In this document: positions 1 through 64,000 of the stretch, piece by piece
Position numbering within the stretch: position 1 is the stretch's first letter
How the letters are laid out: each line of letters begins with the position of its first letter
NCBI GenBank assembly: GCA_017459895.1
Contig: JAFUCA010000006.1
Coordinates: 248,001 to 312,000, forward strand
Length of the DNA stretch: 64,000 nt
Origin: Bacillota bacterium
Lineage (GTDB): Bacteria; Bacillota; Clostridia; Peptostreptococcales; Anaerovoracaceae
Direction of reading: 5' to 3'
The notes under the pieces: generated by a model
Seen by the model: only the letters and a program-made list of their open reading frames with translations
Database searches by the model: none
Told to the model about the DNA's origin: nothing
Position numbers and translations under genes: made by a program

Positions 1-127
1 AAGACGCTCATTTGAGGTCAGCAACCAGGGATAATACTGAACAGAAGCTCTGAAGAAGACGAAAACTACAGTAACATATATTGTGCGAAAAGGGATCATT
101 GCTCATTGCCGGCAAGGGGGAAGCAAC

Positions 128-700
128 ATGGAATATCAACTAAAAGAACCGTTCGCGAAGGAAGCGGTGAAAGCATTCCGCGCGGGGGACCAGGTGCGCA
201 TTACGGGGACCATTTATACGGCCCGGGATGCAGCCCACAAAAGAATCACAGAGATGATCGAACGCGGAGAGCAGCCGCCCTTTGAGATAAACAATTCCAT
301 TATATATTACGTCGGACCGACTCCCGCCAAGCCGGGCAATCCCATCGGATCCGCCGGTCCGACGACCAGCTACCGGATGGATGCCTACGCACCGAAGCTG
401 CTGGAGCTGGGACAGCTGATGATGATCGGCAAAGGGCAGCGATCCGAGGAAGTGGCGCAGGCAGCCCTTCGAAACGGCGCAGTTTATGCGGCCGCCATCG
501 GGGGCGCGGCGGCGGTGATGGCCCGGTGTGTGAAGTCGGCGGAGGTGATCGCCTTCCCGGACCTTGGCGCGGAGGCAGTCCGGCGCCTGTATGTGGAAGA
601 CCTGCCGGTGACCATCGTGCTGGATACTGCCGGAGGGAACCTGTATGAAGAGGGCCGGGCGGCGTATCTGGAGAGTATTGTTCAGGAGGAAGAACTATGA
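128..700 (+). CDS. Fe-S hydro-lyase, fumarate/tartrate dehydratase beta subunit
   Basis: A 190-residue protein of the class I fumarase / L-tartrate dehydratase C-terminal (beta) family, which completes a two-subunit 4Fe-4S hydro-lyase interconverting fumarate and malate or a similar hydroxyacid. The family hallmarks are visible: YVGP at 61-64, GPTTSYRMD at 77-85 and MIGKG at 99-103. Length fits a free-standing beta subunit. I chose the ATG at 128 because a purine-rich site (AAGGGGGAAG) precedes it and the homology begins there; an ATG at 83 in frame would add 15 unlikely residues. The alpha subunit should lie just upstream, outside the window. It overlaps the next gene by four bases. Fumarate versus tartrate specificity cannot be decided. 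Confidence 0.88.
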   Translation: MEYQLKEPFAKEAVKAFRAGDQVRITGTIYTARDAAHKRITEMIERGEQPPFEINNSIIYYVGPTPAKPGNPIGSAGPTTSYRMDAYAPKLLELGQLMMIGKGQRSEEVAQAALRNGAVYAAAIGGAAAVMARCVKSAEVIAFPDLGAEAVRRLYVEDLPVTIVLDTAGGNLYEEGRAAYLESIVQEEEL

Positions 701-1473
701 GCTACAGTGAATTTATCAAGGAAATGAAAATGGACGGCAGGCTGATCGCCATCACCAGAGTCCACAAAGAAGATGCAGAGCTGACGGACACCTTCGGATG
801 CATTTACCGCACCCTGCGAAAGGTGCTGGCGGGGGAGACCTTCACCTTCGCTCTGGACAACTGCAGCTGTTCCGGCTTCGATCACAACACCGGGCTGAGG
901 GATGATATGCCCAACACACCGGGGGGATTCGGAGTGTTCCTGTCCTATGGATCGGATCAGCAGTGGACGCCGCCGGGGGAGAAGTTCAAATGCGATCCCG
1001 AAACGGCGGAGGCTATGTGGGGATGCCTTCCGAAGGATGTGATGACGTCATCGGAGGAGGTGTTCGATGCCCTGCGGTTTGAGCCGTACCGGGAGGGGCT
1101 GCATCCCGACATCGTAGTCGCCTTCTGCAATCCCGACCAGCTGTCTGCGATGATCGTGCTCCACGGATACGATAAGCCGGAGTACGACCGGGTGATCGCG
1201 TCCACTGTTTCCGGCTGCGCCTCCATGGTGCGGATTCCATTGAATGAGCTGAAGAGCGATAAGCCCAGGGCGGTGATCACCGGGACTGATCTGGCCGCCC
1301 GCAAGTTCGTCCCCGAAGGGGAGCTGGCCTTTGCGGTCACCGGGCCGGAGTTCGATAAGATGCTGAGCGTCACGGAGGAGTGCTTCTTCCATTCACCGGT
1401 CTGGAAGCCGGTCCGTAACCGTTTGCGGGCGGAGGAGCATCTGGAGGATGCGAAGTTCACCCGGCTGGCTTAA
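697..1473 (+). CDS. DUF169 family protein
   Basis: A 258-residue protein that I recognise as a DUF169 member, a family of unknown function in anaerobes. Visible features are a Cys-rich stretch near residues 55-60 (DNCSCSG followed by GFDHNTGLRD) and a later CNPDQL motif. There is no signal peptide or membrane segment. Its start overlaps the stop of the Fe-S hydro-lyase gene (ATGA arrangement), so the two are co-translated. Right after its stop codon comes an exact copy of the scattered 11-bp word (1474-1484), then the first inverted-repeat array. The function is unknown; the Cys residues could bind metal or a cluster, which is inference. Confidence 0.8.
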   Translation: MSYSEFIKEMKMDGRLIAITRVHKEDAELTDTFGCIYRTLRKVLAGETFTFALDNCSCSGFDHNTGLRDDMPNTPGGFGVFLSYGSDQQWTPPGEKFKCDPETAEAMWGCLPKDVMTSSEEVFDALRFEPYREGLHPDIVVAFCNPDQLSAMIVLHGYDKPEYDRVIASTVSGCASMVRIPLNELKSDKPRAVITGTDLAARKFVPEGELAFAVTGPEFDKMLSVTEECFFHSPVWKPVRNRLRAEEHLEDAKFTRLA

Positions 1474-1491
1474 GCAAAGGCTGGAGTTGTG

Positions 1492-1741
1492 TTGCAGATT
1501 GATCGAGGGTTAGGGAAGAATCTGCAAATAACCGGCTGCAAGCCATTGATTTTAGAGACGGATAGAGCTGAAATTGCAGATTTGATATCCGTATATCCGA
1601 ATCTGCAACAAAGGAGCATGAATGATTGCAGATTTAACAGTAACGAATTCGAATCTGCAATTCAGCCATAAATTATCCCTGATCAGAGGCTTTACGGAGG
1701 TCGGGATTGCAGATTTGATGTATCTTAATTCAGATCTGCAA
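1492..1741. repeat. Inverted half-site array A (TTGCAGATT / AATCTGCAA)
   Basis: Eight 9-bp half-sites in alternating orientation fill this gap. TTGCAGATT starts at 1492, 1574, 1626 and 1707; AATCTGCAA starts at 1519, 1600 and 1652, with GATCTGCAA at 1733. Start-to-start steps are 27, 55, 26, 26, 26, 55 and 26 bp, so sites follow a period of about 26 bp with two steps doubled. The arrangement is symmetric about position 1617. The DNA between the half-sites is AT-rich and not repeated. Exact copies of the scattered 11-bp word flank it at 1474 and 1768. I see no gene in 1474-1862. Confidence 0.9.
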
Positions 1742-1786
1742 CAGAGCAATACCGGAAGAGCTCTGGGCCAGCCTTTGCATGGCCTC

Positions 1787-1815
1787 TTGTGAAAAGCCGC
1801 AGGCGGGTGTAGAAT
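1787..1815 (+). promoter_or_regulatory. Promoter of the mrp operon
   Basis: TTGTGA at 1787-1792, a 17-bp spacer and TAGAAT at 1810-1815 form a good vegetative promoter about 47 bp before the Mrp start codon. It lies just downstream of array A and of the 11-bp word at 1768. Confidence 0.6.
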
Positions 1816-1862
1816 GATGGGGCGGCGGGGCCGCAATATGCATAAAGGACGAGGTAAGAAAT

Positions 1863-2750
1863 ATGTTTGACAACTTAAAAAAACTTCAGGCGGACGGCGC
1901 GCAGGGCGGCGAACCGGTGACGGACCAGAACTGTACACATAACTGCAGCAGCTGTCCCAGCGCGGGGGGCTGCGGCAGCTTTGATCCGAAGAGCCTGCTG
2001 GCGGAGTCCAACGAATTCAGCAATGTCAAGAAGGTCATCGCGGTGGTCAGTGGCAAGGGCGGCGTCGGCAAATCCCTGGTGACATCCCTGATGACCATCA
2101 GCATGCAGCGGCGCGGCGCGGTCTGCGGCATCATGGACGCGGACGTGACCGGCCCGTCGATCCCGAAGGTGTTCGGCGTGAATGAGAAGGCCGAGGGCAG
2201 TGACGCAGGAATTTTCCCGCTGCTGACATCCACCGGCATCAAGACCATATCCGTCAACAACCTGCTGGAAAACGACAGCGATCCGGTGCTCTGGAGGGGA
2301 CCGATCATCGCGGGTCTGGTCAAGCAGTTCTGGACGGATGTGATGTGGGGCGAGACGGACTACCTGTTCGTCGATATGCCGCCGGGGACCGGAGATGTGG
2401 CGCTGACCGTATTCCAGTCCCTTCCGATCGATGGCATCATCGTGGTCACATCCCCGCAGGATCTGGTCAGCATGATTGTGGAGAAGGCGGTCAAGATGGC
2501 GGAGATGATGGACGTTCCGGTGCTGGGCCTGGTAGAAAACATGGCGTATCTGGAGTGCCCGCACTGCGGCGAGGAGATCCCGGTATTCGGACAGAGCCGG
2601 ACGGCGGAGGTTGCCGAAGCTCACGGACTGGAAGTGCTGGGCCGCATCCCCATCGACCCGAAGCTGGCAGCCGCCTGCGACCGGGGACTGATCGAAACAT
2701 TTGAAGGCGACTGGCTGGAAAAGGCCGTCGAGAAAGTGGAGGCATTATAA
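1863..2750 (+). CDS. mrp: Mrp/NBP35-type iron-sulfur carrier ATPase
   Basis: A 295-residue P-loop ATPase of the Mrp/ApbC/NBP35 family, which carries and transfers iron-sulfur clusters in the cytosol. The deviant Walker A GKGGVGKS is at about 64-71, followed by the DADVTGPS and DMPPGTGD motifs of the family. Four Cys residues precede it (24, 28, 31, 37), as in NBP35-like members, and the CPHC pair at 232-235 is the bridging cluster site. The start has a GACGAGGTAAG site upstream. The stop codon overlaps the start of the flavin reductase by one base. The pairing with a flavoprotein and a Cys-rich protein suggests a redox or cluster-maturation operon. Confidence 0.92.
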   Translation: MFDNLKKLQADGAQGGEPVTDQNCTHNCSSCPSAGGCGSFDPKSLLAESNEFSNVKKVIAVVSGKGGVGKSLVTSLMTISMQRRGAVCGIMDADVTGPSIPKVFGVNEKAEGSDAGIFPLLTSTGIKTISVNNLLENDSDPVLWRGPIIAGLVKQFWTDVMWGETDYLFVDMPPGTGDVALTVFQSLPIDGIIVVTSPQDLVSMIVEKAVKMAEMMDVPVLGLVENMAYLECPHCGEEIPVFGQSRTAEVAEAHGLEVLGRIPIDPKLAAACDRGLIETFEGDWLEKAVEKVEAL

Positions 2751-3310
2751 TGAGAAAGAATTTCGGATCCGATTCCTACCTGTACCCGATGCCGGTGCTG
2801 ATCATCGCAGCTTACGGCGAAAACGACGTGCCCAGCGTCATGAACGCGGCCTGGGGCGGCATCTGCGGCAATGGCAAGATCATGATGTGCGTTTCTCCGG
2901 GGCACCGGACGGTGCTGGACCTGCGGGCGCGCAGAGCTTTCACGGTCAGTGTCGGTGATGTGAAGAATGAAGTGGCCTGCGACTACGTCGGCATCGTTTC
3001 CGGCAATGACGTTCCGGACAAGTTCGCAAAGGCTGGCTTTACACCGGTTAAATCCGAGTTTGTGGACGCGCCGCTGATCGCGGAGCTTCCCATGGCGCTG
3101 GACTGCAAGGTCGAGAGCTACGATGAGGACAGCCACATCCTGATCGGTGAGATCGTCAATGTGAACGCGGACGAATCCGTGCTGAACGAGGAAGGCGCGA
3201 TCGACCCGGCGAAGGTGCAGCCCATCACCTATGACCCGGTGGGCCATACCTATATCGCCCTGGGGGAAGTTGTCGGCCAGGCATTCGCGGACGGAACGAA
3301 GATCGGATGA
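2750..3310 (+). CDS. Flavin reductase-like, FMN-binding split-barrel protein
   Basis: A 186-residue protein of the flavin reductase family (FMN-binding split barrel), predicted to bind FMN noncovalently and act in electron transfer in the cytosol. The N-terminal pattern YPMPVLIIAAYGENDVPSVMNAAWGG is typical of clostridial members, and the rest matches the barrel with a LRARRAFTVSV segment. It directly abuts mrp. An exact GCAAAGGCTGG copy lies inside at 3026 and is read as the peptide FAKAG. The physiological partner is not evident; the small Cys-rich protein downstream is a candidate. Confidence 0.88.
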   Translation: MRKNFGSDSYLYPMPVLIIAAYGENDVPSVMNAAWGGICGNGKIMMCVSPGHRTVLDLRARRAFTVSVGDVKNEVACDYVGIVSGNDVPDKFAKAGFTPVKSEFVDAPLIAELPMALDCKVESYDEDSHILIGEIVNVNADESVLNEEGAIDPAKVQPITYDPVGHTYIALGEVVGQAFADGTKIG

Positions 3311-3323
3311 TCGGAGACAGAAC

Positions 3324-3581
3324 ATGAGCGAGAATTATAAGTTTTTTCAGCACAGATCCTGTGAGTTCTTTCCCTGCCACAAGGTGAGCAGCGAGGACAA
3401 ATTTAACTGCCTGTTCTGCTACTGCCCTCTGTACGCTTTGGGGGATCAGTGCGGCGGCAATTTCAATTATACCGAAAACGGGGTCAAGGACTGCTCAAAC
3501 TGCGCCCTGCCCCACAGCCCCGGCGGCTACGATTACATCATGGGCAAGTTCGGAGAGATCATGGAGATCGCGAAACGGTGA
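3324..3581 (+). CDS. Small cysteine-rich protein
   Basis: An 85-residue protein with eight Cys residues. They include CEFFPCHK near the N terminus, CLFCYCPLYALGDQCGG in the middle and CSNCALPH later. It matches the cysteine-rich small-domain family found beside redox and metal genes in anaerobes. Function is not established; the Cys spacing suggests metal or cluster binding. I chose the ATG at 3324, 14 bp after the flavin reductase stop, preceded by CGGAGA. There is no signal peptide. It ends 23 bp before the broken surface-protein gene. Confidence 0.82.
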   Translation: MSENYKFFQHRSCEFFPCHKVSSEDKFNCLFCYCPLYALGDQCGGNFNYTENGVKDCSNCALPHSPGGYDYIMGKFGEIMEIAKR

Positions 3582-3604
3582 CACCGGAGGCAGGAGGGAA
3601 GCCT

Positions 3605-4356
3605 ATGAAGAAATACAGACTGATGCTGGCCGCTGTGCTGACCAGCCTTTGCATGGTGATGGTCTGGGGAGCGGATCCGGTGCAGGCGGCACAGACCTTC
3701 TCCGCTTACGATTTCAACGCGGACACCGGAGTGCTGACGGTCCATTCGTCGGTTCCGGACGAAGCCGTGTGGGACCTGGACGACAACTCGGTAAAAGAGA
3801 TCATCTTCGAAGACGGAGTCAAAACCATCGGCAAGGATGCCTGCGGAAGCAGCGTCTTCGGTAAGCTCGCGAAGATGACATTCGCGCCTTCGGTGAGGGA
3901 GATCGGGGATCGCGCCTTCACGACCTACGGCAATCCGCCGAAGCAAGAGATCGTGTTCAGTGAAGGTCTGGAGAAGATCGGGGAATATGCGTTTTCGGCG
4001 GCACGGTGACATTCAAGGCTGCCGGTAAGGTCACCATCACTGCAGTATTCGAAAGCGGTGTGCGCATCAGTCAGGACTTTACCGTTAAGGGCGCAGCGAA
4101 GAAGGTGGCAGTTAAATCCGTGAAGCTTTCGAAGAAAAAGCTGACCATGAAGAAGGGAAAGAAGAAGACCCTGAAGGCGACGGTCAGCCCGTCGAATGCT
4201 GCGAATAAGGCGGTCACCTGGAAGTCCAGCAACAAGAAGGTGGCGACGGTCACCTCGAAGGGTGTCGTCAAGGCGAAGAAAAAGGGCAAGGCGACCATCA
4301 CGGTGACAACAAAGGATGGCAAGAAAAAAGCAACCTGCAAGATCACGGTGAAGTGA
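3605..4356 (+). pseudogene. Broken LRR / Ig-like secreted surface protein
   Basis: The first part (3605-4009, 134 codons) encodes a signal peptide ending near VQAA and a BspA-like leucine-rich-repeat start (VKEIIFEDGVKTIGKDAC and similar). It hits a stop at 4007-4009. The second part (about 3991-4356) is read in another frame and encodes a Lys-rich bacterial Ig-like (Big_2) domain, with PSNAANKAVTWKSSNKKVATV as its hallmark, then a stop. A secreted LRR-Big_2 protein normally runs through in one frame and is longer. The simplest reading is an out-of-frame internal deletion joining the two ends near 3995-4005. A signal-peptide copy of the 11-bp word is at 3642. Translation of the second part from GTG at 4006 is possible but would lack a signal peptide. 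Confidence 0.75.
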
Positions 4357-4383
4357 AGCGGCTGCAATCAAATGAAAGTATTC

Positions 4384-4416
4384 AGGCAGGAGAGGAAAAC
4401 TCTCCTGTCTTTTTTA
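4384..4416 (+). terminator. Rho-independent terminator after the surface-protein remnant
   Basis: AGGCAGGAGAG at 4384-4394 pairs with CTCTCCTGTCT at 4400-4410 across a 5-base loop (one G-T pair), followed by a run of T to 4415. It ends the plus-strand group 1863-4356 and touches the end of the convergent minus-strand exporter gene. Confidence 0.85.
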
Positions 4417-4875
4417 GAACTTATCCTTCAGCGTGACGGTCTTGCGCACCAGGGCATAGACGATCCGGATGGCGGCGCCGATGGTCAGAAGGCCCAGGGC
4501 GATGGCGCCGGCCATCAGCAGCGTCTGCATGCCCACCTCGGCTCCGGCGGTGAAGTCATCCCGCAGAAGGGCCGCCATGGTGTTGAAAATGGCGGCGCCC
4601 GGCACCAGGCACAGGATTCCGGGGATGATGAAGATCGTGGCCGCGTCCTTCAGGAAATGGGCGGCGAAATTGCTCAGAAGGCCCACCATGCAGGCGCCGA
4701 AGAAGCAGCCCATCGAAGGAGAAGCATAGTAGGTCATCGAGATCTCGTAGGTCACCCAGCCCATCGCGCCGATGATAACGCAGGCGGGCATATGCCGGAT
4801 CGGGACCCGGAAGATGATCGAGAATCCCGCGGTGGCGAACAGCGCCAGAACGAATTGACACAGCAGAAACATCAT
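4414..4875 (-). CDS. ThrE-type exporter, small membrane subunit (DUF3815)
   Basis: A 153-residue integral membrane protein with about four to five hydrophobic segments. It contains the PGILCLVPGAAIFNTM loop typical of the ThrE_2/DUF3815 half of split threonine/serine exporters. In Bacillota the exporter is commonly made from two genes, and this is the smaller one. Its start overlaps the stop of the larger subunit gene by four bases. The substrate is inferred from the family (threonine or serine); some members instead move dicarboxylates. Confidence 0.85.
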   Translation of the reverse strand: MMFLLCQFVLALFATAGFSIIFRVPIRHMPACVIIGAMGWVTYEISMTYYASPSMGCFFGACMVGLLSNFAAHFLKDAATIFIIPGILCLVPGAAIFNTMAALLRDDFTAGAEVGMQTLLMAGAIALGLLTIGAAIRIVYALVRKTVTLKDKF

Positions 4876-5657
4876 AACGTTATCCCTCCGATCAGCGACC
4901 AGAGTTTCAGGACCAGACCGGCGCCGGCTGCCAGGGAAACGGCCGTCAGCACCGCCTCCACCATGCGGGTCAGACCGGCCAGCATGTCACCGGACAGAAA
5001 ATCCCGGATGGAGTTGGTGATGGCAACCCCCGGGACGAACAGCATGATCGTTCCGCTGATGATCGGCCCGTAGCTGGCCCCCTTCAGAGAGGCGGCGATG
5101 ACCAGCGCGATGAACGCCGCCAGCGCGCAGCAGCACATCCCCCGGATAAAAAAGTTGATTTCATATTTCTCCAGGAACCGGGACAGCGTATAGCAGATCG
5201 TTCCGGTGATAAACGCACAGCAGAAATCAATGGCATTTCCCCCGAACATCACCGCGAAACAGGCCGCGACAACGGAAGCCGCGGTAACGCGGACCATGAA
5301 GTGATAGCGCTTTTCCCGCTCGATCTCGTCCAGCCTTTGCATGCCGGCCTCAAGAGACAGATCGGTAGCTGTGAACTCCCGGGAGAACTGATTGACCAGC
5401 GAGATCTTGTGCAGATCCGTCTCCCCGCTGCGGATGCGGCGGATGTAGGTCGAGACGCTGTCCGTTGACAGGTCGTTATCCAGAGTCACGAAAATACCCG
5501 TCGGCATCGCGAAAACCTCGACGTTATCGACGCCGCAGGCCTTGCAGATGCGGACGATGGTATCCTCGACCCGGTAAATCTCCGCGCCGCTTTTCATCAT
5601 GATCTCCCCCGCGCGCACCGCCAGGTGGAGAATGTCTTTTTTTCGTGCTGTATCCAT
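4872..5657 (-). CDS. ThrE-type exporter, large subunit (DUF1212)
   Basis: A 261-residue protein. A soluble N-terminal part of about 115 residues (motif GAEIYRVEDTIVRICKACG) is followed by about five membrane helices with a PGVAITNSIRDFLSGD loop. This is the DUF1212/ThrE N-terminal half of a threonine/serine exporter. The start is supported by an AAAGG site and a strong promoter upstream. It is co-transcribed with the small subunit gene. A copy of the 11-bp word at 5330 is read here as MQRLD. Substrate assignment rests on family knowledge only. Confidence 0.87.
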   Translation of the reverse strand: MDTARKKDILHLAVRAGEIMMKSGAEIYRVEDTIVRICKACGVDNVEVFAMPTGIFVTLDNDLSTDSVSTYIRRIRSGETDLHKISLVNQFSREFTATDLSLEAGMQRLDEIEREKRYHFMVRVTAASVVAACFAVMFGGNAIDFCCAFITGTICYTLSRFLEKYEINFFIRGMCCCALAAFIALVIAASLKGASYGPIISGTIMLFVPGVAITNSIRDFLSGDMLAGLTRMVEAVLTAVSLAAGAGLVLKLWSLIGGITL

Positions 5658-5689
5658 TCAGAAACCTTTCCGATTATTGTTTCTAACAT

Positions 5690-5718
5690 AATATATGGCC
5701 TGCCCGGGGCAATGTCAA
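5690..5718 (-). promoter_or_regulatory. Promoter of the ThrE-type exporter operon
   Basis: On the minus strand, TTGACA (5718-5713), a 17-bp spacer and TATATT (5695-5690) make a near-consensus promoter about 33 bp before the exporter start codon. It lies back to back with the pilus operon. Confidence 0.75.
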
Positions 5719-5754
5719 CAGAGAAAATGAGCCGCAGCACACTTTTGTATGACA

Positions 5755-5760
5755 TATAAT
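5755..5760 (+). promoter_or_regulatory. Candidate -10 box of the pilus operon
   Basis: A perfect TATAAT lies 24 bp before the first adhesin start codon. No convincing -35 box is seen 16-18 bp upstream (GC-rich CCGCAG region), so this promoter probably depends on an activator or another sigma factor. The assignment is tentative. Confidence 0.45.
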
Positions 5761-5784
5761 TACAGAAAAGGAAAGGAGATACAT

Positions 5785-8700
5785 ATGGGAGCGGAGAGAA
5801 AGATCAGATGGTGCAAAGGCTGGAGATCCCTGGCGGTGATATGTCTGGCGGTCATCCTGCTGGCGGGGGCAGCCGCGGAGAATGTGCAGGCGGCGACCTA
5901 TTCCTTCAAGTCGACGACGATCTACGCGGACGGAACCAGGACAGCGAAGTTCACCTGCAACGGAATGACCGGACTTTGCTGCAAGGCGGGAGCCTACAGC
6001 ACCTACAGCGGGACGGCCAGTCTGAGCCGGCTCAAAAACACGTCGAATGCTGCGTACTGTGCCTATTACTACGGATACTGCAAAGGCTGGACCAGCGGAT
6101 CGAATGCGCACAAGCTGGCCAGACTGCTGTCTTACTGCATGGGGAACGGAACCGGCGGAGACTATAAGGCATCGACCATGAAGTCCCTGCTGAAGACGGC
6201 GAAGAAACAGAGCGTGCCGTCGGGATTTGAGTGCTGGCTCTGCAAGCCGAAGGGCAGCAGCAAGCAGGACTTCATCGTGTGGAAATACCCCCGAGGGAAG
6301 CTGAAGGTGGTCAAGAAATCCGCCGACACCTCGATTTCGGGCAAGGGAACCTACACGCTGGCGGGAATCACGATCCGGGTCTACAGCGATGCCGCCTGCA
6401 AGACCTGTGTGAAGACGCTGACCACGAAGAAGGACGGAACGACCGGCGGGGCATTCAGCCTTCCGGTGGGGACCTATTACGTGAAGGAGACAAAAGTCCC
6501 CGAGTCCACCGGTTTCCTGCTGAATAGCAAGGTGCAGAAGGTGAGCGTTTCCTCCGGCAAGACCGCCTCCGTTACGGTGACGAACAAGCCGGACACCGGG
6601 AAGCTGACGGTGCGAAAGCATACCGCCGGGGAGGGCGGATCGGTTCAGGGGTTCCGTTTTCGCCTGATCGGAATGACCTCCGGGAAACAGTATACCCTGA
6701 CCACCGGGGCGGACGGAACGGCAGCCATCGCCGGTCTGCCCTTCGGCAGATACCGCCTGGCTGAGGAACTGACCGCTGAGCAGCAGAAGTATTACACCGA
6801 CCGGACGGGACCGCAGACGATCACCATCGCCAAGGGCAGCAAGACGCAGAACATCACGGTTCAGCGTGAGAACAGCTACGAAGCGGAGCAGCGTCTGAAG
6901 ATCCTGAAGCGGACGGAAGACGGAGGAGACGTCAGCGGATTCTCGTTTCTGGTCAGCTGGCTTCTGGACAACAGCGAGAAGATATCAGCGGAGGACATCG
7001 TGATCGGGGCGGACCCGCAGGTGGAGCTGGGAGAGCAGCAGACCCTGGGACTGTGGCAGCTGGAGGACGCGGAGGTGATCGATCGGATCAACGAAGCCGC
7101 CGCAGCGGGAGAGACCGGCGTATTTGAGGTCGTCCTGAAGAATACCGTGACGACGCGGCCGGGCGAAACGGAAGAACCGGCCCAGAGCGAAGAACCCGCC
7201 CAGGGAGAAGAACCGGCTCAGCGCGAAGAGCCGGAAGGCCCGGAAGAAGGCGCCGGGCCGGAGGCCGGAAGCTCCGAAGCATTTCCCGGAACGGTCGTTG
7301 CCGCCGGTACCGGAGATGAGGAAACCATCAGCCGGCCGATTCGCTGCAGTGTTGCGGTGGAGCTGACGGCCGCGGGCAGCGCTGCGAAGGAGGAAGCCGG
7401 AGGAGACCGCCTGCCCAGCCGTGTGCAGCAGGTGAGCAGCCAGGAGGGAGATTCTTCGGTGCGCTTTTGGAATCTGCGCTTCGCAGGTGCGGCGGACCGG
7501 GGAGAGGAGACGGTCCAGACCGACGAGAGCGGGCAATATGTCATGAATCACGTGGCCCCGGGGGAATATACCGTGGCGGAGCAGATGAGCGACCGGCAGA
7601 AACAGCGGTATCGCCAGCCCCAGGTACAGAAAAAAACCGTCCCGGCAGGAGGGGATGAGATGATCGTGTTTTCGTTTATCAACGAGCCGATCCTGATCCC
7701 GGTCCGGCTGCAGAAGGAATCCGCCGACGGGCAGATCGAGAATATTGAATTCACACTGACCGGAACGCCGGACTACCTGCAGGAGCCGATGGAGGAGCGG
7801 ATCGTTCCTACGGATGAGAACGGGATCGCGGATTTCGGGTCGCTGTACCCGGGAACCTATCACATTGCCGAAAGCGGTTTCGATGGGACCGGATACAGCA
7901 ATGCCTATCCGGAGGAGGAAGGAGATGTTCCGGGATTCAGTTTCACGATTACCGGAGAGGAGCTGACGCCGGAGGAGATCGAGAGCGGCGAGAGCCTGTG
8001 GCTGGGAGGAGATCCCGGCAAAGGCACGGTCTCGAGGGAGAAGATCCCGTTTCGGAACATCCCCTATGTGGATCTGCTGCTGACCAAGGTAGATGGCATC
8101 ACCGGATCGTTCCTTCCGGGGGCGGAATTCCTTCTGGAGGACAGCGCGGGAGCTCTCGCCGCGCGGTTTCGCATCGATGAAGGAGAGAATGGAGAGCCGG
8201 AGGTGATTATGCAGGAGACGGACGGCATTGTGACGGGAGAATACTCCGGAGAAACGGCCGAAGAAGAGGGGGCATCGCCGGTGATCATCGGCGGAGCCGC
8301 CGCGGCGGAGGATCCGGAGGAGGATAAGAAACAGCCCGCCTATGCCTGCGCGCGGCTGCGGGGATTAAAGGAAGGGGAGATCTATACGCTGACGGAAACA
8401 AAGGCACCGGAAGGATTCACCCCGCTGACGGAGCCCTGCCGGTTCGCTGTTGCGCTGACGGAGAGCGGGGAGACCGAGCTTCGCACCTGTGACGAATACG
8501 GTGAGCGCATCGCCGGAGATGAAGCGGGAGGAATGCTGGTGATCGTCAATGACGGTCCGTCGATCGGAACCGTCTGTCTCGATGACGCGACGGGGGAGCA
8601 CACGGCGAAGGCTTCCGGGCAGGTGCAGCTGACGGATACCTGTACCGTGACCAACCTGACGGAAGGAGAAACCTATACGCTGATCGCGCATCTGATGGAC

Positions 8701-9105
8701 ACGACCGAATACAAGGTCAGCGGCAATGTGGATGATGTGGTGCCGGTGATGGGAAAAGACGGCCCTGTCACCGGGCAGATCACCTTTCGGGCCGAGGCAG
8801 GACAGACCGCTGTCGGGGTTCCGATCCGGGCGGAGGGCGTGGATCTGAGCGGACGGAGCACGGTGGTGTATGAGTCCCTGTATCAGGGGGAAACGGAGCT
8901 CTCGGAAGTGTCCCGGAAGAGCGCTGCCGCAGAGGAGGCGGATCCGGACAATGAGAACCAGGCGGTGATGTTCGAAGCGATCGGGACGGAGGGCTCTCCT
9001 GAGACGGGCAGCCGGTTTCCGGCGCAGGCCATGGCCGCGGCAGCGATAGCGGCGTTGGCGGCGATGCTGGCCGCCTGCGGCAGGAGAATGTATCGAAGAA
9101 GGTAA
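5785..9105 (+). CDS. Large SpaA/Cna-B adhesin with SPETG sorting signal
   Basis: A 1106-residue secreted protein and the first gene of the pilus operon. It has a signal peptide (hydrophobic core 16-32, cleavage near VQAA), then a Cys-rich N-terminal domain (about 35-170). Several SpaA/Cna-B type Ig-like domains follow, recognisable by GTYYVKETKVP, GRYRLAEE, GEYTVAEQ and YTLTETKAPEGF end motifs. Between about 460 and 510 there is an acidic Pro/Glu linker with repeated EEPAQ. The C terminus reads SPETG, a hydrophobic helix and RRMYRRR, a sorting signal with SPETG in place of LPXTG. The start at 5785 has an excellent AAAGGAGAT site. It is probably a tip or accessory pilin; the order is inference. 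Confidence 0.9.
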   Translation: MGAERKIRWCKGWRSLAVICLAVILLAGAAAENVQAATYSFKSTTIYADGTRTAKFTCNGMTGLCCKAGAYSTYSGTASLSRLKNTSNAAYCAYYYGYCKGWTSGSNAHKLARLLSYCMGNGTGGDYKASTMKSLLKTAKKQSVPSGFECWLCKPKGSSKQDFIVWKYPRGKLKVVKKSADTSISGKGTYTLAGITIRVYSDAACKTCVKTLTTKKDGTTGGAFSLPVGTYYVKETKVPESTGFLLNSKVQKVSVSSGKTASVTVTNKPDTGKLTVRKHTAGEGGSVQGFRFRLIGMTSGKQYTLTTGADGTAAIAGLPFGRYRLAEELTAEQQKYYTDRTGPQTITIAKGSKTQNITVQRENSYEAEQRLKILKRTEDGGDVSGFSFLVSWLLDNSEKISAEDIVIGADPQVELGEQQTLGLWQLEDAEVIDRINEAAAAGETGVFEVVLKNTVTTRPGETEEPAQSEEPAQGEEPAQREEPEGPEEGAGPEAGSSEAFPGTVVAAGTGDEETISRPIRCSVAVELTAAGSAAKEEAGGDRLPSRVQQVSSQEGDSSVRFWNLRFAGAADRGEETVQTDESGQYVMNHVAPGEYTVAEQMSDRQKQRYRQPQVQKKTVPAGGDEMIVFSFINEPILIPVRLQKESADGQIENIEFTLTGTPDYLQEPMEERIVPTDENGIADFGSLYPGTYHIAESGFDGTGYSNAYPEEEGDVPGFSFTITGEELTPEEIESGESLWLGGDPGKGTVSREKIPFRNIPYVDLLLTKVDGITGSFLPGAEFLLEDSAGALAARFRIDEGENGEPEVIMQETDGIVTGEYSGETAEEEGASPVIIGGAAAAEDPEEDKKQPAYACARLRGLKEGEIYTLTETKAPEGFTPLTEPCRFAVALTESGETELRTCDEYGERIAGDEAGGMLVIVNDGPSIGTVCLDDATGEHTAKASGQVQLTDTCTVTNLTEGETYTLIAHLMDTTEYKVSGNVDDVVPVMGKDGPVTGQITFRAEAGQTAVGVPIRAEGVDLSGRSTVVYESLYQGETELSEVSRKSAAAEEADPDNENQAVMFEAIGTEGSPETGSRFPAQAMAAAAIAALAAMLAACGRRMYRRR

Positions 9106-9122
9106 TCAGGGAGGAGATTGAG

Positions 9123-9905
9123 ATGATGAAACACAGGGGGAGACGGAAGCGCAGGAAGTGTCCGGCGCACAGCATGCTGTGTCTGCTGCTGCTCGCCGGT
9201 CTGATCGGCGCGGCACCAGCCTTTGCAGAAGATGCGGAGGAGAACGGACCGGTGATGGAGGTGATCGTCGGCGAAAACGGAGCGGTGGACGGACACCGGG
9301 AAGACTATACCGAGAGGATGGCCCCGGGGGAGGATATTACACTGCAGCTGCAGGGGGACGATGGATTTGTGATCGGCGAAGTCCGGATCAATGATGTCCC
9401 GCTGGAGGAGGAAGATCTGGAGGGAATTGCCGGAGAACGATCCGCCGGTCTGTGGCTGGAGGGGATCGACAGCAGCCTGCGGGTCGAGGTGTCCTTCGAG
9501 CAGGATGAGACAGGAGGCGATGAGGGAGATGTTACAGAATCCGCGGATGTACCGGCGGCAGCTGAGACTGCAGAGGACGGCGACGCACCGGAGGAGCCGG
9601 AGAAGGGACCGGCAGAAGCAGAGCCGGTAGGAACGGAGGAACCGGCCTCAGAGGAGAAGACTACTGGAGAGGAGAACACCGCCGCTGAGGAAACCCCCGG
9701 GCAGACCCCGGAGCAGGGAAGCGGCGAAGCGGAAGAAGCGTCCGAGGAACCGGAAGAGCTTTCCCAGGCGGCTGCAGATGACAGCCCGAAGACAGGGGAT
9801 CCGCTTTCGGTAATCGCCGTGCAGCTGTTCCTTGCGAGCGCGACGATGATCGGAATCATTGCCGCCGCCGGTCTGCGGAGAAAACACAGGAGGATCCGGT
9901 CATGA
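9123..9905 (+). CDS. Small acidic cell-wall-anchored protein (SPKTGD signal)
   Basis: A 260-residue secreted protein with a basic N terminus, a signal peptide ending near APAFA, and a folded part of about 100 residues. A long Glu/Ala/Pro linker (about 140-220) follows, and the C-terminal sorting signal is SPKTGD, a hydrophobic helix and RRKHRR. I recognise no domain in the folded part. The linker is typical of a wall-spanning stalk. It lies 17 bp after the adhesin gene and overlaps the next gene by four bases. The 11-bp word at 9216 codes the signal-peptide cleavage region (APAFA). Confidence 0.8.
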   Translation: MMKHRGRRKRRKCPAHSMLCLLLLAGLIGAAPAFAEDAEENGPVMEVIVGENGAVDGHREDYTERMAPGEDITLQLQGDDGFVIGEVRINDVPLEEEDLEGIAGERSAGLWLEGIDSSLRVEVSFEQDETGGDEGDVTESADVPAAAETAEDGDAPEEPEKGPAEAEPVGTEEPASEEKTTGEENTAAEETPGQTPEQGSGEAEEASEEPEELSQAAADDSPKTGDPLSVIAVQLFLASATMIGIIAAAGLRRKHRRIRS

Positions 9906-11050
9906 GAAGCATGCAAAGGCTGGTCCTGCTGGCCCTGATCCTTGCTCTGGCAGCGGGATTTGCCCCGGGGAGCGTGTCGGCTCTGTCCGTTCCGAAGATC
10001 CAGCCGGATCGGCAGGTTCTGACGAAGGAAAGCGGCAGTGACGCCGTCATCACCGGAACGGTTTCCATCGCACAGGGTCAGAAGATCGTCGCCTGCGCTT
10101 CCGATGGAACCACGGTGCTGGCACAGACCTCTGCCGGAAGCAGCGGCCGCCGGGAAAGCTTTCGCCTGCAGATCCCGGCAAGCCGCCTGGCAAGCGAGGG
10201 AAGCACCGATGTCTTCGTGCAGAGCCGTGCGGCCCTGGGACTTGCCGCATCCGAGCGGGTGCGGGTGAGCATCATCAGCAGAAAACCGAAGAAGGCCCAG
10301 GGACTCAAGGCGCCGTCAAAGAAGATCGTTCTGACGAATCTTAAAACGACGGCGAAGATCAAGGCAAGCTCATCCTCGGGACAGAAGATCCTGTTTCAGA
10401 GCAGCCGGCCGAAGGTCGTGTCGGTTACGGCAGACGGGACGCTGAAGAGAAAAAAGAACGGAACGGTGACGATCACGATCAGTCAGAAGGAGACCGGCGT
10501 CTATCTGGCGGAGAAAAAGACAGTCACCGTCGTCAGCCGGAAGAGTACGAGAACGGAGCAGATCGATGCCGCGGTTCAATGGGCTCTCCGGATTGCCGCA
10601 GACAATTCCTTCGCCTACGGAACCGGCCGCAACGCGCATCACAACGGCTGCTATTTCTGCGGGACCAACTACGGACCGCGAAAATATATGAAGCCGAGCC
10701 GGAGGTACAAAAAAACATACTGCTGCAATCCCTTCATCCACGCGGCGTACGCCCACGGAGCGCAGCATCCGAAGATGCTTGCCGCCTGCCGCAGAGGTGC
10801 CGCCATCGGAATGGAGAAAAAGACCTATCGGGGATTCGGATGCTGGAAATGCGTCGGCAAGCCGGCGTACAGGAAGCTCCAGAAGGGAGATGTGCTCGTG
10901 AAACACGATCATGTCGCGATGTACATAGGGAAGCAGCGGATGGTGGAAGCTTCCGGAGGAAACTGGTCCGCGTCCTCCATTTCGGCGCATCACATGAGCA
11001 AAAAGGATTACAGGAAGTTTTCGTTCGTCATGAGATACACAGGGTATTAA
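9902..11050 (+). CDS. Secreted NlpC/P60-like hydrolase with Ig-like domain
   Basis: A 382-residue exported protein. It has a signal peptide (1-28, ending VSALS), a domain of about 100 residues, a Big_2-like Ig domain (about 135-215), and a C-terminal cysteine-peptidase-like domain (about 220-382). Candidate catalytic elements are the CCNPFIHAAYAHG segment (Cys nucleophile) and DHVAMYIG (His). This is the pattern of NlpC/P60 or CHAP-type peptidoglycan hydrolases. Its place inside the pilus operon suggests local opening of the wall for pilus passage, which is inference. The start overlaps the stop of the preceding gene. No sorting signal is present. An 11-bp word copy at 9913 is read as MQRLV. 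Confidence 0.82.
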   Translation: MRSMQRLVLLALILALAAGFAPGSVSALSVPKIQPDRQVLTKESGSDAVITGTVSIAQGQKIVACASDGTTVLAQTSAGSSGRRESFRLQIPASRLASEGSTDVFVQSRAALGLAASERVRVSIISRKPKKAQGLKAPSKKIVLTNLKTTAKIKASSSSGQKILFQSSRPKVVSVTADGTLKRKKNGTVTITISQKETGVYLAEKKTVTVVSRKSTRTEQIDAAVQWALRIAADNSFAYGTGRNAHHNGCYFCGTNYGPRKYMKPSRRYKKTYCCNPFIHAAYAHGAQHPKMLAACRRGAAIGMEKKTYRGFGCWKCVGKPAYRKLQKGDVLVKHDHVAMYIGKQRMVEASGGNWSASSISAHHMSKKDYRKFSFVMRYTGY

Positions 11051-11073
11051 GGAGGAAGAAAGAGGTTAACCAA

Positions 11074-12993
11074 ATGAAAAAAGCATTTTTTAAGAGGGCG
11101 GGCGTATTCGCACTGTCTGCCGCGCTGGCGCTGACCATGTGCACCGCCGGCGTCTTCGCTGCGGGGACGGGCGGAGCGTATAACAGCGACAACACCGACT
11201 ATCTGAAGAACAACACACGAAACAGCACCGCGATCAGGCAGCAGAATGCTGCCTTCACCACGTGGATGAACAACAGCGGCAACCGTGAGCTGATCGGAGC
11301 GGGCAGCGGGGTCGTGACTCTGGGAAAGATTCTGAATGTCAACCAGAGGAACAAATTCCCGAACGTGACCGATTTCGTATACAAGGTAACACCGGTATCC
11401 GCATGGGACAACGCGAACGCTGATACGGCGAAGAGCGGAGCAGCCATCGCGAAGAAGGACATGCCGACGCCCACCAGCGGCGCCGGCGGAGCGGATCACA
11501 AGGCAGTCGTTAAGGAAGCGAACTCGAATGACTGGTACGCGCTGATCACCATCGGAAATTTTAAGGACTCCGCGCAGGCCAATGCGTCCGGTAATGCCGG
11601 CTCCGATGCGGCGAGCAATGAAGCGGATAACGAGTACCGCAGAACCAGAACCACGGATCTGAAGTTCACCTTCACCAAAGCCGGATACTATATGTACAAG
11701 GTGGAGGAGGTGGGCTCCATCAGGAACGGAACCGACATCAGCAGCGCTGCAGTGAATCTCAGGAAGGACGTCTCCGGGGTCGATTACGACAACAACACCT
11801 ATTATATGGTGTTCTACGTGACCAATACTCAAGCGACCAGGGATAGTGTAAACCCGCCGCCGAATGCATACGGCCAGGGCACCAGAACCGGCGATACCAT
11901 CGGTGCGGAGCAGGGGGACACCATCGTAAATGAAGGGACAGCCCCTGCCGGCGGCGTCTACGTCCATACCATCACCTCCTGGACGAACAGCCGGAGCACG
12001 GACCATCAGGCAGCGGACCTGCAGGACGGTGACGCGCTCAGTAACGCCAAAGATCTGATGAACACAGCGGATAACGGCGGAAATGCGGCAAAGCCCAACA
12101 CCGGGAGAGTAGACGGAAATAACGACGGTGCAGCAGATAACGGCAATCCTGGATCGAGCACCGTCACCCACGATAACCTGGGCAAGGTCGGATCCTCCGG
12201 GCCCGGGGAGGATCCGCCGCAGCCGGCCCGGGCGCCGGATACAGGCAGCAACTACATCACCTCCGGCCCGAACACGCTGGAAGCGTACCGTATGTGGAAC
12301 GCGCAGGTTTCTCATGACGTTGTTCTGAAGAAGAATGTTACCGGGAACCTGGGGGACCGGACCAAGCAGTTCGAATTCACCGTCGCCCTGACCGGTCTGG
12401 AAAACGAGCAGGTGTATACCACAAACGAGGTGGCAGGCTCTTCCGACATCACCTCCACCATCTCCGCGGCAAATCCGGCGAATGTGACCAACACCGGGGA
12501 TCAGACGACCCCGAGCGTTGTGCTCTATGATGCCGCCGCGGGAACGCTTTCGCCGGACGGCAGGAGCTTCACGTCCAGCGCCGAAGGCACCGCGACATTT
12601 AAGGTGAAGCTGAGAGATGATGAGATCCTGGTGCTGAACGCGCTTCCCAGGTCCGCGTCCTATCAGATCACAGAAGCGGCCTCCGACCATGTTCCCCAGT
12701 ATGACATCGTTTCCACAAACGAAGCGAGAAGCGGCGATGTGCCGGTGATCGTGAAAAGCGCGGACAAGACGGTTGGCGCCTCCAACACGGCGCTGAGCAC
12801 CGGCCTGGAATTTGTCGACCGGTACGACGGAACCATGACCATCGTTTATCAGAACAACCGGGATCTGGCGACCGTAACCGGCGTTCCGGGACTGGACTAC
12901 ATGGTCTATGCTACGGCCATTCTGGTTCTTGCGGCAGCGGCGTATGCCATCATCAGAAGAAGGAGACGGTATGAGGAAGAGTTCCCTGAGTAA
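11074..12993 (+). CDS. Major pilin (FctA-like), DUF7601-type C-terminal domain
   Basis: A 639-residue exported protein with a signal peptide (KKAFFKRAG, then a hydrophobic core, ending GVFAA). The N-terminal part carries LGKILNVNQ, TDFVYKVTP, FTKAGYYMYKVEEV and YYMVFYVTN motifs of FctA/Spy0128-type pilins. The C-terminal part (about 400-600) is a domain shared with the third adhesin of this operon. The C terminus reads NNRDLATVTGVPG, a hydrophobic helix and RRRRRYEEE, an unusual sorting signal. I chose ATG 11074, preceded by AAGGAGGAAG. It lies directly before the sortase gene, overlapping it by 23 bp, as expected for the shaft subunit. The central Asn/Gly-rich region (about 310-390) is low complexity. 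Confidence 0.87.
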   Translation: MKKAFFKRAGVFALSAALALTMCTAGVFAAGTGGAYNSDNTDYLKNNTRNSTAIRQQNAAFTTWMNNSGNRELIGAGSGVVTLGKILNVNQRNKFPNVTDFVYKVTPVSAWDNANADTAKSGAAIAKKDMPTPTSGAGGADHKAVVKEANSNDWYALITIGNFKDSAQANASGNAGSDAASNEADNEYRRTRTTDLKFTFTKAGYYMYKVEEVGSIRNGTDISSAAVNLRKDVSGVDYDNNTYYMVFYVTNTQATRDSVNPPPNAYGQGTRTGDTIGAEQGDTIVNEGTAPAGGVYVHTITSWTNSRSTDHQAADLQDGDALSNAKDLMNTADNGGNAAKPNTGRVDGNNDGAADNGNPGSSTVTHDNLGKVGSSGPGEDPPQPARAPDTGSNYITSGPNTLEAYRMWNAQVSHDVVLKKNVTGNLGDRTKQFEFTVALTGLENEQVYTTNEVAGSSDITSTISAANPANVTNTGDQTTPSVVLYDAAAGTLSPDGRSFTSSAEGTATFKVKLRDDEILVLNALPRSASYQITEAASDHVPQYDIVSTNEARSGDVPVIVKSADKTVGASNTALSTGLEFVDRYDGTMTIVYQNNRDLATVTGVPGLDYMVYATAILVLAAAAYAIIRRRRRYEEEFPE

Positions 12994-13672
12994 ATGGAGG
13001 AACATCAATAAGCAGGTGGACCGGGTCCTTCTCTCAGTGCTGCTGTTTCTGATCGCATTTGTCGGTTCGGCGCTGCTTGACAACCGGATGTTTCTGGACC
13101 GCGGCATCGGCAGCGTGAAATACCATACGTTTGAGGAGCTTCTGGAGATCAACCCGGATACCGTCGCGTGGCTTTCGGTAGACGGGACACACATTGATCA
13201 TCCGGTCGTGCAGGGAAAGGATAATTTCGAGTATCTGGACAAGGCGTTTACCGGCGGCTTCTATGCCGGCGGCAGCCTGTTCATGGACTGCCACAATCGG
13301 AAGGATTTTTCGGACAAATACAATATCATCCACGGACACCACATGATCGGCGGCGCCATGTTCGGAGATCTGGACAGGTTCCTCGATCCGGACTTCTTCC
13401 GGCAAAACAATATGGGAACGCTGCGGACTCCGGAATACGACTACGACCTCGTGATCCTGGCCGCCGGAGAATTTGACGCCTACGACCCTGAGATCTACGG
13501 TGCCTCGGGCAGCATCCCCAGGGACCGGATTTTAACGCAGGGCCGATCTGTCCGCAAGGCAGAGCTGGCAGAGGCAGAGCAGGTGGTTGCGCTGTCCACA
13601 TGCTCCGGGGACATGACGGACAACCGGATCGTCGTGTTCTGCAGCATGATAAATAAGAGGGATCATGAATAA
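12971..13672 (+). CDS. srtB: Class B sortase, pilus-specific
   Basis: A 233-residue membrane-anchored transpeptidase that joins pilins through their sorting signals. An N-terminal membrane segment spans about 18-36. The catalytic region shows HGHHM at 121-125, the LSTC active-site Cys at 211 and the downstream DNRIVVF Arg, as in sortase B enzymes. The start codon lies inside the 3' end of the pilin gene, so expression is coupled. Class B pilin polymerases are known from FctA-type pili such as the streptococcal FCT-3 locus. The unusual sorting sequences of the pilins here presumably match its specificity. Confidence 0.92.
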   Translation: MRKSSLSKWRNINKQVDRVLLSVLLFLIAFVGSALLDNRMFLDRGIGSVKYHTFEELLEINPDTVAWLSVDGTHIDHPVVQGKDNFEYLDKAFTGGFYAGGSLFMDCHNRKDFSDKYNIIHGHHMIGGAMFGDLDRFLDPDFFRQNNMGTLRTPEYDYDLVILAAGEFDAYDPEIYGASGSIPRDRILTQGRSVRKAELAEAEQVVALSTCSGDMTDNRIVVFCSMINKRDHE

Positions 13673-14201
13673 CAACAGGGAAGAAGATAGAAGGCAGAAG
13701 CTGATCCGGCAGATTAAGAAGGACATTTTCATCAAACTGTTCGTTTTCGCCGCGGGGTTTTTCGTCACCTTTACATTCATCTTCGGCGTGGCCCTCGCGC
13801 CGACCAACGATATGTTTCCCGCCATCCATGAGGGGGATGTCATCCTGTATTTTCGCCCCGGAGGATTGGCGGGCAGCGATATCGCATATTACGAAGCGGA
13901 GGGCGCGGCAAACATCGGAAGGGTACAGGCAGCCGAAGGAGTCCGGGTCGATCAGACCGAGGGCGGGCTTCTTCGTATCAATGGAAACATCCAGCCGATA
14001 CAGGAACGCGCCGGCCTTTACTACAAAACATACATCAGAGAAGGGGGCCGGCTGGAGTATCCGTCCGCCGTCCCTGCCGGCTGCTATCTGATCCTCGGAG
14101 ATGAACGGGGCTGCGCGAAGGACTCCAGAGACTACGGATACATACCAAGAGAAGATATTAAAGGAAAGATATTTACGATAATCAGGAGGAGACCGCTATG
14201 A
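13665..14201 (+). CDS. SipA-like inactive signal peptidase homologue, pilus assembly
   Basis: A 178-residue type I signal-peptidase fold with one N-terminal membrane helix (about 24-45). The catalytic Ser of the usual SMxPT motif is replaced by Asp49 (TNDMFPA). The general-base Lys of the VKRV motif is replaced by Gly85 (NIGRV). The same Asp/Gly pair marks SipA of Streptococcus pyogenes FCT pili, a non-catalytic protein needed for pilus polymerisation. It overlaps the sortase gene and the next adhesin gene by 8 and 4 bases. I infer an assembly chaperone role, not peptidase activity. Confidence 0.87.
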   Translation: MNNNREEDRRQKLIRQIKKDIFIKLFVFAAGFFVTFTFIFGVALAPTNDMFPAIHEGDVILYFRPGGLAGSDIAYYEAEGAANIGRVQAAEGVRVDQTEGGLLRINGNIQPIQERAGLYYKTYIREGGRLEYPSAVPAGCYLILGDERGCAKDSRDYGYIPREDIKGKIFTIIRRRPL

Positions 14202-17200
14202 CGGGACAGAACAGGCACGGCTTTCATCAGCGCATCGCAGCAGCTGCATTGGTCATCTCTCTAATGATATGCGTTCAGCCGGCGCTGGCTGCGGAAAAGG
14301 ACGCGAACCATATGCCGGTAACATCCGAGATCGTACTGAAGCTCGCCTGCACGGGGGATATCCCGAAGGCGGACCCCGACACGTTTGTGCTGGAAGCGGG
14401 CAGCGAGGCGACACCGATGCCGGAGGGCGCAGGAAATGGGATTCGGAAGATCACGGTGGATACGGCCGGGGAAGCCTCCTTCGGAACGATCACCTACGAA
14501 AGGCCGGATGTATACGAGTACACGGTGAAGAGGGCCAGGAAGGACGCAGAGGATATCGCGAAGGACTACCAAGTCTACCGGGTCAAAGTGATCGCGCTGA
14601 ATTCAGGGGAAGTCCGTCAGATTATCACAAAGGCTGGAGGGACGAGGAAGTCCGAGCTGGTCTATACCGATTCCGTGGCAATACCGGTGTCCGCAGCGAC
14701 GGGGGATGCGTTCAGCCCGATCCTCTTCGGAATGCTCTGCGCGGGATCCCTCGCGGTGATCCTGTTTCTCCTTGTGAGAAGAAGAGCAGCGGGGGCAGGG
14801 AAGGTGAAACAGCGGGTGATGGTGTGGGCGGTGCTGGCGGCTGTCATGGTCAGCATAGGACTGTATCCAGCGGCTCCAGCCTTTGGGAAGACCCTGAAGG
14901 TGACGCTCCACAGAGGCGGAGTCTGCAAGACCTGCGGCAAGAAGATCGGCGATGAGCGCAGCAGCTGGGGTGTCATTACCTACGGCGGGCCTGGCGCCAC
15001 GTCCTATCGCTGGGTATCCTACACGGATCCCCTCACCGGAAAGAAGGAAACCGCCAACGCCTACTGTCTGGAGCCTCCGAAACAATCCCCGGCGGAGAAG
15101 CAGTACAGTGCGGAATATATCAACCCGAACAGTGCCACCGGCAAATGGAAGAGTATCGCGAAGGTGCTGTACTTTGCCGATGACGGCCCGGGCGGTTCCG
15201 AGCTGAAGGCATACCTTAAGAAGAACAGGAGCAAATATCCCGACATGCAGTCGGCGAAACAGCGCTTCGCCCTGATGCATGAGCTGCTCTCCTATGCGTA
15301 CGACAGCAGTATGGCGTTCAGGACAACGGAAGGAAGAACTCTGGATGCGTCTTATCAGAAGAAGGTCAAGGCGATCTACAAGTGGTGCATCAGCCATACG
15401 CAGATCGGTGTCCCGGACCCGGGCTTTTCTGTCAGCCCGGCGTCTGCAAAGGCTGAATATGACCCTGCGAAGAAGGCATACGTGTCAGAGACGCAGGAGG
15501 TAAAGGGCAGCAGCACCAGACAGTATTTCAAGTACAAGGTCCCGGCCAAAGCAGCGATGGTGGTCACGCATAAGGGAAAAACCAGGGAGTATCAGGCGGG
15601 AGCAACGGCCAGCGTCTACGTCGGAGACACCTTCTGGTTCAGATTTGACGCGTCCAGAACCTCCGGCATTGCCAAAACCACAGTGGAGGGGGAAGAGATG
15701 CAGGTCATGCCGTACAAGATCTCCATCGGCGGCAGACAGGACATGGGCTTCTACGTCAATGACAAGGAGGCCAGCGCAGCGTTCTCCGTAGCACTGAAAA
15801 CAGCGGACAGCGGGACCATCAAGATCCGGAAGCAGACCGAATCCTTAAGTGGGGAAACTGCCCCGGAAAGCGATGTGCAGTTCCGGATCTGGAATGCGAG
15901 CTACAGCAGCTATGAGGAGGCCGCGGCCGCAAGCGGCGGGAACAGGAACTGCGCCGATACGGTGGTGACCGACACCGACGGCATTGCCATCAGCAGGAAG
16001 GTCGCGGTCGGCACATACTATGTCCGGCAGATGACCACGAAGACCGGCTACCGGATGATGGATCCCAACCCGAAGACCGTGACCGTCACGAAGGATCAAA
16101 CGGCGCTGGTGGATGGCGGCAGCATCACTGACACAGAGATGGGAATCCGGCTCAGGATCCTCAAACTGGACGGGATCACCGGAGAGCCCATCACAGAAAG
16201 CCCTGCCATCTTCGGAGTATACGGGGAGGAAGCCTGCGCGGACGGAGACCTGATCTGCACCATGACAACCGCAACCGCAGGAGAGAACGCAGGCGCCGCT
16301 ATTTCGGATCCTCTTCCTCCGGGAACGGTGTACGTGAAGGAACTGCAGGCGCCGGACACCTATGTTCGGGCGAAGGAAACGAAGAAAATAAAGCTGAGCT
16401 ATTCCGCGGAGAACAGAATCGAAGACGGAGGTGAAGTGGAGTACGTGCGGGAAGAGGAAATAGAAAACTGGAGACCCCAGTTCCACGATGTTGTGATCAA
16501 TAAGACGGTAGCGCAGGGGGAGATGTCCCGGGATTTTGCCTTTGATATCGCAATTTCAAGTTTCGACGCGGCGGACAATGTGACCGTCACACGTTCCCTT
16601 CCCGGAGGGGAGCAGACGAACGTGCCGCTTGCAATGGACGGCGGGAAGGCTGCTGCCGAAAACATTCTGATCAGGGCCGGAGGACAGATCGTTCTGCACC
16701 ATCTGCCGGTGGGAGCAAAGTATACCATTACAGAGCGCGCCGCGGCCGGGTACAAGCCATCCTTCCGGGCAGTCCCGGAAGACAGCGTGCAGATTTCCTC
16801 CAACATGGGGCTTGCAGGAGAGCCTCTGTCGGTAACCAACAAAATCAAAATGGAGACCGAAGAGGAAATGGAAAACGTTCGAATCATCTACAACTGGAAT
16901 AACACCCGGGAGGTGTCCCACGCCCTGGTCGTGACCAAGAAGTCTTTCGGAATCGGAAAGAATGAGACGGATCGGTTTGATTTCAAAGCGACTTTTACCG
17001 ATCTTGGGGGAGTCGTCCCGGGGTATGTGATCTACGCGCAGGATGAAAACGGAAACCTGGCGGAGGAGTTCTCTGCAGCGCCCCAGGAGACAGGCGATAC
17101 CGCCGCGCTGCTTGAGTTCTCACTCGCTGCCGGTGAGAAGATCCGGTTTTTTCACATTCTGCCGGAAGCGAAGTACGTGATCGTGGAAGAGGCGAGCGAT

Positions 17201-18430
17201 TATATTGCCTCCTATCACGTCACGAAAGCGGCAGGAACCATTCCGGCGGAGGAGAAGGCAAACGCGAAGTCCGATCTGAGCCTTCGCACAGAGCAGAACA
17301 CCATGCCGGGGCCGGAGGCGGATGCCGAAGTGGAATTCGCGTTTGAAAACAACGCTGATGAAGATCCGGATGGAAACACGCTGTATGTACAGAAGGAAAT
17401 CAATACCGATGAAACAAGCCGGACGTTCAGTTTTACCGCGGACTACCGCGGCCTGAAGGCAAACACGTACTACTGCTATCTGAAGGAAGGCACTTCCGTC
17501 TATACCCTGACGGCGGCGCTGACCGGAGCCAGCGTGAAGAACCAGGCTTCGGCAGGCACTGCCGGTGTACCGATCAAAATCACCCGGGCGGATGGGAAGG
17601 CGAAGTATCTGCGAACCGGCGCGGATGGCGCCGTCAGCTTCTCCCGGAGCTGGATCGCCCGGGGCGGGGAAGGCAGTGTGATCGTTTCCTGGATCGGAGA
17701 GGACGTTTCTCTGAACTATGAAGAGGAGGCGGCGGAGGCTGTGACGGCAGCCGCCAGCGCCGAAGGCTTCGATCTGGTCTCCTTTCAGGCGGACGCCGGT
17801 GGACATGCCGCCCCAGCCTTTGCGCTGAAAGCTCATGAGCAGATCGCATTCCCGATGCTCCCGGCGGGAGCCGCGTACAAGGTCACGGAGGCTGCGAATT
17901 CCTATGAGCCTTCCTATGAGCTCTACCGGACAGCGGAGGGCGAAATGAAAAAGCTGGACGCAGGCAGCGGCGGAACCAGGTCGGCCCTTGCGACAGAGGA
18001 GAAGGCGATCCCCGGCGGCGTGGATGTTACGGACAACGTGTGTTTCACAAACACGGCCGACACGAAGCGGCTGAAGGTCACCAAGACGGTTTCCGACGGA
18101 GCGGCCATAACGTTCCCCTTCACCGCAGCCTTCTCCGGCCTTTCCCGGACGAAGTATATCGCGGTGACAAAGGGAACCGGATCCGCGAGGATCTCCATCG
18201 CACAGGACGGGGCAATCACTGTGACCATTACAGGCTCTGCAGCCTTTGGAGGAGACTGTTCCGGGATCCCGATCAAATTCATCCGGGGAGACGGCGCGGC
18301 GAGAACCGTGTATACGGACGCCTCCGGAAAGGTCGCTGCCGGCGCGTATATCGACTGGCTGACCGGATATGAGGACAGCCGTGATTACAGGCTGGAGTTT
18401 CTGGGACAGGTATTCGAGGAAACGTGGTAG
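14198..18430 (+). CDS. Giant adhesin: small pilin fused to thioester-type adhesin
   Basis: A 1410-residue protein. Residues 1-196 look like a complete small basal pilin: signal peptide 1-32, one FctB-like Ig domain, then ATGD (167-170), a hydrophobic helix (172-193) and RRR. At about 205-230 a second signal peptide follows in the same frame (MVWAVLAAVMV to PAFG). Then comes an adhesin with a candidate thioester domain (Cys290 in NAYCLEPP; candidate Gln in HTQIGV) and several repeated Ig-like domains with TKSFG/KTV-type starts and YKVTEAA ends. It stops at FEETW with no sorting signal. GTG codons at 14804 and 14816 and an ATG at 14819 could give a separate adhesin start, so it may be expressed as two proteins. 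Confidence 0.8.
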   Translation: MTGQNRHGFHQRIAAAALVISLMICVQPALAAEKDANHMPVTSEIVLKLACTGDIPKADPDTFVLEAGSEATPMPEGAGNGIRKITVDTAGEASFGTITYERPDVYEYTVKRARKDAEDIAKDYQVYRVKVIALNSGEVRQIITKAGGTRKSELVYTDSVAIPVSAATGDAFSPILFGMLCAGSLAVILFLLVRRRAAGAGKVKQRVMVWAVLAAVMVSIGLYPAAPAFGKTLKVTLHRGGVCKTCGKKIGDERSSWGVITYGGPGATSYRWVSYTDPLTGKKETANAYCLEPPKQSPAEKQYSAEYINPNSATGKWKSIAKVLYFADDGPGGSELKAYLKKNRSKYPDMQSAKQRFALMHELLSYAYDSSMAFRTTEGRTLDASYQKKVKAIYKWCISHTQIGVPDPGFSVSPASAKAEYDPAKKAYVSETQEVKGSSTRQYFKYKVPAKAAMVVTHKGKTREYQAGATASVYVGDTFWFRFDASRTSGIAKTTVEGEEMQVMPYKISIGGRQDMGFYVNDKEASAAFSVALKTADSGTIKIRKQTESLSGETAPESDVQFRIWNASYSSYEEAAAASGGNRNCADTVVTDTDGIAISRKVAVGTYYVRQMTTKTGYRMMDPNPKTVTVTKDQTALVDGGSITDTEMGIRLRILKLDGITGEPITESPAIFGVYGEEACADGDLICTMTTATAGENAGAAISDPLPPGTVYVKELQAPDTYVRAKETKKIKLSYSAENRIEDGGEVEYVREEEIENWRPQFHDVVINKTVAQGEMSRDFAFDIAISSFDAADNVTVTRSLPGGEQTNVPLAMDGGKAAAENILIRAGGQIVLHHLPVGAKYTITERAAAGYKPSFRAVPEDSVQISSNMGLAGEPLSVTNKIKMETEEEMENVRIIYNWNNTREVSHALVVTKKSFGIGKNETDRFDFKATFTDLGGVVPGYVIYAQDENGNLAEEFSAAPQETGDTAALLEFSLAAGEKIRFFHILPEAKYVIVEEASDYIASYHVTKAAGTIPAEEKANAKSDLSLRTEQNTMPGPEADAEVEFAFENNADEDPDGNTLYVQKEINTDETSRTFSFTADYRGLKANTYYCYLKEGTSVYTLTAALTGASVKNQASAGTAGVPIKITRADGKAKYLRTGADGAVSFSRSWIARGGEGSVIVSWIGEDVSLNYEEEAAEAVTAAASAEGFDLVSFQADAGGHAAPAFALKAHEQIAFPMLPAGAAYKVTEAANSYEPSYELYRTAEGEMKKLDAGSGGTRSALATEEKAIPGGVDVTDNVCFTNTADTKRLKVTKTVSDGAAITFPFTAAFSGLSRTKYIAVTKGTGSARISIAQDGAITVTITGSAAFGGDCSGIPIKFIRGDGAARTVYTDASGKVAAGAYIDWLTGYEDSRDYRLEFLGQVFEETW

Positions 18431-18440
18431 GAGGCTGGAT

Positions 18441-21400
18441 ATGTACAGGTCAATAAGAAAACATTGGAAAGCGACGGCCATCATCGCCCTTGGGATGGCT
18501 GCGCTTGTGATGGCGCTTCTGCCGGTGGACTTCTCCAGCGCTGCGAAAGTGAAGGGGCCCGCGTCCAAAGGATTTTCGGACAGCGGCAGCGCCACCAGGT
18601 ACATCTATGCGTGGGCAGAGGGGTCTGTGAAAACCAACAATGCCGCGAAATATCAGTATCAGCTTGATTATGGCATCTACATTAACAAGGACTGGGCAAG
18701 CGGCGATTACAGCGTGACGGTCTCGGGAGGCGGCGTCACAAAAGCGACAAAGAAGTATTCCGGAGCGCTGACCGGAGGTGCCTACAAAAAACTCGGAAGC
18801 GCGACGGCCTCCGAATACAGCAAAACAAAACAGGCGGTAACCAAAACGATTACCATCACCGCGAAAAAAACCTCCGGGAAAGGAAGCGGAGCGACATCCA
18901 CGCTGAACCTCAGCTATACCATCCCGGCGCTGGAAAGCTATCCGGTAAGGTACTACGCCAACGGAGGCAGCGGAGCGCCCGCGGCAGCTGTGAAATGGTA
19001 CGGGGAAAATCTGACGCTGTCTGCGGTAAAACCGACCCGCAGCGGGTACAAATTTCTCGGCTGGTACACGAACGCTGCCGGAACCGGAACGAAGTACAAT
19101 CCGGGGCAGGTCTACGGGACGAACGCGGCGCTGAACCTGTACGCGAAATGGGAAGAAATGCTGTACGATATGACCGCGGCGGAGACGGTCAGCGGGGTGG
19201 ATTTCAGAACCTTCACCGCGGATTCTGGCGGAAATGCCAGTCTCGGTTTCTCCCTGGGAAACAATGCATATGTTGTGTTTCCGGGGCTGGACAAGGGCGC
19301 GGATTACACCGTCACGGAGAATTCCAGCGGCAAATACACCCCATCCTACACCGTCAGCGAAGGGGCGGAGCAGATGACGAGACCTTCGGCCTCGGCGGCG
19401 AAGGGAGAGGCGCTTTCCACGGATGCACAGACCCTGACGACCGATACAACCGTGGATTATCGGAATGAGCGGACGCCGCCGGAAGGGGTGAGCGTCACCC
19501 TGAAGAAAAAGCTGATGGGAGATCAGATCACGGATGCGGACCGGAACCGGTTGTTCAGCTTCAGCTATGTGCTGCAGGGGCTGGACCCGGAGGAGACGTA
19601 TACCATCAATATGGAGAACGCGACGGATGACTCCGGGGAGGGGGCGGAGAACATCACCATTCCGGTCACAGCGTCCGGAACTGCTTCTGGAACCGTGTCC
19701 TTCCATGGAGGAGAGTCTGCCGTCATCGAGAACCTGCCGGTGGGCGCGCGCTTTGCGGCGGGCGAGAATCTGAGCAACTTCACAGTTCTCTCCGGAAAGA
19801 CGGACTATACGGCGGTCTGCGAGGTAACGGACGGAGCGGAATATACCGATACCGATTATAAGTTCTACACCCCCGAGGAGCTGGCGGGGCTGAAGTCTTC
19901 TGGCGTGACCGCCATAGGAACTCAGACGATCACCGGAGGGACCGCCAGCGGGTATGAGCTCATTCAGGACGGCGCGGAAGTCGAATACACCTTCACGAAT
20001 GCGAAATACATTCTGCGGAACTTCACGCTGAAGAAGGTGGTAACAGAGGACGGAGAGCCGGCAGCATCGGGTGAGAAATTCGATGTGGAGGTGACCCTGG
20101 CAGGCCTGCAGAAGAACGCGACCTACCAGAGCAGCGCCGGAAACCTCACCTCGGATGAGAATGGCAAGCTGACCAGGAAGATCGCTCTTGGACATAATGA
20201 GACCTTCGTCATTAACAGCCTCCCGGGCACCGCCCGGTTCGAGGTGGTGGAGCAGGGCGGATCCTACCAGCCGTCCATCGAGGTGAAGGCGGGAGCGGAA
20301 ACGGTTCTGGAAGAGACCGGAGAGTACGGCAAGGAGTTTGAAGTCTCCTTCGAGGATATGAAGGATGACCTTACGGCAACTCTGCAGAATGAGAAACCGA
20401 AGCATGCGAATCTGACGATCACCAAGGAGTTCGACGGCCTGTTCAATGAGAACACGGTCTCCGCGCACTTTAGGATCGAGTTCACGGATCTGGCTGCGGG
20501 AGAGACCTATCAGGTGCGAAAGAAGAACGCGGACGGAGATGTGTTTGATTCGGACACGATCACCGCATCCGGCGAAGGAACGGCGGTCTATTCGAATTCA
20601 TTGAAGACAACGCAGACGATGGAGATTCTGAAGCTTCCGACTGCATCAAAGTACCGGATCACGGAGGGCGCGCAGGCGGGAGTGATCCCGACCTATGTTC
20701 TCACCAGCGACAAGGCGAACATCAAGGTGCAGGGCGGCAGCGCCGAAAAGGGGCAGGCCCTCTCCACCGAAACGGAAGTGATGACCGTGGACCGCGACTA
20801 CTCCTTCTATAACGACATCCCGGGAGATCCGCACAAGACCGTATCCGACGGGGACGGTCTGACCAAATACGGGGACGGCGATGAGATCGAGGTCTCAGAG
20901 AACTACGTTCCGAAGAAAAGCGGAAACTGGGTCTATCACATTTCGGAAAAGCTGGACGTGCCGGTCCGAAAGTACGTCCTGTTTGACGATCTTCCGCCCT
21001 ATGTGCGCACGACCGTCCGGGACCAGACGGCAGACGGGGAATCCGCACCGTTTCGGGTCTACTGGACCAGCGGACAGACAAGGCACGGAGGCGCGATTAC
21101 CGAATACAATGAAGATACGGGAGAGTACTTCGTAAAAGAAGGCAGTAAAACCTTATTCAGCATCATCTACGATGATCAGTCGGACATCCAGGCGCACCTT
21201 GAGGTGACCATGGAGGATGAGGAACTGCTTCTGGAAGGAGACGGCCAGTTTGACCTGTACTTCAAAGCCTTCCTCGATAAGGACGCCACCGATAACGATC
21301 TGGTCGCCGCAGACTGCTACGACGGCGAATACTTCGCATTCGACAACCAGGCATCCCGCCTGGCCGGAAGCTATATGTCTGAGACGGAGAATGTGACAAC

Positions 21401-23096
21401 CCTCATTCCGGGAGAAAACGGTCTGAAGGTAAAGAAGTTCGTGACGAGCCTGGATGGACTGAAGGCTGCCGGAGACACCTTCCGGTTTGAAGCAGCTCTT
21501 TCCGGTCTGGAGGGAGGTAAGACCTACACGTATACGAAGACCAACCGGATCAGTGCGGGGTTAGTGGCCGGATCGGACGGCAAAACCTCTGTCGAAGCTG
21601 TCGACTCCGAAGGAAAAACCCACAAGGATGTGAGCGTGCAGATCCTGGACGAGGACGAAGAGGTGATCGCAAACATCCGTGCGAAGACGGCGGTAAGGGT
21701 GCCGGCCGGCGAATACACCGCTGTGTTCAGCTACGACGGTACGCAGAAGCGGTCGGCACTTGAGATCGAAGACGCCGGAGGAACGCTCATCGCCCACTGC
21801 GAGGGTGCGCAGTTCTTCGCGGCCGGAGGGGAGACTTCCTATGCGGCAGATCGATATGGTAAAGCAGAAGTTTCATTTGCTCTGTCCGATGGGCAGATCG
21901 TGACCTTTGCTGGGCTTCCGGACGATTGTCAGTACAATGTCACGGAGGACGCGGCGGCGAATTACCAGGCGGCCTACGCCTACACCCAGGGCGCCTCCGG
22001 TGTGATCAAGGCATCCGATGACGCGGGAGAAGTGAACAAGGCTCTCTCCACCGGGAAGAACACCTTCCGGGAGGGACGCGACACGACCGTTGTATATTCC
22101 AATACCAAAGATGATCCGAAGCTGAAGATCATCAAGGTGAATGAGGACGGAGATAAGGTCGCAGGTGCGTCCATGGTGCTGTACAGCGGCAAACATGACG
22201 CAGGAGAGATCGAGAAGGGAACGACCCATTTCGAAGGCATTCCGGATGCGCCGGAAATGCTCACATGGACAACGGGCAGCAATGGAGAAATGCCGGAGGA
22301 TCCGGCCCGTGGCATCGAAAACGGCTATATCACGCTTCCGCCGGGAGAATACACCCTGGCAGAACTGGATGCACCGGAGAATCAGGGTCTTGAGGTCGCG
22401 CAGCCGGTATACTTCCGGGTCAATGCCGATGGAACGTATAACGTATGGAATGCAGAGACCAATCGTTACGGTGCAGATCAGAACACGACCGTAGAACTTC
22501 GGATGGTCGACCCATATCTGATCGCCACAGACCTCTTCATCAAGAAGATCGTCACTGGAGACCTGGGGGATCTTACAAAGCAGTTTGAATTCACGATCGA
22601 GCTGTCCGGACTGCGTGCCGGAGAAGAAGTGAGCACGACAAACGATCCGGGGATTGAGACATCCAAGGTGGTGAAGTACACCGCGGACGCCTCCGGAAAA
22701 GCAACGATCAGAATCAAGCTGCGGGGCGGCGAGGAGAAGGTCATCCCGGCCATCCCCTATGGAGCGACCTACAAAGTGACCGAAGCAGCATCCGACCATG
22801 TCGCATCCTATACGATCGCGGCGGAGGACGGCGGCGCGACCATTGCGAAGGACAGGGACACCAACGGAAACCTTTCCGCGAAAGCGCTTGTAACGCAGGT
22901 GGAGACCGTGGAACTGCACGAGGACCTGGTGCATGTTGTGTACCGAAACAACCGGGACCTTGCGACCACGACCGCCGTGCCGGGGTATTATCGGTATTAT
23001 GCTGTGGCACTTCTGATCCTTCTCGCAGCGCTTGCCTTGCTTCTTTGGAGGAGGCACAGTCTGAAACCGGCGGTACGAAACGAAAGTGAAATTTAG
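18441..23096 (+). CDS. Giant pilus adhesin with InlB-type repeat and shared pilin C terminus
   Basis: A 1551-residue exported protein, last of the operon, with a signal peptide (1-33). A domain follows, then a Listeria-Bacteroides (InlB B / Flg_new) repeat (YYANGGSGA to LNLYAKW, about 171-238). A long series of Ig-like domains of about 150 residues ends in YxVTE motifs, with a SpaA-type domain near 1215-1330. The C-terminal 190 residues match the end of the major pilin, including NNRDLATTTAVPG, a hydrophobic helix and WRRHS. It starts 10 bp after the previous adhesin, with an AGGAGG-like site. The piece after the InlB repeat looks like the continuation of the domain cut off at the end of the previous gene. 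No copy of the 11-bp word is present. Confidence 0.85.
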   Translation: MYRSIRKHWKATAIIALGMAALVMALLPVDFSSAAKVKGPASKGFSDSGSATRYIYAWAEGSVKTNNAAKYQYQLDYGIYINKDWASGDYSVTVSGGGVTKATKKYSGALTGGAYKKLGSATASEYSKTKQAVTKTITITAKKTSGKGSGATSTLNLSYTIPALESYPVRYYANGGSGAPAAAVKWYGENLTLSAVKPTRSGYKFLGWYTNAAGTGTKYNPGQVYGTNAALNLYAKWEEMLYDMTAAETVSGVDFRTFTADSGGNASLGFSLGNNAYVVFPGLDKGADYTVTENSSGKYTPSYTVSEGAEQMTRPSASAAKGEALSTDAQTLTTDTTVDYRNERTPPEGVSVTLKKKLMGDQITDADRNRLFSFSYVLQGLDPEETYTINMENATDDSGEGAENITIPVTASGTASGTVSFHGGESAVIENLPVGARFAAGENLSNFTVLSGKTDYTAVCEVTDGAEYTDTDYKFYTPEELAGLKSSGVTAIGTQTITGGTASGYELIQDGAEVEYTFTNAKYILRNFTLKKVVTEDGEPAASGEKFDVEVTLAGLQKNATYQSSAGNLTSDENGKLTRKIALGHNETFVINSLPGTARFEVVEQGGSYQPSIEVKAGAETVLEETGEYGKEFEVSFEDMKDDLTATLQNEKPKHANLTITKEFDGLFNENTVSAHFRIEFTDLAAGETYQVRKKNADGDVFDSDTITASGEGTAVYSNSLKTTQTMEILKLPTASKYRITEGAQAGVIPTYVLTSDKANIKVQGGSAEKGQALSTETEVMTVDRDYSFYNDIPGDPHKTVSDGDGLTKYGDGDEIEVSENYVPKKSGNWVYHISEKLDVPVRKYVLFDDLPPYVRTTVRDQTADGESAPFRVYWTSGQTRHGGAITEYNEDTGEYFVKEGSKTLFSIIYDDQSDIQAHLEVTMEDEELLLEGDGQFDLYFKAFLDKDATDNDLVAADCYDGEYFAFDNQASRLAGSYMSETENVTTLIPGENGLKVKKFVTSLDGLKAAGDTFRFEAALSGLEGGKTYTYTKTNRISAGLVAGSDGKTSVEAVDSEGKTHKDVSVQILDEDEEVIANIRAKTAVRVPAGEYTAVFSYDGTQKRSALEIEDAGGTLIAHCEGAQFFAAGGETSYAADRYGKAEVSFALSDGQIVTFAGLPDDCQYNVTEDAAANYQAAYAYTQGASGVIKASDDAGEVNKALSTGKNTFREGRDTTVVYSNTKDDPKLKIIKVNEDGDKVAGASMVLYSGKHDAGEIEKGTTHFEGIPDAPEMLTWTTGSNGEMPEDPARGIENGYITLPPGEYTLAELDAPENQGLEVAQPVYFRVNADGTYNVWNAETNRYGADQNTTVELRMVDPYLIATDLFIKKIVTGDLGDLTKQFEFTIELSGLRAGEEVSTTNDPGIETSKVVKYTADASGKATIRIKLRGGEEKVIPAIPYGATYKVTEAASDHVASYTIAAEDGGATIAKDRDTNGNLSAKALVTQVETVELHEDLVHVVYRNNRDLATTTAVPGYYRYYAVALLILLAALALLLWRRHSLKPAVRNESEI

Positions 23097-23144
23097 CTGT
23101 TTTGAACAGCAACGGTTATACACGTACCTGCCGGCGGATTATAG

Positions 23145-23174
23145 TTGACACCGGTCCTCCGGCAACGGTAAGAT
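23145..23174 (+). promoter_or_regulatory. Promoter of the RarD-type transporter
   Basis: TTGACA at 23145-23150, an 18-bp spacer and TAAGAT at 23169-23174. Transcription would begin at about 23181, the base before the ATG at 23182, with no ribosome binding site between. This suggests a leaderless mRNA or a later start codon. Confidence 0.6.
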
Positions 23175-23181
23175 ACTGTGT

Positions 23182-24108
23182 ATGGACAACAAATCGAACC
23201 TTACGTACAGTACAAACGAATACCGCAGCGGGCTGATGGCTTCCATCGGGTGCATGGCGCTCTGGGGTGTGCTGCCGATCTACTGGAAGGCGCTGATCCC
23301 CATCAGCTCCTGGGTGATCATCATCTACCGGATCCTGCTGGTCAATGCGTTTGCCATGCTTCTGGCAAGGACCAGATTTTCCTGGAACGAGATCTTCGGG
23401 CCGATCCGCCATGACCGAAGGCTGGCGCTGAAGTTCCTGGGGGCGGGGGCAGTGATCACCATCAACTGGAGCACCTACATCTGGGCGGTCAACGCAGGCC
23501 ACGTGATCCAGGCCAGCATCGGCTACTATATTGAGCCGCTGATGGTCTGCGTCTTCGGGATGATCTTTTTTAAGGAACGGCTGACGGTATTCAAATCGGC
23601 GGCCATGGTGCTGGCGGCGCTGGCAGTCGTGATATTGCTGGTGCATTTCCACCAGTTTCCGGGGATATCCATCGGCATCGCTCTGTCCTTTGCCGTGTAT
23701 TCGGCGATCAAGAAGACGGTGTCACAGCCGCCGCTGATCTCGCTGGTCTATGAGACGATCTTTTTCGCGCCGCCGGCGCTGGCAGTGATCATCTGGCTGG
23801 AGGCGAACGGACATGGGGCTCTGGGCGTCGGCCATCCGTGGCAGTATGGGCTGCTTCTTCTCTGCGGTCTTGTGACCGTCATTCCGCTGTCCATGTTCGC
23901 CTCGGCAGCGCAGAAGGTTCCGATGTTTACTCTGGGGCTTGCCGAATACATCAGCCCGACGCTGTCACTGATCCTGGGCGTGTTCTTCTTTAAGGAGCCC
24001 TTCGACGGGATCCAGTTCCTGGCCATTGCCATCATCTGGGTCGGCCTTGTGTTCTTCTCGGCAGGTGAGCTGCGGGAGCAGCGCCGGCTGAGCGGGACTG
24101 ACGATTGA
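23182..24108 (+). CDS. rarD: RarD-type EamA-family transporter
   Basis: A 308-residue inner-membrane protein with about ten hydrophobic segments. It matches the RarD branch of the drug/metabolite transporter superfamily (MALWGVLPIYWKAL near the N terminus, NWSTYIWAVNAGHVIQASIGYYIEPL in the middle). Substrate is unknown for most members. No Shine-Dalgarno site precedes the ATG at 23182; an in-frame ATG at 23236 (MASIGCMALWG) is an alternative start closer to the family's usual N terminus. It follows the pilus operon but has its own promoter. Confidence 0.87.
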   Translation: MDNKSNLTYSTNEYRSGLMASIGCMALWGVLPIYWKALIPISSWVIIIYRILLVNAFAMLLARTRFSWNEIFGPIRHDRRLALKFLGAGAVITINWSTYIWAVNAGHVIQASIGYYIEPLMVCVFGMIFFKERLTVFKSAAMVLAALAVVILLVHFHQFPGISIGIALSFAVYSAIKKTVSQPPLISLVYETIFFAPPALAVIIWLEANGHGALGVGHPWQYGLLLLCGLVTVIPLSMFASAAQKVPMFTLGLAEYISPTLSLILGVFFFKEPFDGIQFLAIAIIWVGLVFFSAGELREQRRLSGTDD

Positions 24109-24131
24109 ACAGTTAGATAGGCTGTACAGAA

Positions 24132-24325
24132 CTCTGCCAAAGCGCTTAGAAAAGAGCAAGCTGGCAGAGTTTTTTTCGGCAGTTTCATAACAACTCTGCC
24201 AATAATCGAAAAAACTCTGCCAAACAGTCAGAGAACAGTGCTGCTGGCAGAGATGAATGCCTTATAGGGCCAAATGGACGAATCCAACACTGCCAGATAT
24301 TAAGTTAAGGTGGCTTCTGGCAGAG
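24132..24325. repeat. Inverted half-site array B (CTCTGCCA / TGGCAGAG)
   Basis: Half-sites CTCTGCCA start at 24132, 24194 and 24215, with a weaker CACTGCCA at 24288. The reverse form TGGCAGAG starts at 24162, 24245 and 24318. Three forward-reverse pairs are spaced 30 bp start to start (24132/24162, 24215/24245, 24288/24318). A partial GGCAG at 24178 pairs with the site at 24194. The DNA between is AT-rich and not repeated. The array ends on the broken end of an RND transporter remnant, and an exact 11-bp word follows at 24362. Confidence 0.85.
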
Positions 24326-24611
24326 ATTGATCGGGCAGCGCAGCCAGCTCCTCCCGGATGGCCAGCCTTTGCGCGTTCGTGGAGAGATCGTCAAACATCA
24401 CCATCAGGGTGCTGGCGTCCTCGCGGCCGAATTCCGCTTCCATCAGATCAAGCCCGCGGCGCATATCGGAGTCTGCGGGCAGGTATTTGGTCATGTCCTT
24501 GTTGATGTTGACGAAGGGGATCAGGGCGCTGCAGGCAAGGGCAAGAACGATGAATATGATCAGGATGATCCTGTTGTATGCGACGAGAAACGAAGCAAAA
24601 CGTTCTTTCAT
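24300..24611 (-). pseudogene. N-terminal stump of an RND/MMPL-family transporter
   Basis: The first roughly 95 codons encode an RND/MMPL exporter start: MKERF, one membrane helix (about 12-32), then a periplasmic stretch with DMTKYLPADSDMRRGLDLMEAEFG. These proteins are usually 700 residues or longer with twelve helices. Here the reading frame runs into array B and stops after 103 codons. The last homologous residues are near EELAALP, and the 3' remainder is gone. I see no rest of the gene elsewhere in the window. Confidence 0.75.
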
Positions 24612-24639
24612 AATTTCGGTCCCGGCGGCGGGACGTCCT

Positions 24640-24668
24640 TTTCAGCCGGTGCGATGGTATGGTATAAT
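24640..24668 (+). promoter_or_regulatory. Candidate promoter of the second EamA transporter
   Basis: TATAAT at 24663-24668 preceded at 17 bp by TTTCAG (24640-24645), a weak -35 box. It lies 58 bp before the start codon. Confidence 0.45.
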
Positions 24669-24726
24669 TTTACGCAGGTTCCGAGGGAATGACAACTATT
24701 ATTTGCAGACAGGGAGGCTGCGCGAA

Positions 24727-25632
24727 ATGGGAACAAAAGGGGAAACAAACATCAAAGGAAACCGGCAGCTGCTGGGGGCGTTGTCGGTAACGATCACCTC
24801 CATCTGCTACGGGCTGGTCCCGTCGTTTTCCTTCATCGCCTTCGGTATGGGCGTGGAGACGGAGACGCTGCTGTTCAATAAGTTCCTGTATGCCGCGATC
24901 ATCATGTGGGCGTTTCTGCTGGCGCGCCGTATCCGGGTGAAGTTCAGCCGCCGGGCGGTGCTGGGAATGATCATCACCTGCTTCGGCTACATCTTCATGT
25001 CGACCACCCTGTACATTTCCTTTGATTACATTTCCGGATCGCTGGCGACCATCGTTTCGTTTACCTTCCCGGCGATGATCGTGACCATTGAAATGGTGAC
25101 GCGCCGGGAGCCGGTGCGGCTGGCGAAGATCGCGGCGGTGCTCCTGTCCTTCGGCGGGCTGGTGCTGATCGTGTGGGCCCCGGACATGGGCGGCAATCTG
25201 ATCGGCATTTTCTTCGCGTTCCTGTCAGCGGTGGGTTACGTGGTCTACCTCTTCGGGCTGGATGCGCCCAGCGTCCGTCGGGAGAGCAGCTTCGCCATCG
25301 CCGGCTACGTCATGTCTTCCGCGGCGGCGGTCAACTTCGTCCGCTGCCTTCTCAGCGGCAAGCCGCTGTTCGCGACGGCGCCGAATCAGATCGGGATGAT
25401 GATCCTGCTGTCCGTCGTCTGCGTCTTTATGGCGATCCTGTTCTATGCCATTGGCGTTCGGCTCATCGGCCCGGGCAACGCCGCTCTGGTCAACACCCTG
25501 GAGCCGGTGCTGGCCTGTATCTTCGGGTACTTTCTCGTCGGCGATCTGCTGACCGGGCGCATGCTCATCGGCGCGGCCCTGGTGGTCATCGCCGTTCTCA
25601 TCACCAATCTTCCCCAGAAGCAGGGGGAGTGA
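24727..25632 (+). CDS. DMT-superfamily transporter (EamA)
   Basis: A 301-residue membrane protein with about ten hydrophobic segments in two EamA halves. The second ends in GPGNAALVNTLEPVLACIFGYFLVGD, a classic EamA motif. The start at 24727 (MGTKGETN) follows an AGGGAGG site; the longer open frame upstream overlaps the transporter remnant and is not real. It is only distantly similar to the RarD protein 0.6 kb upstream. The substrate is unknown. Confidence 0.87.
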   Translation: MGTKGETNIKGNRQLLGALSVTITSICYGLVPSFSFIAFGMGVETETLLFNKFLYAAIIMWAFLLARRIRVKFSRRAVLGMIITCFGYIFMSTTLYISFDYISGSLATIVSFTFPAMIVTIEMVTRREPVRLAKIAAVLLSFGGLVLIVWAPDMGGNLIGIFFAFLSAVGYVVYLFGLDAPSVRRESSFAIAGYVMSSAAAVNFVRCLLSGKPLFATAPNQIGMMILLSVVCVFMAILFYAIGVRLIGPGNAALVNTLEPVLACIFGYFLVGDLLTGRMLIGAALVVIAVLITNLPQKQGE

Positions 25633-25656
25633 AGTGCGATAGTGTCTTGGTTTCGT

Positions 25657-26105
25657 CTACCATATAATCGCAAAAGCTGGCCGCGATGGTAGGTTCCTAC
25701 CATATCTGAACAGAAATCCTTCAAAAATGGCAGGACAGAGATCTCACATCCTTATTGAAGCTCTCAAACTGTATTTTATTGCTCCACATTTATCTGATTA
25801 TGTAACAACATTGCTCTTCCGGTCTCTGATGATACCCATCCCCTACCACAGATCTGCAAAAGCTGGAGCATATGGTAGATTGCTACCATATTTGAACAGA
25901 AAAAGCGATTTCGTGGTAGGCAAGCACATGAAGAGTCCTATTCTGGGTCTGCAAAATGGATAATTTTGTTGCCCACACTAAATTTCTGAGACTTATTTGC
26001 GGTTGTTATGAAGCTCAGAAGCTTCTCCCTACCATCATTTCCGAAAACCAGCACGATATGGTAGGATCCTACCATATTTCACGAGAAAAGCTCGTTCGGT
26101 GGTAG
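25657..26105. repeat. Inverted half-site array C, three units at 186-bp period
   Basis: Three composite units start at 25657, 25843 and 26029, exactly 186 bp apart. Each has four half-sites at the same offsets: CTACCA at 0, ATATGGTAG at +27, CTACCATAT at +40 and GTGGTAG at +70 (ATGGCAG in unit 1). Each unit is symmetric about +38, and the middle pair forms a 22-bp palindrome. Sequence between half-sites and between units is not conserved by eye. The first spacer of units 1 and 2 carries GCAAAAGCTGG (25670, 25856), a one-base variant of the scattered word. No gene is seen in 25633-26190. Confidence 0.9.
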
Positions 26106-26196
26106 CCGTGGAGTCCATCACAGCGGCCCCGCTTCTTTTGATGTTGCCGCATTCGGAACAATTCACCCGAAATTGAAAGAATTTGAGCAAAAACGA

Positions 26197-26225
26197 TTGA
26201 CTTTGACTGAGTTTGGTGCTACAGT
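26197..26225 (+). promoter_or_regulatory. Promoter of the DeoR regulator gene
   Basis: TTGACT at 26197-26202, a 17-bp spacer and TACAGT at 26220-26225. The direct repeat TTGACTTTGACT overlaps the -35 box and could be an autoregulatory site. A strong GGAGGAGGAAA site lies between the promoter and the start codon. Confidence 0.65.
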
Positions 26226-26254
26226 AGAGCTGCCGGAGGAGGAAATCAGTCAAA

Positions 26255-27130
26255 ATGCTTCAATATGAGCGATTCGAGATCATCATGAATAAACTGCAGA
26301 CGCAGTCATGCGTCCGGGTGTCGGATCTTTCACGGGAACTGGGCGCCAGCGAATCGACCATCCGCAGAGATATCGCGGATCTGGCCAGGGAAGGCCGGGT
26401 GAAGAAGGTCTTCGGCGGGGCGGTGCCGGTACAGGGGCGCGCAGAGGCGGCAGCCGGCAGCGCATCAGCCGGCAGTACAGCAGCCGGCAGCCTGGCAGCC
26501 AGTAGCGCACCAGCCGGCAGCGCGGCAGGAGAAGAAGCGGACGGACCAGCCTTTGCAGGAAGAACCGTCAACGCCGTATCGCGAAATGTCGAGGAGAAGG
26601 CCCGGCTGCAGACCGGAGAGAAGTCGGAAGTCGCGGCCCGGGCAGCGGCGCTGATCGAAGACGGCGACCTGGTGTACATCGACGCCGGAACCACCACCGG
26701 ATGCATGATCGATCACATCGACTGCGAAGGGGCGAGCTTCGTTACTAACGGAGCGAGACACGCCATCCGGCTGGCCAGAAGAGGCTTTCGGGTCTGGCTG
26801 CTTTCGGGACGGCTCAAGGCGAAGACCGAAGCGGTGATCGGACAGGGCGCGGTGGACAGCCTGCAGAAGTACCATTTCAGCAAATGCTTCATCGGCACCG
26901 ACGGGATCGACGGAGAGTGCGGACTGACGACGGCGGACATCGAGGAGTCCATGGTCAAGACCAAGGCCATCGAATGTTCTCAGGACGTGTATATTCTGGC
27001 GGACAGCAGCAAGTTCGGGTTGGTGGCGTCGGTGACCTTTGCTCCGCTGGGGGCAGGGACGATCATCACGGACCGGCTGCCCGATCCGGACTACCGCCGC
27101 AGGACCCAGCTGATCGAGCTGCATGAATGA
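26255..27130 (+). CDS. DeoR-family transcriptional regulator with low-complexity insert
   Basis: A 291-residue regulator. An N-terminal HTH_DeoR domain (1-58, with LSRELGASESTIRRDIADL) is followed by the sugar-phosphate sensing domain (about 105-285, with DAGTTTGCM and FIGTDGID motifs). Between them, residues 62-102 are an Ala/Ser/Gly-rich stretch from repeated GCCGGCAGC-type codons. It is absent from normal DeoR proteins, which run about 250 residues. An exact 11-bp word at 26546 lies in the insert (GPAFAG). It lies 76 bp before gap and likely controls the gap-pyk glycolytic genes by sensing a phosphorylated intermediate (inference). Confidence 0.88.
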   Translation: MLQYERFEIIMNKLQTQSCVRVSDLSRELGASESTIRRDIADLAREGRVKKVFGGAVPVQGRAEAAAGSASAGSTAAGSLAASSAPAGSAAGEEADGPAFAGRTVNAVSRNVEEKARLQTGEKSEVAARAAALIEDGDLVYIDAGTTTGCMIDHIDCEGASFVTNGARHAIRLARRGFRVWLLSGRLKAKTEAVIGQGAVDSLQKYHFSKCFIGTDGIDGECGLTTADIEESMVKTKAIECSQDVYILADSSKFGLVASVTFAPLGAGTIITDRLPDPDYRRRTQLIELHE

Positions 27131-27206
27131 GCCCCGGCGAACAGACATCGTTTACCGAGTTACTATGTAAATCAATATACAGCAATACAAACAGGAGGAA
27201 ATCAAC

Positions 27207-28226
27207 ATGACAAAGATTGCAATCAATGGATTTGGACGGATCGGAAGACTGGCTTTCAGGAAGGTGTTCGAGGACGCTGAGTGTGAAGTCGTTGCCATCA
27301 ACGACCTGACGAGCCCGGGAATGCTGGCGCATCTTCTGAAGTACGACAGCGTTCAGGGAAGATATGCGGACGCTCACGAAATTACAAGCGATGAGAATTC
27401 CATCACCGTCGACGGGAAGAAGATTCCGATCTTCAGTGAGGCGGACGCGGCCAACCTGCCCTGGGGTGAATACGATGTAGACATCGTTCTGGAGTGCACC
27501 GGCTTCTACACCTCCAAGGCGAAGTCCCAGGCACACATCGATGCCGGCGCGAAGAAGGTCCTGATTTCCGCTCCGGCGGGCAATGACCTTCCGACCATCG
27601 TTTACGGCGTCAACCACGAGACCCTGACCAAGGAAGACAACGTCGTATCCGGCGCATCCTGCACCACCAACTGCCTGGCTCCCATGGCGAAGGTTCTGGC
27701 AAACTACAGAGAGCTGAGAACCGGATTCATGACCACGATCCACGCCTACACCGGTGACCAGATGCTGCTGGACGGACCCCACCGCAAGGGTGACCTGAGA
27801 AGAGCCAGAGCCGGCGCCATCAACATCGTTCCCAACTCCACCGGCGCAGCCAAGGCCATCGGCCTGGTCATCCCGGAACTGGACGGCAAGCTGATCGGCT
27901 CCGCGCAGCGTGTTCCGGTACCGTCGGGCTCCATCACCATTCTGGACGCGACCCTGAAGGACATGACCGACTCCGTATCGGTTGAGGGAATCAACGCAGC
28001 CATGAAGGAAGCCGCATCCGAGTCCTTCGGATACACCGAGGAAGAGCTGGTTTCCAGCGACATCATCGGCATCAGCTACGGCTCCCTGTTCGATGCCACA
28101 CAGACCCTGGCAGAGAAGTGCGGAACCCACATCTACGAAGTCCGTATCGTCGCCTGGTATGACAACGAGATGAGCTACGTACACCAGCTGATCCGGACCA
28201 TGAAGCACCTGGGCACGCTGATTTAG
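27207..28226 (+). CDS. gap: Glyceraldehyde-3-phosphate dehydrogenase
   Basis: A 339-residue NAD-dependent glycolytic enzyme converting glyceraldehyde 3-phosphate to 1,3-bisphosphoglycerate in the cytosol. It shows the N-terminal INGFGRIGR dinucleotide site and the [10 protein letters not shown] active site with the catalytic Cys (near residue 151). The C terminus has [15 protein letters not shown]. An ideal AGGAGG site precedes the start. Codon use is strongly biased, as expected for a highly expressed gene. The pyruvate kinase gene starts 4 bp after its stop. Confidence 0.97.
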
Positions 28227-28230
28227 TAAT

Positions 28231-29691
28231 ATGAAAGCAACGAAAATCGTATGCACGCTGGGGCCGGCCAGTTCCGGCCCCGAAGTGATGCGGCAGATGC
28301 TGCAGGAAGGCATGAACGTGGCGCGGCTGAACTGCTCCCACGGCTCCCACGAGGAGCATCAGTCCAGGATCGACACTTTCCGGCAGGTATGCAAAGAGCT
28401 GGATGTGCCGGCGGCAATCCTGCTGGATACCAAGGGCCCGGAGATCCGTCTGGGCACCTTCGAGGAGGATAAGGTGTGGCTGGAGAAGGGCCAGCCTTTT
28501 GTGCTGCGTTCTCCTGCAAAGGCTGGAGAGGCCCCGGGCACGAAGGAGGGCGTGAGCATTTCCTACGGCGGCCTGGCCTCGGAGGTGGAGATCGGGACCC
28601 GGATCCTGGTGGACGACGGCAAGATCCGCATGGAAGTCGAAGAGGTCAGAGACGGGGACATCCTCTGCCGGGTCAGGGATGCCGGCTTTGTCAGCACGAA
28701 AAAAGGCGTGAACGTTCCCGACGTTCATCTGAATATGGAGTTCCTGTCCGAAAGGGACCAGGCGGATCTGCTGTTCGGTATCGATCAGGAGGTCGATTTT
28801 GTCGCGGCGTCCTTCGTTCGGACAGTGGAGGATGTGCAGCAGCTGCGCAGCTTCCTGGAGGAGCACGGCGGCAGGGAGATCCGGATCATCTCCAAGATCG
28901 AGAATCCGGAGGGCATCCGCAATTTCGAGGGGATCCTGGAGGCGTCCGACGGCATCATGATCGCCCGGGGGGATATGGGCGTGGAGGTGGATTACGCCAC
29001 GCTGCCGGGCATTCAGAAGTCCTTCATCGATCAGTGCAACCGCAGGGGCAAGCCGGTCATCACCGCGACCCAGATGCTGGAATCCATGATCAGCGAACCG
29101 ACGCCCACCAGAGCGGAGATCACCGACGTGGCGAATGCCGTGTTTGACGGAACCTCCGCGGTGATGCTGTCCGGGGAGACTGCGGCGGGCCAGTATCCGG
29201 CGCAGACCGTCAGGGCTATGTCCCGGATCGTCACCCAGGCCCAGCAGGATCTGCTGGCTCTGGACCGCGGGGACAGCGGACTGACGAGACGCGGGCCCCG
29301 GGCCTATCAGGACTACGCTCCGGGAGAAGCGGACGTGTCCACCGCCATCGGCCACGCGGCCTGTCAGGCGGCCGCTGATATCGGCGCCAAGGCGCTGATC
29401 GCCATCACCTGCTCCGGCTATACCGCCCGGATGATGGCCCGGTTCCATCCGGCCCAGCCCATCATCGCCGCGACACCATCGCCCCGGGCTGCCCGGCAGA
29501 TGGCTCTGATCCGCGGCGTCATGCCGGTGCTGACCCGGACCGAGGAGGATTTTGACGCGTTGGTGGATGCCGCCGTAGACGGCGCGCGGCAGCTGGATTT
29601 CCTGACGACCGGTGACCGGGTGGTCATCAGCGCCGGCCTGCCTCTGAACACCCCCGGCAACACCAACATGATCCGGGTGATGACCGTATAG
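28231..29691 (+). CDS. pyk: Pyruvate kinase
   Basis: A 486-residue pyruvate kinase (phosphoenolpyruvate plus ADP to pyruvate plus ATP). It shows KIVCTLGPAS at the N terminus, LLDTKGPEIR, ISKIENPEGI with the catalytic Lys, and the ARGDMGVE and TATQMLESM signatures. It lacks the extra C-terminal phosphohistidine domain of some clostridial enzymes. Between KGQPFVLR and GVSISYGG there is an unusual stretch, SPAKAGEAPGTKE. It holds an exact copy of the 11-bp word (28516), and a variant lies 25 bp before it (28491). It is translationally coupled to gap. Confidence 0.96.
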   Translation: MKATKIVCTLGPASSGPEVMRQMLQEGMNVARLNCSHGSHEEHQSRIDTFRQVCKELDVPAAILLDTKGPEIRLGTFEEDKVWLEKGQPFVLRSPAKAGEAPGTKEGVSISYGGLASEVEIGTRILVDDGKIRMEVEEVRDGDILCRVRDAGFVSTKKGVNVPDVHLNMEFLSERDQADLLFGIDQEVDFVAASFVRTVEDVQQLRSFLEEHGGREIRIISKIENPEGIRNFEGILEASDGIMIARGDMGVEVDYATLPGIQKSFIDQCNRRGKPVITATQMLESMISEPTPTRAEITDVANAVFDGTSAVMLSGETAAGQYPAQTVRAMSRIVTQAQQDLLALDRGDSGLTRRGPRAYQDYAPGEADVSTAIGHAACQAAADIGAKALIAITCSGYTARMMARFHPAQPIIAATPSPRAARQMALIRGVMPVLTRTEEDFDALVDAAVDGARQLDFLTTGDRVVISAGLPLNTPGNTNMIRVMTV

Positions 29692-29708
29692 CGGGACGAA
29701 AAATTCAT

Positions 29709-29756
29709 TTGTCAAGCCATGGCTCCTATCGTATAATTGTATACATAAATACAATT
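29709..29756 (+). promoter_or_regulatory. Promoter and GntR-type operator of the isocitrate dehydrogenase operon
   Basis: TTGTCA at 29709-29714, a 17-bp spacer and TATAAT at 29732-29737 form a strong promoter. Overlapping and following the -10 box is an inverted repeat, AATTGTAT at 29735-29742 and ATACAATT at 29749-29756. Its TTGTATAC core resembles FCD-type GntR operators. The GntR gene downstream in the same operon is the likely ligand. Confidence 0.7.
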
Positions 29757-29778
29757 GTACGAAAGGAGCTTTTTACAT

Positions 29779-30906
29779 ATGACCTATCAGGAACATTTTG
29801 AACAGATCGTCAGAGATCAGCTGGCCCGCGTCGAAGCGATGAAAGAGGCGCAGGCCGCGCCGGATTTTGCGGCAAAGGAAAAGATCATCATCGGGACCAT
29901 CGACGGCGACGGCATCGGCCCCATCATTATGGATTCCGCGCGGCAGATCCTGGAGAAGCTGCTGGCGGAGGACATCGCCTCCGGGCGGATCGAGCTTCGT
30001 CCCATCGAAGGCCTGACCATCGAGAACCGGATCGAGAAAATGCAGACCGTTCCGGCGGACGTGCTGGCCGCCATCAAGGAATGCGACCTGCTGCTCAAGG
30101 GTCCCACCACGACTCCGGGCAAGGGAGACGGGCGCCCCAATCTGGAGAGCGCCAACGTCACGCTGCGGCGGGAGCTGGATCTGTTTGCCAACGTGCGGCC
30201 GGTGGCCATCCCCGAGCAGGGCATCGACTGGATCTTTTACAGAGAGAACACCGAGGGCGAGTATGCCCTGGGAAGCCGGGGCGTGGAGATCAATGATGAC
30301 ATCAGCATTGACTTCAAGGTCACTACCACCATCGGCACCACACGGCTGGCCCGGGCAGCCTTTGAATACGCGAAAAACAACGGCAATAAGAACGTGAGCA
30401 TCGTCACCAAGGCCAACATCATGAAGAAGACCGACGGCAAATTCCTCAGCCTTTGCATGGACGTGGCGAAGGACTATCCGGACATCAAGGTGGACGACTG
30501 GTACGTGGACATTATGGCGGCGAACCTGATCAACCCGCTGTTCAATAAGAATTTCAACGTGGTGATCCTGCCGAACCTCTACGGTGACATCATCACCGAT
30601 GAAGCGGCCCAGATTCAGGGCGGCGTGGGAACCGCAGGCAGCGCCAACATCGGAGGCCGGTACGCGATGTTTGAAGCGATCCACGGATCGGCGCCCCGGA
30701 TGGTTGCCGACGGAATCGCTGAATACGCCAACCCGGCCAGCCTTTGCAGGGCGGCGGTCATGATGCTGCGGCACGCGGCGATGGCGGAGAAGGCGTCGAA
30801 GCTGGAGCAGGCGCTGGATCTGGCGGCGGATGCGCTGGATATGCCGGGAGACGGCACCGGAAACACCGCGGCGGATTTCACGGATTTCGTGCTGAAGCAG
30901 CTGTAA
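29779..30906 (+). CDS. Isocitrate/isopropylmalate dehydrogenase-family enzyme, probably isocitrate dehydrogenase
   Basis: A 375-residue beta-decarboxylating dehydrogenase. It shows TIDGDGIGPIIMDSA near the N terminus, LRRELDLFANVRPV, RENTEGEYALGSRG and the metal-site NLYGDIITDEAAQIQGGVG. The phrase ENTEGEY and the adjacent aconitase-family gene favour NAD-dependent isocitrate dehydrogenase over isopropylmalate dehydrogenase. No other leucine genes are near. Start 29779 has an AAAGGAG site. Copies of the 11-bp word are at 30446 (one mismatch) and 30737. With the hydratase it would make 2-oxoglutarate from citrate for glutamate synthesis. Confidence 0.88.
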   Translation: MTYQEHFEQIVRDQLARVEAMKEAQAAPDFAAKEKIIIGTIDGDGIGPIIMDSARQILEKLLAEDIASGRIELRPIEGLTIENRIEKMQTVPADVLAAIKECDLLLKGPTTTPGKGDGRPNLESANVTLRRELDLFANVRPVAIPEQGIDWIFYRENTEGEYALGSRGVEINDDISIDFKVTTTIGTTRLARAAFEYAKNNGNKNVSIVTKANIMKKTDGKFLSLCMDVAKDYPDIKVDDWYVDIMAANLINPLFNKNFNVVILPNLYGDIITDEAAQIQGGVGTAGSANIGGRYAMFEAIHGSAPRMVADGIAEYANPASLCRAAVMMLRHAAMAEKASKLEQALDLAADALDMPGDGTGNTAADFTDFVLKQL

Positions 30907-30919
30907 TCGGAGGAAGGCG

Positions 30920-31582
30920 ATGGTACGCTATCAATTCGGCGGAGAGAGCGAGCTGAGCAACGCGCCCATGTCCACGGGGCTGCTGGGGAAGCTGCAGCGG
31001 GACATTCTGACCGGCAAGTACCGTCCGGGCCAGAAACTGACGGAGCAGAACCTGTGCCGGGAATACGGGGTCAGCCGGACGCCCGTCCGGGAAGCGCTGC
31101 GGCAGCTGGAGACGGACGGCCTGGTGGAGAACATTCTCAACCGGGGGTGTTTCGTGATCGGGTTTTCGGAGCAGGACTACGAGGACATGTTCGAGCTGCG
31201 CAAGGCCTACGAGATCCAGGCGGTGAAGTGGGCGATCGAGCGGATCACGGACGATGAGATGGACCGGCTGGAGGAGACCTTTGAGTTCATGGAGTTCTAC
31301 ACCATGCGTGGGGATCTGGACAAGATGCTGGTCATCAACGCCGGTTTCCATCAGGTGATCTACGAGGCGTCCCACAACCGGATGCTGCAGAAGACGCTGA
31401 CGTCCTATCAGACGTTCCTGAAGTACCAGGGGCTGAATTCGGTCTACGGGCCGAACTATCTGACGACGGTTCTCGAGGAGCACCGGGCCATTTTCAAGGC
31501 CTTTACGGATCGCGATGCAAAAGCTGGAGCAGAGGCGATGGAGCGGCATATCAACCGGGCCAAGGAACGGAGGTGCGGATAA
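30920..31582 (+). CDS. GntR-family regulator, FCD subfamily
   Basis: A 220-residue regulator. It has an N-terminal winged helix (about 15-85, with GQKLTEQNLCREYGVSRTPVREALRQLE) and a C-terminal FCD effector domain with conserved HQVIYEASHN and HRAIFKAF His positions that bind a metal and a carboxylate ligand in the family. It sits between isocitrate dehydrogenase and the hydratase and probably senses citrate or a related acid, acting on the inverted repeat at 29735-29756 (inference). A GCAAAAGCTGG variant of the scattered word is at 31517. Confidence 0.9.
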   Translation: MVRYQFGGESELSNAPMSTGLLGKLQRDILTGKYRPGQKLTEQNLCREYGVSRTPVREALRQLETDGLVENILNRGCFVIGFSEQDYEDMFELRKAYEIQAVKWAIERITDDEMDRLEETFEFMEFYTMRGDLDKMLVINAGFHQVIYEASHNRMLQKTLTSYQTFLKYQGLNSVYGPNYLTTVLEEHRAIFKAFTDRDAKAGAEAMERHINRAKERRCG

Positions 31583-31583
31583 A

Positions 31584-31985
31584 TTGAAGATCATTGAACT
31601 GGTCCCGGCGCTGGAGCTGGGAAATAAACTGAATGTGGATGTGATGGACTTTCCGGGAGCGCCGGAGACGGATCTGCCGGCGGGGGCCGGGGTGTTCCCC
31701 GAGGCGGCAGCGGAGGCGGGCGCAGATGACGAGGGCGGCGCGGATGGAGAGGCCGGCTCGTTCGGCATCCTGTCCGATACCCGCCGCAAGCGCTGCGGCA
31801 TCACGCTGGAATACGCCCCCCGGGACATCCGGCAGCTGCGGGAGCAGGGCCTGGACCGCCCGGGGATGCTGGACTACTACCGCCGGAGGATCTACGAGCT
31901 GGTGAGGGTCAACATCTCCCAGGACTGGGCCTGCTGCGGCGGCATGGAGGAAGTGCTGGCCATCGTCGCAAAGCACATCGACTGA
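31584..31985 (+). CDS. Hypothetical protein, TTG start
   Basis: A 133-residue cytosolic protein I do not recognise. The likely start is TTG at 31584, one base after the GntR stop, with GGAGGTG at the right distance. No ATG gives a comparable start. The N terminus (KIIELVPALELGNKL) and C terminus (CGITLEYAPRDIRQLREQG, later ISQDWACCGGMEEVLAIVAKH) look folded and conserved. The middle (about 28-62) is acidic, Gly/Ala-rich and low complexity. Two adjacent Cys near the C terminus (WACCGG) could bind metal. Its place in the operon suggests a role tied to the aconitase-family enzyme. Confidence 0.65.
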   Translation: MKIIELVPALELGNKLNVDVMDFPGAPETDLPAGAGVFPEAAAEAGADDEGGADGEAGSFGILSDTRRKRCGITLEYAPRDIRQLREQGLDRPGMLDYYRRRIYELVRVNISQDWACCGGMEEVLAIVAKHID

Positions 31986-32040
31986 AGATCTGCGCGCCGG
32001 CGCGGAGAATAAATCATAAGGAATGTCAGGAGGAAGTGAA

Positions 32041-34425
32041 ATGGTGAAATTATATGATGGCGGCGTCTATCTGGTGAACGGAACGGAGCTGGTTCCGGAA
32101 GCGGAGGCCGCCGGAGCGGCGGAGAAATTCGCGGCAAAATACGGCGCCCGGATGACCGGCAAATTCAATAAAGAGGATGCCCGCAAGGGGACGATCGCCT
32201 GGTCGATCCTTTCGCAGCACAACCGGTCCGGCAATATGGATCAGCTGCAGATCGGCTTCGATGCCATGGCATCCCACGACATCACGTTCGTGGGGATCAT
32301 CCAGACGGCAAGGGCCTCGGGCATGGAGCAGTTCCCGATCCCCTACGTTCTGACCAACTGCCACAATTCCCTGTGCGCCGTGGGCGGGACCATCAATGAG
32401 GACGATCATGTTTTCGGTCTGTCCGCGGCCAAAAAGTACGGCGGGATCTTCGTGCCGCCCCACATCGCGGTCATCCACCAGTATATGAGAGAGGCCATGG
32501 CCGGCTGCGGCAGGATGATCCTGGGATCGGACAGCCACACCCGCTACGGCGCCCTGGGCACCATGGCGGTGGGTGAGGGCGGCGGCGAGCTGGTCAAGCA
32601 GCTGCTGCAGGATACCTGGGACATCGCTTATCCCGGCGTGGTCAATATCTATCTGACGGGAGCGCCGCAGCCGGGGGTCGGCCCCCAGGACATCGCGCTG
32701 GCCATCATCGGCGCTGTCTACGAGAACGGATACGTGAAAAACAAAGTCATGGAGTTCACCGGCCCGGGCATCGCGTCCATGGATACGGATTTCCGCAACG
32801 CGGTGGATGTCATGACCACGGAGACAACCTGCCTCTCCTCCATCTGGAAGACGGATGAGGATACGAAGGCCTTCCTGACGCTCCACGGCCGGGGAGGGGA
32901 TTACCGGCAGCTGGATCCGGCGGAGGTGGCCTACTACGACGGCTGCGTCTATGTGGATCTTTCGCAGATCAAACCGATGATCGCGTTGCCCTTCCATCCG
33001 TCCAATACGTACACCATCGACGAGCTGAACGAAAACCTGGAAGAGATCCTGCACGCAGTGGAAGAGAACGCGAAGGAGATCACCAGCAATCCGGACATCG
33101 ATTTCACCCTTCGGGACAAGATCGAGACGGCGGGCGGCAAGGCGCGGCTGCGGGTGCAGCAGGGGATCATCGCCGGCTGCGCCGGCGGCAACTACTGCAA
33201 TGTGATCGATGCGGCGCACCTGCTTCGGGGAGCCAGCTGCGGAAGCGATGTGTTCAATCTGTCGGTCTATCCGTCTTCCCAGGCGGTCTTCCTCGATCTG
33301 GTCAAGAAGGGCGCGATCACTGATCTGATGGCGGCCGGCGCCATCGTGAAAACCGCCTTCTGCGGGCCCTGCTTCGGCGCTGGAGATACACCGGCCAACA
33401 ACGGGCTTTCCGTGCGTCACACTACCCGGAATTTCCCCAGCCGGGAAGGCAGCAAGCCGGGCAGCGGGCAGCTGTCGGCAGTCGCGCTGATGGATGCCCG
33501 ATCCATCGCGGCCACCGCGGCAAACGGCGGCGTGCTGACCGCGGCAACGGATTTCGCGGAGGCTTTTGAAGGCTATAAGCGGCCGGAGTATGCCTACGAC
33601 GGCAAGGTCTATGAGTCCCGCGTCTACCAGGGCTTCGGCAAGGGCGAGCCGTCGGCGGAGCTGATCTACGGTCCGAACATCAAGGACTGGCCGGAGCAGG
33701 AGCCGCTGGCGGAGAACATCCTGCTGAAGGTCTGCGCCCGCATTATGGATCCGGTAACGACCACGGACGAGCTGATTCCGTCCGGTGAGACTTCATCCTA
33801 CCGGTCCAACCCGCTGGGTCTTGCGGAGTTCACTTTATCGCGGCGGGATCCGGAATACGTCGGCCGCTCCAAGGCGGTTCGCGCCATGGAGGAGGCGAGG
33901 ATTGCCGCCAGGGCCGGCGGGGCGGAGGCGGCCCCGGGATATCCTTCTGCGGATGCCCCGGCGGATCTGGCGGCGGCGCTGGAGGCCGCGCGCGGCGTGA
34001 GCCCGGACGTGGATGCGGCGGACATCGAGATCGGCTCCATGATCTACTGCGTCCGGCCGGGGGACGGCTCGGCCAGAGAGCAGGCGGCCAGCTGCCAGAG
34101 AGTGCTGGGTGGCCTGGCCAACATCTGCGAGGAATACGCCACCAAGCGGTACCGCTCCAATGTCATGAACTGGGGCATGATGCCTTTCCAGATGAAGGGC
34201 GAGCCGGAGTTCGCGATCGGCGACTACATCTATGTCCCGGGGGCGCGGGCTGCGCTGGATACGGATATGCAGGATATCAAAGCATATGTGATCCCGGCAG
34301 GGGACGGTCCAGCCTTTGCAGGAGGCGAAGTGCGGGAGATCTCCCTGTACATCGCGCCGATGACCGACACGGAGAAGGAGATCGTCAAGGCGGGCTGCCT
34401 GATCAACTTCAACCGGAACCGGTAA
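32041..34425 (+). CDS. Aconitase-family hydratase
   Basis: A 794-residue 4Fe-4S hydro-lyase of the aconitase superfamily, resembling the YbhJ-like hydratases of anaerobes. It shows [20 protein letters not shown] and the cluster region [19 protein letters not shown], followed by [14 protein letters not shown]; these supply the three cluster Cys. The C-terminal swivel domain is split by an Ala-rich stretch (about residues 625-665). The next-to-last segment contains [13 protein letters not shown], encoded by an exact copy of the 11-bp word (34309). The start has AGGAGGAAG. Beside isocitrate dehydrogenase, citrate/isocitrate interconversion is most likely, though other hydroxyacids are possible. 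Confidence 0.85.
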
Positions 34426-34491
34426 GTACGCTTCGCAGAGACGGAACAGAGGCGCCGGCCGAAGCGAAAACGACAGTAAGAGGAAGCATAC

Positions 34492-36234
34492 ATGATAAGA
34501 AAGACCAGACCAGACAACAGAGAAAAGGGCGTGCTGCTGCCGGTGTTTTCGCTGCCGTCGCCCTACGGCACCGGGTGTTTTTCGGAGGAGGCGCGGCGGT
34601 TCATTGACTGGCTGAAGGATACCGGGCACACCTGTTGGCAGATCCTGCCCCTGAATCCGACGGGGGTGGCGGACTCGCCGTACCAGCCCCTGTCCAGCTT
34701 CGCCGGGAACGCTTATTTCATCGACCCCGCGCAGCTGGTGGAGCAGGGATTGCTCTCACAGGAGGAGCTGGAGGGATTCGATTTCGGGGATGATCCATCG
34801 AAGGTGGACTACGACGCGCTCTTCGACAGCCGGATGCCCATGCTGCGTCTGGCGCACAGCCGTTTCGCCGCCCAAAGGCTGGAGTGGGCGGAGTCCGCCG
34901 GCCGAGGAGACACCTCCGGCTGTGGAGAAACCTCCGGATGTGGCGATCTTTCCGGCGCCGCGGACCCGTTGGAAGAATTCGTCCGCGAGAACGCCTTCTG
35001 GCTGGAGGACTTCGCGCTGTTCATGTCGCTGCGGGACGAGTTCGGCAAGGAACTCAGCTGGGACGAATGGCCGGAGGAGCTGCGGCGAAGGGACCCGCAG
35101 GCGATGGCCCGGGCAGCAGCGCGGCACAGTACAGATGTGGATTTTTACCGCTGGTGCCAGTACGAATTTTACCGGCAGTGGCTGGATCTGAAGCGCTATG
35201 CGAATCAGGCCGGGGTCAAAATCGTCGGAGATATGCCGGTCTATGTTTCCTATGACAGCTCCGACTGCTGGGCCGATCCGGATCAGTTCCAGCTGGGCGA
35301 GGATCTGCTGCCCCGCGTGATCGCGGGCGTTCCCCCCGATGCTTTTGCCGCGGAAGGACAGCTCTGGGGCAATCCCCTGTACGACTGGGAAAAAATGAAA
35401 AAGGACGGATACCGCTGGTGGATCCGACGGATCCGTCAGAGTTTTGTGCTGTACGATGTGATCCGGCTGGATCATTTCCGGGGATACGAGTCGTATTACA
35501 GCTGCGACGCCGACGCCGAAAACGCCATGCACGGCGTCTGGCACCCGGGCCCGGGGATGGATATTTTCCAAAGGCTGGAGCAGCAGAAGGACTGCTTTAT
35601 CGCTGAGGACCTGGGGCACCTTACCCCGGGCGTACGCCAGCTTTTGGAGGATTCGGGATTCCCGGGAATGAAGGTCCTGCAGTTCGCCTTTGACGGGGAT
35701 CCGAGGAATCCCTACCTGACGGAAAACTATGCGGGGCCCTGCGTGGTCTACACCGGAACCCACGATAACAACACGACCGCCGGCTGGTTCCGGGAGCTGG
35801 AGCAAAACGCCCGGGCGGGGATCCTCCAGTATCTGGGATACACGGTAGAGGAGGCCTGGTGGTTCGTTCTGGAATCGGACGCCGCACATCTCCGCGGGGA
35901 AAAGCTGGCGGATCCGAGGGATGCTTCTCTGGAGCACATTGCAGCGGAGCCGCCGACTTGCATTGCGGCTGAGCCGCTGACTTGCGCTGCAGCGGAGCCG
36001 CGGGAGGACAGCGCTGCGGCGGCTTCTGACATCAGGATCCCGGCGCAGCCTCTGAACGGAAGGATCCCGGATCCCGCCATCATCGCGACGGATCTTCTGA
36101 TCGATAAAGCCTTTCGCAGCAGTGCGAAGCTGGCAGTGATCCCATTGCAGGATTATCTCCACCTGGGCAGTGAAGCCCGGGTCAATGTGCCGGGGACAGT
36201 GGTGGATAACTGGGCATGGAGATATACGCCGTGA
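34492..36234 (+). CDS. malQ: 4-alpha-glucanotransferase (GH77)
   Basis: A 580-residue amylomaltase that transfers maltodextrin segments, feeding starch and glycogen breakdown. GH77 signatures are present: SPYQPLSSFAGN, RLDHFRGYESYY (nucleophile Asp), IAEDLG (acid/base Glu) and GTHDNNTTAGWF. It is about 80 residues longer than usual because of two low-complexity stretches. One is near 140-165 (repeats of SGCGETSGCGD type), the other near 480-525 (repeats of AAEPPTC type, before AIIATDLL). Both lie in places where the family allows loops. One-mismatch copies of the scattered word are at 34872 and 35568. It is convergent with the GH13 gene. Confidence 0.94.
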   Translation: MIRKTRPDNREKGVLLPVFSLPSPYGTGCFSEEARRFIDWLKDTGHTCWQILPLNPTGVADSPYQPLSSFAGNAYFIDPAQLVEQGLLSQEELEGFDFGDDPSKVDYDALFDSRMPMLRLAHSRFAAQRLEWAESAGRGDTSGCGETSGCGDLSGAADPLEEFVRENAFWLEDFALFMSLRDEFGKELSWDEWPEELRRRDPQAMARAAARHSTDVDFYRWCQYEFYRQWLDLKRYANQAGVKIVGDMPVYVSYDSSDCWADPDQFQLGEDLLPRVIAGVPPDAFAAEGQLWGNPLYDWEKMKKDGYRWWIRRIRQSFVLYDVIRLDHFRGYESYYSCDADAENAMHGVWHPGPGMDIFQRLEQQKDCFIAEDLGHLTPGVRQLLEDSGFPGMKVLQFAFDGDPRNPYLTENYAGPCVVYTGTHDNNTTAGWFRELEQNARAGILQYLGYTVEEAWWFVLESDAAHLRGEKLADPRDASLEHIAAEPPTCIAAEPLTCAAAEPREDSAAAASDIRIPAQPLNGRIPDPAIIATDLLIDKAFRSSAKLAVIPLQDYLHLGSEARVNVPGTVVDNWAWRYTP

Positions 36235-36260
36235 TCCGGCATGCTGTATTATCCAAGCCT

Positions 36261-36411
36261 GTGGGGTAGTAAATCAAGAACTCATGGGGTTACTTCCCCA
36301 CGGCGGGCCAGGATACTACCCCAGAAACGGCGGCCCAGCCTTTGGAAAATGGGGTAGTGTTGCGAAAACTCATGGGGCTGCCTCCCCATGAAAATCACCA
36401 CACGACCCCAT
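36261..36411. repeat. Inverted half-site array D (ATGGGGTAG / CTACCCCA)
   Basis: Two 63-bp units start at 36261 and 36349. Each has GTGGGGTAG or ATGGGGTAG at 0, ATGGGG at +23, CCCCAC or CCCCAT at +35, and CCCCA at +57 or +58, symmetric about +31. Between the units lies CCAGCCTTTGG (36335), a one-base variant of the scattered word. No gene is seen in 36235-36646. Confidence 0.85.
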
Positions 36412-36482
36412 AAGATGAGTTGTCGATCTCGGGAGAGGGACAGGACTGAGGACGAATTGAAGTTTTTCGATTCTGATTTCGA

Positions 36483-36634
36483 AATCTGCAACAAAGGCTG
36501 GAATTACCTTGGATATTGCTATCAGATAGGGTAATTCGTATCTGCGATTGCAGCATTCAATTGAAAAATACGAAATCTGCAACAATTCCTGGATATTGTT
36601 GCAGATTTGCGTTTTTCAAAAATAGAATCTGCAA
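36483..36634. repeat. Second copy of the AATCTGCAA array (array A-prime)
   Basis: The same half-sites as array A reappear here. AATCTGCAA starts at 36483, 36574 and 36626; TTGCAGATT starts at 36599; a degraded TTGCAG is at 36548. Steps within the second part are 26, 25 and 27 bp. The first site is directly followed by CAAAGGCTGG (36492), so the scattered word and the half-site touch. It ends next to the 3' end of the GH13 gene. Confidence 0.88.
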
Positions 36635-36646
36635 TAAGCAGAGACA

Positions 36647-38647
36647 TCACTTGCCCGGCCGCAGGATCATCGCCTGGCCGGGCGGCACCGGAACGTCATC
36701 TTTGAATACAGCGCCGGACAGCAGGTCTTCCCAGCGGCCGAACAGATGCAGGGTCTGCAGAGTCTGGCCGCAGTTGGCGGCAGTGACGCGCCGCAGGGCG
36801 GCATCGTGAGCGGCGGCTTCCGCCGCGTCGGCAGGTCTTCCTCCCGCAAAGGTGGTATCAGAACCAGCCATTTCAACCTCGCAAGTATCGCCGGCAGAAT
36901 CGCGCCCTGCGCGCTCAAACGCGAAAAGCCCGTCCCGGGCGGCGAGCAGCCGGTAGCCGCCGGACGCGTAAACCGGGCAGCCGCGCCGAATGGCGATCAC
37001 CCGGCGGTACCAGTCCTGCAGCTCCGCGTTCTCATGCCCCCAGGGGAAGCAGCGGCGGTTGAACGGATCGTTGTAGCCTTCCATGCCGGCTTCGTCTCCG
37101 TAATATATGCAGGGAACGCCGGGCAGCGTCATCTGCAGGACAACCGCAGTCTTCAGGCGCCGGATGCCGGCTGCCCATTCCGAGGCATCCATGCGGATCG
37201 AAGCCTTTTCGGCCCGGGTCGCGTCCGGACCCAGCTTGCGGCCGGCCAGAGCCGTGATGATCCGCTCTGTATCGTGCGTTCCCAGAATGTTCATCAGTGA
37301 ATGGATCACCCGCGCAGGATAATGATCCAGGATCATCTGCATCGGGCGGGCCAGCGCCTGGGCATTTCCTTCCCGGACGTAGTCAATGAGCCCCCGGCGC
37401 AGAGGATAGTTCATTACCGAATCCAGCTTGTTCCCCTCGAAATAGTTTTTTCGTTCGTCATAGGCGACCTTGTTGGAGGCATCCTCCCAGACCTCCCCCA
37501 GCATCATCGCATCCGGCTTCTCAGCCTTTGCGGCAGCCGTCAGCTTCTCGAGAAACGTCCGCGGAAGCTCATCCACCACATCCAGCCGCCAGCCGGACGC
37601 TCCGGCCCGAAGCCAGTGACGGATCACGCCGTCCGGGCCCGCCATAAACTCCTGATAGGAAGGGATGTCCTTGTTGACCCGGGGCAGGGTCTTGATGCCC
37701 CACCAGCTCTGCCAGCCGTCCTCCTCGAAATAATACCAGTCCCGGTAGGGTGAATCCGGATGATGACAGGCGCCGTCCCCGTAGCGGTCGTGGATATCGA
37801 AGTACCGGGAGTCGGAGCCCGTGTGGGAAAACACCCCGTCGCAGATGATGCGGATCCCCCGGGCCCGGGCATCCTCGCAAAGCCTGGTAAATCCCGCCTC
37901 GTCCCCGAACATGGGATCCACCTTCATGTAATCCGAAGTGTCGTATTTGTGACTGGAATACGCCTCGAAGATCGGGCTCAGGTAAAGACACGTCACCCCC
38001 AGTTCCTCGAAGTAGGGTAGCTTGCGGCGGATCCCCTCGAGATTGCCGCCGAAGAAATCGTTGTTCAGGATCTCTCCGTGGGCATCCGGACGCCAGTGCG
38101 GCTCGCCGCCCCAGTCGTGCCGGGTGATCTTGCCCTCCAGACAGACCGGCTCTCCCGCCCGGGCGAAGCGGTCCACGAAGACATGGTAGAATACGCCTCC
38201 GCGGATCCAGTCGGGATCTGCAAAGGCTGGCTCCTCCGCTGTGATCTGCCAGTCGCCGGACTCCCCGGACACAGCCGCCTGCCCGGTGCGGGGATCCAGC
38301 CCGATCCGGACAGCACCTGCGCCGCCGTCTGCGCCATGTCCGGAGCCGTCCGCCGCCCCCGGAATCTCAAACCAGTACCAGTAGAGTCCCTTGGCGGGAA
38401 TCATGACTTCCGCCCTCCAGGCCTCGTAGAGGTCCGCCCCCGCAAACGCGGGGCACAGCGCCATCGGGACCGACCGCACGCTCCCGTCCTTATCGAAACG
38501 CAGATGCAGCGCCGGCGCGCCGCCCGAATCGCAGTGGAGCAGCCCCCGCTCCAGCAGCAGCGTCAGACAAACAGAAGACCCGGCGCGGCAGGCGCCGGCC
38601 GGATCCCGAAACATCGCATTCGAAGTATCATGTATTGCTTTGATCAT
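36647..38647 (-). CDS. GH13 alpha-glucosidic hydrolase, neopullulanase/cyclomaltodextrinase type
   Basis: A 666-residue cytosolic alpha-amylase-family enzyme with no signal peptide. An N-terminal beta-sandwich domain (about 1-120) precedes the GH13 barrel. Catalytic regions are DGVFSHTG (region I, where Asn is more usual than Ser), GWRLDVVDE (nucleophile Asp), MLGEVWED (acid/base Glu) and LGTHDTERI. HDWGGEPHWRPDAHGEILNNDFFGGNLEG is typical of the neopullulanase/cyclomaltodextrinase group. Residues near 615-645 are a Gly/Ala/Asp-rich insert. It is last of the minus-strand glgB-glgC-glgD group. An exact copy of the 11-bp word (38220) is read as EPAFAD. Confidence 0.9.
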   Translation of the reverse strand: MIKAIHDTSNAMFRDPAGACRAGSSVCLTLLLERGLLHCDSGGAPALHLRFDKDGSVRSVPMALCPAFAGADLYEAWRAEVMIPAKGLYWYWFEIPGAADGSGHGADGGAGAVRIGLDPRTGQAAVSGESGDWQITAEEPAFADPDWIRGGVFYHVFVDRFARAGEPVCLEGKITRHDWGGEPHWRPDAHGEILNNDFFGGNLEGIRRKLPYFEELGVTCLYLSPIFEAYSSHKYDTSDYMKVDPMFGDEAGFTRLCEDARARGIRIICDGVFSHTGSDSRYFDIHDRYGDGACHHPDSPYRDWYYFEEDGWQSWWGIKTLPRVNKDIPSYQEFMAGPDGVIRHWLRAGASGWRLDVVDELPRTFLEKLTAAAKAEKPDAMMLGEVWEDASNKVAYDERKNYFEGNKLDSVMNYPLRRGLIDYVREGNAQALARPMQMILDHYPARVIHSLMNILGTHDTERIITALAGRKLGPDATRAEKASIRMDASEWAAGIRRLKTAVVLQMTLPGVPCIYYGDEAGMEGYNDPFNRRCFPWGHENAELQDWYRRVIAIRRGCPVYASGGYRLLAARDGLFAFERAGRDSAGDTCEVEMAGSDTTFAGGRPADAAEAAAHDAALRRVTAANCGQTLQTLHLFGRWEDLLSGAVFKDDVPVPPGQAMILRPGK

Positions 38648-38667
38648 AGGTGTCCTGTTACTTCCGT

Positions 38668-39786
38668 TTAGATCCGATCCCCCTTGCGGCAGAGGAACGG
38701 ATGGGTCAGATAGCCGGACAGGAGTCTGCCGTCATTGATGATGACCTCCTTATCCAGCACAGCGTAGTTCAGCCGGGCACCCTCACCTACGGTGGAGTCC
38801 TGCATGATGACGCTGTTCTCAACAATGGCGTTTTTCTTGATCCGCGCCCCACGGAAAACGATGCTGTTGCGGACCTCGCCTTCGATGACCGCGCCATCGG
38901 CGATCATGGAGTTCGAGACCTTTGCATCCTTGCCGTAGCGGGTCGCCGGGCTGTCCTTGGTCTTGGTGATGACCGGCCCGGAAGGAGCGTGGAACAGCTG
39001 CGCCCGTACGTCGTAATCCAGCAGAGCCAGACTGCCGCTCAGATACGAGGGCAGATCCTCCAGATAGATGACCATGTCATCCGAGAAATGGGCGTAGACC
39101 TTATTGGTATTGATCATCTCCTGCAGCTGCTCCAGCGGCGTGAGACCCCGGGGATTGTTGTTCAGCGAATCCAGCAGAGCCAGCAGCTTTTCCCGTTCGA
39201 TCACGGCAGTGTTCATGGTCATCTCGCTGATCAGAGCCTCCCCCTTTGCCGGATCAAAGGAAATGATCCGGCCGTCATCCGCCGTGACCAGACCGATCCG
39301 CCGGTACAGCGGCGTTTCATTGACCACATTGCGGCAGAAGAGGCAGGTGATGTCCGCCTTCCGGTCGATGTGATCCTGCAGGAGGGCCGTGAAATCGATG
39401 CTGCCCACGTATCCCGTGCCGCAGAGGATGAGGTATTTTTCTTTCAGCTGACGCATATAGAAAGCGTTGTTGCGGAGGGTCTGCAGCCGGGAGCCGTTCG
39501 CCAGAGAGCTTCCGGCGGAGGACAGCGGCGGCAGATACCGCAGACCGCCGTTCTTCCGGTCCAGATCCCACTCAGCGCCGGACTGCACATGGTGCATGAC
39601 GCTGTCGTACTGCTGCCCCATGATGACGCCCACGCTGCTGATGTCAGCGTTGACCAGATTGCTGAGGCTGAAGTCGATCTGCCGGTACTTGGCGCCGAAG
39701 GGAACCGCTGCCAACGTGCGGTGCTCGGTCAGCTCTTTTGACAGATTCGCAGCATTGTCTGCTAAAATGATTCCTGCAGCATCCAT
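38668..39786 (-). CDS. glgD: Glucose-1-phosphate adenylyltransferase, GlgD subunit
   Basis: A 372-residue paralogue of GlgC that pairs with it in Bacillota to form ADP-glucose pyrophosphorylase. It keeps AVPFGAKYRQIDFSLSNLVNADIS but lacks the GGxGxRL nucleotide loop of GlgC (ILADNAANL instead), as expected of the regulatory subunit. The C-terminal left-handed beta-helix (hexapeptide repeats) runs from about 280. I chose the ATG at 39786, preceded by AGGAGG; the start lies 1 bp after glgC. Confidence 0.94.
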   Translation of the reverse strand: MDAAGIILADNAANLSKELTEHRTLAAVPFGAKYRQIDFSLSNLVNADISSVGVIMGQQYDSVMHHVQSGAEWDLDRKNGGLRYLPPLSSAGSSLANGSRLQTLRNNAFYMRQLKEKYLILCGTGYVGSIDFTALLQDHIDRKADITCLFCRNVVNETPLYRRIGLVTADDGRIISFDPAKGEALISEMTMNTAVIEREKLLALLDSLNNNPRGLTPLEQLQEMINTNKVYAHFSDDMVIYLEDLPSYLSGSLALLDYDVRAQLFHAPSGPVITKTKDSPATRYGKDAKVSNSMIADGAVIEGEVRNSIVFRGARIKKNAIVENSVIMQDSTVGEGARLNYAVLDKEVIINDGRLLSGYLTHPFLCRKGDRI

Positions 39787-39787
39787 A

Positions 39788-41017
39788 TTATCTGCCTCCT
39801 TTCTTCGCATCGGCATCCGCCGGCTCCAGATCCGCCGCAGAAGCGATGATCTTTCCCGGGGCGATGGTGCAGCCCGCCGGGATAGTCACATTCGGCCCGA
39901 TGACCGTCAGCTCGCTGTCATCCTCCAGCGGCGCTCCGATCCGCGCGCCGTCACCGATCGTGACGTTTTCCGCGATGATCGCGTGGTCGACCTGCGCACT
40001 CTCACCGACGGTGGTCTGTGACATAATGACGCTGTCGGCGACGCCCGCGTCCTTGCGGACGGCTACCTCGCTGAAGATAACGGAATCCTTCACCGTGCCC
40101 AGCAGGGAACCGCCGTCGCCGATGATGGAGTTGGTCACACAGGCGTCCTCCCCCATGTACTCCGGATGTGTGAATCCGTGGCGGTAGTAGATCTTCCAGG
40201 CCGGATCGTTGAGGAACAGCTCCGGAATATCCCCCAGCGCGTCCATATTGGCCGCCCAGAACGAGGACAGCGTACCGACGTCCTTCCAGTAGCCGCCGTA
40301 CAGATAAGCGAACATCCGCTCGCCGGCCGCCAGCATCCGCGGGATGACGTTCTTGCCGAAGTCGCTGTCGGAATTCGGATCCAGCTCGTCTTCGTTCAGA
40401 TACTGGATCAGCTTGTCCGTGCTGAAAATATAGACGCCCATGCTGGCCAGGGTGCTGCTCGGCTGCGCCGGCTTCTCATGAAATTCCGTGATCCGTCCCG
40501 TACTGTCGGTGGTCATGATGCCGAACCGGCTGGCCTCCTCCAGAGGCACGTCGATGACGGAGATCGTGCAGTCCGCCTCGTTTCGGATGTGCTCCTCCAG
40601 CATGATCCGGTAGTCCATCTTATAGATATGGTCTCCGGAAAGGATCAGCACATACTTCGGGTTGTAGCGCCGGATGAACCGCAGATTCTGGTAGATGGCG
40701 TTGGCCGTTCCCAGGAACCACTCCGCGCCCTTCTCCCCTTCATAGGGGGGCAGCACGTGCATTCCGCCGAACTTCAGGTTCATGTCCCAGGGCTCGCCCC
40801 GGCCCAGATAGTCGTTCAGCTCCAAAGGCTGGTACTGGGTCAGCACGCCCACGGTATCAATGTCCGAATTGATGCAGTTGGACAGAGGGAAGTCGATGAT
40901 CCGGTACTTGCCTCCGAAGGGAACGGCCGGTTTGGCGGTCGTCTTCGTCAGCGGGACCAGCCGGCTGCCCTGACCGCCGGCCAGAAGCATGGCTACGATT
41001 TGCTTTCTTTCACTCAT
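39788..41017 (-). CDS. glgC: Glucose-1-phosphate adenylyltransferase, catalytic subunit
   Basis: A 409-residue enzyme making ADP-glucose from glucose 1-phosphate and ATP, the committed step of bacterial glycogen synthesis. It shows [32 protein letters not shown] and [10 protein letters not shown]; the C-terminal beta-helix starts near 290. It overlaps the branching enzyme gene by 8 bp and is followed 1 bp later by glgD, so all three are co-translated. Confidence 0.97.
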
Positions 41018-42929
41018 GTGACACCCATCTCCTTTCGAGTATGATCGCGGACAGCGGCGGCAGATTCAGCCGCAGGTACTGCTCCTGCCCGTGGCACTGC
41101 CCGGTATAGACTCTGTATTGTTTCTTCCGGCGCTTTCCGGACCCGCCGAAGCGCTTCATGTCCGTATCCAGCACCCGTTCATAGTGATCGGCCTCCGGTA
41201 CGCCGATGTGCACATCCCGCCATTCCTGCCCGGACAGGTTCAGTATGCAAAGGCTGGTCTGTCCGTCTGCGCCGGTGCGCAGGTAGGAATAGATATTGCG
41301 GTCCATGTCATCGGCATCGATCCAGGTGAATCCGTCCCAGGTGTTGTCCTGAGACCACAGCGCGGGACTCTTCAGATAGAGCTGATTCAGCTCCGCTACG
41401 AATCCCTGCATCCGGCGATGCTTGTCGTAATCCAGCAGGAGCCAGTCCAGCTCCTGTTTCTCGTTCCATTCGATGAACTGACCGAACTCGCAGCCCATGA
41501 ACAGGAGCTTCTTGCCCGGATGGCTCATCATATACACATAAAAGGCCCGCAGACCCGCGAATTTCTGATCGTAGTCCCCCGGCATCTTGTCCAGCAGGGA
41601 GAGCTTACCGTGGACGACCTCGTCGTGGGAGATCGGCAGGACAAAGTTCTCGCTCCAGGCATAGGTGATGGAGAAGGTCAGCTTGTGATGCACGCCCCGG
41701 CGGTAAATCGGATCCGTGTGGAAATACTCCAGACAGTCGTTCATCCAGCCCATGTTCCACTTGAAATTAAAGCCCAGTCCGCCCTTGGACGGGGGCATGG
41801 TGATCATGGGCCAGGCAGTGGACTCCTCGGCGAACATCAGCACTCCGGGGAACTCGGTGAGGATCGACTTGTTTAGCTCCTGCAGGAAGCTGACCGCCTC
41901 CAGGTTCTCCCGGCCGCCGTTTCGGTTCGGCCGCCACTGCCCGTCCTCCCGGCAGTAATCCAGATAGAGCATGGCCGATACCGCGTCCACCCGCAGACCG
42001 TCCGCGTGGTAGACATCGCAGAAGAAGGCGGCGCTGGACAGCAGGAAGCTGCGGACTTCGCTGCGCCCAAAGTCAAAGGCGCAGGTGCCCCAGCCTTTGT
42101 GCTCCCGGCGCAGCGGGTCCGGATCTTCATAGAGGAAGTCTCCGTCGAAGCTGACCAGACCGTAGGCGTCCTTGGGGAAATGGGCGGGGACCCAGTCCAG
42201 AAGAACCCCCAGCCCTGCCTGGTGGGCTTTGTTCACGAAATATTTGAAGTCGGCGGGATCGCCGTAGCGGCTCGTCACGGCGAAATAACCGGTGCTCTGA
42301 TAGCCCCAGGATCCGTCGAAGGGGTACTCCATGACGGGCAGAAGCTCCAGATGGGTGTAGCCCATCTTCTTCGCGTAGGGGATCAGGGTGTCGGCGCTTT
42401 CCCGGTAGGTGAAGTAGCTGCCGTCCGCATGCCGCCGCCAGGAACCGAGGTGAACCTCATAGATGTTCATCGGCGCCGTGTAGGGGTTGGCCCGCCGTCG
42501 CTCTTCGAGCCAGGCGTCATCCTTCCAGGGGAAATCCTCCGCAAGGCACACCAGACGGGATGCCATCTGGCGGATCTGATCCTCCCGGGGCTGCTCCGCG
42601 GAGAAGCCGTAGGGATCGGCCTTGTAGATCACCTTGCCGGCGCGGGTTTTGATCGCGTATTTATAGCAGTCTCCGGCCCGGGCGGAGGGGCACACCGCCT
42701 CCCAGATCTCAGGGTCGTCCTCCAGCCTTTGCATGGGGGAAGCCGAAGCGTCCCAGCCGTTGAAGTCGCCGGCCACCGAGACGGCCCGGGCACCCGGAGC
42801 CCACACCCGGAAGCAGAATCCGTCCGTTTCACCCAAAGGCCGGGCGCCGAGGAACTCGTAGGCCCGGGTCCCCTTGCCCTGATGGAACAGGTATTTCGCG
42901 TAAGAAATGTCGTTTTGCGTTTCCGCCAT
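41010..42929 (-). CDS. glgB: 1,4-alpha-glucan branching enzyme
   Basis: A 639-residue GH13 branching enzyme that forms alpha-1,6 links in glycogen. A CBM48-like N-terminal domain (about 15-110) is followed by the barrel with [23 protein letters not shown] (nucleophile Asp), FAEESTAWP (Glu) and [15 protein letters not shown]. It lacks the second N-terminal domain of enterobacterial GlgB, as usual for short Gram-positive forms. Exact copies of the 11-bp word at 41247 and 42722 are read as TSLCI and MQRLE. It is the first gene of the minus-strand glycogen operon, divergent from glgA. Confidence 0.97.
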
Positions 42930-42938
42930 GATATTTTC

Positions 42939-42967
42939 TCGCCAAGTGTTAAAGAAAGTGGTATAAT
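42939..42967 (+). promoter_or_regulatory. Candidate promoter of glgA-glgP in the divergent glg gap
   Basis: TATAAT at 42962-42967 with a partial -35 box TCGCCA (42939-42944) at 17 bp spacing, 49 bp before glgA. The 87-bp gap between glgB and glgA must also hold the minus-strand promoter. I see AT-rich -10-like stretches for it but no clear pair of boxes. Confidence 0.45.
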
Positions 42968-43016
42968 CATCCTTTGTTAGGTATTTTTATTATACAGAAA
43001 CAAGGAGGAAACCGCA

Positions 43017-44450
43017 ATGACGAAAAACATTCTGTTTGTCACATCGGAAGCCGTTCCTTTTGTTCATACAGGAGGCCTTGGGGAAGTCGCCACGGCGCTG
43101 CCCAAGAATCTTAACGCCAGAAAGCAAAAGGACATCGACTGCCGGGTCATTCTGCCGCTGTACGGATCCATCGCCGATACTTACCGGGAGCAGATGACGC
43201 TGCTCGGTACCGGATCGGTCCGCCTGGGATGGCGGGAGCAGTACCTGGGGGTGCTGACCATGGATCTGGAGGGAGTGACCTATTATTTTATCGATAACGA
43301 GTACTACTTCAGAAGAGAGGGGCTGTACGGATATTACGACGACTGCGAGCGGTTCGTGTATTTCTCAAAGGCTGTATTTGAGGCTTTGAACATCATCGAC
43401 TTCGTGCCGGACATCATCCACGCCAACGACTGGCAGTGCGCCATGGTGCCGGTATATCAGTTCGCGGTATACCGCAGGGAATTTACGAAGACGATCTTCA
43501 CGATCCACAACATCCAGTATCAGGGTCAGTACGGCAAGGACGTGCTGGGAGACATCGTGGATCTGCCGGAGGAGGCGTTCCATCTGGTGGAATACGATGA
43601 CGATGTCAACCTGATGAAGGGGGCCATCGAGTGCGCCGACATCGTCAGCACCGTCAGCCCGACCTACGCCCGGGAGCTGTCGGATCCGGCCATCGCCTTC
43701 GGGATGGATCCCATCATCCGCAAGAACGAGTACAAGCTGCGGGGGATCCTGAACGGCATCGATACGGACAGCTACAATCCGACGAAGGACAAGGCCATCG
43801 CGAAGACCTTCTCCTTCCGCAGACCGGCGGGCAAGAAGGACTGCCGCCGGGCGCTGCAGGAGGAACTTTCGCTGCCGGTGCGGGAGGACGTGCCGGTCAT
43901 GGCGATGATCACCCGGATGGTGGAAGCGAAGGGTATGGATCTGGTCACCGAATCCATCGACCGGATCCTGGACCGGGATCTGGTCCAGTTCGTGCTGCTG
44001 GGAACCGGCGACGGAGCCTACGAAGAGTTCTTCCGCGGGCTGCAGCAGAGGCATCCGGACCGGTGCTGCTGCATGATCGAGTTTGATCCGGCGAAGTCCC
44101 GCAGGATCTACGCGGGGGCGGATCTGTTCCTGATGCCCTCCAGGATCGAAGCCTGCGGCCTGGCGCAGATGATCTCCTGCCGCTACGGCACGGTGCCCAT
44201 CGTGCGGCAGACGGGAGGTCTGGCCGATTCCATTCAGGACTGCCGTCTGGGCAGGGGGAATGGTTTTGTGTTCAGCGAATACACCGGGGCGGGACTGGAG
44301 GCAGCGGTCAGCGCCGCGGCGGATCTGTACGCGGATCGGGAGGACTGGGACAAGCTGGTCCTCTACGATATGAAGCTGAACTTCGGCTGGAAGATCGCAT
44401 CTCAGGAGTATGTCGAAATGTATGAAAACCTGATGAGAGGAGAAGTATAA
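43017..44450 (+). CDS. glgA: Glycogen synthase (GT5)
   Basis: A 477-residue ADP-glucose-dependent glucosyltransferase elongating glycogen. It has the N-terminal GT5 domain with TSEAVPFVHTGGLGEV and the C-terminal domain with DLFLMPSRIEACGLAQM (the EACGL acceptor motif). The conserved KTGGL motif reads HTGGL here (His in place of the Lys that contacts ADP-glucose in characterised enzymes). AGGAGG precedes the start. glgP follows 7 bp after the stop. Confidence 0.95.
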   Translation: MTKNILFVTSEAVPFVHTGGLGEVATALPKNLNARKQKDIDCRVILPLYGSIADTYREQMTLLGTGSVRLGWREQYLGVLTMDLEGVTYYFIDNEYYFRREGLYGYYDDCERFVYFSKAVFEALNIIDFVPDIIHANDWQCAMVPVYQFAVYRREFTKTIFTIHNIQYQGQYGKDVLGDIVDLPEEAFHLVEYDDDVNLMKGAIECADIVSTVSPTYARELSDPAIAFGMDPIIRKNEYKLRGILNGIDTDSYNPTKDKAIAKTFSFRRPAGKKDCRRALQEELSLPVREDVPVMAMITRMVEAKGMDLVTESIDRILDRDLVQFVLLGTGDGAYEEFFRGLQQRHPDRCCCMIEFDPAKSRRIYAGADLFLMPSRIEACGLAQMISCRYGTVPIVRQTGGLADSIQDCRLGRGNGFVFSEYTGAGLEAAVSAAADLYADREDWDKLVLYDMKLNFGWKIASQEYVEMYENLMRGEV

Positions 44451-44457
44451 ACGGAAG

Positions 44458-46914
44458 ATGAAGTTAGGTAAGAACAAGACAGGTCAGGACAAGATCACGT
44501 TCCGGGAGGATCTGATCGAATGCCTGGAGAACAAGTATCACACCACCTTTGAAGACGCCTCCGCGACGGAGATGTACAAGGCGGTGGCAACGGTGGTGAA
44601 CCAGCAGCTGCTGGAGAAGCGCTGGGAGTTCAACCGCAAGGTCCGCCAGGGACAGCTGGAGAAGCAGGGCCGCAAGAAGGTCTACTACATCAGCATGGAA
44701 TTCCTGATGGGCCAGTCTTTGAAGAACAATCTGTACAACCTGGGAGAAACGGAGATGGTGCGGCAGATCGTCGAGAGCCGCGGCATGGATCTGGAGGAGC
44801 TGTTCGACGAAGAGCCGGACGCGGGTCTGGGCAACGGCGGCCTGGGGCGGCTGGCGGCCTGCTATCTGGCGGCGCTGACCACCTGCGGCTACGATGCCAC
44901 CGGCTTCAGCCTCCGCTACGAATACGGCCTGTTCCGCCAGCATCTGGTGGACGGCTGGCAGGCGGAGATGCCGGACAACTGGCTGCCCGGCGGACGGGTC
45001 TGGCTCAATCCGAGAGAGGATGAGACTTTCAAGGTCGGATTCTACGGCAACTATCACGAATACTGGACGGAGAAGGGTCTCGTCAGCGAGGTCCGGGACC
45101 AGGAGGTCGTGGAGGCCGTTCCCTATGATATGTATGTCAGCGGTGCCGATACCGAAGCGGTGGGCAAGCTGCGTCTGTGGAGATGCCGGGACTCCGAGGG
45201 ATTCGACATGGCGTCCTTTAACAGCGGCGATTTCACCAGAGCTGCCCAGACCAACAACAAGGCGGAGCTGATCACCAAGGTCCTGTACCCGGCGGACAAC
45301 ATCGAGGAGGGCAAGGAACTGCGGCTGAAGCAGCAGTACTTCATGTGCTCGGCCAGCGCACAGAACATCCTGCGGGATCACTACCGCCTGCACCGGACGC
45401 TGGACAACCTTCCCGAGAAGGTCTCCATCCACATCAATGACACCCACCCGGCGCTGATCATCCCGGAGATGATGCGCCTGCTCATCGACGAATACGGCTA
45501 TGACTGGGAACGGGCCTGGACCATCGTCAAGGGCACGGTTTCCTATACCAACCACACGGTTCTGGCGGAGGCTCTTGAGAAGTGGAAGAGCGAGCTGGTC
45601 CACATGATGCTGCCCCGGATCTACGTGATCCTGCAGGAGATCGACCGGCGCTTCCGCATGGAGATGGAGCGCAAGTTCCCGGGGGACGAGGGCAAGATCA
45701 ACTACATGGTGCCCTTCGGCTACGGCGAGATCCGCATGGCGAACCTGTCCATCGTCGGCTCCAGTCACATCAACGGCGTTTCCGGGCTGCATTCGGACAT
45801 CCTGAAGGATGACCTGTTCCACGATTTCTATCTGGCGTATCCCGAGATGTTCACCAATGTGACCAACGGCATCGCCTACCGGCGGTGGCTCTGCCAGTCC
45901 AACCCGGGTCTGGCCAGCCTTTTGGATGAGTGCATCGGAGACGAATACCGGCGGACCCCGGCGAAGCTGGGAGAGTTCATCAAATTCGCGGATGACAGGA
46001 AGGTGATCGAGAAGCTGGACAAGGTGAAGCGGGAGAACAAGGTGCGCTTCGCCGAATACCTGAAGAAGGAGAGCGGCATCGTCATCGATCCGGACGCTAC
46101 GTTCATCACCCAGGCCAAGCGGCTTCACGAGTACAAGCGGCAGCTGCTGAACGCGCTTCACATCATCGCCAGATACAACGAGCTGAAGGACAATCCGGAT
46201 CTGCAGGTGCAGCCGGAGGTCTATCTGTTCGGCGCAAAGTCCGCACCGAACTACTACGTCGCCAAGGACGTGATCCAGCTGATCTGGAGCCTGGGGGAGG
46301 AGATCCGCAAGGATCCGGTCATTTCGAAAAAGCTGCAGGTGGTCTTCCTGGAGAACTACCGGGTTTCCATGGCGGAGAAGCTGATGCCGGCAACGGACAT
46401 TTCCGAGCAGATCTCGCTGGCGGGCAAGGAAGCCAGCGGCACCGGCAACATGAAGATGATGATCAACGGCGCGGTAACCATCGGAACGCTGGACGGAGCC
46501 AATGTCGAGATGCATGAAGCGGTGGGAGATGACAATATCTTCATCTTCGGCCAGAAGGCGGACGAGGTGGAGGCCCACCTGCGGGAGGGCTACGACAGCC
46601 GTCAGTTCTATCAGATGGACCGCGGTCTGAAGGCGGCGGTCGACCGTCTGGACCGGGGATTCAACGGTCACTCCTTCGACTACATCAAGGATTATCTGCT
46701 GAAGCCCACCTACAGCATCGCGGACCCCTACATGTGTCTGTACGATTTCGGCGACTACCGCCGGGCGCATGAGGAGATCCGGGAAGCCTATATGGACCGG
46801 ATGCGCTGGGGCCGCATGTCCATCACCAATATCGCAAAGGCTGAGCGGTTCGCTGCGGACCGCGCGGTGAAGGAATACGCGGACCGGATCTGGGAAACCA
46901 AGCCGGTGGTGTAG
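44458..46914 (+). CDS. glgP: Glycogen/maltodextrin phosphorylase
   Basis: An 818-residue GT35 phosphorylase releasing glucose 1-phosphate from glycogen. It shows YYISMEFLMGQSLKNNL near the N terminus, ALGNGG-type DAGLGNGGLGRLAACYL, and the pyridoxal-phosphate site EASGTGNMKMMINGAVTIGTLDGANVE near the C terminus (Lys of NMK). Full length for the family. It forms a two-gene operon with glgA, pairing synthesis with breakdown, and ends before a strong terminator. The 768-codon open frame on the opposite strand is a shadow of its GC-rich codons. Confidence 0.97.
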   Translation: MKLGKNKTGQDKITFREDLIECLENKYHTTFEDASATEMYKAVATVVNQQLLEKRWEFNRKVRQGQLEKQGRKKVYYISMEFLMGQSLKNNLYNLGETEMVRQIVESRGMDLEELFDEEPDAGLGNGGLGRLAACYLAALTTCGYDATGFSLRYEYGLFRQHLVDGWQAEMPDNWLPGGRVWLNPREDETFKVGFYGNYHEYWTEKGLVSEVRDQEVVEAVPYDMYVSGADTEAVGKLRLWRCRDSEGFDMASFNSGDFTRAAQTNNKAELITKVLYPADNIEEGKELRLKQQYFMCSASAQNILRDHYRLHRTLDNLPEKVSIHINDTHPALIIPEMMRLLIDEYGYDWERAWTIVKGTVSYTNHTVLAEALEKWKSELVHMMLPRIYVILQEIDRRFRMEMERKFPGDEGKINYMVPFGYGEIRMANLSIVGSSHINGVSGLHSDILKDDLFHDFYLAYPEMFTNVTNGIAYRRWLCQSNPGLASLLDECIGDEYRRTPAKLGEFIKFADDRKVIEKLDKVKRENKVRFAEYLKKESGIVIDPDATFITQAKRLHEYKRQLLNALHIIARYNELKDNPDLQVQPEVYLFGAKSAPNYYVAKDVIQLIWSLGEEIRKDPVISKKLQVVFLENYRVSMAEKLMPATDISEQISLAGKEASGTGNMKMMINGAVTIGTLDGANVEMHEAVGDDNIFIFGQKADEVEAHLREGYDSRQFYQMDRGLKAAVDRLDRGFNGHSFDYIKDYLLKPTYSIADPYMCLYDFGDYRRAHEEIREAYMDRMRWGRMSITNIAKAERFAADRAVKEYADRIWETKPVV

Positions 46915-46962
46915 GACGGAGCATTTTTACGAGGACAGGGCAGAATGAATGCATAAACAACG

Positions 46963-46999
46963 CGAGGTAGTACAAATGTACTACCTCGTGAGTCTTTTT
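46963..46999 (+). terminator. Terminator of glgA-glgP
   Basis: CGAGGTAGTAC (46963-46973) and GTACTACCTCG (46978-46988) form a perfect 11-bp stem with an AAAT loop, followed by TGAGTC and five T. The stem contains GGTAGTAC, similar to array C and D words, but is a single hairpin. Confidence 0.88.
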
Positions 47000-47046
47000 G
47001 GTAGAGTAGTCAGCCTTACCTGCGGATGATGTCCTCCCGGCCAGCG

Positions 47047-48087
47047 TCATGCAGTATGGACAGGATTCACGTTTGCCGTCTCAATGATCTCCGAGATCTT
47101 CACCGGGCGGTGCTCCTTCATCGAGAGGGTCGCAGCTGCGGCCATCAGCACCGGGGGCAGTCCATCCTCCCCGTTGACCTCGGGCCCTGTCCCTGTCTCC
47201 AGCGCACGGGCGAAGGACTGCATCTCGGAGATGAATGCCTGGGTATACCGGTCGAACATCACCCGGTGCATGGGAGCGCTGCAGGTGCTGTCCGCAGTCA
47301 GAATGCGGGCAGTGTGCAGGACGTCATTATCGTTGAAAGCCATGCCCCGGGAGCCGAACACCTCCACCCTCTGGTCATAGCCGTAGACCGCCTGACGGCT
47401 GTTGTCGATCATTCCGATGGCGCCGTTCTCGAAGCGAAGCATGACGGCAGCGGTATCGACATCGCCGGCTTCTCCGATGGCCGGATCCACAAGAACAGAT
47501 CCCCAGGCCTGGACCTCTGTGACCTCACAGCCTGCCAGGAACCGTGCCATATCGAAGTCATGGATCATCATATCGTAGAAAATCCCACCAGATACTTTCA
47601 CGTAGTCGATGGATGGCGGCTCCGGATCCCGGGAACTGATCCTGATCAGATTCACATCTCCGACACTGCCGGAGCGAACCATATCGTACACCGCCCGATG
47701 ATTATGATCAAAGCGGCGGCAGAAACCGATCTGAAGAATGACACCGGCGTTTTCCGCGGCATCGATGGCTTCCCGCACCCGAGCAAGATCATAATCGACA
47801 GGCTTCTCACAGAAGATGTGTTTGCCGGCCTTTGCGGCTTCAATGATGTATTCTGCGTGGGTGTTCGTTGAGGAGCAGATGATAACCGCATCGATATCGG
47901 GATCGTCAAAGATCTCCCGGGCGTCCGTGGTGACTTTCGGGATATGGTGCTGCCGTGCAAAGGCTGTGATTTCTTCGTTCAGCATCGGATCCGCCAATGC
48001 AGTGATATTGATCTGCGGAACAGAAGATGTGATGTTTCTGATATGAACCCTGCCGATCCTGCCGGCTCCGATGATTCCAGTGTTCAT
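47047..48087 (-). CDS. iolG: Inositol 2-dehydrogenase (Gfo/Idh/MocA)
   Basis: A 346-residue NAD-dependent dehydrogenase oxidising myo-inositol to scyllo-inosose, first step of both inositol routes. It shows the N-terminal Rossmann GAGRIGRVHIRNI, FCEKPVDYDL with the catalytic Lys, and DMMIHDFDMARFLAGCE with the substrate-site Asp/His. Its place as last gene of a minus-strand iol operon (iolE, iolD, iolB upstream) supports the name. The product could feed iolE or the IolM/IolN route across the regulator genes. Confidence 0.92.
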   Translation of the reverse strand: MNTGIIGAGRIGRVHIRNITSSVPQINITALADPMLNEEITAFARQHHIPKVTTDAREIFDDPDIDAVIICSSTNTHAEYIIEAAKAGKHIFCEKPVDYDLARVREAIDAAENAGVILQIGFCRRFDHNHRAVYDMVRSGSVGDVNLIRISSRDPEPPSIDYVKVSGGIFYDMMIHDFDMARFLAGCEVTEVQAWGSVLVDPAIGEAGDVDTAAVMLRFENGAIGMIDNSRQAVYGYDQRVEVFGSRGMAFNDNDVLHTARILTADSTCSAPMHRVMFDRYTQAFISEMQSFARALETGTGPEVNGEDGLPPVLMAAAATLSMKEHRPVKISEIIETANVNPVHTA

Positions 48088-48165
48088 GGGAATGCTCCTT
48101 TCGTGGTAAAAAATTCATCGCGGTAGTACTTTTTGAATTGACGATGTACGGCCTTTCCTCACTGG

Positions 48166-49002
48166 TCAGCCGTTCCATATCTGATCGTTCGCATCCTCTG
48201 CCAGGAGCCATTCGTGTTCCGAAACATCGATGCGGGTCTTGAGCCAGGGATCTTCCTCCAGATGCCGGATCCCCCATAGGTAGCACATGGCGTATCCCGG
48301 AGCAGCCACCTGGGAATGAAATCCGTGGTTGATAACGGTGAGTCCATTATTCTCCACTTGATAGACTTCTCCGTTGGCAAAGCCGGCTCCGAACCCCTGT
48401 GGCCGGTCGAACCGGTAGAAGTATACCTCCGGCTGCGGATGATAGTGCGGCGGATAGGAGGACCACTTTCCCGGATAGTTCAGAACTTCTCCCAGAACCA
48501 TGTTGGAGAAGGGGGCGTTGTCGTGGTCAAAGAACGTTTTGATCTGCCGTTCCATACAGCCCTGCAGTTCGCCCTGCCCTCCGGCGTGTTGGACCTGAAT
48601 GTCCTCCGGACGGTAGAGCACCGGTTCGTAGGGAACGTCATTGAAGGTCTTCTGCAGATACAGTTCCGCAGGGGAGACGGCGGTCAATTCGATCCTGGCT
48701 GCAGCGGGAGCCAGAAGGCAGGTGGCTTCGTCCCGGAACATGTCCCGGCGGGAGCATCGGACGGAACGCGAAGCGGATGCTCCCGCCGTGCTCCGCGCAG
48801 CGTCAATGCCATGGAGCGACCAGGAAATCGTGACCTCTCCGTTCAGAAGACAGACGGCACATTCCTTTTCGTTTTCCTGAACAATGTAGCGCTCTCCGGC
48901 TTCCAGAACCAGGATGCCAACATCCATCTGTGTCCCCAGATCATCACGATCGGAATCGATATAGGCGTTATAGCCGGGTTTCAGTACTCTGTGAATGTAC
49001 AT
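48166..49002 (-). CDS. iolB: 5-deoxy-glucuronate isomerase
   Basis: A 278-residue cupin-fold isomerase converting 5-deoxy-D-glucuronate to 2-deoxy-5-keto-gluconate. It has the family metal-binding pattern SSYPPHYHPQPEVYFYRF and GFHSQVAAPGYAMCYLWGI. I chose the ATG at 49002 (MYIHRVLKPG), preceded by AAGGAAC; upstream codons in frame are the end of iolD and its spacer. A short Ser/Ala-rich loop (residues 75-88) is slightly unusual. It lies 31 bp after iolD. Confidence 0.94.
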   Translation of the reverse strand: MYIHRVLKPGYNAYIDSDRDDLGTQMDVGILVLEAGERYIVQENEKECAVCLLNGEVTISWSLHGIDAARSTAGASASRSVRCSRRDMFRDEATCLLAPAAARIELTAVSPAELYLQKTFNDVPYEPVLYRPEDIQVQHAGGQGELQGCMERQIKTFFDHDNAPFSNMVLGEVLNYPGKWSSYPPHYHPQPEVYFYRFDRPQGFGAGFANGEVYQVENNGLTVINHGFHSQVAAPGYAMCYLWGIRHLEEDPWLKTRIDVSEHEWLLAEDANDQIWNG

Positions 49003-49033
49003 TCGTTGTTCCTTTCTGATACAGACTGGTCTG

Positions 49034-50965
49034 CTAGTACTTTCTGGCCTGCCGCCGGTGATCCAGAACGTCTTCCAATGCGGCTTTTCCGGCAGCGCTG
49101 TCCGTTTCTTCTGCGATGCCGATGTTCCACCAGCTTTCATATCCGTCGGTCATGGTCTTGGGGACGATCTTTAGATGGAACAGGCAGGGCAGACTCTGGC
49201 CGCGGGCGTCCCGGACGGCATTCTCAAACTCCTCCAGATTCCGGCAGGTATAGGCCTTGAAGCCATAGCCGGAGGCGATCATCGCAAAGTCGACGGGGAT
49301 CAGATCTCCGGCAAGATGCCCCGCATCATCCCGATACCGGAATTCGGTGGCAATGCTGCCCACACCGTTGGACATCTGAAGATTGTTGATGCAGCCGAAA
49401 CCGCAGTTATCAAAGATGAGGAGATTGGTCTTCACACCTTCCTGCAGGGTGGTCATGATCTCACTGTGGAGCATCTGGAAGCTGCCATCGCCCAGCACGG
49501 CGTAGACCTCGCGGTCCGGCTGTGCCAGTTTCGCACCCAAGGCGGCTGCGACTTCATATCCCATGCAGGAATAGCCGTACTCTGCATGGTAGGTATCCTT
49601 CACATTCGTAGTCCAGAGTCTCTGCAAATCGCTGGGAAGGCTGCCGCCGGCGGTGACCAGGATGGCGTCATCATCGATGATCTGCCGCAGACGGCAGAGA
49701 ACAGCGGTCTGTGTTAGGGAACTGCCGGTGAGTTTTCGATACTCAGGAATGGTCCGGGGGTCCCGGGCAGTGACTTCTGGCTCGAAGGCATCGCTGTCAC
49801 AGATCAGCCCGGCCAGCCTTTGCACCTCCTGAAGCCAGGCGGTTTTGGCGTCCCGGATCTCGTTTCTCCATGCGCTTCGATAACCGATTTCCTTCAGGAG
49901 CCGGGAGAGCCCTGTGACACCCATCAGAGCGTCGCCGACGGCTTTCACCGCGTCCATCTTGTACGCATGGTAACGGTTGATGTTGATGGTGACGAAACGG
50001 ACATCGGGATTTCGGAACTGCCATTTGGAGCCGGTGGTGAAGTCCTCCAGACGCGTGCCGATGGCGATGACACAGTCTGCCTTCTTCGCGATCCGGTTGG
50101 CAGCCAGTGTGCCGGTGGTGCCGATTCCCCCAAGACACATGAGGCTGTCACTGCTGCAGGCGCTCTTCCCTGCCTGGGTCTCCCCGAAGGGAATGCTGTA
50201 TCGCTCACAGAATTTCTGAACAGCGGCGCCTGCTTCGGAGTACTTCACGCCTCCGCCCACGATGACCAGAGGGTGACGGCTTCCGCTGACCACGGAGGCG
50301 ATGTCGTGAAGTTCTTCCTCCACCGGGGCCGGACGGGTGATGCGGTGCACGCGCCTCTTAAAGAAGTCCTCCGGATAATCATAAGCTTCTCCCTCTACGT
50401 CCTGGCAGAGCGCAATGCAGACGGCGCCTGTCTCGGCGGGATCCGTCAGTACACGCATGGCATTGATCAAAGCGGTCATCAGATGCTCTGGACGGGTGAT
50501 GCGGTCCCAGTATTTGCAGACGGGACGGAAGGCGTCGTTGGTGGTGACGGCGAGAGAGAAACTCTGTTCCAGCTGCTGCAGCACGGGATCCGGCTGCCGA
50601 CTGGCAAAGGTATCCGCAGGAAAGAGCAGCAGGGGGATATTGTTCACGGTAGCCGTAGCAGCGGCGGTGACCATATTGGCTGCCCCCGGCCCTACTGAGG
50701 AAGCACAGGCGATGATCCTGCGGCGGTTGTTTTGCTTCGCGAAGCCGATGGCCATATGGCACATGCCCTGTTCATTTCTTCCCTGGAACAGCTTCAGCTG
50801 TCCCGGATCCTGATCCATGGCCTGGCCGATGCCCAGGGCGATACCGTGACCGAAGATCGTGCTGATTCCTTCCACGAACTTCATTTCCCGTCCGTCGAAG
50901 GATATGTACTGGTGATCCAGGAACCGAACCAGTGCCTGGGCGACCGTCATTCGAATCGTACTCAT
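49034..50965 (-). CDS. iolD: Trihydroxycyclohexane-dione hydrolase, TPP-dependent
   Basis: A 643-residue thiamine-diphosphate enzyme that opens the ring of 3D-trihydroxycyclohexane-1,2-dione to 5-deoxy-glucuronate. The N-terminal TPP domain has the IFGHGIALGIGQAMDQ stretch with EQGMCHMAIGFAKQ. The C-terminal domain carries the GDGSFQMLHSEI to NCGFGCINNLQ diphosphate-binding motif. Length is normal for IolD. An exact copy of the 11-bp word at 49813 is read as VQRLA. It lies between iolE and iolB in the operon. Confidence 0.95.
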   Translation of the reverse strand: MSTIRMTVAQALVRFLDHQYISFDGREMKFVEGISTIFGHGIALGIGQAMDQDPGQLKLFQGRNEQGMCHMAIGFAKQNNRRRIIACASSVGPGAANMVTAAATATVNNIPLLLFPADTFASRQPDPVLQQLEQSFSLAVTTNDAFRPVCKYWDRITRPEHLMTALINAMRVLTDPAETGAVCIALCQDVEGEAYDYPEDFFKRRVHRITRPAPVEEELHDIASVVSGSRHPLVIVGGGVKYSEAGAAVQKFCERYSIPFGETQAGKSACSSDSLMCLGGIGTTGTLAANRIAKKADCVIAIGTRLEDFTTGSKWQFRNPDVRFVTININRYHAYKMDAVKAVGDALMGVTGLSRLLKEIGYRSAWRNEIRDAKTAWLQEVQRLAGLICDSDAFEPEVTARDPRTIPEYRKLTGSSLTQTAVLCRLRQIIDDDAILVTAGGSLPSDLQRLWTTNVKDTYHAEYGYSCMGYEVAAALGAKLAQPDREVYAVLGDGSFQMLHSEIMTTLQEGVKTNLLIFDNCGFGCINNLQMSNGVGSIATEFRYRDDAGHLAGDLIPVDFAMIASGYGFKAYTCRNLEEFENAVRDARGQSLPCLFHLKIVPKTMTDGYESWWNIGIAEETDSAAGKAALEDVLDHRRQARKY

Positions 50966-51028
50966 TGAGATATCTCCTTCCTGATGGTGTATTTGGATGC
51001 TGACCCGTTCAGACGGGTCGTGTGCTCA

Positions 51029-51928
51029 TCAGATGCCGGCGTGTTCCCGGAGAAACGCACGGGCCATCAGCGCGTATTTCAGGGGATCTGCAAAAGCTGG
51101 ATCCTGCTCTGCTTCCACCAGCAGCCATCCTTCATAACCGGATTCCTCCAGCAGACGAAAGACAGCCCCGAAGTCGGTATCTCCGTCGCCGGGGACGGTG
51201 AAGACGCCGCGGCGTATGGCATCGAGAAAGCTGAGATGCTCATCTCTGGCAGCAGCCAGAATCCCAAGGCGAAGATCCTTCAGGTGCACATGGCCGATGC
51301 GATCAGGGAACTTCCGCAGAATGAACAGGGGGTCTTCACCTGCAAAGGTGAAGTGTCCGGTATCATAGCAGAGTGACACCAGTGCCGGATCCGTCCGTTC
51401 CAACAGGCGCGCTGTTTCCGCTGCGGTCTGGATCACGGTCCCCATATGGTGGTGATAGCAGAGGCGAATACCAGCTTTTGCAGAAATCTGCCCTAACTGG
51501 TTCAGACCCTGGCTCAGCTGATCCCATTCCTCCTCGGTCATGATATGCCGGTGATCATCCAGAATGGGCAGATCGCTTTTTCCCTGGATGCTGAAGCTCT
51601 GCTCACTGACATTGATGCGACGGGCACCGACGGCGGCGAGAAAGGTAAGCGTTTCCTGAAATGACGCTTTATTCTCCGCATAAGACTTCGTAAGGAGAAA
51701 GGAACTGAACCAGCAGCTGGCGACCTGAAGGCCCCGCAGCTGCAGAGCGCGGCCCAGAATCTGTGGATCTTTAGGGAATTTATTGCCGATTTCGCAGCCT
51801 GTGAATCCTGCCAGAGCCATTTCACTGACGGTCTGGGCGAAAGTGTTCTCCGCCCCCAGTTCCGGCATGTCGTCGTTGCACCAGGCGATGGGCGCGATGC
51901 CGGGGAAGACTTTTTTTGGATCAAACAT
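51029..51928 (-). CDS. iolE: Myo-inosose-2 dehydratase
   Basis: A 299-residue TIM-barrel dehydratase acting on scyllo-inosose to give the IolD substrate. It shows GIAPIAWCNDDMPELG at the N terminus, CYHHHMGTVIQ and CYDTGHFTFAGEDP metal-site motifs, and HVHLKDLR. Family members begin MFDxxKVxxGIAPI, so I chose the ATG at 51928 (GAGG 11 bp upstream). An ATG at 51952 would add eight residues. GCAAAAGCTGG-type variants of the scattered word are at 51090 and 51471. Confidence 0.94.
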   Translation of the reverse strand: MFDPKKVFPGIAPIAWCNDDMPELGAENTFAQTVSEMALAGFTGCEIGNKFPKDPQILGRALQLRGLQVASCWFSSFLLTKSYAENKASFQETLTFLAAVGARRINVSEQSFSIQGKSDLPILDDHRHIMTEEEWDQLSQGLNQLGQISAKAGIRLCYHHHMGTVIQTAAETARLLERTDPALVSLCYDTGHFTFAGEDPLFILRKFPDRIGHVHLKDLRLGILAAARDEHLSFLDAIRRGVFTVPGDGDTDFGAVFRLLEESGYEGWLLVEAEQDPAFADPLKYALMARAFLREHAGI

Positions 51929-51983
51929 AGAAGGATACCTCACATCATACATTTCCAGCCCGATTGATCAAGGCTCTTTCTCA

Positions 51984-52772
51984 TTAGCGGAACAGGTCCA
52001 TGATGGCCCTGGAAGCAGTCTGACTGTCCGATACCGGCAGCAGCTCGCAGCCGATGTATCCCTGGTACCCCAGATGCTCAAGATGGCGAATTACATTGCG
52101 GTAGTTGATCTCTCCGGTTCCGGGTTCATGGCGGCCGGGAGCATCTGCGATATGGATGTGGCCGATGGTGTCGAGGCAGGTGTCGATGGTGTCGCAGATG
52201 GATCCCTCGTTATTCAGCTGCATGTGATATGCATCGTAAAGGATCCGGACTCTGGGAGAATCGATCAGCCGTATCATGTCCGCTGCCATGGCGGTGGAGC
52301 GCAGGAAGTTGCCGGGATGATCCGTGGTCACGTTAAGTGCCTCCAGATTGCAGGTGACACCGGCGCTCTCTGCCAGCCTGCGCACATCCAGAAGCATGTC
52401 GTACATGCTGCACAGTTTTGTAGTAAAAGACAGATCATCGCAGGAATCCAGAACGACTCCGCCTTCCCCCAGACCATTGGAATGGATTGTGACCGATTCC
52501 GCTCCTATGGAGACTGCGGCGTCCAGAGACTGCTTCAGAAAGTCCAGATAACGTTTCTTATGCGTAGGGTCGATCAGAGAAAACTCCGCGTCACCGTTGA
52601 ATCCGCTGATGCCGATGCCGGCATCCTCCGCCAGGCGGCGGATTTGTGGCAGATCCTTATCGGTCCAGCTCCAGAATTCTATGAGATCAAATCCCGCTTT
52701 CTTCGCGGCTTCGAAGCGGGCTTCCCAGGGAAGCTCGGTAAAAATGGTCTCGATACATGCAGTCACTTTCAT
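51984..52772 (-). CDS. Hydroxypyruvate isomerase-like TIM-barrel protein
   Basis: A 262-residue sugar isomerase of the AP endonuclease-2/xylose-isomerase-like fold. The motifs NLEALN, ILYDAYHMQ, HIADAPGRHEPGTGEINY and YIGCELLP match hydroxypyruvate isomerase and 2-oxo-tetronate isomerase (Hyi/OtnI), including the metal-binding Glu and His. As first gene of the iol operon it may act as an inosose isomerase (IolI/IolH-like role), but the sequence is closer to Hyi. I chose ATG 52772 with AAGGAGG upstream. It has its own promoter and LacI operator. Confidence 0.85.
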   Translation of the reverse strand: MKVTACIETIFTELPWEARFEAAKKAGFDLIEFWSWTDKDLPQIRRLAEDAGIGISGFNGDAEFSLIDPTHKKRYLDFLKQSLDAAVSIGAESVTIHSNGLGEGGVVLDSCDDLSFTTKLCSMYDMLLDVRRLAESAGVTCNLEALNVTTDHPGNFLRSTAMAADMIRLIDSPRVRILYDAYHMQLNNEGSICDTIDTCLDTIGHIHIADAPGRHEPGTGEINYRNVIRHLEHLGYQGYIGCELLPVSDSQTASRAIMDLFR

Positions 52773-52838
52773 TATGGTATGGCCTCCTTCATGATGGATT
52801 TCCTGTGATTGCGAAAGAAAATCGTTGAAAATTCGTAT

Positions 52839-52898
52839 GAGTGCACGTGCACGCAAATCCAACGACAAAACAATAGACCATTATGGGAAAAAAGTCAA
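52839..52898 (-). promoter_or_regulatory. Promoter and LacI operator of the iol operon
   Basis: On the minus strand TTGACT (52898-52893), a 17-bp spacer and TATTGT (52875-52870) form the promoter. The palindromic operator GAGTGCACGTGCACGC lies at 52839-52854, at about the +10 region, where a bound repressor would block transcription. The same 16-bp site recurs at 54122. Confidence 0.82.
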
Positions 52899-52944
52899 TA
52901 GTTTTTTAAAGAACAAATTGAAGGAGATTGCCCGAAAAAAAGAA

Positions 52945-53967
52945 TCAGAGGCATTCCGCAGAGATCACATTATAGAAGGTACGGATCTCCTCTTGAGGAA
53001 TCGGCTTACCGGTAAGCAGATAATCCCGCAGCATCTGGAGCGGCTTGAAGCCCTGCCGGTAGATGTTCTGCTCAATGGTCAGATCGATGTCCCCGCTGCG
53101 CAGGTAGTCCAGCGTTCGGGGCGGGATATCGTGGCTGATGGTAATGAGGTGCTCGCCGCCGAACCGGCACCGGGTCTCAACATAAGCAGAGACGGAAGAC
53201 GTCGCAAGATAGACTCCGCGCAGCGTGGCTTCGCTCTGCAGGATTTCTGCCGTTCTGCGGCTGGTCAGTTCGTTGTCCTCATAAGTATAGACAGTAATGC
53301 TGTTCAGCTCGGTGATTGCATGCTCTCGCAACGCATCCTGAAACCCGCGGACGCGGTTGACGTGTGCGGAATACTCCCGCCGTCCGCCGAGAACCAGGAT
53401 GGATCCGGGCCGGGAGATCATCTTCGCCATCATCTCCCCTGCGATACGGCCGCTTTTATAGGAGTCTTCTCCAACGAAAGACCGCCGACGGCTGTCCGGA
53501 ATGTCGGAATTGATGGTGATGACCGGGATATCCTGCTCGGCCAGATCATCGATGGCTCGGATCAGCGGCGCGCAGTCCTGCCCGGACAGGGCGAGAGCGC
53601 CGATGCCGGCTTCGCACAGTTCGTCAATGATCCGCAGATACCCTCCCGGATCGTTGGCATCACATTCCCGAACCTCCACCGCGATGCCCACGGCGTTACA
53701 TTCCCGGGTCCCTTCTCGGATGCCCCGCAGCACCTCGTCATGAAAGAATCCCTGCTGATCGGGAATGATAACACCGATTTTCGGCTGACGATGCGTTCTC
53801 ACCAGTGCCCGGGCAGATACGTTCGGCGTGTACTGCAGCTCTTCCAAAGCCTGGAGCACCTTTTCCCTGGTTTCGCTGTTGACGATGCCGCGTCCGTAAA
53901 GAACGCGGTCAACGGTACCGCGAGACACACCGGCACGGGCAGCAACATCTTTGAGGGTGATAGCCAT
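52945..53967 (-). CDS. LacI-family repressor of the iol and uxa operons
   Basis: A 340-residue regulator. An N-terminal LacI helix-turn-helix (ITLKDVAARAGVSRGTVDRVLYGRG) is followed by a hinge and a type 1 periplasmic-binding-like sensor domain (about 65-330). It lies between two operons, each with a TGCACGTGCA operator at its promoter (52839-52854 and 54122-54137), so it most likely represses both and itself. The ligand is presumably inositol or a keto intermediate (inference). The last residues (TFYNVISAECL) end near 52945, about 47 bp upstream of the iol promoter. Confidence 0.92.
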   Translation of the reverse strand: MAITLKDVAARAGVSRGTVDRVLYGRGIVNSETREKVLQALEELQYTPNVSARALVRTHRQPKIGVIIPDQQGFFHDEVLRGIREGTRECNAVGIAVEVRECDANDPGGYLRIIDELCEAGIGALALSGQDCAPLIRAIDDLAEQDIPVITINSDIPDSRRRSFVGEDSYKSGRIAGEMMAKMISRPGSILVLGGRREYSAHVNRVRGFQDALREHAITELNSITVYTYEDNELTSRRTAEILQSEATLRGVYLATSSVSAYVETRCRFGGEHLITISHDIPPRTLDYLRSGDIDLTIEQNIYRQGFKPLQMLRDYLLTGKPIPQEEIRTFYNVISAECL

Positions 53968-54043
53968 AACAGATCCTTTCGTATCACAGCAGGGAATCCA
54001 TTCCGTGGATCCTGCGCTGCAGCATGATTCGTTTCTTCTCTAT

Positions 54044-54073
54044 ATCATAGACCGACCTGACGGCAGGTGTAAA
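54044..54073 (-). promoter_or_regulatory. Promoter of the LacI regulator gene
   Basis: On the minus strand TTTACA (54073-54068), an 18-bp spacer and TATGAT (54049-54044). The spacer holds an ACCTG/CAGGT inverted repeat. It is divergent from the uxaB promoter, whose operator is only 49 bp away. Confidence 0.6.
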
Positions 54074-54084
54074 GGAAAAAAAGA

Positions 54085-54137
54085 TTGACATTGGTTTCCG
54101 GGAAATATATATTCAAGAAAAGAGTGCACGTGCACTC
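54085..54137 (+). promoter_or_regulatory. Promoter and LacI operator of uxaB-uxaA
   Basis: TTGACA at 54085-54090, a 17-bp spacer and TATATT at 54108-54113 form a near-consensus promoter. The perfect 16-bp palindrome GAGTGCACGTGCACTC at 54122-54137 covers the start of transcription. It matches the site before the iol operon in 15 of 16 bases. Confidence 0.87.
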
Positions 54138-54182
54138 AAAAGATGGATAAGTAAAACAACACAAACAAAGGAGCATACGGAA

Positions 54183-55685
54183 ATGAAAACGATACAGCAG
54201 GCTGCCGGAACGGATCACGGCCGCTATCCGGAACGGATCCTCCAGTTCGGCGAAGGCAATTTTCTCAGAGCCTTTGCGGACTGGATGATCGATGATCTCA
54301 ACGAGAAGGGGCTTTATCGGGGAAGCATCTGTCTGTGCCAGCCGATCCCTGGAAATGAGAAGCTGCGCGGGATCCTGAATGAGCAGGACGGTGACTATAC
54401 CGTGATCATGCGGGGGATGAATGACGAAGGATCGGCGGCGGAAACGGAGCGGATCGTCACATCCGTTTCCAGGTGCATCAATGCCTATGATGATTATGAG
54501 CAGCTGCGCCGGCTGTTCTGCTCTGAGGATCTGGAAGTGATCATTTCCAATACAACAGAAGCGGGAATCTGCTACCGGGAAGGGGAGCGCCTCGAAGCGA
54601 GACCTGCGGAATGCTTTCCCGCCAAGCTCACCCAGCTTTTGCATGACCGGTACGAGAAGTTCGGGGGAAAAGGTCACGGACTCCTCTTCCTGCCGGTGGA
54701 GCTGATCGATGACAATGGATATGAACTGCGGAAGATCATCCTCCGTTACGCGCGGGAGTGGGATCTGGGTGAGGATTTCTGCCGGTGGATCGAAGATGAG
54801 AACATGTTTGCCAGCACCCTGGTGGACCGGATCGTGACCGGTTTCCCGGCGGATGAGATCGAGAGTCTGCAGGACCGGATGGGATACCGGGATCAGGCGG
54901 TGGTGACCTGTGAGAGCTTCAGCCTCTGGGTCATCGAGGGAGATCCCGTCTGGCAGCGGATCCTGCCCCTGGGCAAGGGCGATGGGGGCGTCATCTGGAC
55001 TGAGGATGTCCGCCCGTACAAGATGCGCAAGGTTCGTGTCCTCAACGGAGGGCATACGTCGACCGTGCTGGCGGGGATCCTGTCGGGGCATGAGCTGGTC
55101 CTGGACCTGATGGAGAGCCCGGTATATGAGACATTCCTGCGGGATCTTCTCCGGGAGGAGGTCATTCCCGGGGTGCCGCTGGCCAGAGAAGAAGTGGAGC
55201 AGTTCGCCAGAGATGTACTGCAGAGATTTCGCAATCCATATATCCGGCACAGGCTGCTGGATATCTCCATGAATTCCTGCGCGAAGTTCGTCACACGATG
55301 TCTGCCGTCGCTGCTGGCCTATCAGCAGAGGGAAGGAAGCCTGCCGGATCGTCTGGTATTTTCCCTGGCTGCGCTGATCCGGTTCTACCGGGCGGAGCAG
55401 GCGGATGGGGTCTGGACCGGCCGCAGGGAGGATGGCAGCGCATATCCGATTCGGGACAGCGAGGACAACATCGCGTTCTTCGCAGACGCCTGGGCGGCTG
55501 CTTCTCAGGAACCGGACGGTGACATGGGCAGGCTCTCGGAGCGGATCCTGGGCAGAGTAGAACTCTGGGGCATGGATCTGTCGGCGGTGCCGGGTCTGCC
55601 AGATCAGGTGGCCGGATATCTGGAGCGGATGAAACAGGAGAAGCTGGAGGAGATCATATGGGAGATCAGCGGAGCAAGATCATAA
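54183..55685 (+). CDS. uxaB: Tagaturonate reductase
   Basis: A 500-residue member of the mannitol/altronate dehydrogenase family, reducing D-tagaturonate to D-altronate with NADH. The N-terminal ILQFGEGNFLRAFADWMIDDLNEKG and the VSRCINAYDDY and SNTTEAGICY segments are typical of UxaB rather than UxuB. An AAAGGAG site precedes the start. It overlaps uxaA by 28 bp. No uronate isomerase (uxaC) is seen in the window. The tagaturonate probably comes from inositol through the IolM/IolN/IolO homologues nearby. Confidence 0.94.
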   Translation: MKTIQQAAGTDHGRYPERILQFGEGNFLRAFADWMIDDLNEKGLYRGSICLCQPIPGNEKLRGILNEQDGDYTVIMRGMNDEGSAAETERIVTSVSRCINAYDDYEQLRRLFCSEDLEVIISNTTEAGICYREGERLEARPAECFPAKLTQLLHDRYEKFGGKGHGLLFLPVELIDDNGYELRKIILRYAREWDLGEDFCRWIEDENMFASTLVDRIVTGFPADEIESLQDRMGYRDQAVVTCESFSLWVIEGDPVWQRILPLGKGDGGVIWTEDVRPYKMRKVRVLNGGHTSTVLAGILSGHELVLDLMESPVYETFLRDLLREEVIPGVPLAREEVEQFARDVLQRFRNPYIRHRLLDISMNSCAKFVTRCLPSLLAYQQREGSLPDRLVFSLAALIRFYRAEQADGVWTGRREDGSAYPIRDSEDNIAFFADAWAAASQEPDGDMGRLSERILGRVELWGMDLSAVPGLPDQVAGYLERMKQEKLEEIIWEISGARS

Positions 55686-57202
55686 AGATCAGGGGAACGG
55701 ATAACGTCGCGGTGGCGCTGGAGGCGCTTTGCCCCGGGGAGACAGTGAGGGCCGGGGACGTAGAGGCCGCGGTCAGAGAGGCAGTGCCGGCCGGACATAA
55801 GCTCGCCCTGCAGAGGATCGAAGCAGGAGAAGATGTCATCAAGTACGGATATCCCATCGGGCGTGCTGTGCAGGTCATAGAGGCCGGGGAGCACGTCCAT
55901 ACCCACAATCTGAAGACGAATCTGGAGGGCCTGCTGGAGTATGCGTATCATCCCCGGGCAGCCGAGGAGCAAAGGCTGGAGGGGCCTGCATTAAATCGCA
56001 GGGCCGCCGCGCAGACGGAAGCGACCTTCGAAGGTTACCGGCGTTCGGACGGCCGGGCCGGGATCCGCAACGAGATCTGGATCATTCCCACCGTGGGCTG
56101 CGTGGGGCATACGGCGCAGCTGCTGGCAGCCGAAGGAGAGCGCAGGTTCAAAGGCCGTGTTGACGGGATCCATGCTTTCCTTCATCCCATGGGATGCAGT
56201 CAGCTGGCGGAGGATCATCTGCGGACGCAGAAGATCCTGGCAGGCCTGGCCCATCATCCCAATGCCGGTGGTGTGCTGGTGGTGAGCCTGGGCTGTGAGA
56301 ATAACAACCTGGAGGTATTCCGTCCGTTCCTGGAGGATATCGACGAACGGCGGATCCGGTATCTCGTCACACAGAACGCAGAAGATGAGATCGAAGAGGG
56401 AATGAAGCTGCTGGATGAACTGACGGCGGCAGCGGCAGCCGACCGCAGGGAGCCGGTGCCGGTAAGCGCACTGACCATCGGTTTCAAATGCGGCGGCTCC
56501 GATGGATTCTCCGGGATCACGGCCAATCCGCTGTGCGGGAGCATCAGCGACTGGATCTGCAGCCAGGGGGGCAGAGCGATCCTCACGGAAGTTCCGGAGA
56601 TGTTCGGCGCGGAGCAGATCCTGATGGATCGGGCCTGCAGTGAAGAGGTGTTTCGGCAGTCGGTAGACCTGATCAATGGGTTCAAATCGTATTTTCGCCG
56701 GTACGGGCAGGAGATCTACGAGAATCCTTCGCCGGGAAACAAAGCCGGGGGAATCACGACGCTGGAAGAGAAGTCTCTGGGGTGTGTGCAGAAGGGCGGC
56801 AGGGGCCCGGTATGCGGCGTGCTGGATTACGGACAGGCACCGGCGCGGGCCGGTCTGCATCTGCTGAACGGACCGGGCAATGATCTGGTCTCCTGTACGG
56901 ACCTGACGGCCAGCGGCGCGCAGATGGTTTTGTTTACCACAGGGAGAGGCAACCCCTTCGGTGCACCTGCCCCAACGGTGAAGATCGCCTCCAATGGAGC
57001 GCTGGCCCGAAGGAAACCGGGCTGGATCGACTTCAATGCCGGGCAGGTCATCGAAGGGGCTGCGGGCTTCGGCGGGTTCGACGCTGCGGAGCAGGAACTG
57101 AGACAGCTCATTCTCGATGTCGCTTCCGGAAGGACATTCACAAAGAACGAAAAAAACGGCTATCGTGAGATAGCCGTGATGAAAGACGGTGTCATCCTCT
57201 GA
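55658..57202 (+). CDS. uxaA: Altronate dehydratase
   Basis: A 514-residue Fe-dependent dehydratase turning D-altronate into 2-keto-3-deoxygluconate. An N-terminal SAF domain (about 5-95, ending HVHTHNLKT) is joined by a linker to the large catalytic domain, with GYRRSDGRAGIRNEIWIIPTVGC, GFKCGGSDGFSGITANP and TGRGNPFGAPAPTVKIASN motifs. The linker holds an exact copy of the 11-bp word (55969, read as EQRLE). Its final codons contain the terminator of the convergent regulator gene. It is co-translated with uxaB and has the same regulator. Confidence 0.95.
   Translation: MGDQRSKIIKIRGTDNVAVALEALCPGETVRAGDVEAAVREAVPAGHKLALQRIEAGEDVIKYGYPIGRAVQVIEAGEHVHTHNLKTNLEGLLEYAYHPRAAEEQRLEGPALNRRAAAQTEATFEGYRRSDGRAGIRNEIWIIPTVGCVGHTAQLLAAEGERRFKGRVDGIHAFLHPMGCSQLAEDHLRTQKILAGLAHHPNAGGVLVVSLGCENNNLEVFRPFLEDIDERRIRYLVTQNAEDEIEEGMKLLDELTAAAAADRREPVPVSALTIGFKCGGSDGFSGITANPLCGSISDWICSQGGRAILTEVPEMFGAEQILMDRACSEEVFRQSVDLINGFKSYFRRYGQEIYENPSPGNKAGGITTLEEKSLGCVQKGGRGPVCGVLDYGQAPARAGLHLLNGPGNDLVSCTDLTASGAQMVLFTTGRGNPFGAPAPTVKIASNGALARRKPGWIDFNAGQVIEGAAGFGGFDAAEQELRQLILDVASGRTFTKNEKNGYREIAVMKDGVIL
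57150..57177 (-). terminator. Terminator of the LacI-2 operon, inside the end of uxaA
   Basis: Read on the minus strand, ACGGCTATC (57177-57169) pairs with GATAGCCGT (57164-57156) across a 4-base loop, followed by a run of seven T. It lies within the last 20 codons of uxaA on the other strand, so it terminates the convergent iolO-lacI transcript. The poly-A side means it is not a terminator for uxaA. Confidence 0.82.
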
Positions 57203-57217
57203 AACGCCGGGACTGCT

Positions 57218-58309
57218 TTACCAGCTCTCCAGGATCCAGTCGGTCTCGATTCCGGGATCTGTGGAACCCCGCAGGATCATCTCGCCGGTGAGCTGGATCT
57301 TGGATGGTGTGGCGTCGGTATTGCGGAGCCTGCGCAGAAACAGATCGAAGGCGAAGGTTCCCATCTCCTCCTTCGGGACGTGGATGGTGCTAAGCGCCGG
57401 ACGGACCAGAGATGCCGGGAAGTTGTCGTTGTATCCGAAGATCGCAACATCCTCGGGGATCTTCCGGCCCGCTTCCTGCAGCGCACGCATGGCTCCGATG
57501 GCCATCTGGTCGTTACCGGCAGCGACGGCGTCGATGGAGATATCCCTGGACAGCAGTTCCTGCATGCACTGATATCCGCTGAGGGGAGTGTAGTCCCCTT
57601 CGGCAATGTACTGCTTCCGAAAGGCGATGTCCGCTTTTTTCAGAGCGCTTACATACCCCCGGGTCCGGGCACGGCCCATGGCGTAGGACTGTGGTGCAGC
57701 AATGTAGGCGATGTTTTTTCGGCCCAGCTGGATCAGATGCTCCACGGCCTGTTCTGAACCCTGCTCATCATTGACCACCACCGAATCCAGTGCGGAGTCC
57801 AGCGCGGATTCCAGACAGATGACAGGGATCCGGTGTCCGTTGTTGTGCAGCCCCTTCAGCGTCTGGATGTAATCCTGTGCTTTCTTATCGTGAGAATTGG
57901 CACAGGAGGACACGAAGATCCCGTCGATGCGCTGTGCGGTCAGCGCCTGGACCTGTGCCTTCTCCTTCTCCAGTTTCCCGGAGGTGCTGTGAACGGTGAG
58001 GCTGTACCCTGCCTGATCGGCGCTTTTCTGCAGACTCTTCAGCAGAGGCGGGAAGAACACCGATGTGATGGAGGGAAACAGGACGGCCACGGAATGGCTC
58101 CTGCCGCTCTTCAGACTGCGTCCGATGGGATCGACCTGATAATTCAGTTCATTCACAGCCTCCATGACCCGTTTTCGCAGCGGCTCACTGACAGCCTTTG
58201 TCCCATTGAGTACGTGGGATACGGTTGAGATGGAGACGTTCGCCTCCCGGGCAACGTCTTTAATGCCGGGGGCTCTGGTATTGTTCTTTTCGGTTTTCAT
58301 TTCATTCAT
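57218..58309 (-). CDS. LacI-family regulator 2
   Basis: A 363-residue regulator. Its LacI helix-turn-helix (PGIKDVAREANVSISTVSHVLNGTKAVSEPLRKRV) is followed by a sensor domain with the HxxxLxxGRSHSVAVLFPS hinge region. It overlaps the end of the isomerase gene by 8 bp, so it is in one operon with it. The AAAACGTTTT-type palindromes in the gap upstream of that isomerase and of the IolN homologue (59148-59159, 59336-59343) are its likely operators, distinct from those of LacI-1. Confidence 0.92.
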   Translation of the reverse strand: MNEMKTEKNNTRAPGIKDVAREANVSISTVSHVLNGTKAVSEPLRKRVMEAVNELNYQVDPIGRSLKSGRSHSVAVLFPSITSVFFPPLLKSLQKSADQAGYSLTVHSTSGKLEKEKAQVQALTAQRIDGIFVSSCANSHDKKAQDYIQTLKGLHNNGHRIPVICLESALDSALDSVVVNDEQGSEQAVEHLIQLGRKNIAYIAAPQSYAMGRARTRGYVSALKKADIAFRKQYIAEGDYTPLSGYQCMQELLSRDISIDAVAAGNDQMAIGAMRALQEAGRKIPEDVAIFGYNDNFPASLVRPALSTIHVPKEEMGTFAFDLFLRRLRNTDATPSKIQLTGEMILRGSTDPGIETDWILESW

Positions 58310-59132
58310 AGTTATCTAACATCCCCCTTACAGAGCGGATCCACTCTCCGGCTGCGGCTTCTTTGGAAGGAAGCGGGAGACACTCCGCGCTGATGATCCC
58401 ATTGTAACCGTTTTTGATCAGGACGTCTACAATGGAAGTGAAATCAAGATGTCCTTTTCCGGGCCACCAGCGATTGGAGTCCGCGAAGTGCACATAACGG
58501 ATGTAGTCCATATTATCCCGGATCGCCTGCAGGATATCGACCTCTTCGATATTCATATGGAAGGTATCGATCATCATGCGGATGTTGGTCAGATCGAATC
58601 TGCGGATGAAGTCCGCAATCTCATAGGTATTGCACAGATAATTGTTCTCATACCGGTTGATGGGCTCAAAGACCATGGTGACCTGCTTCTGCCGGGCGTA
58701 TTCGTCCAGTTTCGTCATGGATTCTCCCAGGAGCGCGATAGTCTCTTCGTATGCATCCTTTGACGGGACATTGCCCCGGACGCAGCCGATGATCACCAGA
58801 CAGTCGAAGCGGCTGGCAGCATCGATGTATCGCATCATAGCTGCTACAGCCTCCGACCGGTTCTGCGGATCGTCCGAGGTCAGGGACAGCCCCGCGTTCA
58901 CATAGAGCCGCCCGGTTCCCAATGCGCTGATCTGCATCCCGTTCTCACGCAGAGCGGCTTCGATGCCAGGGTCACCCAGTTCCTCCGGATCGGTGGAGTG
59001 AAGTTCCACACAATCGTATCCCAGGGAATGGGCGTAAGCGATCCCCTCCGGGAATGTGCCTTCAAACAGGAACGGAGCGTCACCGATGATCTCCTTGATA
59101 ACGGTCAGTGATGTTCTGATATTGCAGTTCAT
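58302..59132 (-). CDS. Sugar isomerase/epimerase, candidate IolO (5-keto-gluconate epimerase)
   Basis: A 276-residue TIM-barrel isomerase of the xylose-isomerase-like family. It shows VELHSTDPEEL near the N terminus, MVFEPINRYENNYLCNT, MMIDTFHMNIEE, VHFADSNRWWPGKGHLDF and ISAECLPLP, with metal-site Glu/His positions. The motif set resembles D-tagatose 3-epimerase-like enzymes. In the Thermotoga alternative inositol route, IolO is such an epimerase making D-tagaturonate from 5-keto-L-gluconate. Here it is divergent from the IolN homologue and near uxaB-uxaA, which fits. The name remains inference. Confidence 0.8.
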   Translation of the reverse strand: MNCNIRTSLTVIKEIIGDAPFLFEGTFPEGIAYAHSLGYDCVELHSTDPEELGDPGIEAALRENGMQISALGTGRLYVNAGLSLTSDDPQNRSEAVAAMMRYIDAASRFDCLVIIGCVRGNVPSKDAYEETIALLGESMTKLDEYARQKQVTMVFEPINRYENNYLCNTYEIADFIRRFDLTNIRMMIDTFHMNIEEVDILQAIRDNMDYIRYVHFADSNRWWPGKGHLDFTSIVDVLIKNGYNGIISAECLPLPSKEAAAGEWIRSVRGMLDNYE

Positions 59133-59147
59133 TTTTCTCCTCCAAAT

Positions 59148-59345
59148 AAAAACGTTTTTCGATATAGAAGTTGATGTTGCGAAAGTTCAGAAAAATTATT
59201 ACAAATCAAATATAACTGATAAACGTTGAAAAATCAAGGATTATTTTACATTAAAACGGGATTTTTGATTGGAAGCTCTGGAAAAAGGTATTGACATGAT
59301 GACGCAAACTTGTTAAACTTCATGCAACAACAGAAAAACGTTTCG
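59148..59345. promoter_or_regulatory. Divergent control region with AAACGTTT operators and iolN promoter
   Basis: The 281-bp gap between the isomerase and the IolN homologue has no gene. It holds the perfect palindrome AAAAACGTTTTT (59148-59159), a half-matching AAACGTTG (59221-59228) and GAAAAACGTTTCGC (59333-59346). The plus-strand promoter is TTGACA (59291-59296), a 17-bp spacer and TAAACT (59314-59319), with the last operator just downstream of it. A TATATC -10-like box for the minus strand lies near 59160-59165 beside the first operator. LacI-2 is the likely ligand. Confidence 0.72.
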
Positions 59346-59413
59346 CTAAACCAACCACAATAATGATCATTATCAAATCGTTTACACGCAGATGAAAAAG
59401 GGAGGTAGCCTAT

Positions 59414-60547
59414 ATGAAGCTCACATTAAACGAATCGGGTAAGACATGGCTCACGACGGAAGATCCGGCGATCCTGTTTGAGGACAACGAAGTCGGCAGA
59501 CTGAAGAAGGAAGTCTGGGACATGACAGAAGAAGAACTGGACAAGGTTCTGGAGGAGTACGGAGTTCCCTCCGCGTCCGAACTGGGTGTTGCAGGAACCT
59601 ACATTCAGAATACAGCCAGAGGAGATCAGATCGAGAAGCGCCGCAAGGATGACATCGTATTCGTCCCCATCGGATGCACCGAGAACCATGGACTGCATAA
59701 CAACACCGGACTGGACACGTTCATGTGTACTCAGATCTGTGAGGCGGTTCGCCGCTACACAGCCAAGCAGGGACATGAAGTCAACCTGGCCTTCACACCG
59801 CTGAACTATGGCGGACATCCGTACCATCACATCGGCATGCCGGGAACGGTCATCATGCCGCAGGAAGTGGTCACAGAGATGCTGATCTACACCATGCTGG
59901 GTCTGTGGGATGACGGATACCGCAAGATCATCTTCATCAACAACCACGGTCATCTGTGGATGCTGGAAGCAGCCATTCAGGAATTCTGCAAGAGATACCA
60001 GCTGCCGGGCATTTACAGGGTCATCGACTGGCACCGGGCGGTCAGAGAGTTCTTCTATCCCACCGATGTGCATGACGATTCCCTGGAGACCCACTTCATC
60101 CACGCGGACGAAGCAGAGACAGCAGTAGCGCTGCTGATGTTCAAGGATATGGTCAACATGGACTATGTACAGGATAAGCTGGGTGAAGCCCTGCTGCCGG
60201 ACGGACACATCGATAAGTCCGTGGATCCGTACAGAAGACCGTGCCGCTGGAGCGAGGGCGAAGGTCATGCAGCCATCGAACGTTCTGCGACACCGGAAGG
60301 CATCGTCGGCGTCCCTTCCCAGGCGACAGCCCGTAAGGCCAAGAGACCCATCGTCGCGATCCTGAAGTATCTGACACTGCTGCACGATCAGATTCTGGAG
60401 GCGTATCCGGCAGGAACCGTTCCGCCAGTGGAGAAGGTGTCGCTGCGTTCCGCGGAGGAACTGGCGCCGTTCCTGAAGGAGCCGCTCAGCGAAGGCTGGA
60501 AGTCCGTGGCGGAGCTGCCGAGAGTCGGATATTTCGAGAAGCTGTAA
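59414..60547 (+). CDS. Creatininase-family hydrolase, candidate IolN
   Basis: A 377-residue metal-dependent amidohydrolase-like protein of the creatininase family. It shows VFVPIGCTENHGLHNNTGLDTFM, YGGHPYHHIGMPGTV, INNHGH and FIHADEAETAVALL motifs, including the Glu, His and Asp metal ligands. In the alternative inositol pathway described in Thermotoga, IolN of this family hydrolyses 3-dehydro-scyllo-inosose to 5-keto-L-gluconate. The zinc dehydrogenase two genes downstream (candidate IolM) and the epimerase across the promoter (candidate IolO) support that reading. AGGGAGG precedes the start. Confidence 0.85.
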   Translation: MKLTLNESGKTWLTTEDPAILFEDNEVGRLKKEVWDMTEEELDKVLEEYGVPSASELGVAGTYIQNTARGDQIEKRRKDDIVFVPIGCTENHGLHNNTGLDTFMCTQICEAVRRYTAKQGHEVNLAFTPLNYGGHPYHHIGMPGTVIMPQEVVTEMLIYTMLGLWDDGYRKIIFINNHGHLWMLEAAIQEFCKRYQLPGIYRVIDWHRAVREFFYPTDVHDDSLETHFIHADEAETAVALLMFKDMVNMDYVQDKLGEALLPDGHIDKSVDPYRRPCRWSEGEGHAAIERSATPEGIVGVPSQATARKAKRPIVAILKYLTLLHDQILEAYPAGTVPPVEKVSLRSAEELAPFLKEPLSEGWKSVAELPRVGYFEKL

Positions 60548-60553
60548 GAAACG

Positions 60554-60829
60554 ATGAAAAGATATCTTGAGAAAATTTCATCTCTGCTTACGAAATCTGT
60601 ACCGGAAGTATACAATGATACATATCTGCAGGCAGAAGGGCTGCGCGTCGTTCGCGGCAAGGTGCAGGGTGAGCAAAGGCTGATCGTAGACGGGGCAAGA
60701 TCCTTTCGGTACGAAGGCGAAGAGGTGGGAGGCCGCAGCGGCATCCGCATCTGCCCGATAAACCAGGTCAATCTGAACCGGCTGCAGCTGGATTTCCCGC
60801 AGAGCCAGCCTTTGCAGGAACAGAAATAA
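60554..60829 (+). CDS. Small hypothetical protein between the iolN- and iolM-like genes
   Basis: A 91-residue open frame starting 6 bp after the IolN-like gene, with only a weak ribosome site (GTAAGAAACG). I do not recognise it. The N terminus looks amphipathic, the middle is basic, and there is no signal peptide. It contains one exact (60805, read as SQPLQ) and one variant (60673) copy of the scattered 11-bp word within 140 bp, the densest spot in the window. It could be a small real protein or a decayed segment. Confidence 0.4.
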   Translation: MKRYLEKISSLLTKSVPEVYNDTYLQAEGLRVVRGKVQGEQRLIVDGARSFRYEGEEVGGRSGIRICPINQVNLNRLQLDFPQSQPLQEQK

Positions 60830-60857
60830 CAGAGATGATAATAAAGGAGAAGAACCA

Positions 60858-61925
60858 ATGAAAGCAATCGTTTTCAAGAGACCGGGGGTTTATGCATATG
60901 AAGACAGACCCAAGCCACAGATCGTGAATGACGACGACGTCCTGATCAAGGTACTGGGCGTGGGAATCTGTGGAAGTGACCTGCACATTCTGATGGATCC
61001 GCCGATGCACCCGGCGAAACCGGACATCATCTTCGGACACGAGTACTGCGGCGAAGTCGCAGCGGTGGGACCGGCCGTCAAGGGGCTGGCGCCTGGAGAT
61101 AAGGTCATCGTTGACCCGCATCCGCCCTGCGGCCACTGCAACCAGTGCAGAAGCGACCGGCCGGGACAGTGCGAGACACTGTACTGCCAGCAGGATACGC
61201 CGTGGTTCGAGCACGGGATCACCCGGGGCATCTTCCAGGATGGAGCGCTGACCAGCTTTACCTGTGTGCCGGCCATGTCCGTATATAAGATCGACAATGA
61301 CACACCCTTTGAGCTGGCTGCGCTGGCGGAACCGCTGTCCTGCGTGGGCTATGCGATAGAGAAACTGGACATTCAGGCGGGTGATACCGTCTGCGTCCTG
61401 GGTGCAGGCCCCATGGGACTGCTGTTCGCAGCCATGGCCAAGGCCAACGGAGCCCGGAAGGTCATCGTTTCGGAGCCCCATGAATTCAGAAGAGAGAAAG
61501 CCCTGAAGTGCGGTGCCACCAGAACCGTGGATCCCACGAAGGAAGATCTGAAACAGGTGTGCCTGGATGAGACCGACGGCCTGGGTGTGGATCACTGCAT
61601 CGAAGCGGTGGGACAGATGCTGCAGACAGCCATTGATGTGGTACGGCCCAGCGGCAAGATCATCATGTTCGGTCACGATGAGACGGCTCTGCCGCAGATC
61701 CGGCTGGCGGATATCGTTCGTAAGGAGATCACCATCTTCGGAGGTTTCCTGGGCAAGTATTACTTCGAGAAGACCGGTCATATCATCGAGAGCGGCATCT
61801 TGCCGCTGGAGGAGATCGTATCCCATACCTTCCCGCTCAGTGAATATCAGAAGGGACTGGATCTGCTCCGCGCCGGCAAGGCGATGAAGGTCATCATTTA
61901 TCCGGAGGAGTATCCGGACGAATAA
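60858..61925 (+). CDS. Zinc alcohol dehydrogenase-family enzyme, candidate IolM
   Basis: A 355-residue medium-chain zinc dehydrogenase. The catalytic zinc region is CGSDLHIL and GHEYCGEVAAVG. The structural zinc Cys cluster is CGHCNQCRSDRPGQCETLYC, and GAGPMGLLFAAMAKANGA is the NAD site. In the alternative inositol route IolM (scyllo-inosose 3-dehydrogenase) belongs to this family. The neighbourhood of the IolN homologue and a sugar ABC transporter favours that function over sorbitol or threonine dehydrogenase. AAAGGAG precedes the start. Confidence 0.85.
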   Translation: MKAIVFKRPGVYAYEDRPKPQIVNDDDVLIKVLGVGICGSDLHILMDPPMHPAKPDIIFGHEYCGEVAAVGPAVKGLAPGDKVIVDPHPPCGHCNQCRSDRPGQCETLYCQQDTPWFEHGITRGIFQDGALTSFTCVPAMSVYKIDNDTPFELAALAEPLSCVGYAIEKLDIQAGDTVCVLGAGPMGLLFAAMAKANGARKVIVSEPHEFRREKALKCGATRTVDPTKEDLKQVCLDETDGLGVDHCIEAVGQMLQTAIDVVRPSGKIIMFGHDETALPQIRLADIVRKEITIFGGFLGKYYFEKTGHIIESGILPLEEIVSHTFPLSEYQKGLDLLRAGKAMKVIIYPEEYPDE

Positions 61926-62036
61926 AAGACAGTTATGGCAAGTCATCATAAACTGTTGCATTCAGAAGAAACGGAATCGTATTCAATAGAATCGTATTCA
62001 GCAAGGAAAAGAGCCCACAGGGCGGGAGGTTAAAAA

Positions 62037-62999
62037 ATGAGTTTGAAGAAAAAACTGATCGGTGCTGCAATGATTCTGACGTTGGTGTTCGCATTCACAG
62101 CCTGCGGATCCGGTTCCTCCGACGAGGGATCCGGGGACAGCGCCAATTCCGATGTTAAGATCGGCGTTATCATGAAGTCATCGGATGAATTCCAGAATGC
62201 GGTGGTCCAGGGCGCGAAGGACGCTGCGGCAGAAGCAGGCATCACCAACTTCAGCAACGTTGCATCCACCAGTGAGAGCGATACGATGCAGCAGGTCACC
62301 GCGGTAGAGGATATGGTCTCCAACGGCACCGATATCATTCTGATTTCCTGTCAGGAAGAGAATGCGCTGTCCGGACCGCTGCAGGCAGCGGCGGATGCGG
62401 GCGTCAAGGTCGTCATGGTCGACACCGACTGCGGCAAGTTTGAGGACAAGGTTACCTTCATCGGTACCGATAACGAAGCAGCAGCTTATGAAGGCGCGCA
62501 GGAATTCGCGAAGCGTCTGGACAAGGGTTCCAACGTCGTCATCCTCAGAGGCAAACTGGGTGATGTGAACCACGAAGCCAGAACCAACGGCCTGACCAAG
62601 GCTCTGGAAGAAGCCGGAATGAATGTTCTGGACGTACAGGACGCCAACTGTGAGACCGATAAGGCAGCCAGCGTCATGGAGCAGTTCATGACCAAGTACC
62701 AGGGCAAGATCGACGCAGTCATGGTCACCTCTGACTCCATGGCGGTCGGTGCAGCACAGGCCATCAAGAATGCCGGCGTGGAAGGCATCAAGGTCTGCGG
62801 ATTTGACGGATTCCAGGCAGCCATCAGCCTGTTCGATACAGACGAGATCGAGATGATCATCGCGCAGAAGCCGTATGACATCGGTGTACAGGGTGTCGAA
62901 TGCGGACTGGGTGCTCTGAACGGAGAAACCTATGACTCCTATATCAATCCGGGAATCGCCATCATCGACAAGGACAATTACACGGAATACAAGAAATAA
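62037..62999 (+). CDS. Sugar ABC transporter substrate-binding lipoprotein
   Basis: A 320-residue periplasmic-binding-protein homologue of the ribose/inositol class. A lipoprotein signal (LVFAFTAC, lipid on the Cys) is followed by a Ser/Gly/Asp linker and a two-lobed sugar-binding domain (about 40-315) with VVMVDTDC, FIGTDNEAAAYEGAQ and VCGFDGFQAAISLF motifs. GGGAGG precedes the start. Neighbour genes suggest an inositol or related cyclitol as ligand. It lies 111 bp after the IolM-like gene; no clear promoter is seen in between. Confidence 0.93.
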   Translation: MSLKKKLIGAAMILTLVFAFTACGSGSSDEGSGDSANSDVKIGVIMKSSDEFQNAVVQGAKDAAAEAGITNFSNVASTSESDTMQQVTAVEDMVSNGTDIILISCQEENALSGPLQAAADAGVKVVMVDTDCGKFEDKVTFIGTDNEAAAYEGAQEFAKRLDKGSNVVILRGKLGDVNHEARTNGLTKALEEAGMNVLDVQDANCETDKAASVMEQFMTKYQGKIDAVMVTSDSMAVGAAQAIKNAGVEGIKVCGFDGFQAAISLFDTDEIEMIIAQKPYDIGVQGVECGLGALNGETYDSYINPGIAIIDKDNYTEYKK

Positions 63000-63011
63000 G
63001 CACCATGTTGC

Positions 63012-63045
63012 AGAGCGGATCTACAGCAGCAGCTGAATCCGCTCT
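63012..63045 (+). terminator. Hairpin between binding protein and ATPase genes
   Basis: AGAGCGGAT (63012-63020) pairs with ATCCGCTCT (63037-63045) with a 16-base loop and no T run. Such intercistronic hairpins often let the binding protein be made in excess over the ATPase, as a 3' stabiliser or weak attenuator. Confidence 0.6.
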
Positions 63046-63071
63046 TGCTGTATCAGCAAGGAGGTGAGTAC

Positions 63072-64000
63072 ATGGGTGAAGTTCTTGTTGAATTAAGAAA
63101 TATACGAAAAGAGTTCCCGGGAGTTGTGGCTCTGGACAATATGACGATGCAGCTGAGGGCCGGTGAAGTCCACGGATTGATCGGTGAAAACGGAGCCGGC
63201 AAATCCACGCTGATCAAGGTCCTGACCGGCGTCTATAAACCGGATGGCGGAGAGATCTATCTGCGGGGTGAGAAGACACAGATCACAGGCCCGGCCGATT
63301 CCAAAGCCAAAGGCATCTCCTGTGTCTATCAGGAACTGAATATCGTGCAGCAGCTGCCGATCTCGGACAATCTGTTCATGGGAAGCTACGTCAAGAGAAC
63401 CGGAAGTCCGCTGCTGAATTACAGCCATATGAACAAAAAAGCGGAAGAGATCATGGCTTCTATGGGCCAGCCGGTATCCGCCAGGGAGATCGCAGGCAAC
63501 CTGGGTATGGGCCAGCAGCAGATGATTGAGATCGGACGGGCCGTACTGCTGGAATCCAACGTGATCATCCTGGATGAGCCGACCTCTTCTCTCGGAGAAA
63601 AGGAAGCGAAGGAACTCTTCAATACCATCCGGATCCTGAAGGACAGAGGCGTTGCCATCCTGTTCGTATCCCATAAACTGGAGGAGCTGTTCGAGATATG
63701 CGATGTCGTTACAGTCATGCGTGACGGGCAGCATATCTCCACGAATCCGACCTCGGCCATCACCAAGGATACGCTGATCGCGGATATGGTGGGCAGGACG
63801 CTGGATAATCTGTTCCCAAAGGTGGAGTCGAATCCTGGTGAAGTGGCTCTGGAAGTTTCCAATCTGACCCATCTCGGTGAATACTACGATATCAGCTTTA
63901 CCGCCAGGAAGGGTGAGATCCTGGGATTCTCAGGCCTGGTGGGAGCCGGAAGAACGGAACTGATGCACGGCATTTTCGCCAGCGTGAAACCGGATTCCGG
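63072..64000 (+). CDS. Sugar ABC transporter ATPase, cut by window end
   Basis: The first 309 residues of a two-cassette RbsA/MglA-type ATPase. The first domain has Walker A GENGAGKST, Q-loop VYQELNIVQQ, an ABC signature LGMGQQQMIEIGRA (LSxGxxQ is usual) and Walker B VIILDEPTSSL. The second domain begins near 257 and shows GLVGAGRTE. It follows the binding-protein gene by 72 bp with a GGAGGTG site. The permease gene should lie beyond the window. Confidence 0.93.
   Translation, partial: MGEVLVELRNIRKEFPGVVALDNMTMQLRAGEVHGLIGENGAGKSTLIKVLTGVYKPDGGEIYLRGEKTQITGPADSKAKGISCVYQELNIVQQLPISDNLFMGSYVKRTGSPLLNYSHMNKKAEEIMASMGQPVSAREIAGNLGMGQQQMIEIGRAVLLESNVIILDEPTSSLGEKEAKELFNTIRILKDRGVAILFVSHKLEELFEICDVVTVMRDGQHISTNPTSAITKDTLIADMVGRTLDNLFPKVESNPGEVALEVSNLTHLGEYYDISFTARKGEILGFSGLVGAGRTELMHGIFASVKPDS

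What the first reader, a model, noticed from the sequence alone, without database searches (positions are those of the whole stretch)
1474..60815. A hugely over-represented 11-bp word, GCAAAGGCTGG, scattered like a DNA uptake-type signal
Seen directly: 21 exact copies (9 in one orientation, 12 in the other) and about 23 one-mismatch copies in 64 kb, against about 0.03 exact expected. Inside genes it is read in all six frames (CKGW, AKAG, QRL, PAFA, SLC, QPL), so protein sequence cannot drive it. It falls in unrelated genes (glgB, iolD, uxaA, thrE, pyk, pilus proteins) and in gaps. Most copies extend to TGCAAAGGCTGG. Known DNA-level words of this size and density are the uptake sequences of Neisseria and Pasteurellaceae; I know of none in Bacillota. 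Other readings are a recombination or segregation signal, or the footprint of a tiny mobile element.
Basis: partly seen in the sequence, partly recalled or inferred. Interest (0 to 1): 0.88.

Follow-up and report, generated by a model that had tools for sequence, protein, structure and literature searches.

The report
Gut-Clostridia DNA self-recognition word with dialects
A short DNA word is repeated about six hundred times in this uncultured gut bacterium, with different spellings in related species, and it looks like the labels that a few unrelated bacteria use to recognise and take up their own DNA, though uptake itself has not been tested here.

Summary
Confirmed, and larger than reported. 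GCAAAGGCTGG occurs 601 times (300/301 by strand) in the 2.5-Mb assembly; the backwards control occurs 3 times. Of 36 congeners three have 308-337 copies, one has 29, and 32 have 0-14. Many congeners carry variants of one core, GCAAARGC, with other spellings at the next bases: TGG here, AAC in G003, A/AGC in G020. The core exceeds 190 per Mb in 29 of 38 genus members seen and in 0 of 60 sampled members of other genera of the family. The word shows most published marks of DUS/USS uptake sequences: no strand bias, more perfect than one-off copies, protein-like base tolerance, a distal flanking base, retention at orthologous sites. ComEC, ComEA, DprA and a pilus cluster with PilT are present. Best reading: a DNA-uptake word with dialects in Bacillota, where my literature searches found none. 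Against it: uptake untested, no receptor, random spacing; word-free relatives have the machinery too, and some core-rich bins lack parts of it.

The parts
1474..1484 (+). exact GCAAAGGCTGG copy, in a gap right after the DUF169 gene
1768..1778 (-). exact copy in a gap; retained at the orthologous site in G011
3026..3036 (+). exact copy in the flavin-reductase-like gene (peptide AKAG); retained in G011
3642..3652 (-). exact copy in a small LRR-like gene
5330..5340 (-). exact copy in gene 4872-5657 (MQRL); retained in G011, lost in G001
5813..5823 (+). exact copy in SpaA-type gene (CKGW); not retained in G011
6080..6090 (+). exact copy in the same SpaA-type gene; DNA retained in G011
9216..9226 (-). 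exact copy in gene 9123-9905; GCAAAGGCAGG in G011
9913..9923 (+). exact copy at the start of the NlpC/P60 ORF 9902-11050 (my gene caller missed that ORF and counted this copy as a gap copy)
17813..17823 (-). exact copy in the large ORF 14198-18430 (PAFA)
24362..24372 (-). exact copy at the start of an EamA transporter gene; CCAAAGGCTGG in G011
26546..26556 (-). exact copy in a DeoR-type regulator gene; not retained in G011
28516..28526 (+). exact copy in pyruvate kinase (AKAG); retained in G001, not in G010
30737..30747 (-). exact copy in the isocitrate/isopropylmalate dehydrogenase gene; retained in G001, G010 and G011
34309..34319 (-). exact copy in the aconitase gene (PAFA); not retained in G010 or G001
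38220..38230 (+). exact copy in an alpha-amylase-family gene, ungapped against relatives that lack the word there
41247..41257 (+). exact copy in the branching-enzyme-like gene 41010-42929; retained in G011
42722..42732 (-). exact copy in the same gene; retained in G011
55969..55979 (+). exact copy in the galactarate/altronate dehydratase-family gene
60805..60815 (-). exact copy; gene call at this place uncertain (overlapping ORFs on both strands)

Best explanation
The word is the strong core of a DNA-uptake sequence: consensus T(-5)..TG-CAAARGC-TGG.....C(+15), counting the first C of CAAAGGC as 0. A surface DNA-binding protein of the competence pilus or its partners (a minor pilin or ComEA; not identified) is proposed to bind it, so that DNA of the same or a closely related species is drawn in by the PilT-driven pilus, passed to ComEA/ComEC and recombined into the chromosome with DprA. 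Repeated preferential uptake and recombination would enrich and maintain the word all over the genome. The spelling at +7 to +9 differs between species groups, giving dialects that would favour exchange inside a dialect group. Shown here: the word, its counts, its base tolerance profile, its flank, the dialects, symmetry, retention, and the machinery genes. Inferred: binding, uptake, drive and barrier to exchange.
For: Genome-wide enrichment, 601 against 3 for the control. Core with dialects in the genus; the three TGG genomes with a fetched PilT gene form one clade on a pilus-protein tree of 16 genomes. Core at least 190 per Mb in 29 of 38 genus members and at most 167 per Mb in 60 of 60 other-genus family members. 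No strand bias: leading strand 135 of 259 cores (P 0.53) and 68 of 142 exact copies; 303 comparably G-rich 7-mers average 0.64, 10-90% range 0.49-0.77. Perfect 9-mers outnumber one-off 9-mers, 259 to 220, ratio 1.18, highest of 300 permuted words 0.143, the mark described as shared by USS and DUS (PMC1626085, passages). Of 181 one-mismatch 11-mers (13.1 expected) 141 differ at -1, +4 or +9, and 3 at the five positions AAA, C+6 and G+8, as for a protein-read site. C at +15 in 146 and T at -5 in 114 of 259 copies; C+15 recurs in G011 (same dialect) and in G020, G008 and G004 (other dialects) at z 4.5-5.0. Retained at 10 of 21 aligned orthologous sites against 2.76 expected from local 11-mers. 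Gap copies 28 of 142 against 13.2% of DNA, P 0.019; 27 and P 0.032 if one copy my gene caller misplaced is moved. Open frames for ComEC, ComEA, DprA, a GspF/ComGB-like protein and PilT.
Against: No uptake experiment and no receptor; 59 of 59 small pilus-protein sequences compared have pI 4.1-6.6, unlike the basic ComP I recall. The machine does not predict the word: ComEC, ComEA and DprA are common in families without it, and the pilus cluster is present in word-free G024 and G031. Conversely some bins with the word or a dense core lack parts: G010 has no ComEC match, nor do G032, G033 and G036; G011 has no ComEA match over the cut-off; G006 and G033 have no T2SSF match; G030 (98% complete) has only one weak T2SSF match. 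These bins are 71-98% complete, so absence is not proven. The own genome has no N_methyl pilin hit, and 3 of 23 genus members in that search do. Spacing is random (CV 0.98). Inverted partners are few, 5 of 28 gap copies. In one search, T-5 passes z 4 in no set but the own genome, C+15 in 4 of the 26 other sets (many small), and some unrelated flank positions pass z 4 as well. The retention sites are not fully independent. Known competent Bacillota take up DNA without sequence preference (general knowledge).
Confidence: 0.68

Rival explanations
1. A binding site of a cytoplasmic chromosome-organising protein (nucleoid, condensin loading, partition, replication or repair) that is non-polar and spread over the whole genome.
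For: Protein-like base profile with a distal contact; spread over the sampled contigs; core-dense bins in which I found no ComGB-like protein (G006, G030, G033).
Against: Known sites of this type are polar, clustered near origin or terminus, palindromic, or much rarer (recalled). The excess of perfect over mismatched copies is described in PMC1626085 as very different from regulatory-protein sites. Dialect change at three bases among congeners is not what I would expect of a housekeeping site.
Confidence: 0.15
2. A Chi-like recombination hotspot or an FtsK/KOPS-like polar guide.
For: Contains GGCTGG, faintly like the E. coli Chi octamer (recalled).
Against: No leading-strand bias: 135 of 259 cores and 68 of 142 exact copies, although GC skew flips sign within contig C34. 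The footprint reaches from -5 to +15, longer than any Chi I know. Presence of AddAB was not examined.
Confidence: 0.05
3. A highly iterated word maintained by a DNA methyltransferase or repair bias, as discussed for HIP1 in cyanobacteria.
For: HIP1 shows that such abundance can exist in a lineage and is discussed with methyltransferases (PMC4390886, search listing with start of abstract only).
Against: HIP1 is a palindrome; this word is asymmetric, with a distal flank and dialects. Methylation was not examined.
Confidence: 0.06
4. Footprint of a tiny mobile or replicative element.
For: A high perfect-to-mismatch ratio is what a young repeat would show.
Against: Little shared sequence outside -5 to +16; at 5 of 12 in-gene sites with homologous hits all alignments are ungapped around the word, though 7 of 12 have a gap in at least one hit; distinct dialects in relatives.
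Confidence: 0.02

Closest known systems
Neisseriaceae DNA uptake sequence (DUS) and its eight dialects (PMC3630211; abstract part and passages seen)
   Same: Short asymmetric word at hundreds to thousands of copies, one dominant spelling per species, a core common to the dialects, dialect groups that agree with a phylogeny, competence pilus genes present.
   Different: Unrelated word; host is Bacillota, not a betaproteobacterium; distal flank at -5 and +15 (DUS is described as without flanking motifs, PMC1626085 passage); no ComP-like receptor found; few inverted pairs.
Pasteurellaceae uptake signal sequence (USS), Hin and Apl types (PMC1626085 and PMC7811141; passages seen)
   Same: Strong core, flanking contacts, perfect copies outnumber one-off copies, different spellings in subclades, copies in genes and gaps, no orientation bias.
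   Different: Unrelated word; flank is single bases (T-5, C+15/+16) rather than AT-rich tracts; random instead of somewhat regular spacing; no outer membrane to cross (general knowledge of Bacillota).
HIP1 (GCGATCGC) of cyanobacteria (PMC4390886, search listing)
   Same: Extremely abundant short word in a lineage.
   Different: HIP1 is palindromic; here asymmetric, with dialects and a distal flank.
Chi sites (recalled)
   Same: Abundant short asymmetric word.
   Different: No strand polarity here; longer footprint.

Membership tests
Uptake sequences (DUS/USS) | Highly over-represented word, near one copy per kb | tested here: met
   601 exact 11-mers in 2.496 Mb, 241 per Mb; CAAAGGCTG 259 in 464 kb, 558 per Mb. 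[quoted passage not shown]
Uptake sequences (DUS/USS) | No orientation bias | tested here: met
   300/301; leading strand 135 of 259, P 0.53.
Uptake sequences (DUS/USS) | More perfect than singly mismatched core copies | tested here: met
   259 against 220, ratio 1.18; 300 permuted words, maximum 0.143. Other dialects stay below 1: 0.69 in G003, 0.65 in G020, 0.40 in G008.
Uptake sequences (DUS/USS) | In genes and gaps, with preference for gaps | tested here: met
   28 of 142 in gaps against 13.2% of DNA, P 0.019, with my own simple gene calls; 27 and P 0.032 after moving one misplaced copy. A weak preference.
Uptake sequences (DUS/USS) | Arises by substitution, not insertion | tested here: inconclusive
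   16 in-gene sites of the window tried: 4 without homologous hits; of 12 with hits, 5 ungapped in every hit and 7 with a gap in at least one hit.
Uptake sequences (DUS/USS) | Somewhat more regular spacing than random | tested here: not met
   Spacing CV 0.98 for 142 copies.
Uptake sequences (DUS/USS) | Some copies in close oppositely oriented pairs, often terminators | tested here: inconclusive
   6 neighbouring pairs under 120 bases among 142 copies, 4 of them opposite; 5 of 28 gap copies with an inverted partner of 7+ bases.
Uptake sequences (DUS/USS) | Related words in relatives (dialects) | tested here: met
Uptake sequences (DUS/USS) | Competence machinery with type IV pilus | tested here: met
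   Own genome: ComEC, ComEA, DprA, PilT over curated cut-offs; GspF/ComGB-like protein over the Pfam T2SSF cut-off but under the NCBIfam GspF and ComGB cut-offs. No N_methyl hit.
Uptake sequences (DUS/USS) | Cells prefer DNA carrying the word; specific receptor | not testable with these tools
   needs culture and biochemistry
Chi sites | Leading-strand polarity | tested here: not met
   135 of 259, P 0.53.
HIP1-type palindromes | Palindromic word | tested here: not met
   GCAAAGGCTGG is not self-complementary; flank profile asymmetric.
Mobile repeat (REP/MITE) | Shared sequence well beyond the word | tested here: not met
   information 0.10 or less at every position outside -5 to +16, in 258 aligned copies over -20 to +33.

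The most novel reading that the evidence does not exclude
An independently evolved, sequence-specific DNA self-recognition system for natural transformation in an uncultured gut and rumen genus of Clostridia, with species dialects built on one core and a recognition footprint of about two helical turns, read by an unidentified component of a competence pilus in a cell without an outer membrane.
Probability: 0.62. Interest if true: 0.93.

Novelty: new variant of a known kind. Interest (0 to 1): 0.88.

Why it matters
[quoted passage not shown] A third, unrelated case in Bacillota would show that uptake sequences evolve repeatedly and do not need an outer membrane or secretin, would mark an uncultured gut genus as probably transformable, and would supply congeners with strong, weak and absent words in which the origin, drift and loss of uptake specificity can be compared directly. 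The word could also help genetic work on these bacteria once they are cultured.

Tried and rejected
Protein-driven origin: rejected, copies are read in all six frames and also lie in gaps. Mobile repeat: rejected, little shared flank. Polar Chi/KOPS-like guide: rejected on strand counts. Terminator role: weak, 5 of 28 gap copies with an inverted partner. Receptor by pilin charge: led nowhere, 59 of 59 sequences of the four small pilus proteins have pI 4.1-6.6, computed from residue 26 on. Linking the word to presence or absence of machinery: led nowhere; matches in ComEC 54 of 61, ComEA 59 of 61 (51 over the cut-off), T2SSF 55 of 61 and DprA 36 of 37 genomes, with and without the word. Canonical pilin signal PF07963: 15 of 37 genomes, not the own one. 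Not done: depletion in phages or islands, AddAB, methylation, structure prediction of pilus proteins (the tool's list of allowed sources did not clearly cover stretches taken with the fetch from genomes, so I did not send them). From genome sizes and named hits I guess order Peptostreptococcales, family Anaerovoracaceae; this is recall and inference, not a test.
Full report
Observation. The window holds 21 exact and 23 one-mismatch copies of GCAAAGGCTGG, against 1.34 expected for both classes together. The whole assembly, 2,495,951 bases in 55 contigs, holds 300 forward and 301 reverse copies; the same letters read backwards occur 1 and 2 times. In 464 kb (the window plus 400 kb of contigs C34 and C6) the top-ranking words at each length from 8 to 12 are pieces or extensions of it.

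Spread of the exact word. Of 36 congeners searched, G001, G010 and G011 have 311, 308 and 337 copies, G012 has 29, and the other 32 have 0 to 14; 24 genomes of other families of the order have 0 to 5. A scan of named genomes with the window's pyruvate kinase gave 42 loci; the 13 nearest (67-79% identity) are uncultured bins called Clostridiales, Firmicutes or Bacillota. G004 is RUG13204 (contig of 164,251 bases in both); G010 is very probably RGIG2569 from goat jejunum (a match ends at base 12,801, the length of that record's contig, and the aligned site patterns agree).

Dialects. Of those 13 nearest loci (4.7-21 kb each), L030, L033 and L041 carry the TGG word; RUG10876 and RGIG2549 use TGCAAAGGCA followed by GC, RGIG2468 uses GCAAAGGCAA(C), SIG265 TGCAAAAGCA and RUG13204 GCAAAAGCA; the other five are too short or unclear. 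In stretches of 20-140 kb of further congeners: G003 GCAAAGGCAAC(G); G008 TGCAAAGGCA; G020 TGCAAAGGCA and GCAAAGGCAGC; G007 CGCAAAGGCAA; G004 and G014 both GCAAAGGCA and GCAAAAGCA; G030 CGCAAAGGCCG; G013, G015, G018, G027 and G032 the core with looser ends; G022, G023, G024 and G031, with G+C of 41-44%, have no such word among their top words. Whole-genome counts of the 8-mer GCAAAGGC are at least 190 per Mb in 29 of 37 genus members; the eight below are G005, G009, G019, G022, G023, G024, G028 and G031, and a 38th member met later, G274, has 126 per Mb (genome sizes in the tables are rounded, G002 at 191 is borderline). In 247 genomes drawn from the order, the 60 members of other genera of the family reach at most 167 per Mb (G258: 318 copies, reversed control 263), and by my reading of the table the 180 members of other families reach about 106 per Mb; the genus is represented there by the own genome and six low members. 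On a tree of the pilus proteins ComGB and PilT from 16 genomes, the three TGG genomes G000, G001 and G011 form one clade (supports 0.994 and 1.000); G003, G013, G018, G020, G008, G007 and G004 are on one side of the next well-supported split; G016, G017 and G027 (core dense) group with G024, G031 and G034 (low or lower).

Anatomy. 258 aligned copies of CAAAGGCTG in the own genome show T at -5 (44%), T at -2 (66%), G at -1 (78%), G at +9 (69%), C at +15 (56%) and C at +16 (44%), with little beyond. C at +15 also passes z 4 in G011, which has the same dialect, and in G020, G008 and G004, which have others; it does not in the remaining 22 of 27 sets, many of them small; T at -5 passes in the own genome alone, and a few unrelated positions pass in single sets. 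-5, the middle of the core and +15 are about ten bases apart, as expected if one protein reads one face of the helix; this is inference. Copies that are not exact 11-mers show the distal C too (0.50 of 117, against 0.62 of 142 exact ones). Of 181 one-mismatch 11-mers (13.1 expected), 38 differ at -1, 44 at +4 (40 of them G to A) and 59 at +9, but 3 in all at the AAA, C+6 and G+8. Perfect 9-mers outnumber one-off 9-mers, 259 to 220, the mark described as shared by USS and DUS (PMC1626085, passages). The ratio stays below 1 in the other dialects (0.69 in G003, 0.65 in G020, 0.40 in G008).

Placement. 142 exact copies lie 67 on one strand and 75 on the other; 28 are in gaps by my own simple gene calls (19.7% against 13.2% of the DNA, P 0.019; one of them, at 9913, lies in an ORF that the caller missed, and 27 of 142 gives P 0.032); inside genes 63 read with and 51 against the gene; all six frames are used; spacing is random, CV 0.98. 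GC skew changes sign within C34 but the word does not follow: leading strand 135 of 259 cores; comparably G-rich 7-mers average 0.64, with a 10-90% range of 0.49-0.77 that includes the word's 0.52. At alignable orthologous sites of the window 7 of 12 copies are retained exactly in G011, 1 of 4 in G010 and 2 of 5 in G001, against 1.74, 0.56 and 0.46 expected from neighbouring 11-mers; pooled P is 0.00013 if sites were independent, which they are not fully. In different-dialect relatives none of the few aligned sites was kept (0 of 8 site comparisons in L036, L038, L031, L039 and L037, and 0 of 3 in G012). Inside genes, 12 of 16 sites tried have homologous hits; five are ungapped in every hit, for instance ITVFDPSYEDPDWI in a relative against ITAEEPAFADPDWI here, and seven have a gap in at least one hit.

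Machinery. The own genome has ComEC (TIGR00361 over its cut-off), ComEA (TIGR00426, E 4.8e-24), DprA (PF02481, E 1.4e-76) and, about 21 kb beyond the right end of the window on the same contig, a cluster of a GspF/ComGB-like protein (over the Pfam cut-off, under the NCBIfam ones), four small pilin-like membrane proteins (one with DUF4860) and PilT (TIGR01420 over its cut-off). Searching 18 loci from 17 genomes with these six proteins, the first small protein was found in all 17 genomes, the second in 14, the third in 16, the fourth in 12, in consistent order where found, including word-free G024 and G031. On the other side G010 (a TGG genome) and core-dense G032, G033 and G036 have no ComEC match, G011 no ComEA match over the cut-off, G006 and G033 no T2SSF match, and G030, 98% complete, one weak T2SSF match. 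Incomplete bins can explain this, but it is evidence that the pilus link is unproven.

Interpretation. Symmetric, dispersed, strongly consensual copies, base tolerance as for a protein-read site, dialects at a few bases beside a fixed core, retention at orthologous sites in same-dialect relatives and a competence apparatus are what is described for uptake sequences in Neisseriaceae (PMC3630211, passages) and Pasteurellaceae (PMC1626085, passages). PMC1939737 (passages) argues from lack of orientation bias and of palindromes that such words are not replication or termination signals; the same argument applies here. [quoted passage not shown] Two surveys of words in terminators report uptake words in those families (PMC13020248, passages; PMC1852404, passages, which included 7 Clostridia); both looked inside terminators, where this word is rarely paired. 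Searches for a case in Firmicutes, Bacillota or Clostridia (one search returned 8,949 papers of which I saw ten) showed none; they cover the open-licence library only, and I read passages of eight papers, no whole text. I therefore file it as a new variant of a known kind: it looks like an uptake sequence, and membership is unproven until uptake is shown.

Noticed in passing
window 46915-64000: The sugar-acid/inositol region has almost no match in G001, G010 and G011 yet carries three exact copies, so either it is missing from incomplete bins or words build up in accessory DNA too.
   Followed up: partly
window 5749-18430: Cluster with SpaA, TQ and Sortase domains; only one exact copy lies between 9,924 and 24,361.
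   Followed up: partly
congener samples G030 (L121-L125) and G032 (L126-L130): A second enriched relative of the core: GCAAAATCC in G030 (13 against 1.05 expected in 100 kb) and GCAAAACCC in G032 (8 against 0.37).
   Followed up: no
congener sample G022 (L106-L110): Faint variant GCAAAGGGC, 8 against 0.47 expected in 84 kb, in a genome otherwise low in the core.
   Followed up: no
congener sample G018 (L116-L120): Another repeated word, AACGTGAAGTC, 7 against 0.04 expected in 100 kb, perhaps a small repeat family.
   Followed up: no
G012 loci (L196, L200, L203, L207, L210, L213, L217, L221) and L035: Repeated words AAAGTTGGA and ATATTCCAA, 13 and 10 counts in 32 kb (overlapping loci can count a copy twice), also in L035.
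   Followed up: no
congener sample G024 (L111-L115): GGGAGCAC 14 against 1.21 expected in 93 kb in a word-free congener.
   Followed up: no
G000:C1:21418-22942 (L175): A second pair of T2SSF proteins in the own genome, single-domain and so probably Tad-like.
   Followed up: no
L173:12936-13415: One of the small pilus proteins starts with a hydrophobic stretch and a glutamate like a prepilin, but gave no N_methyl hit.
   Followed up: partly
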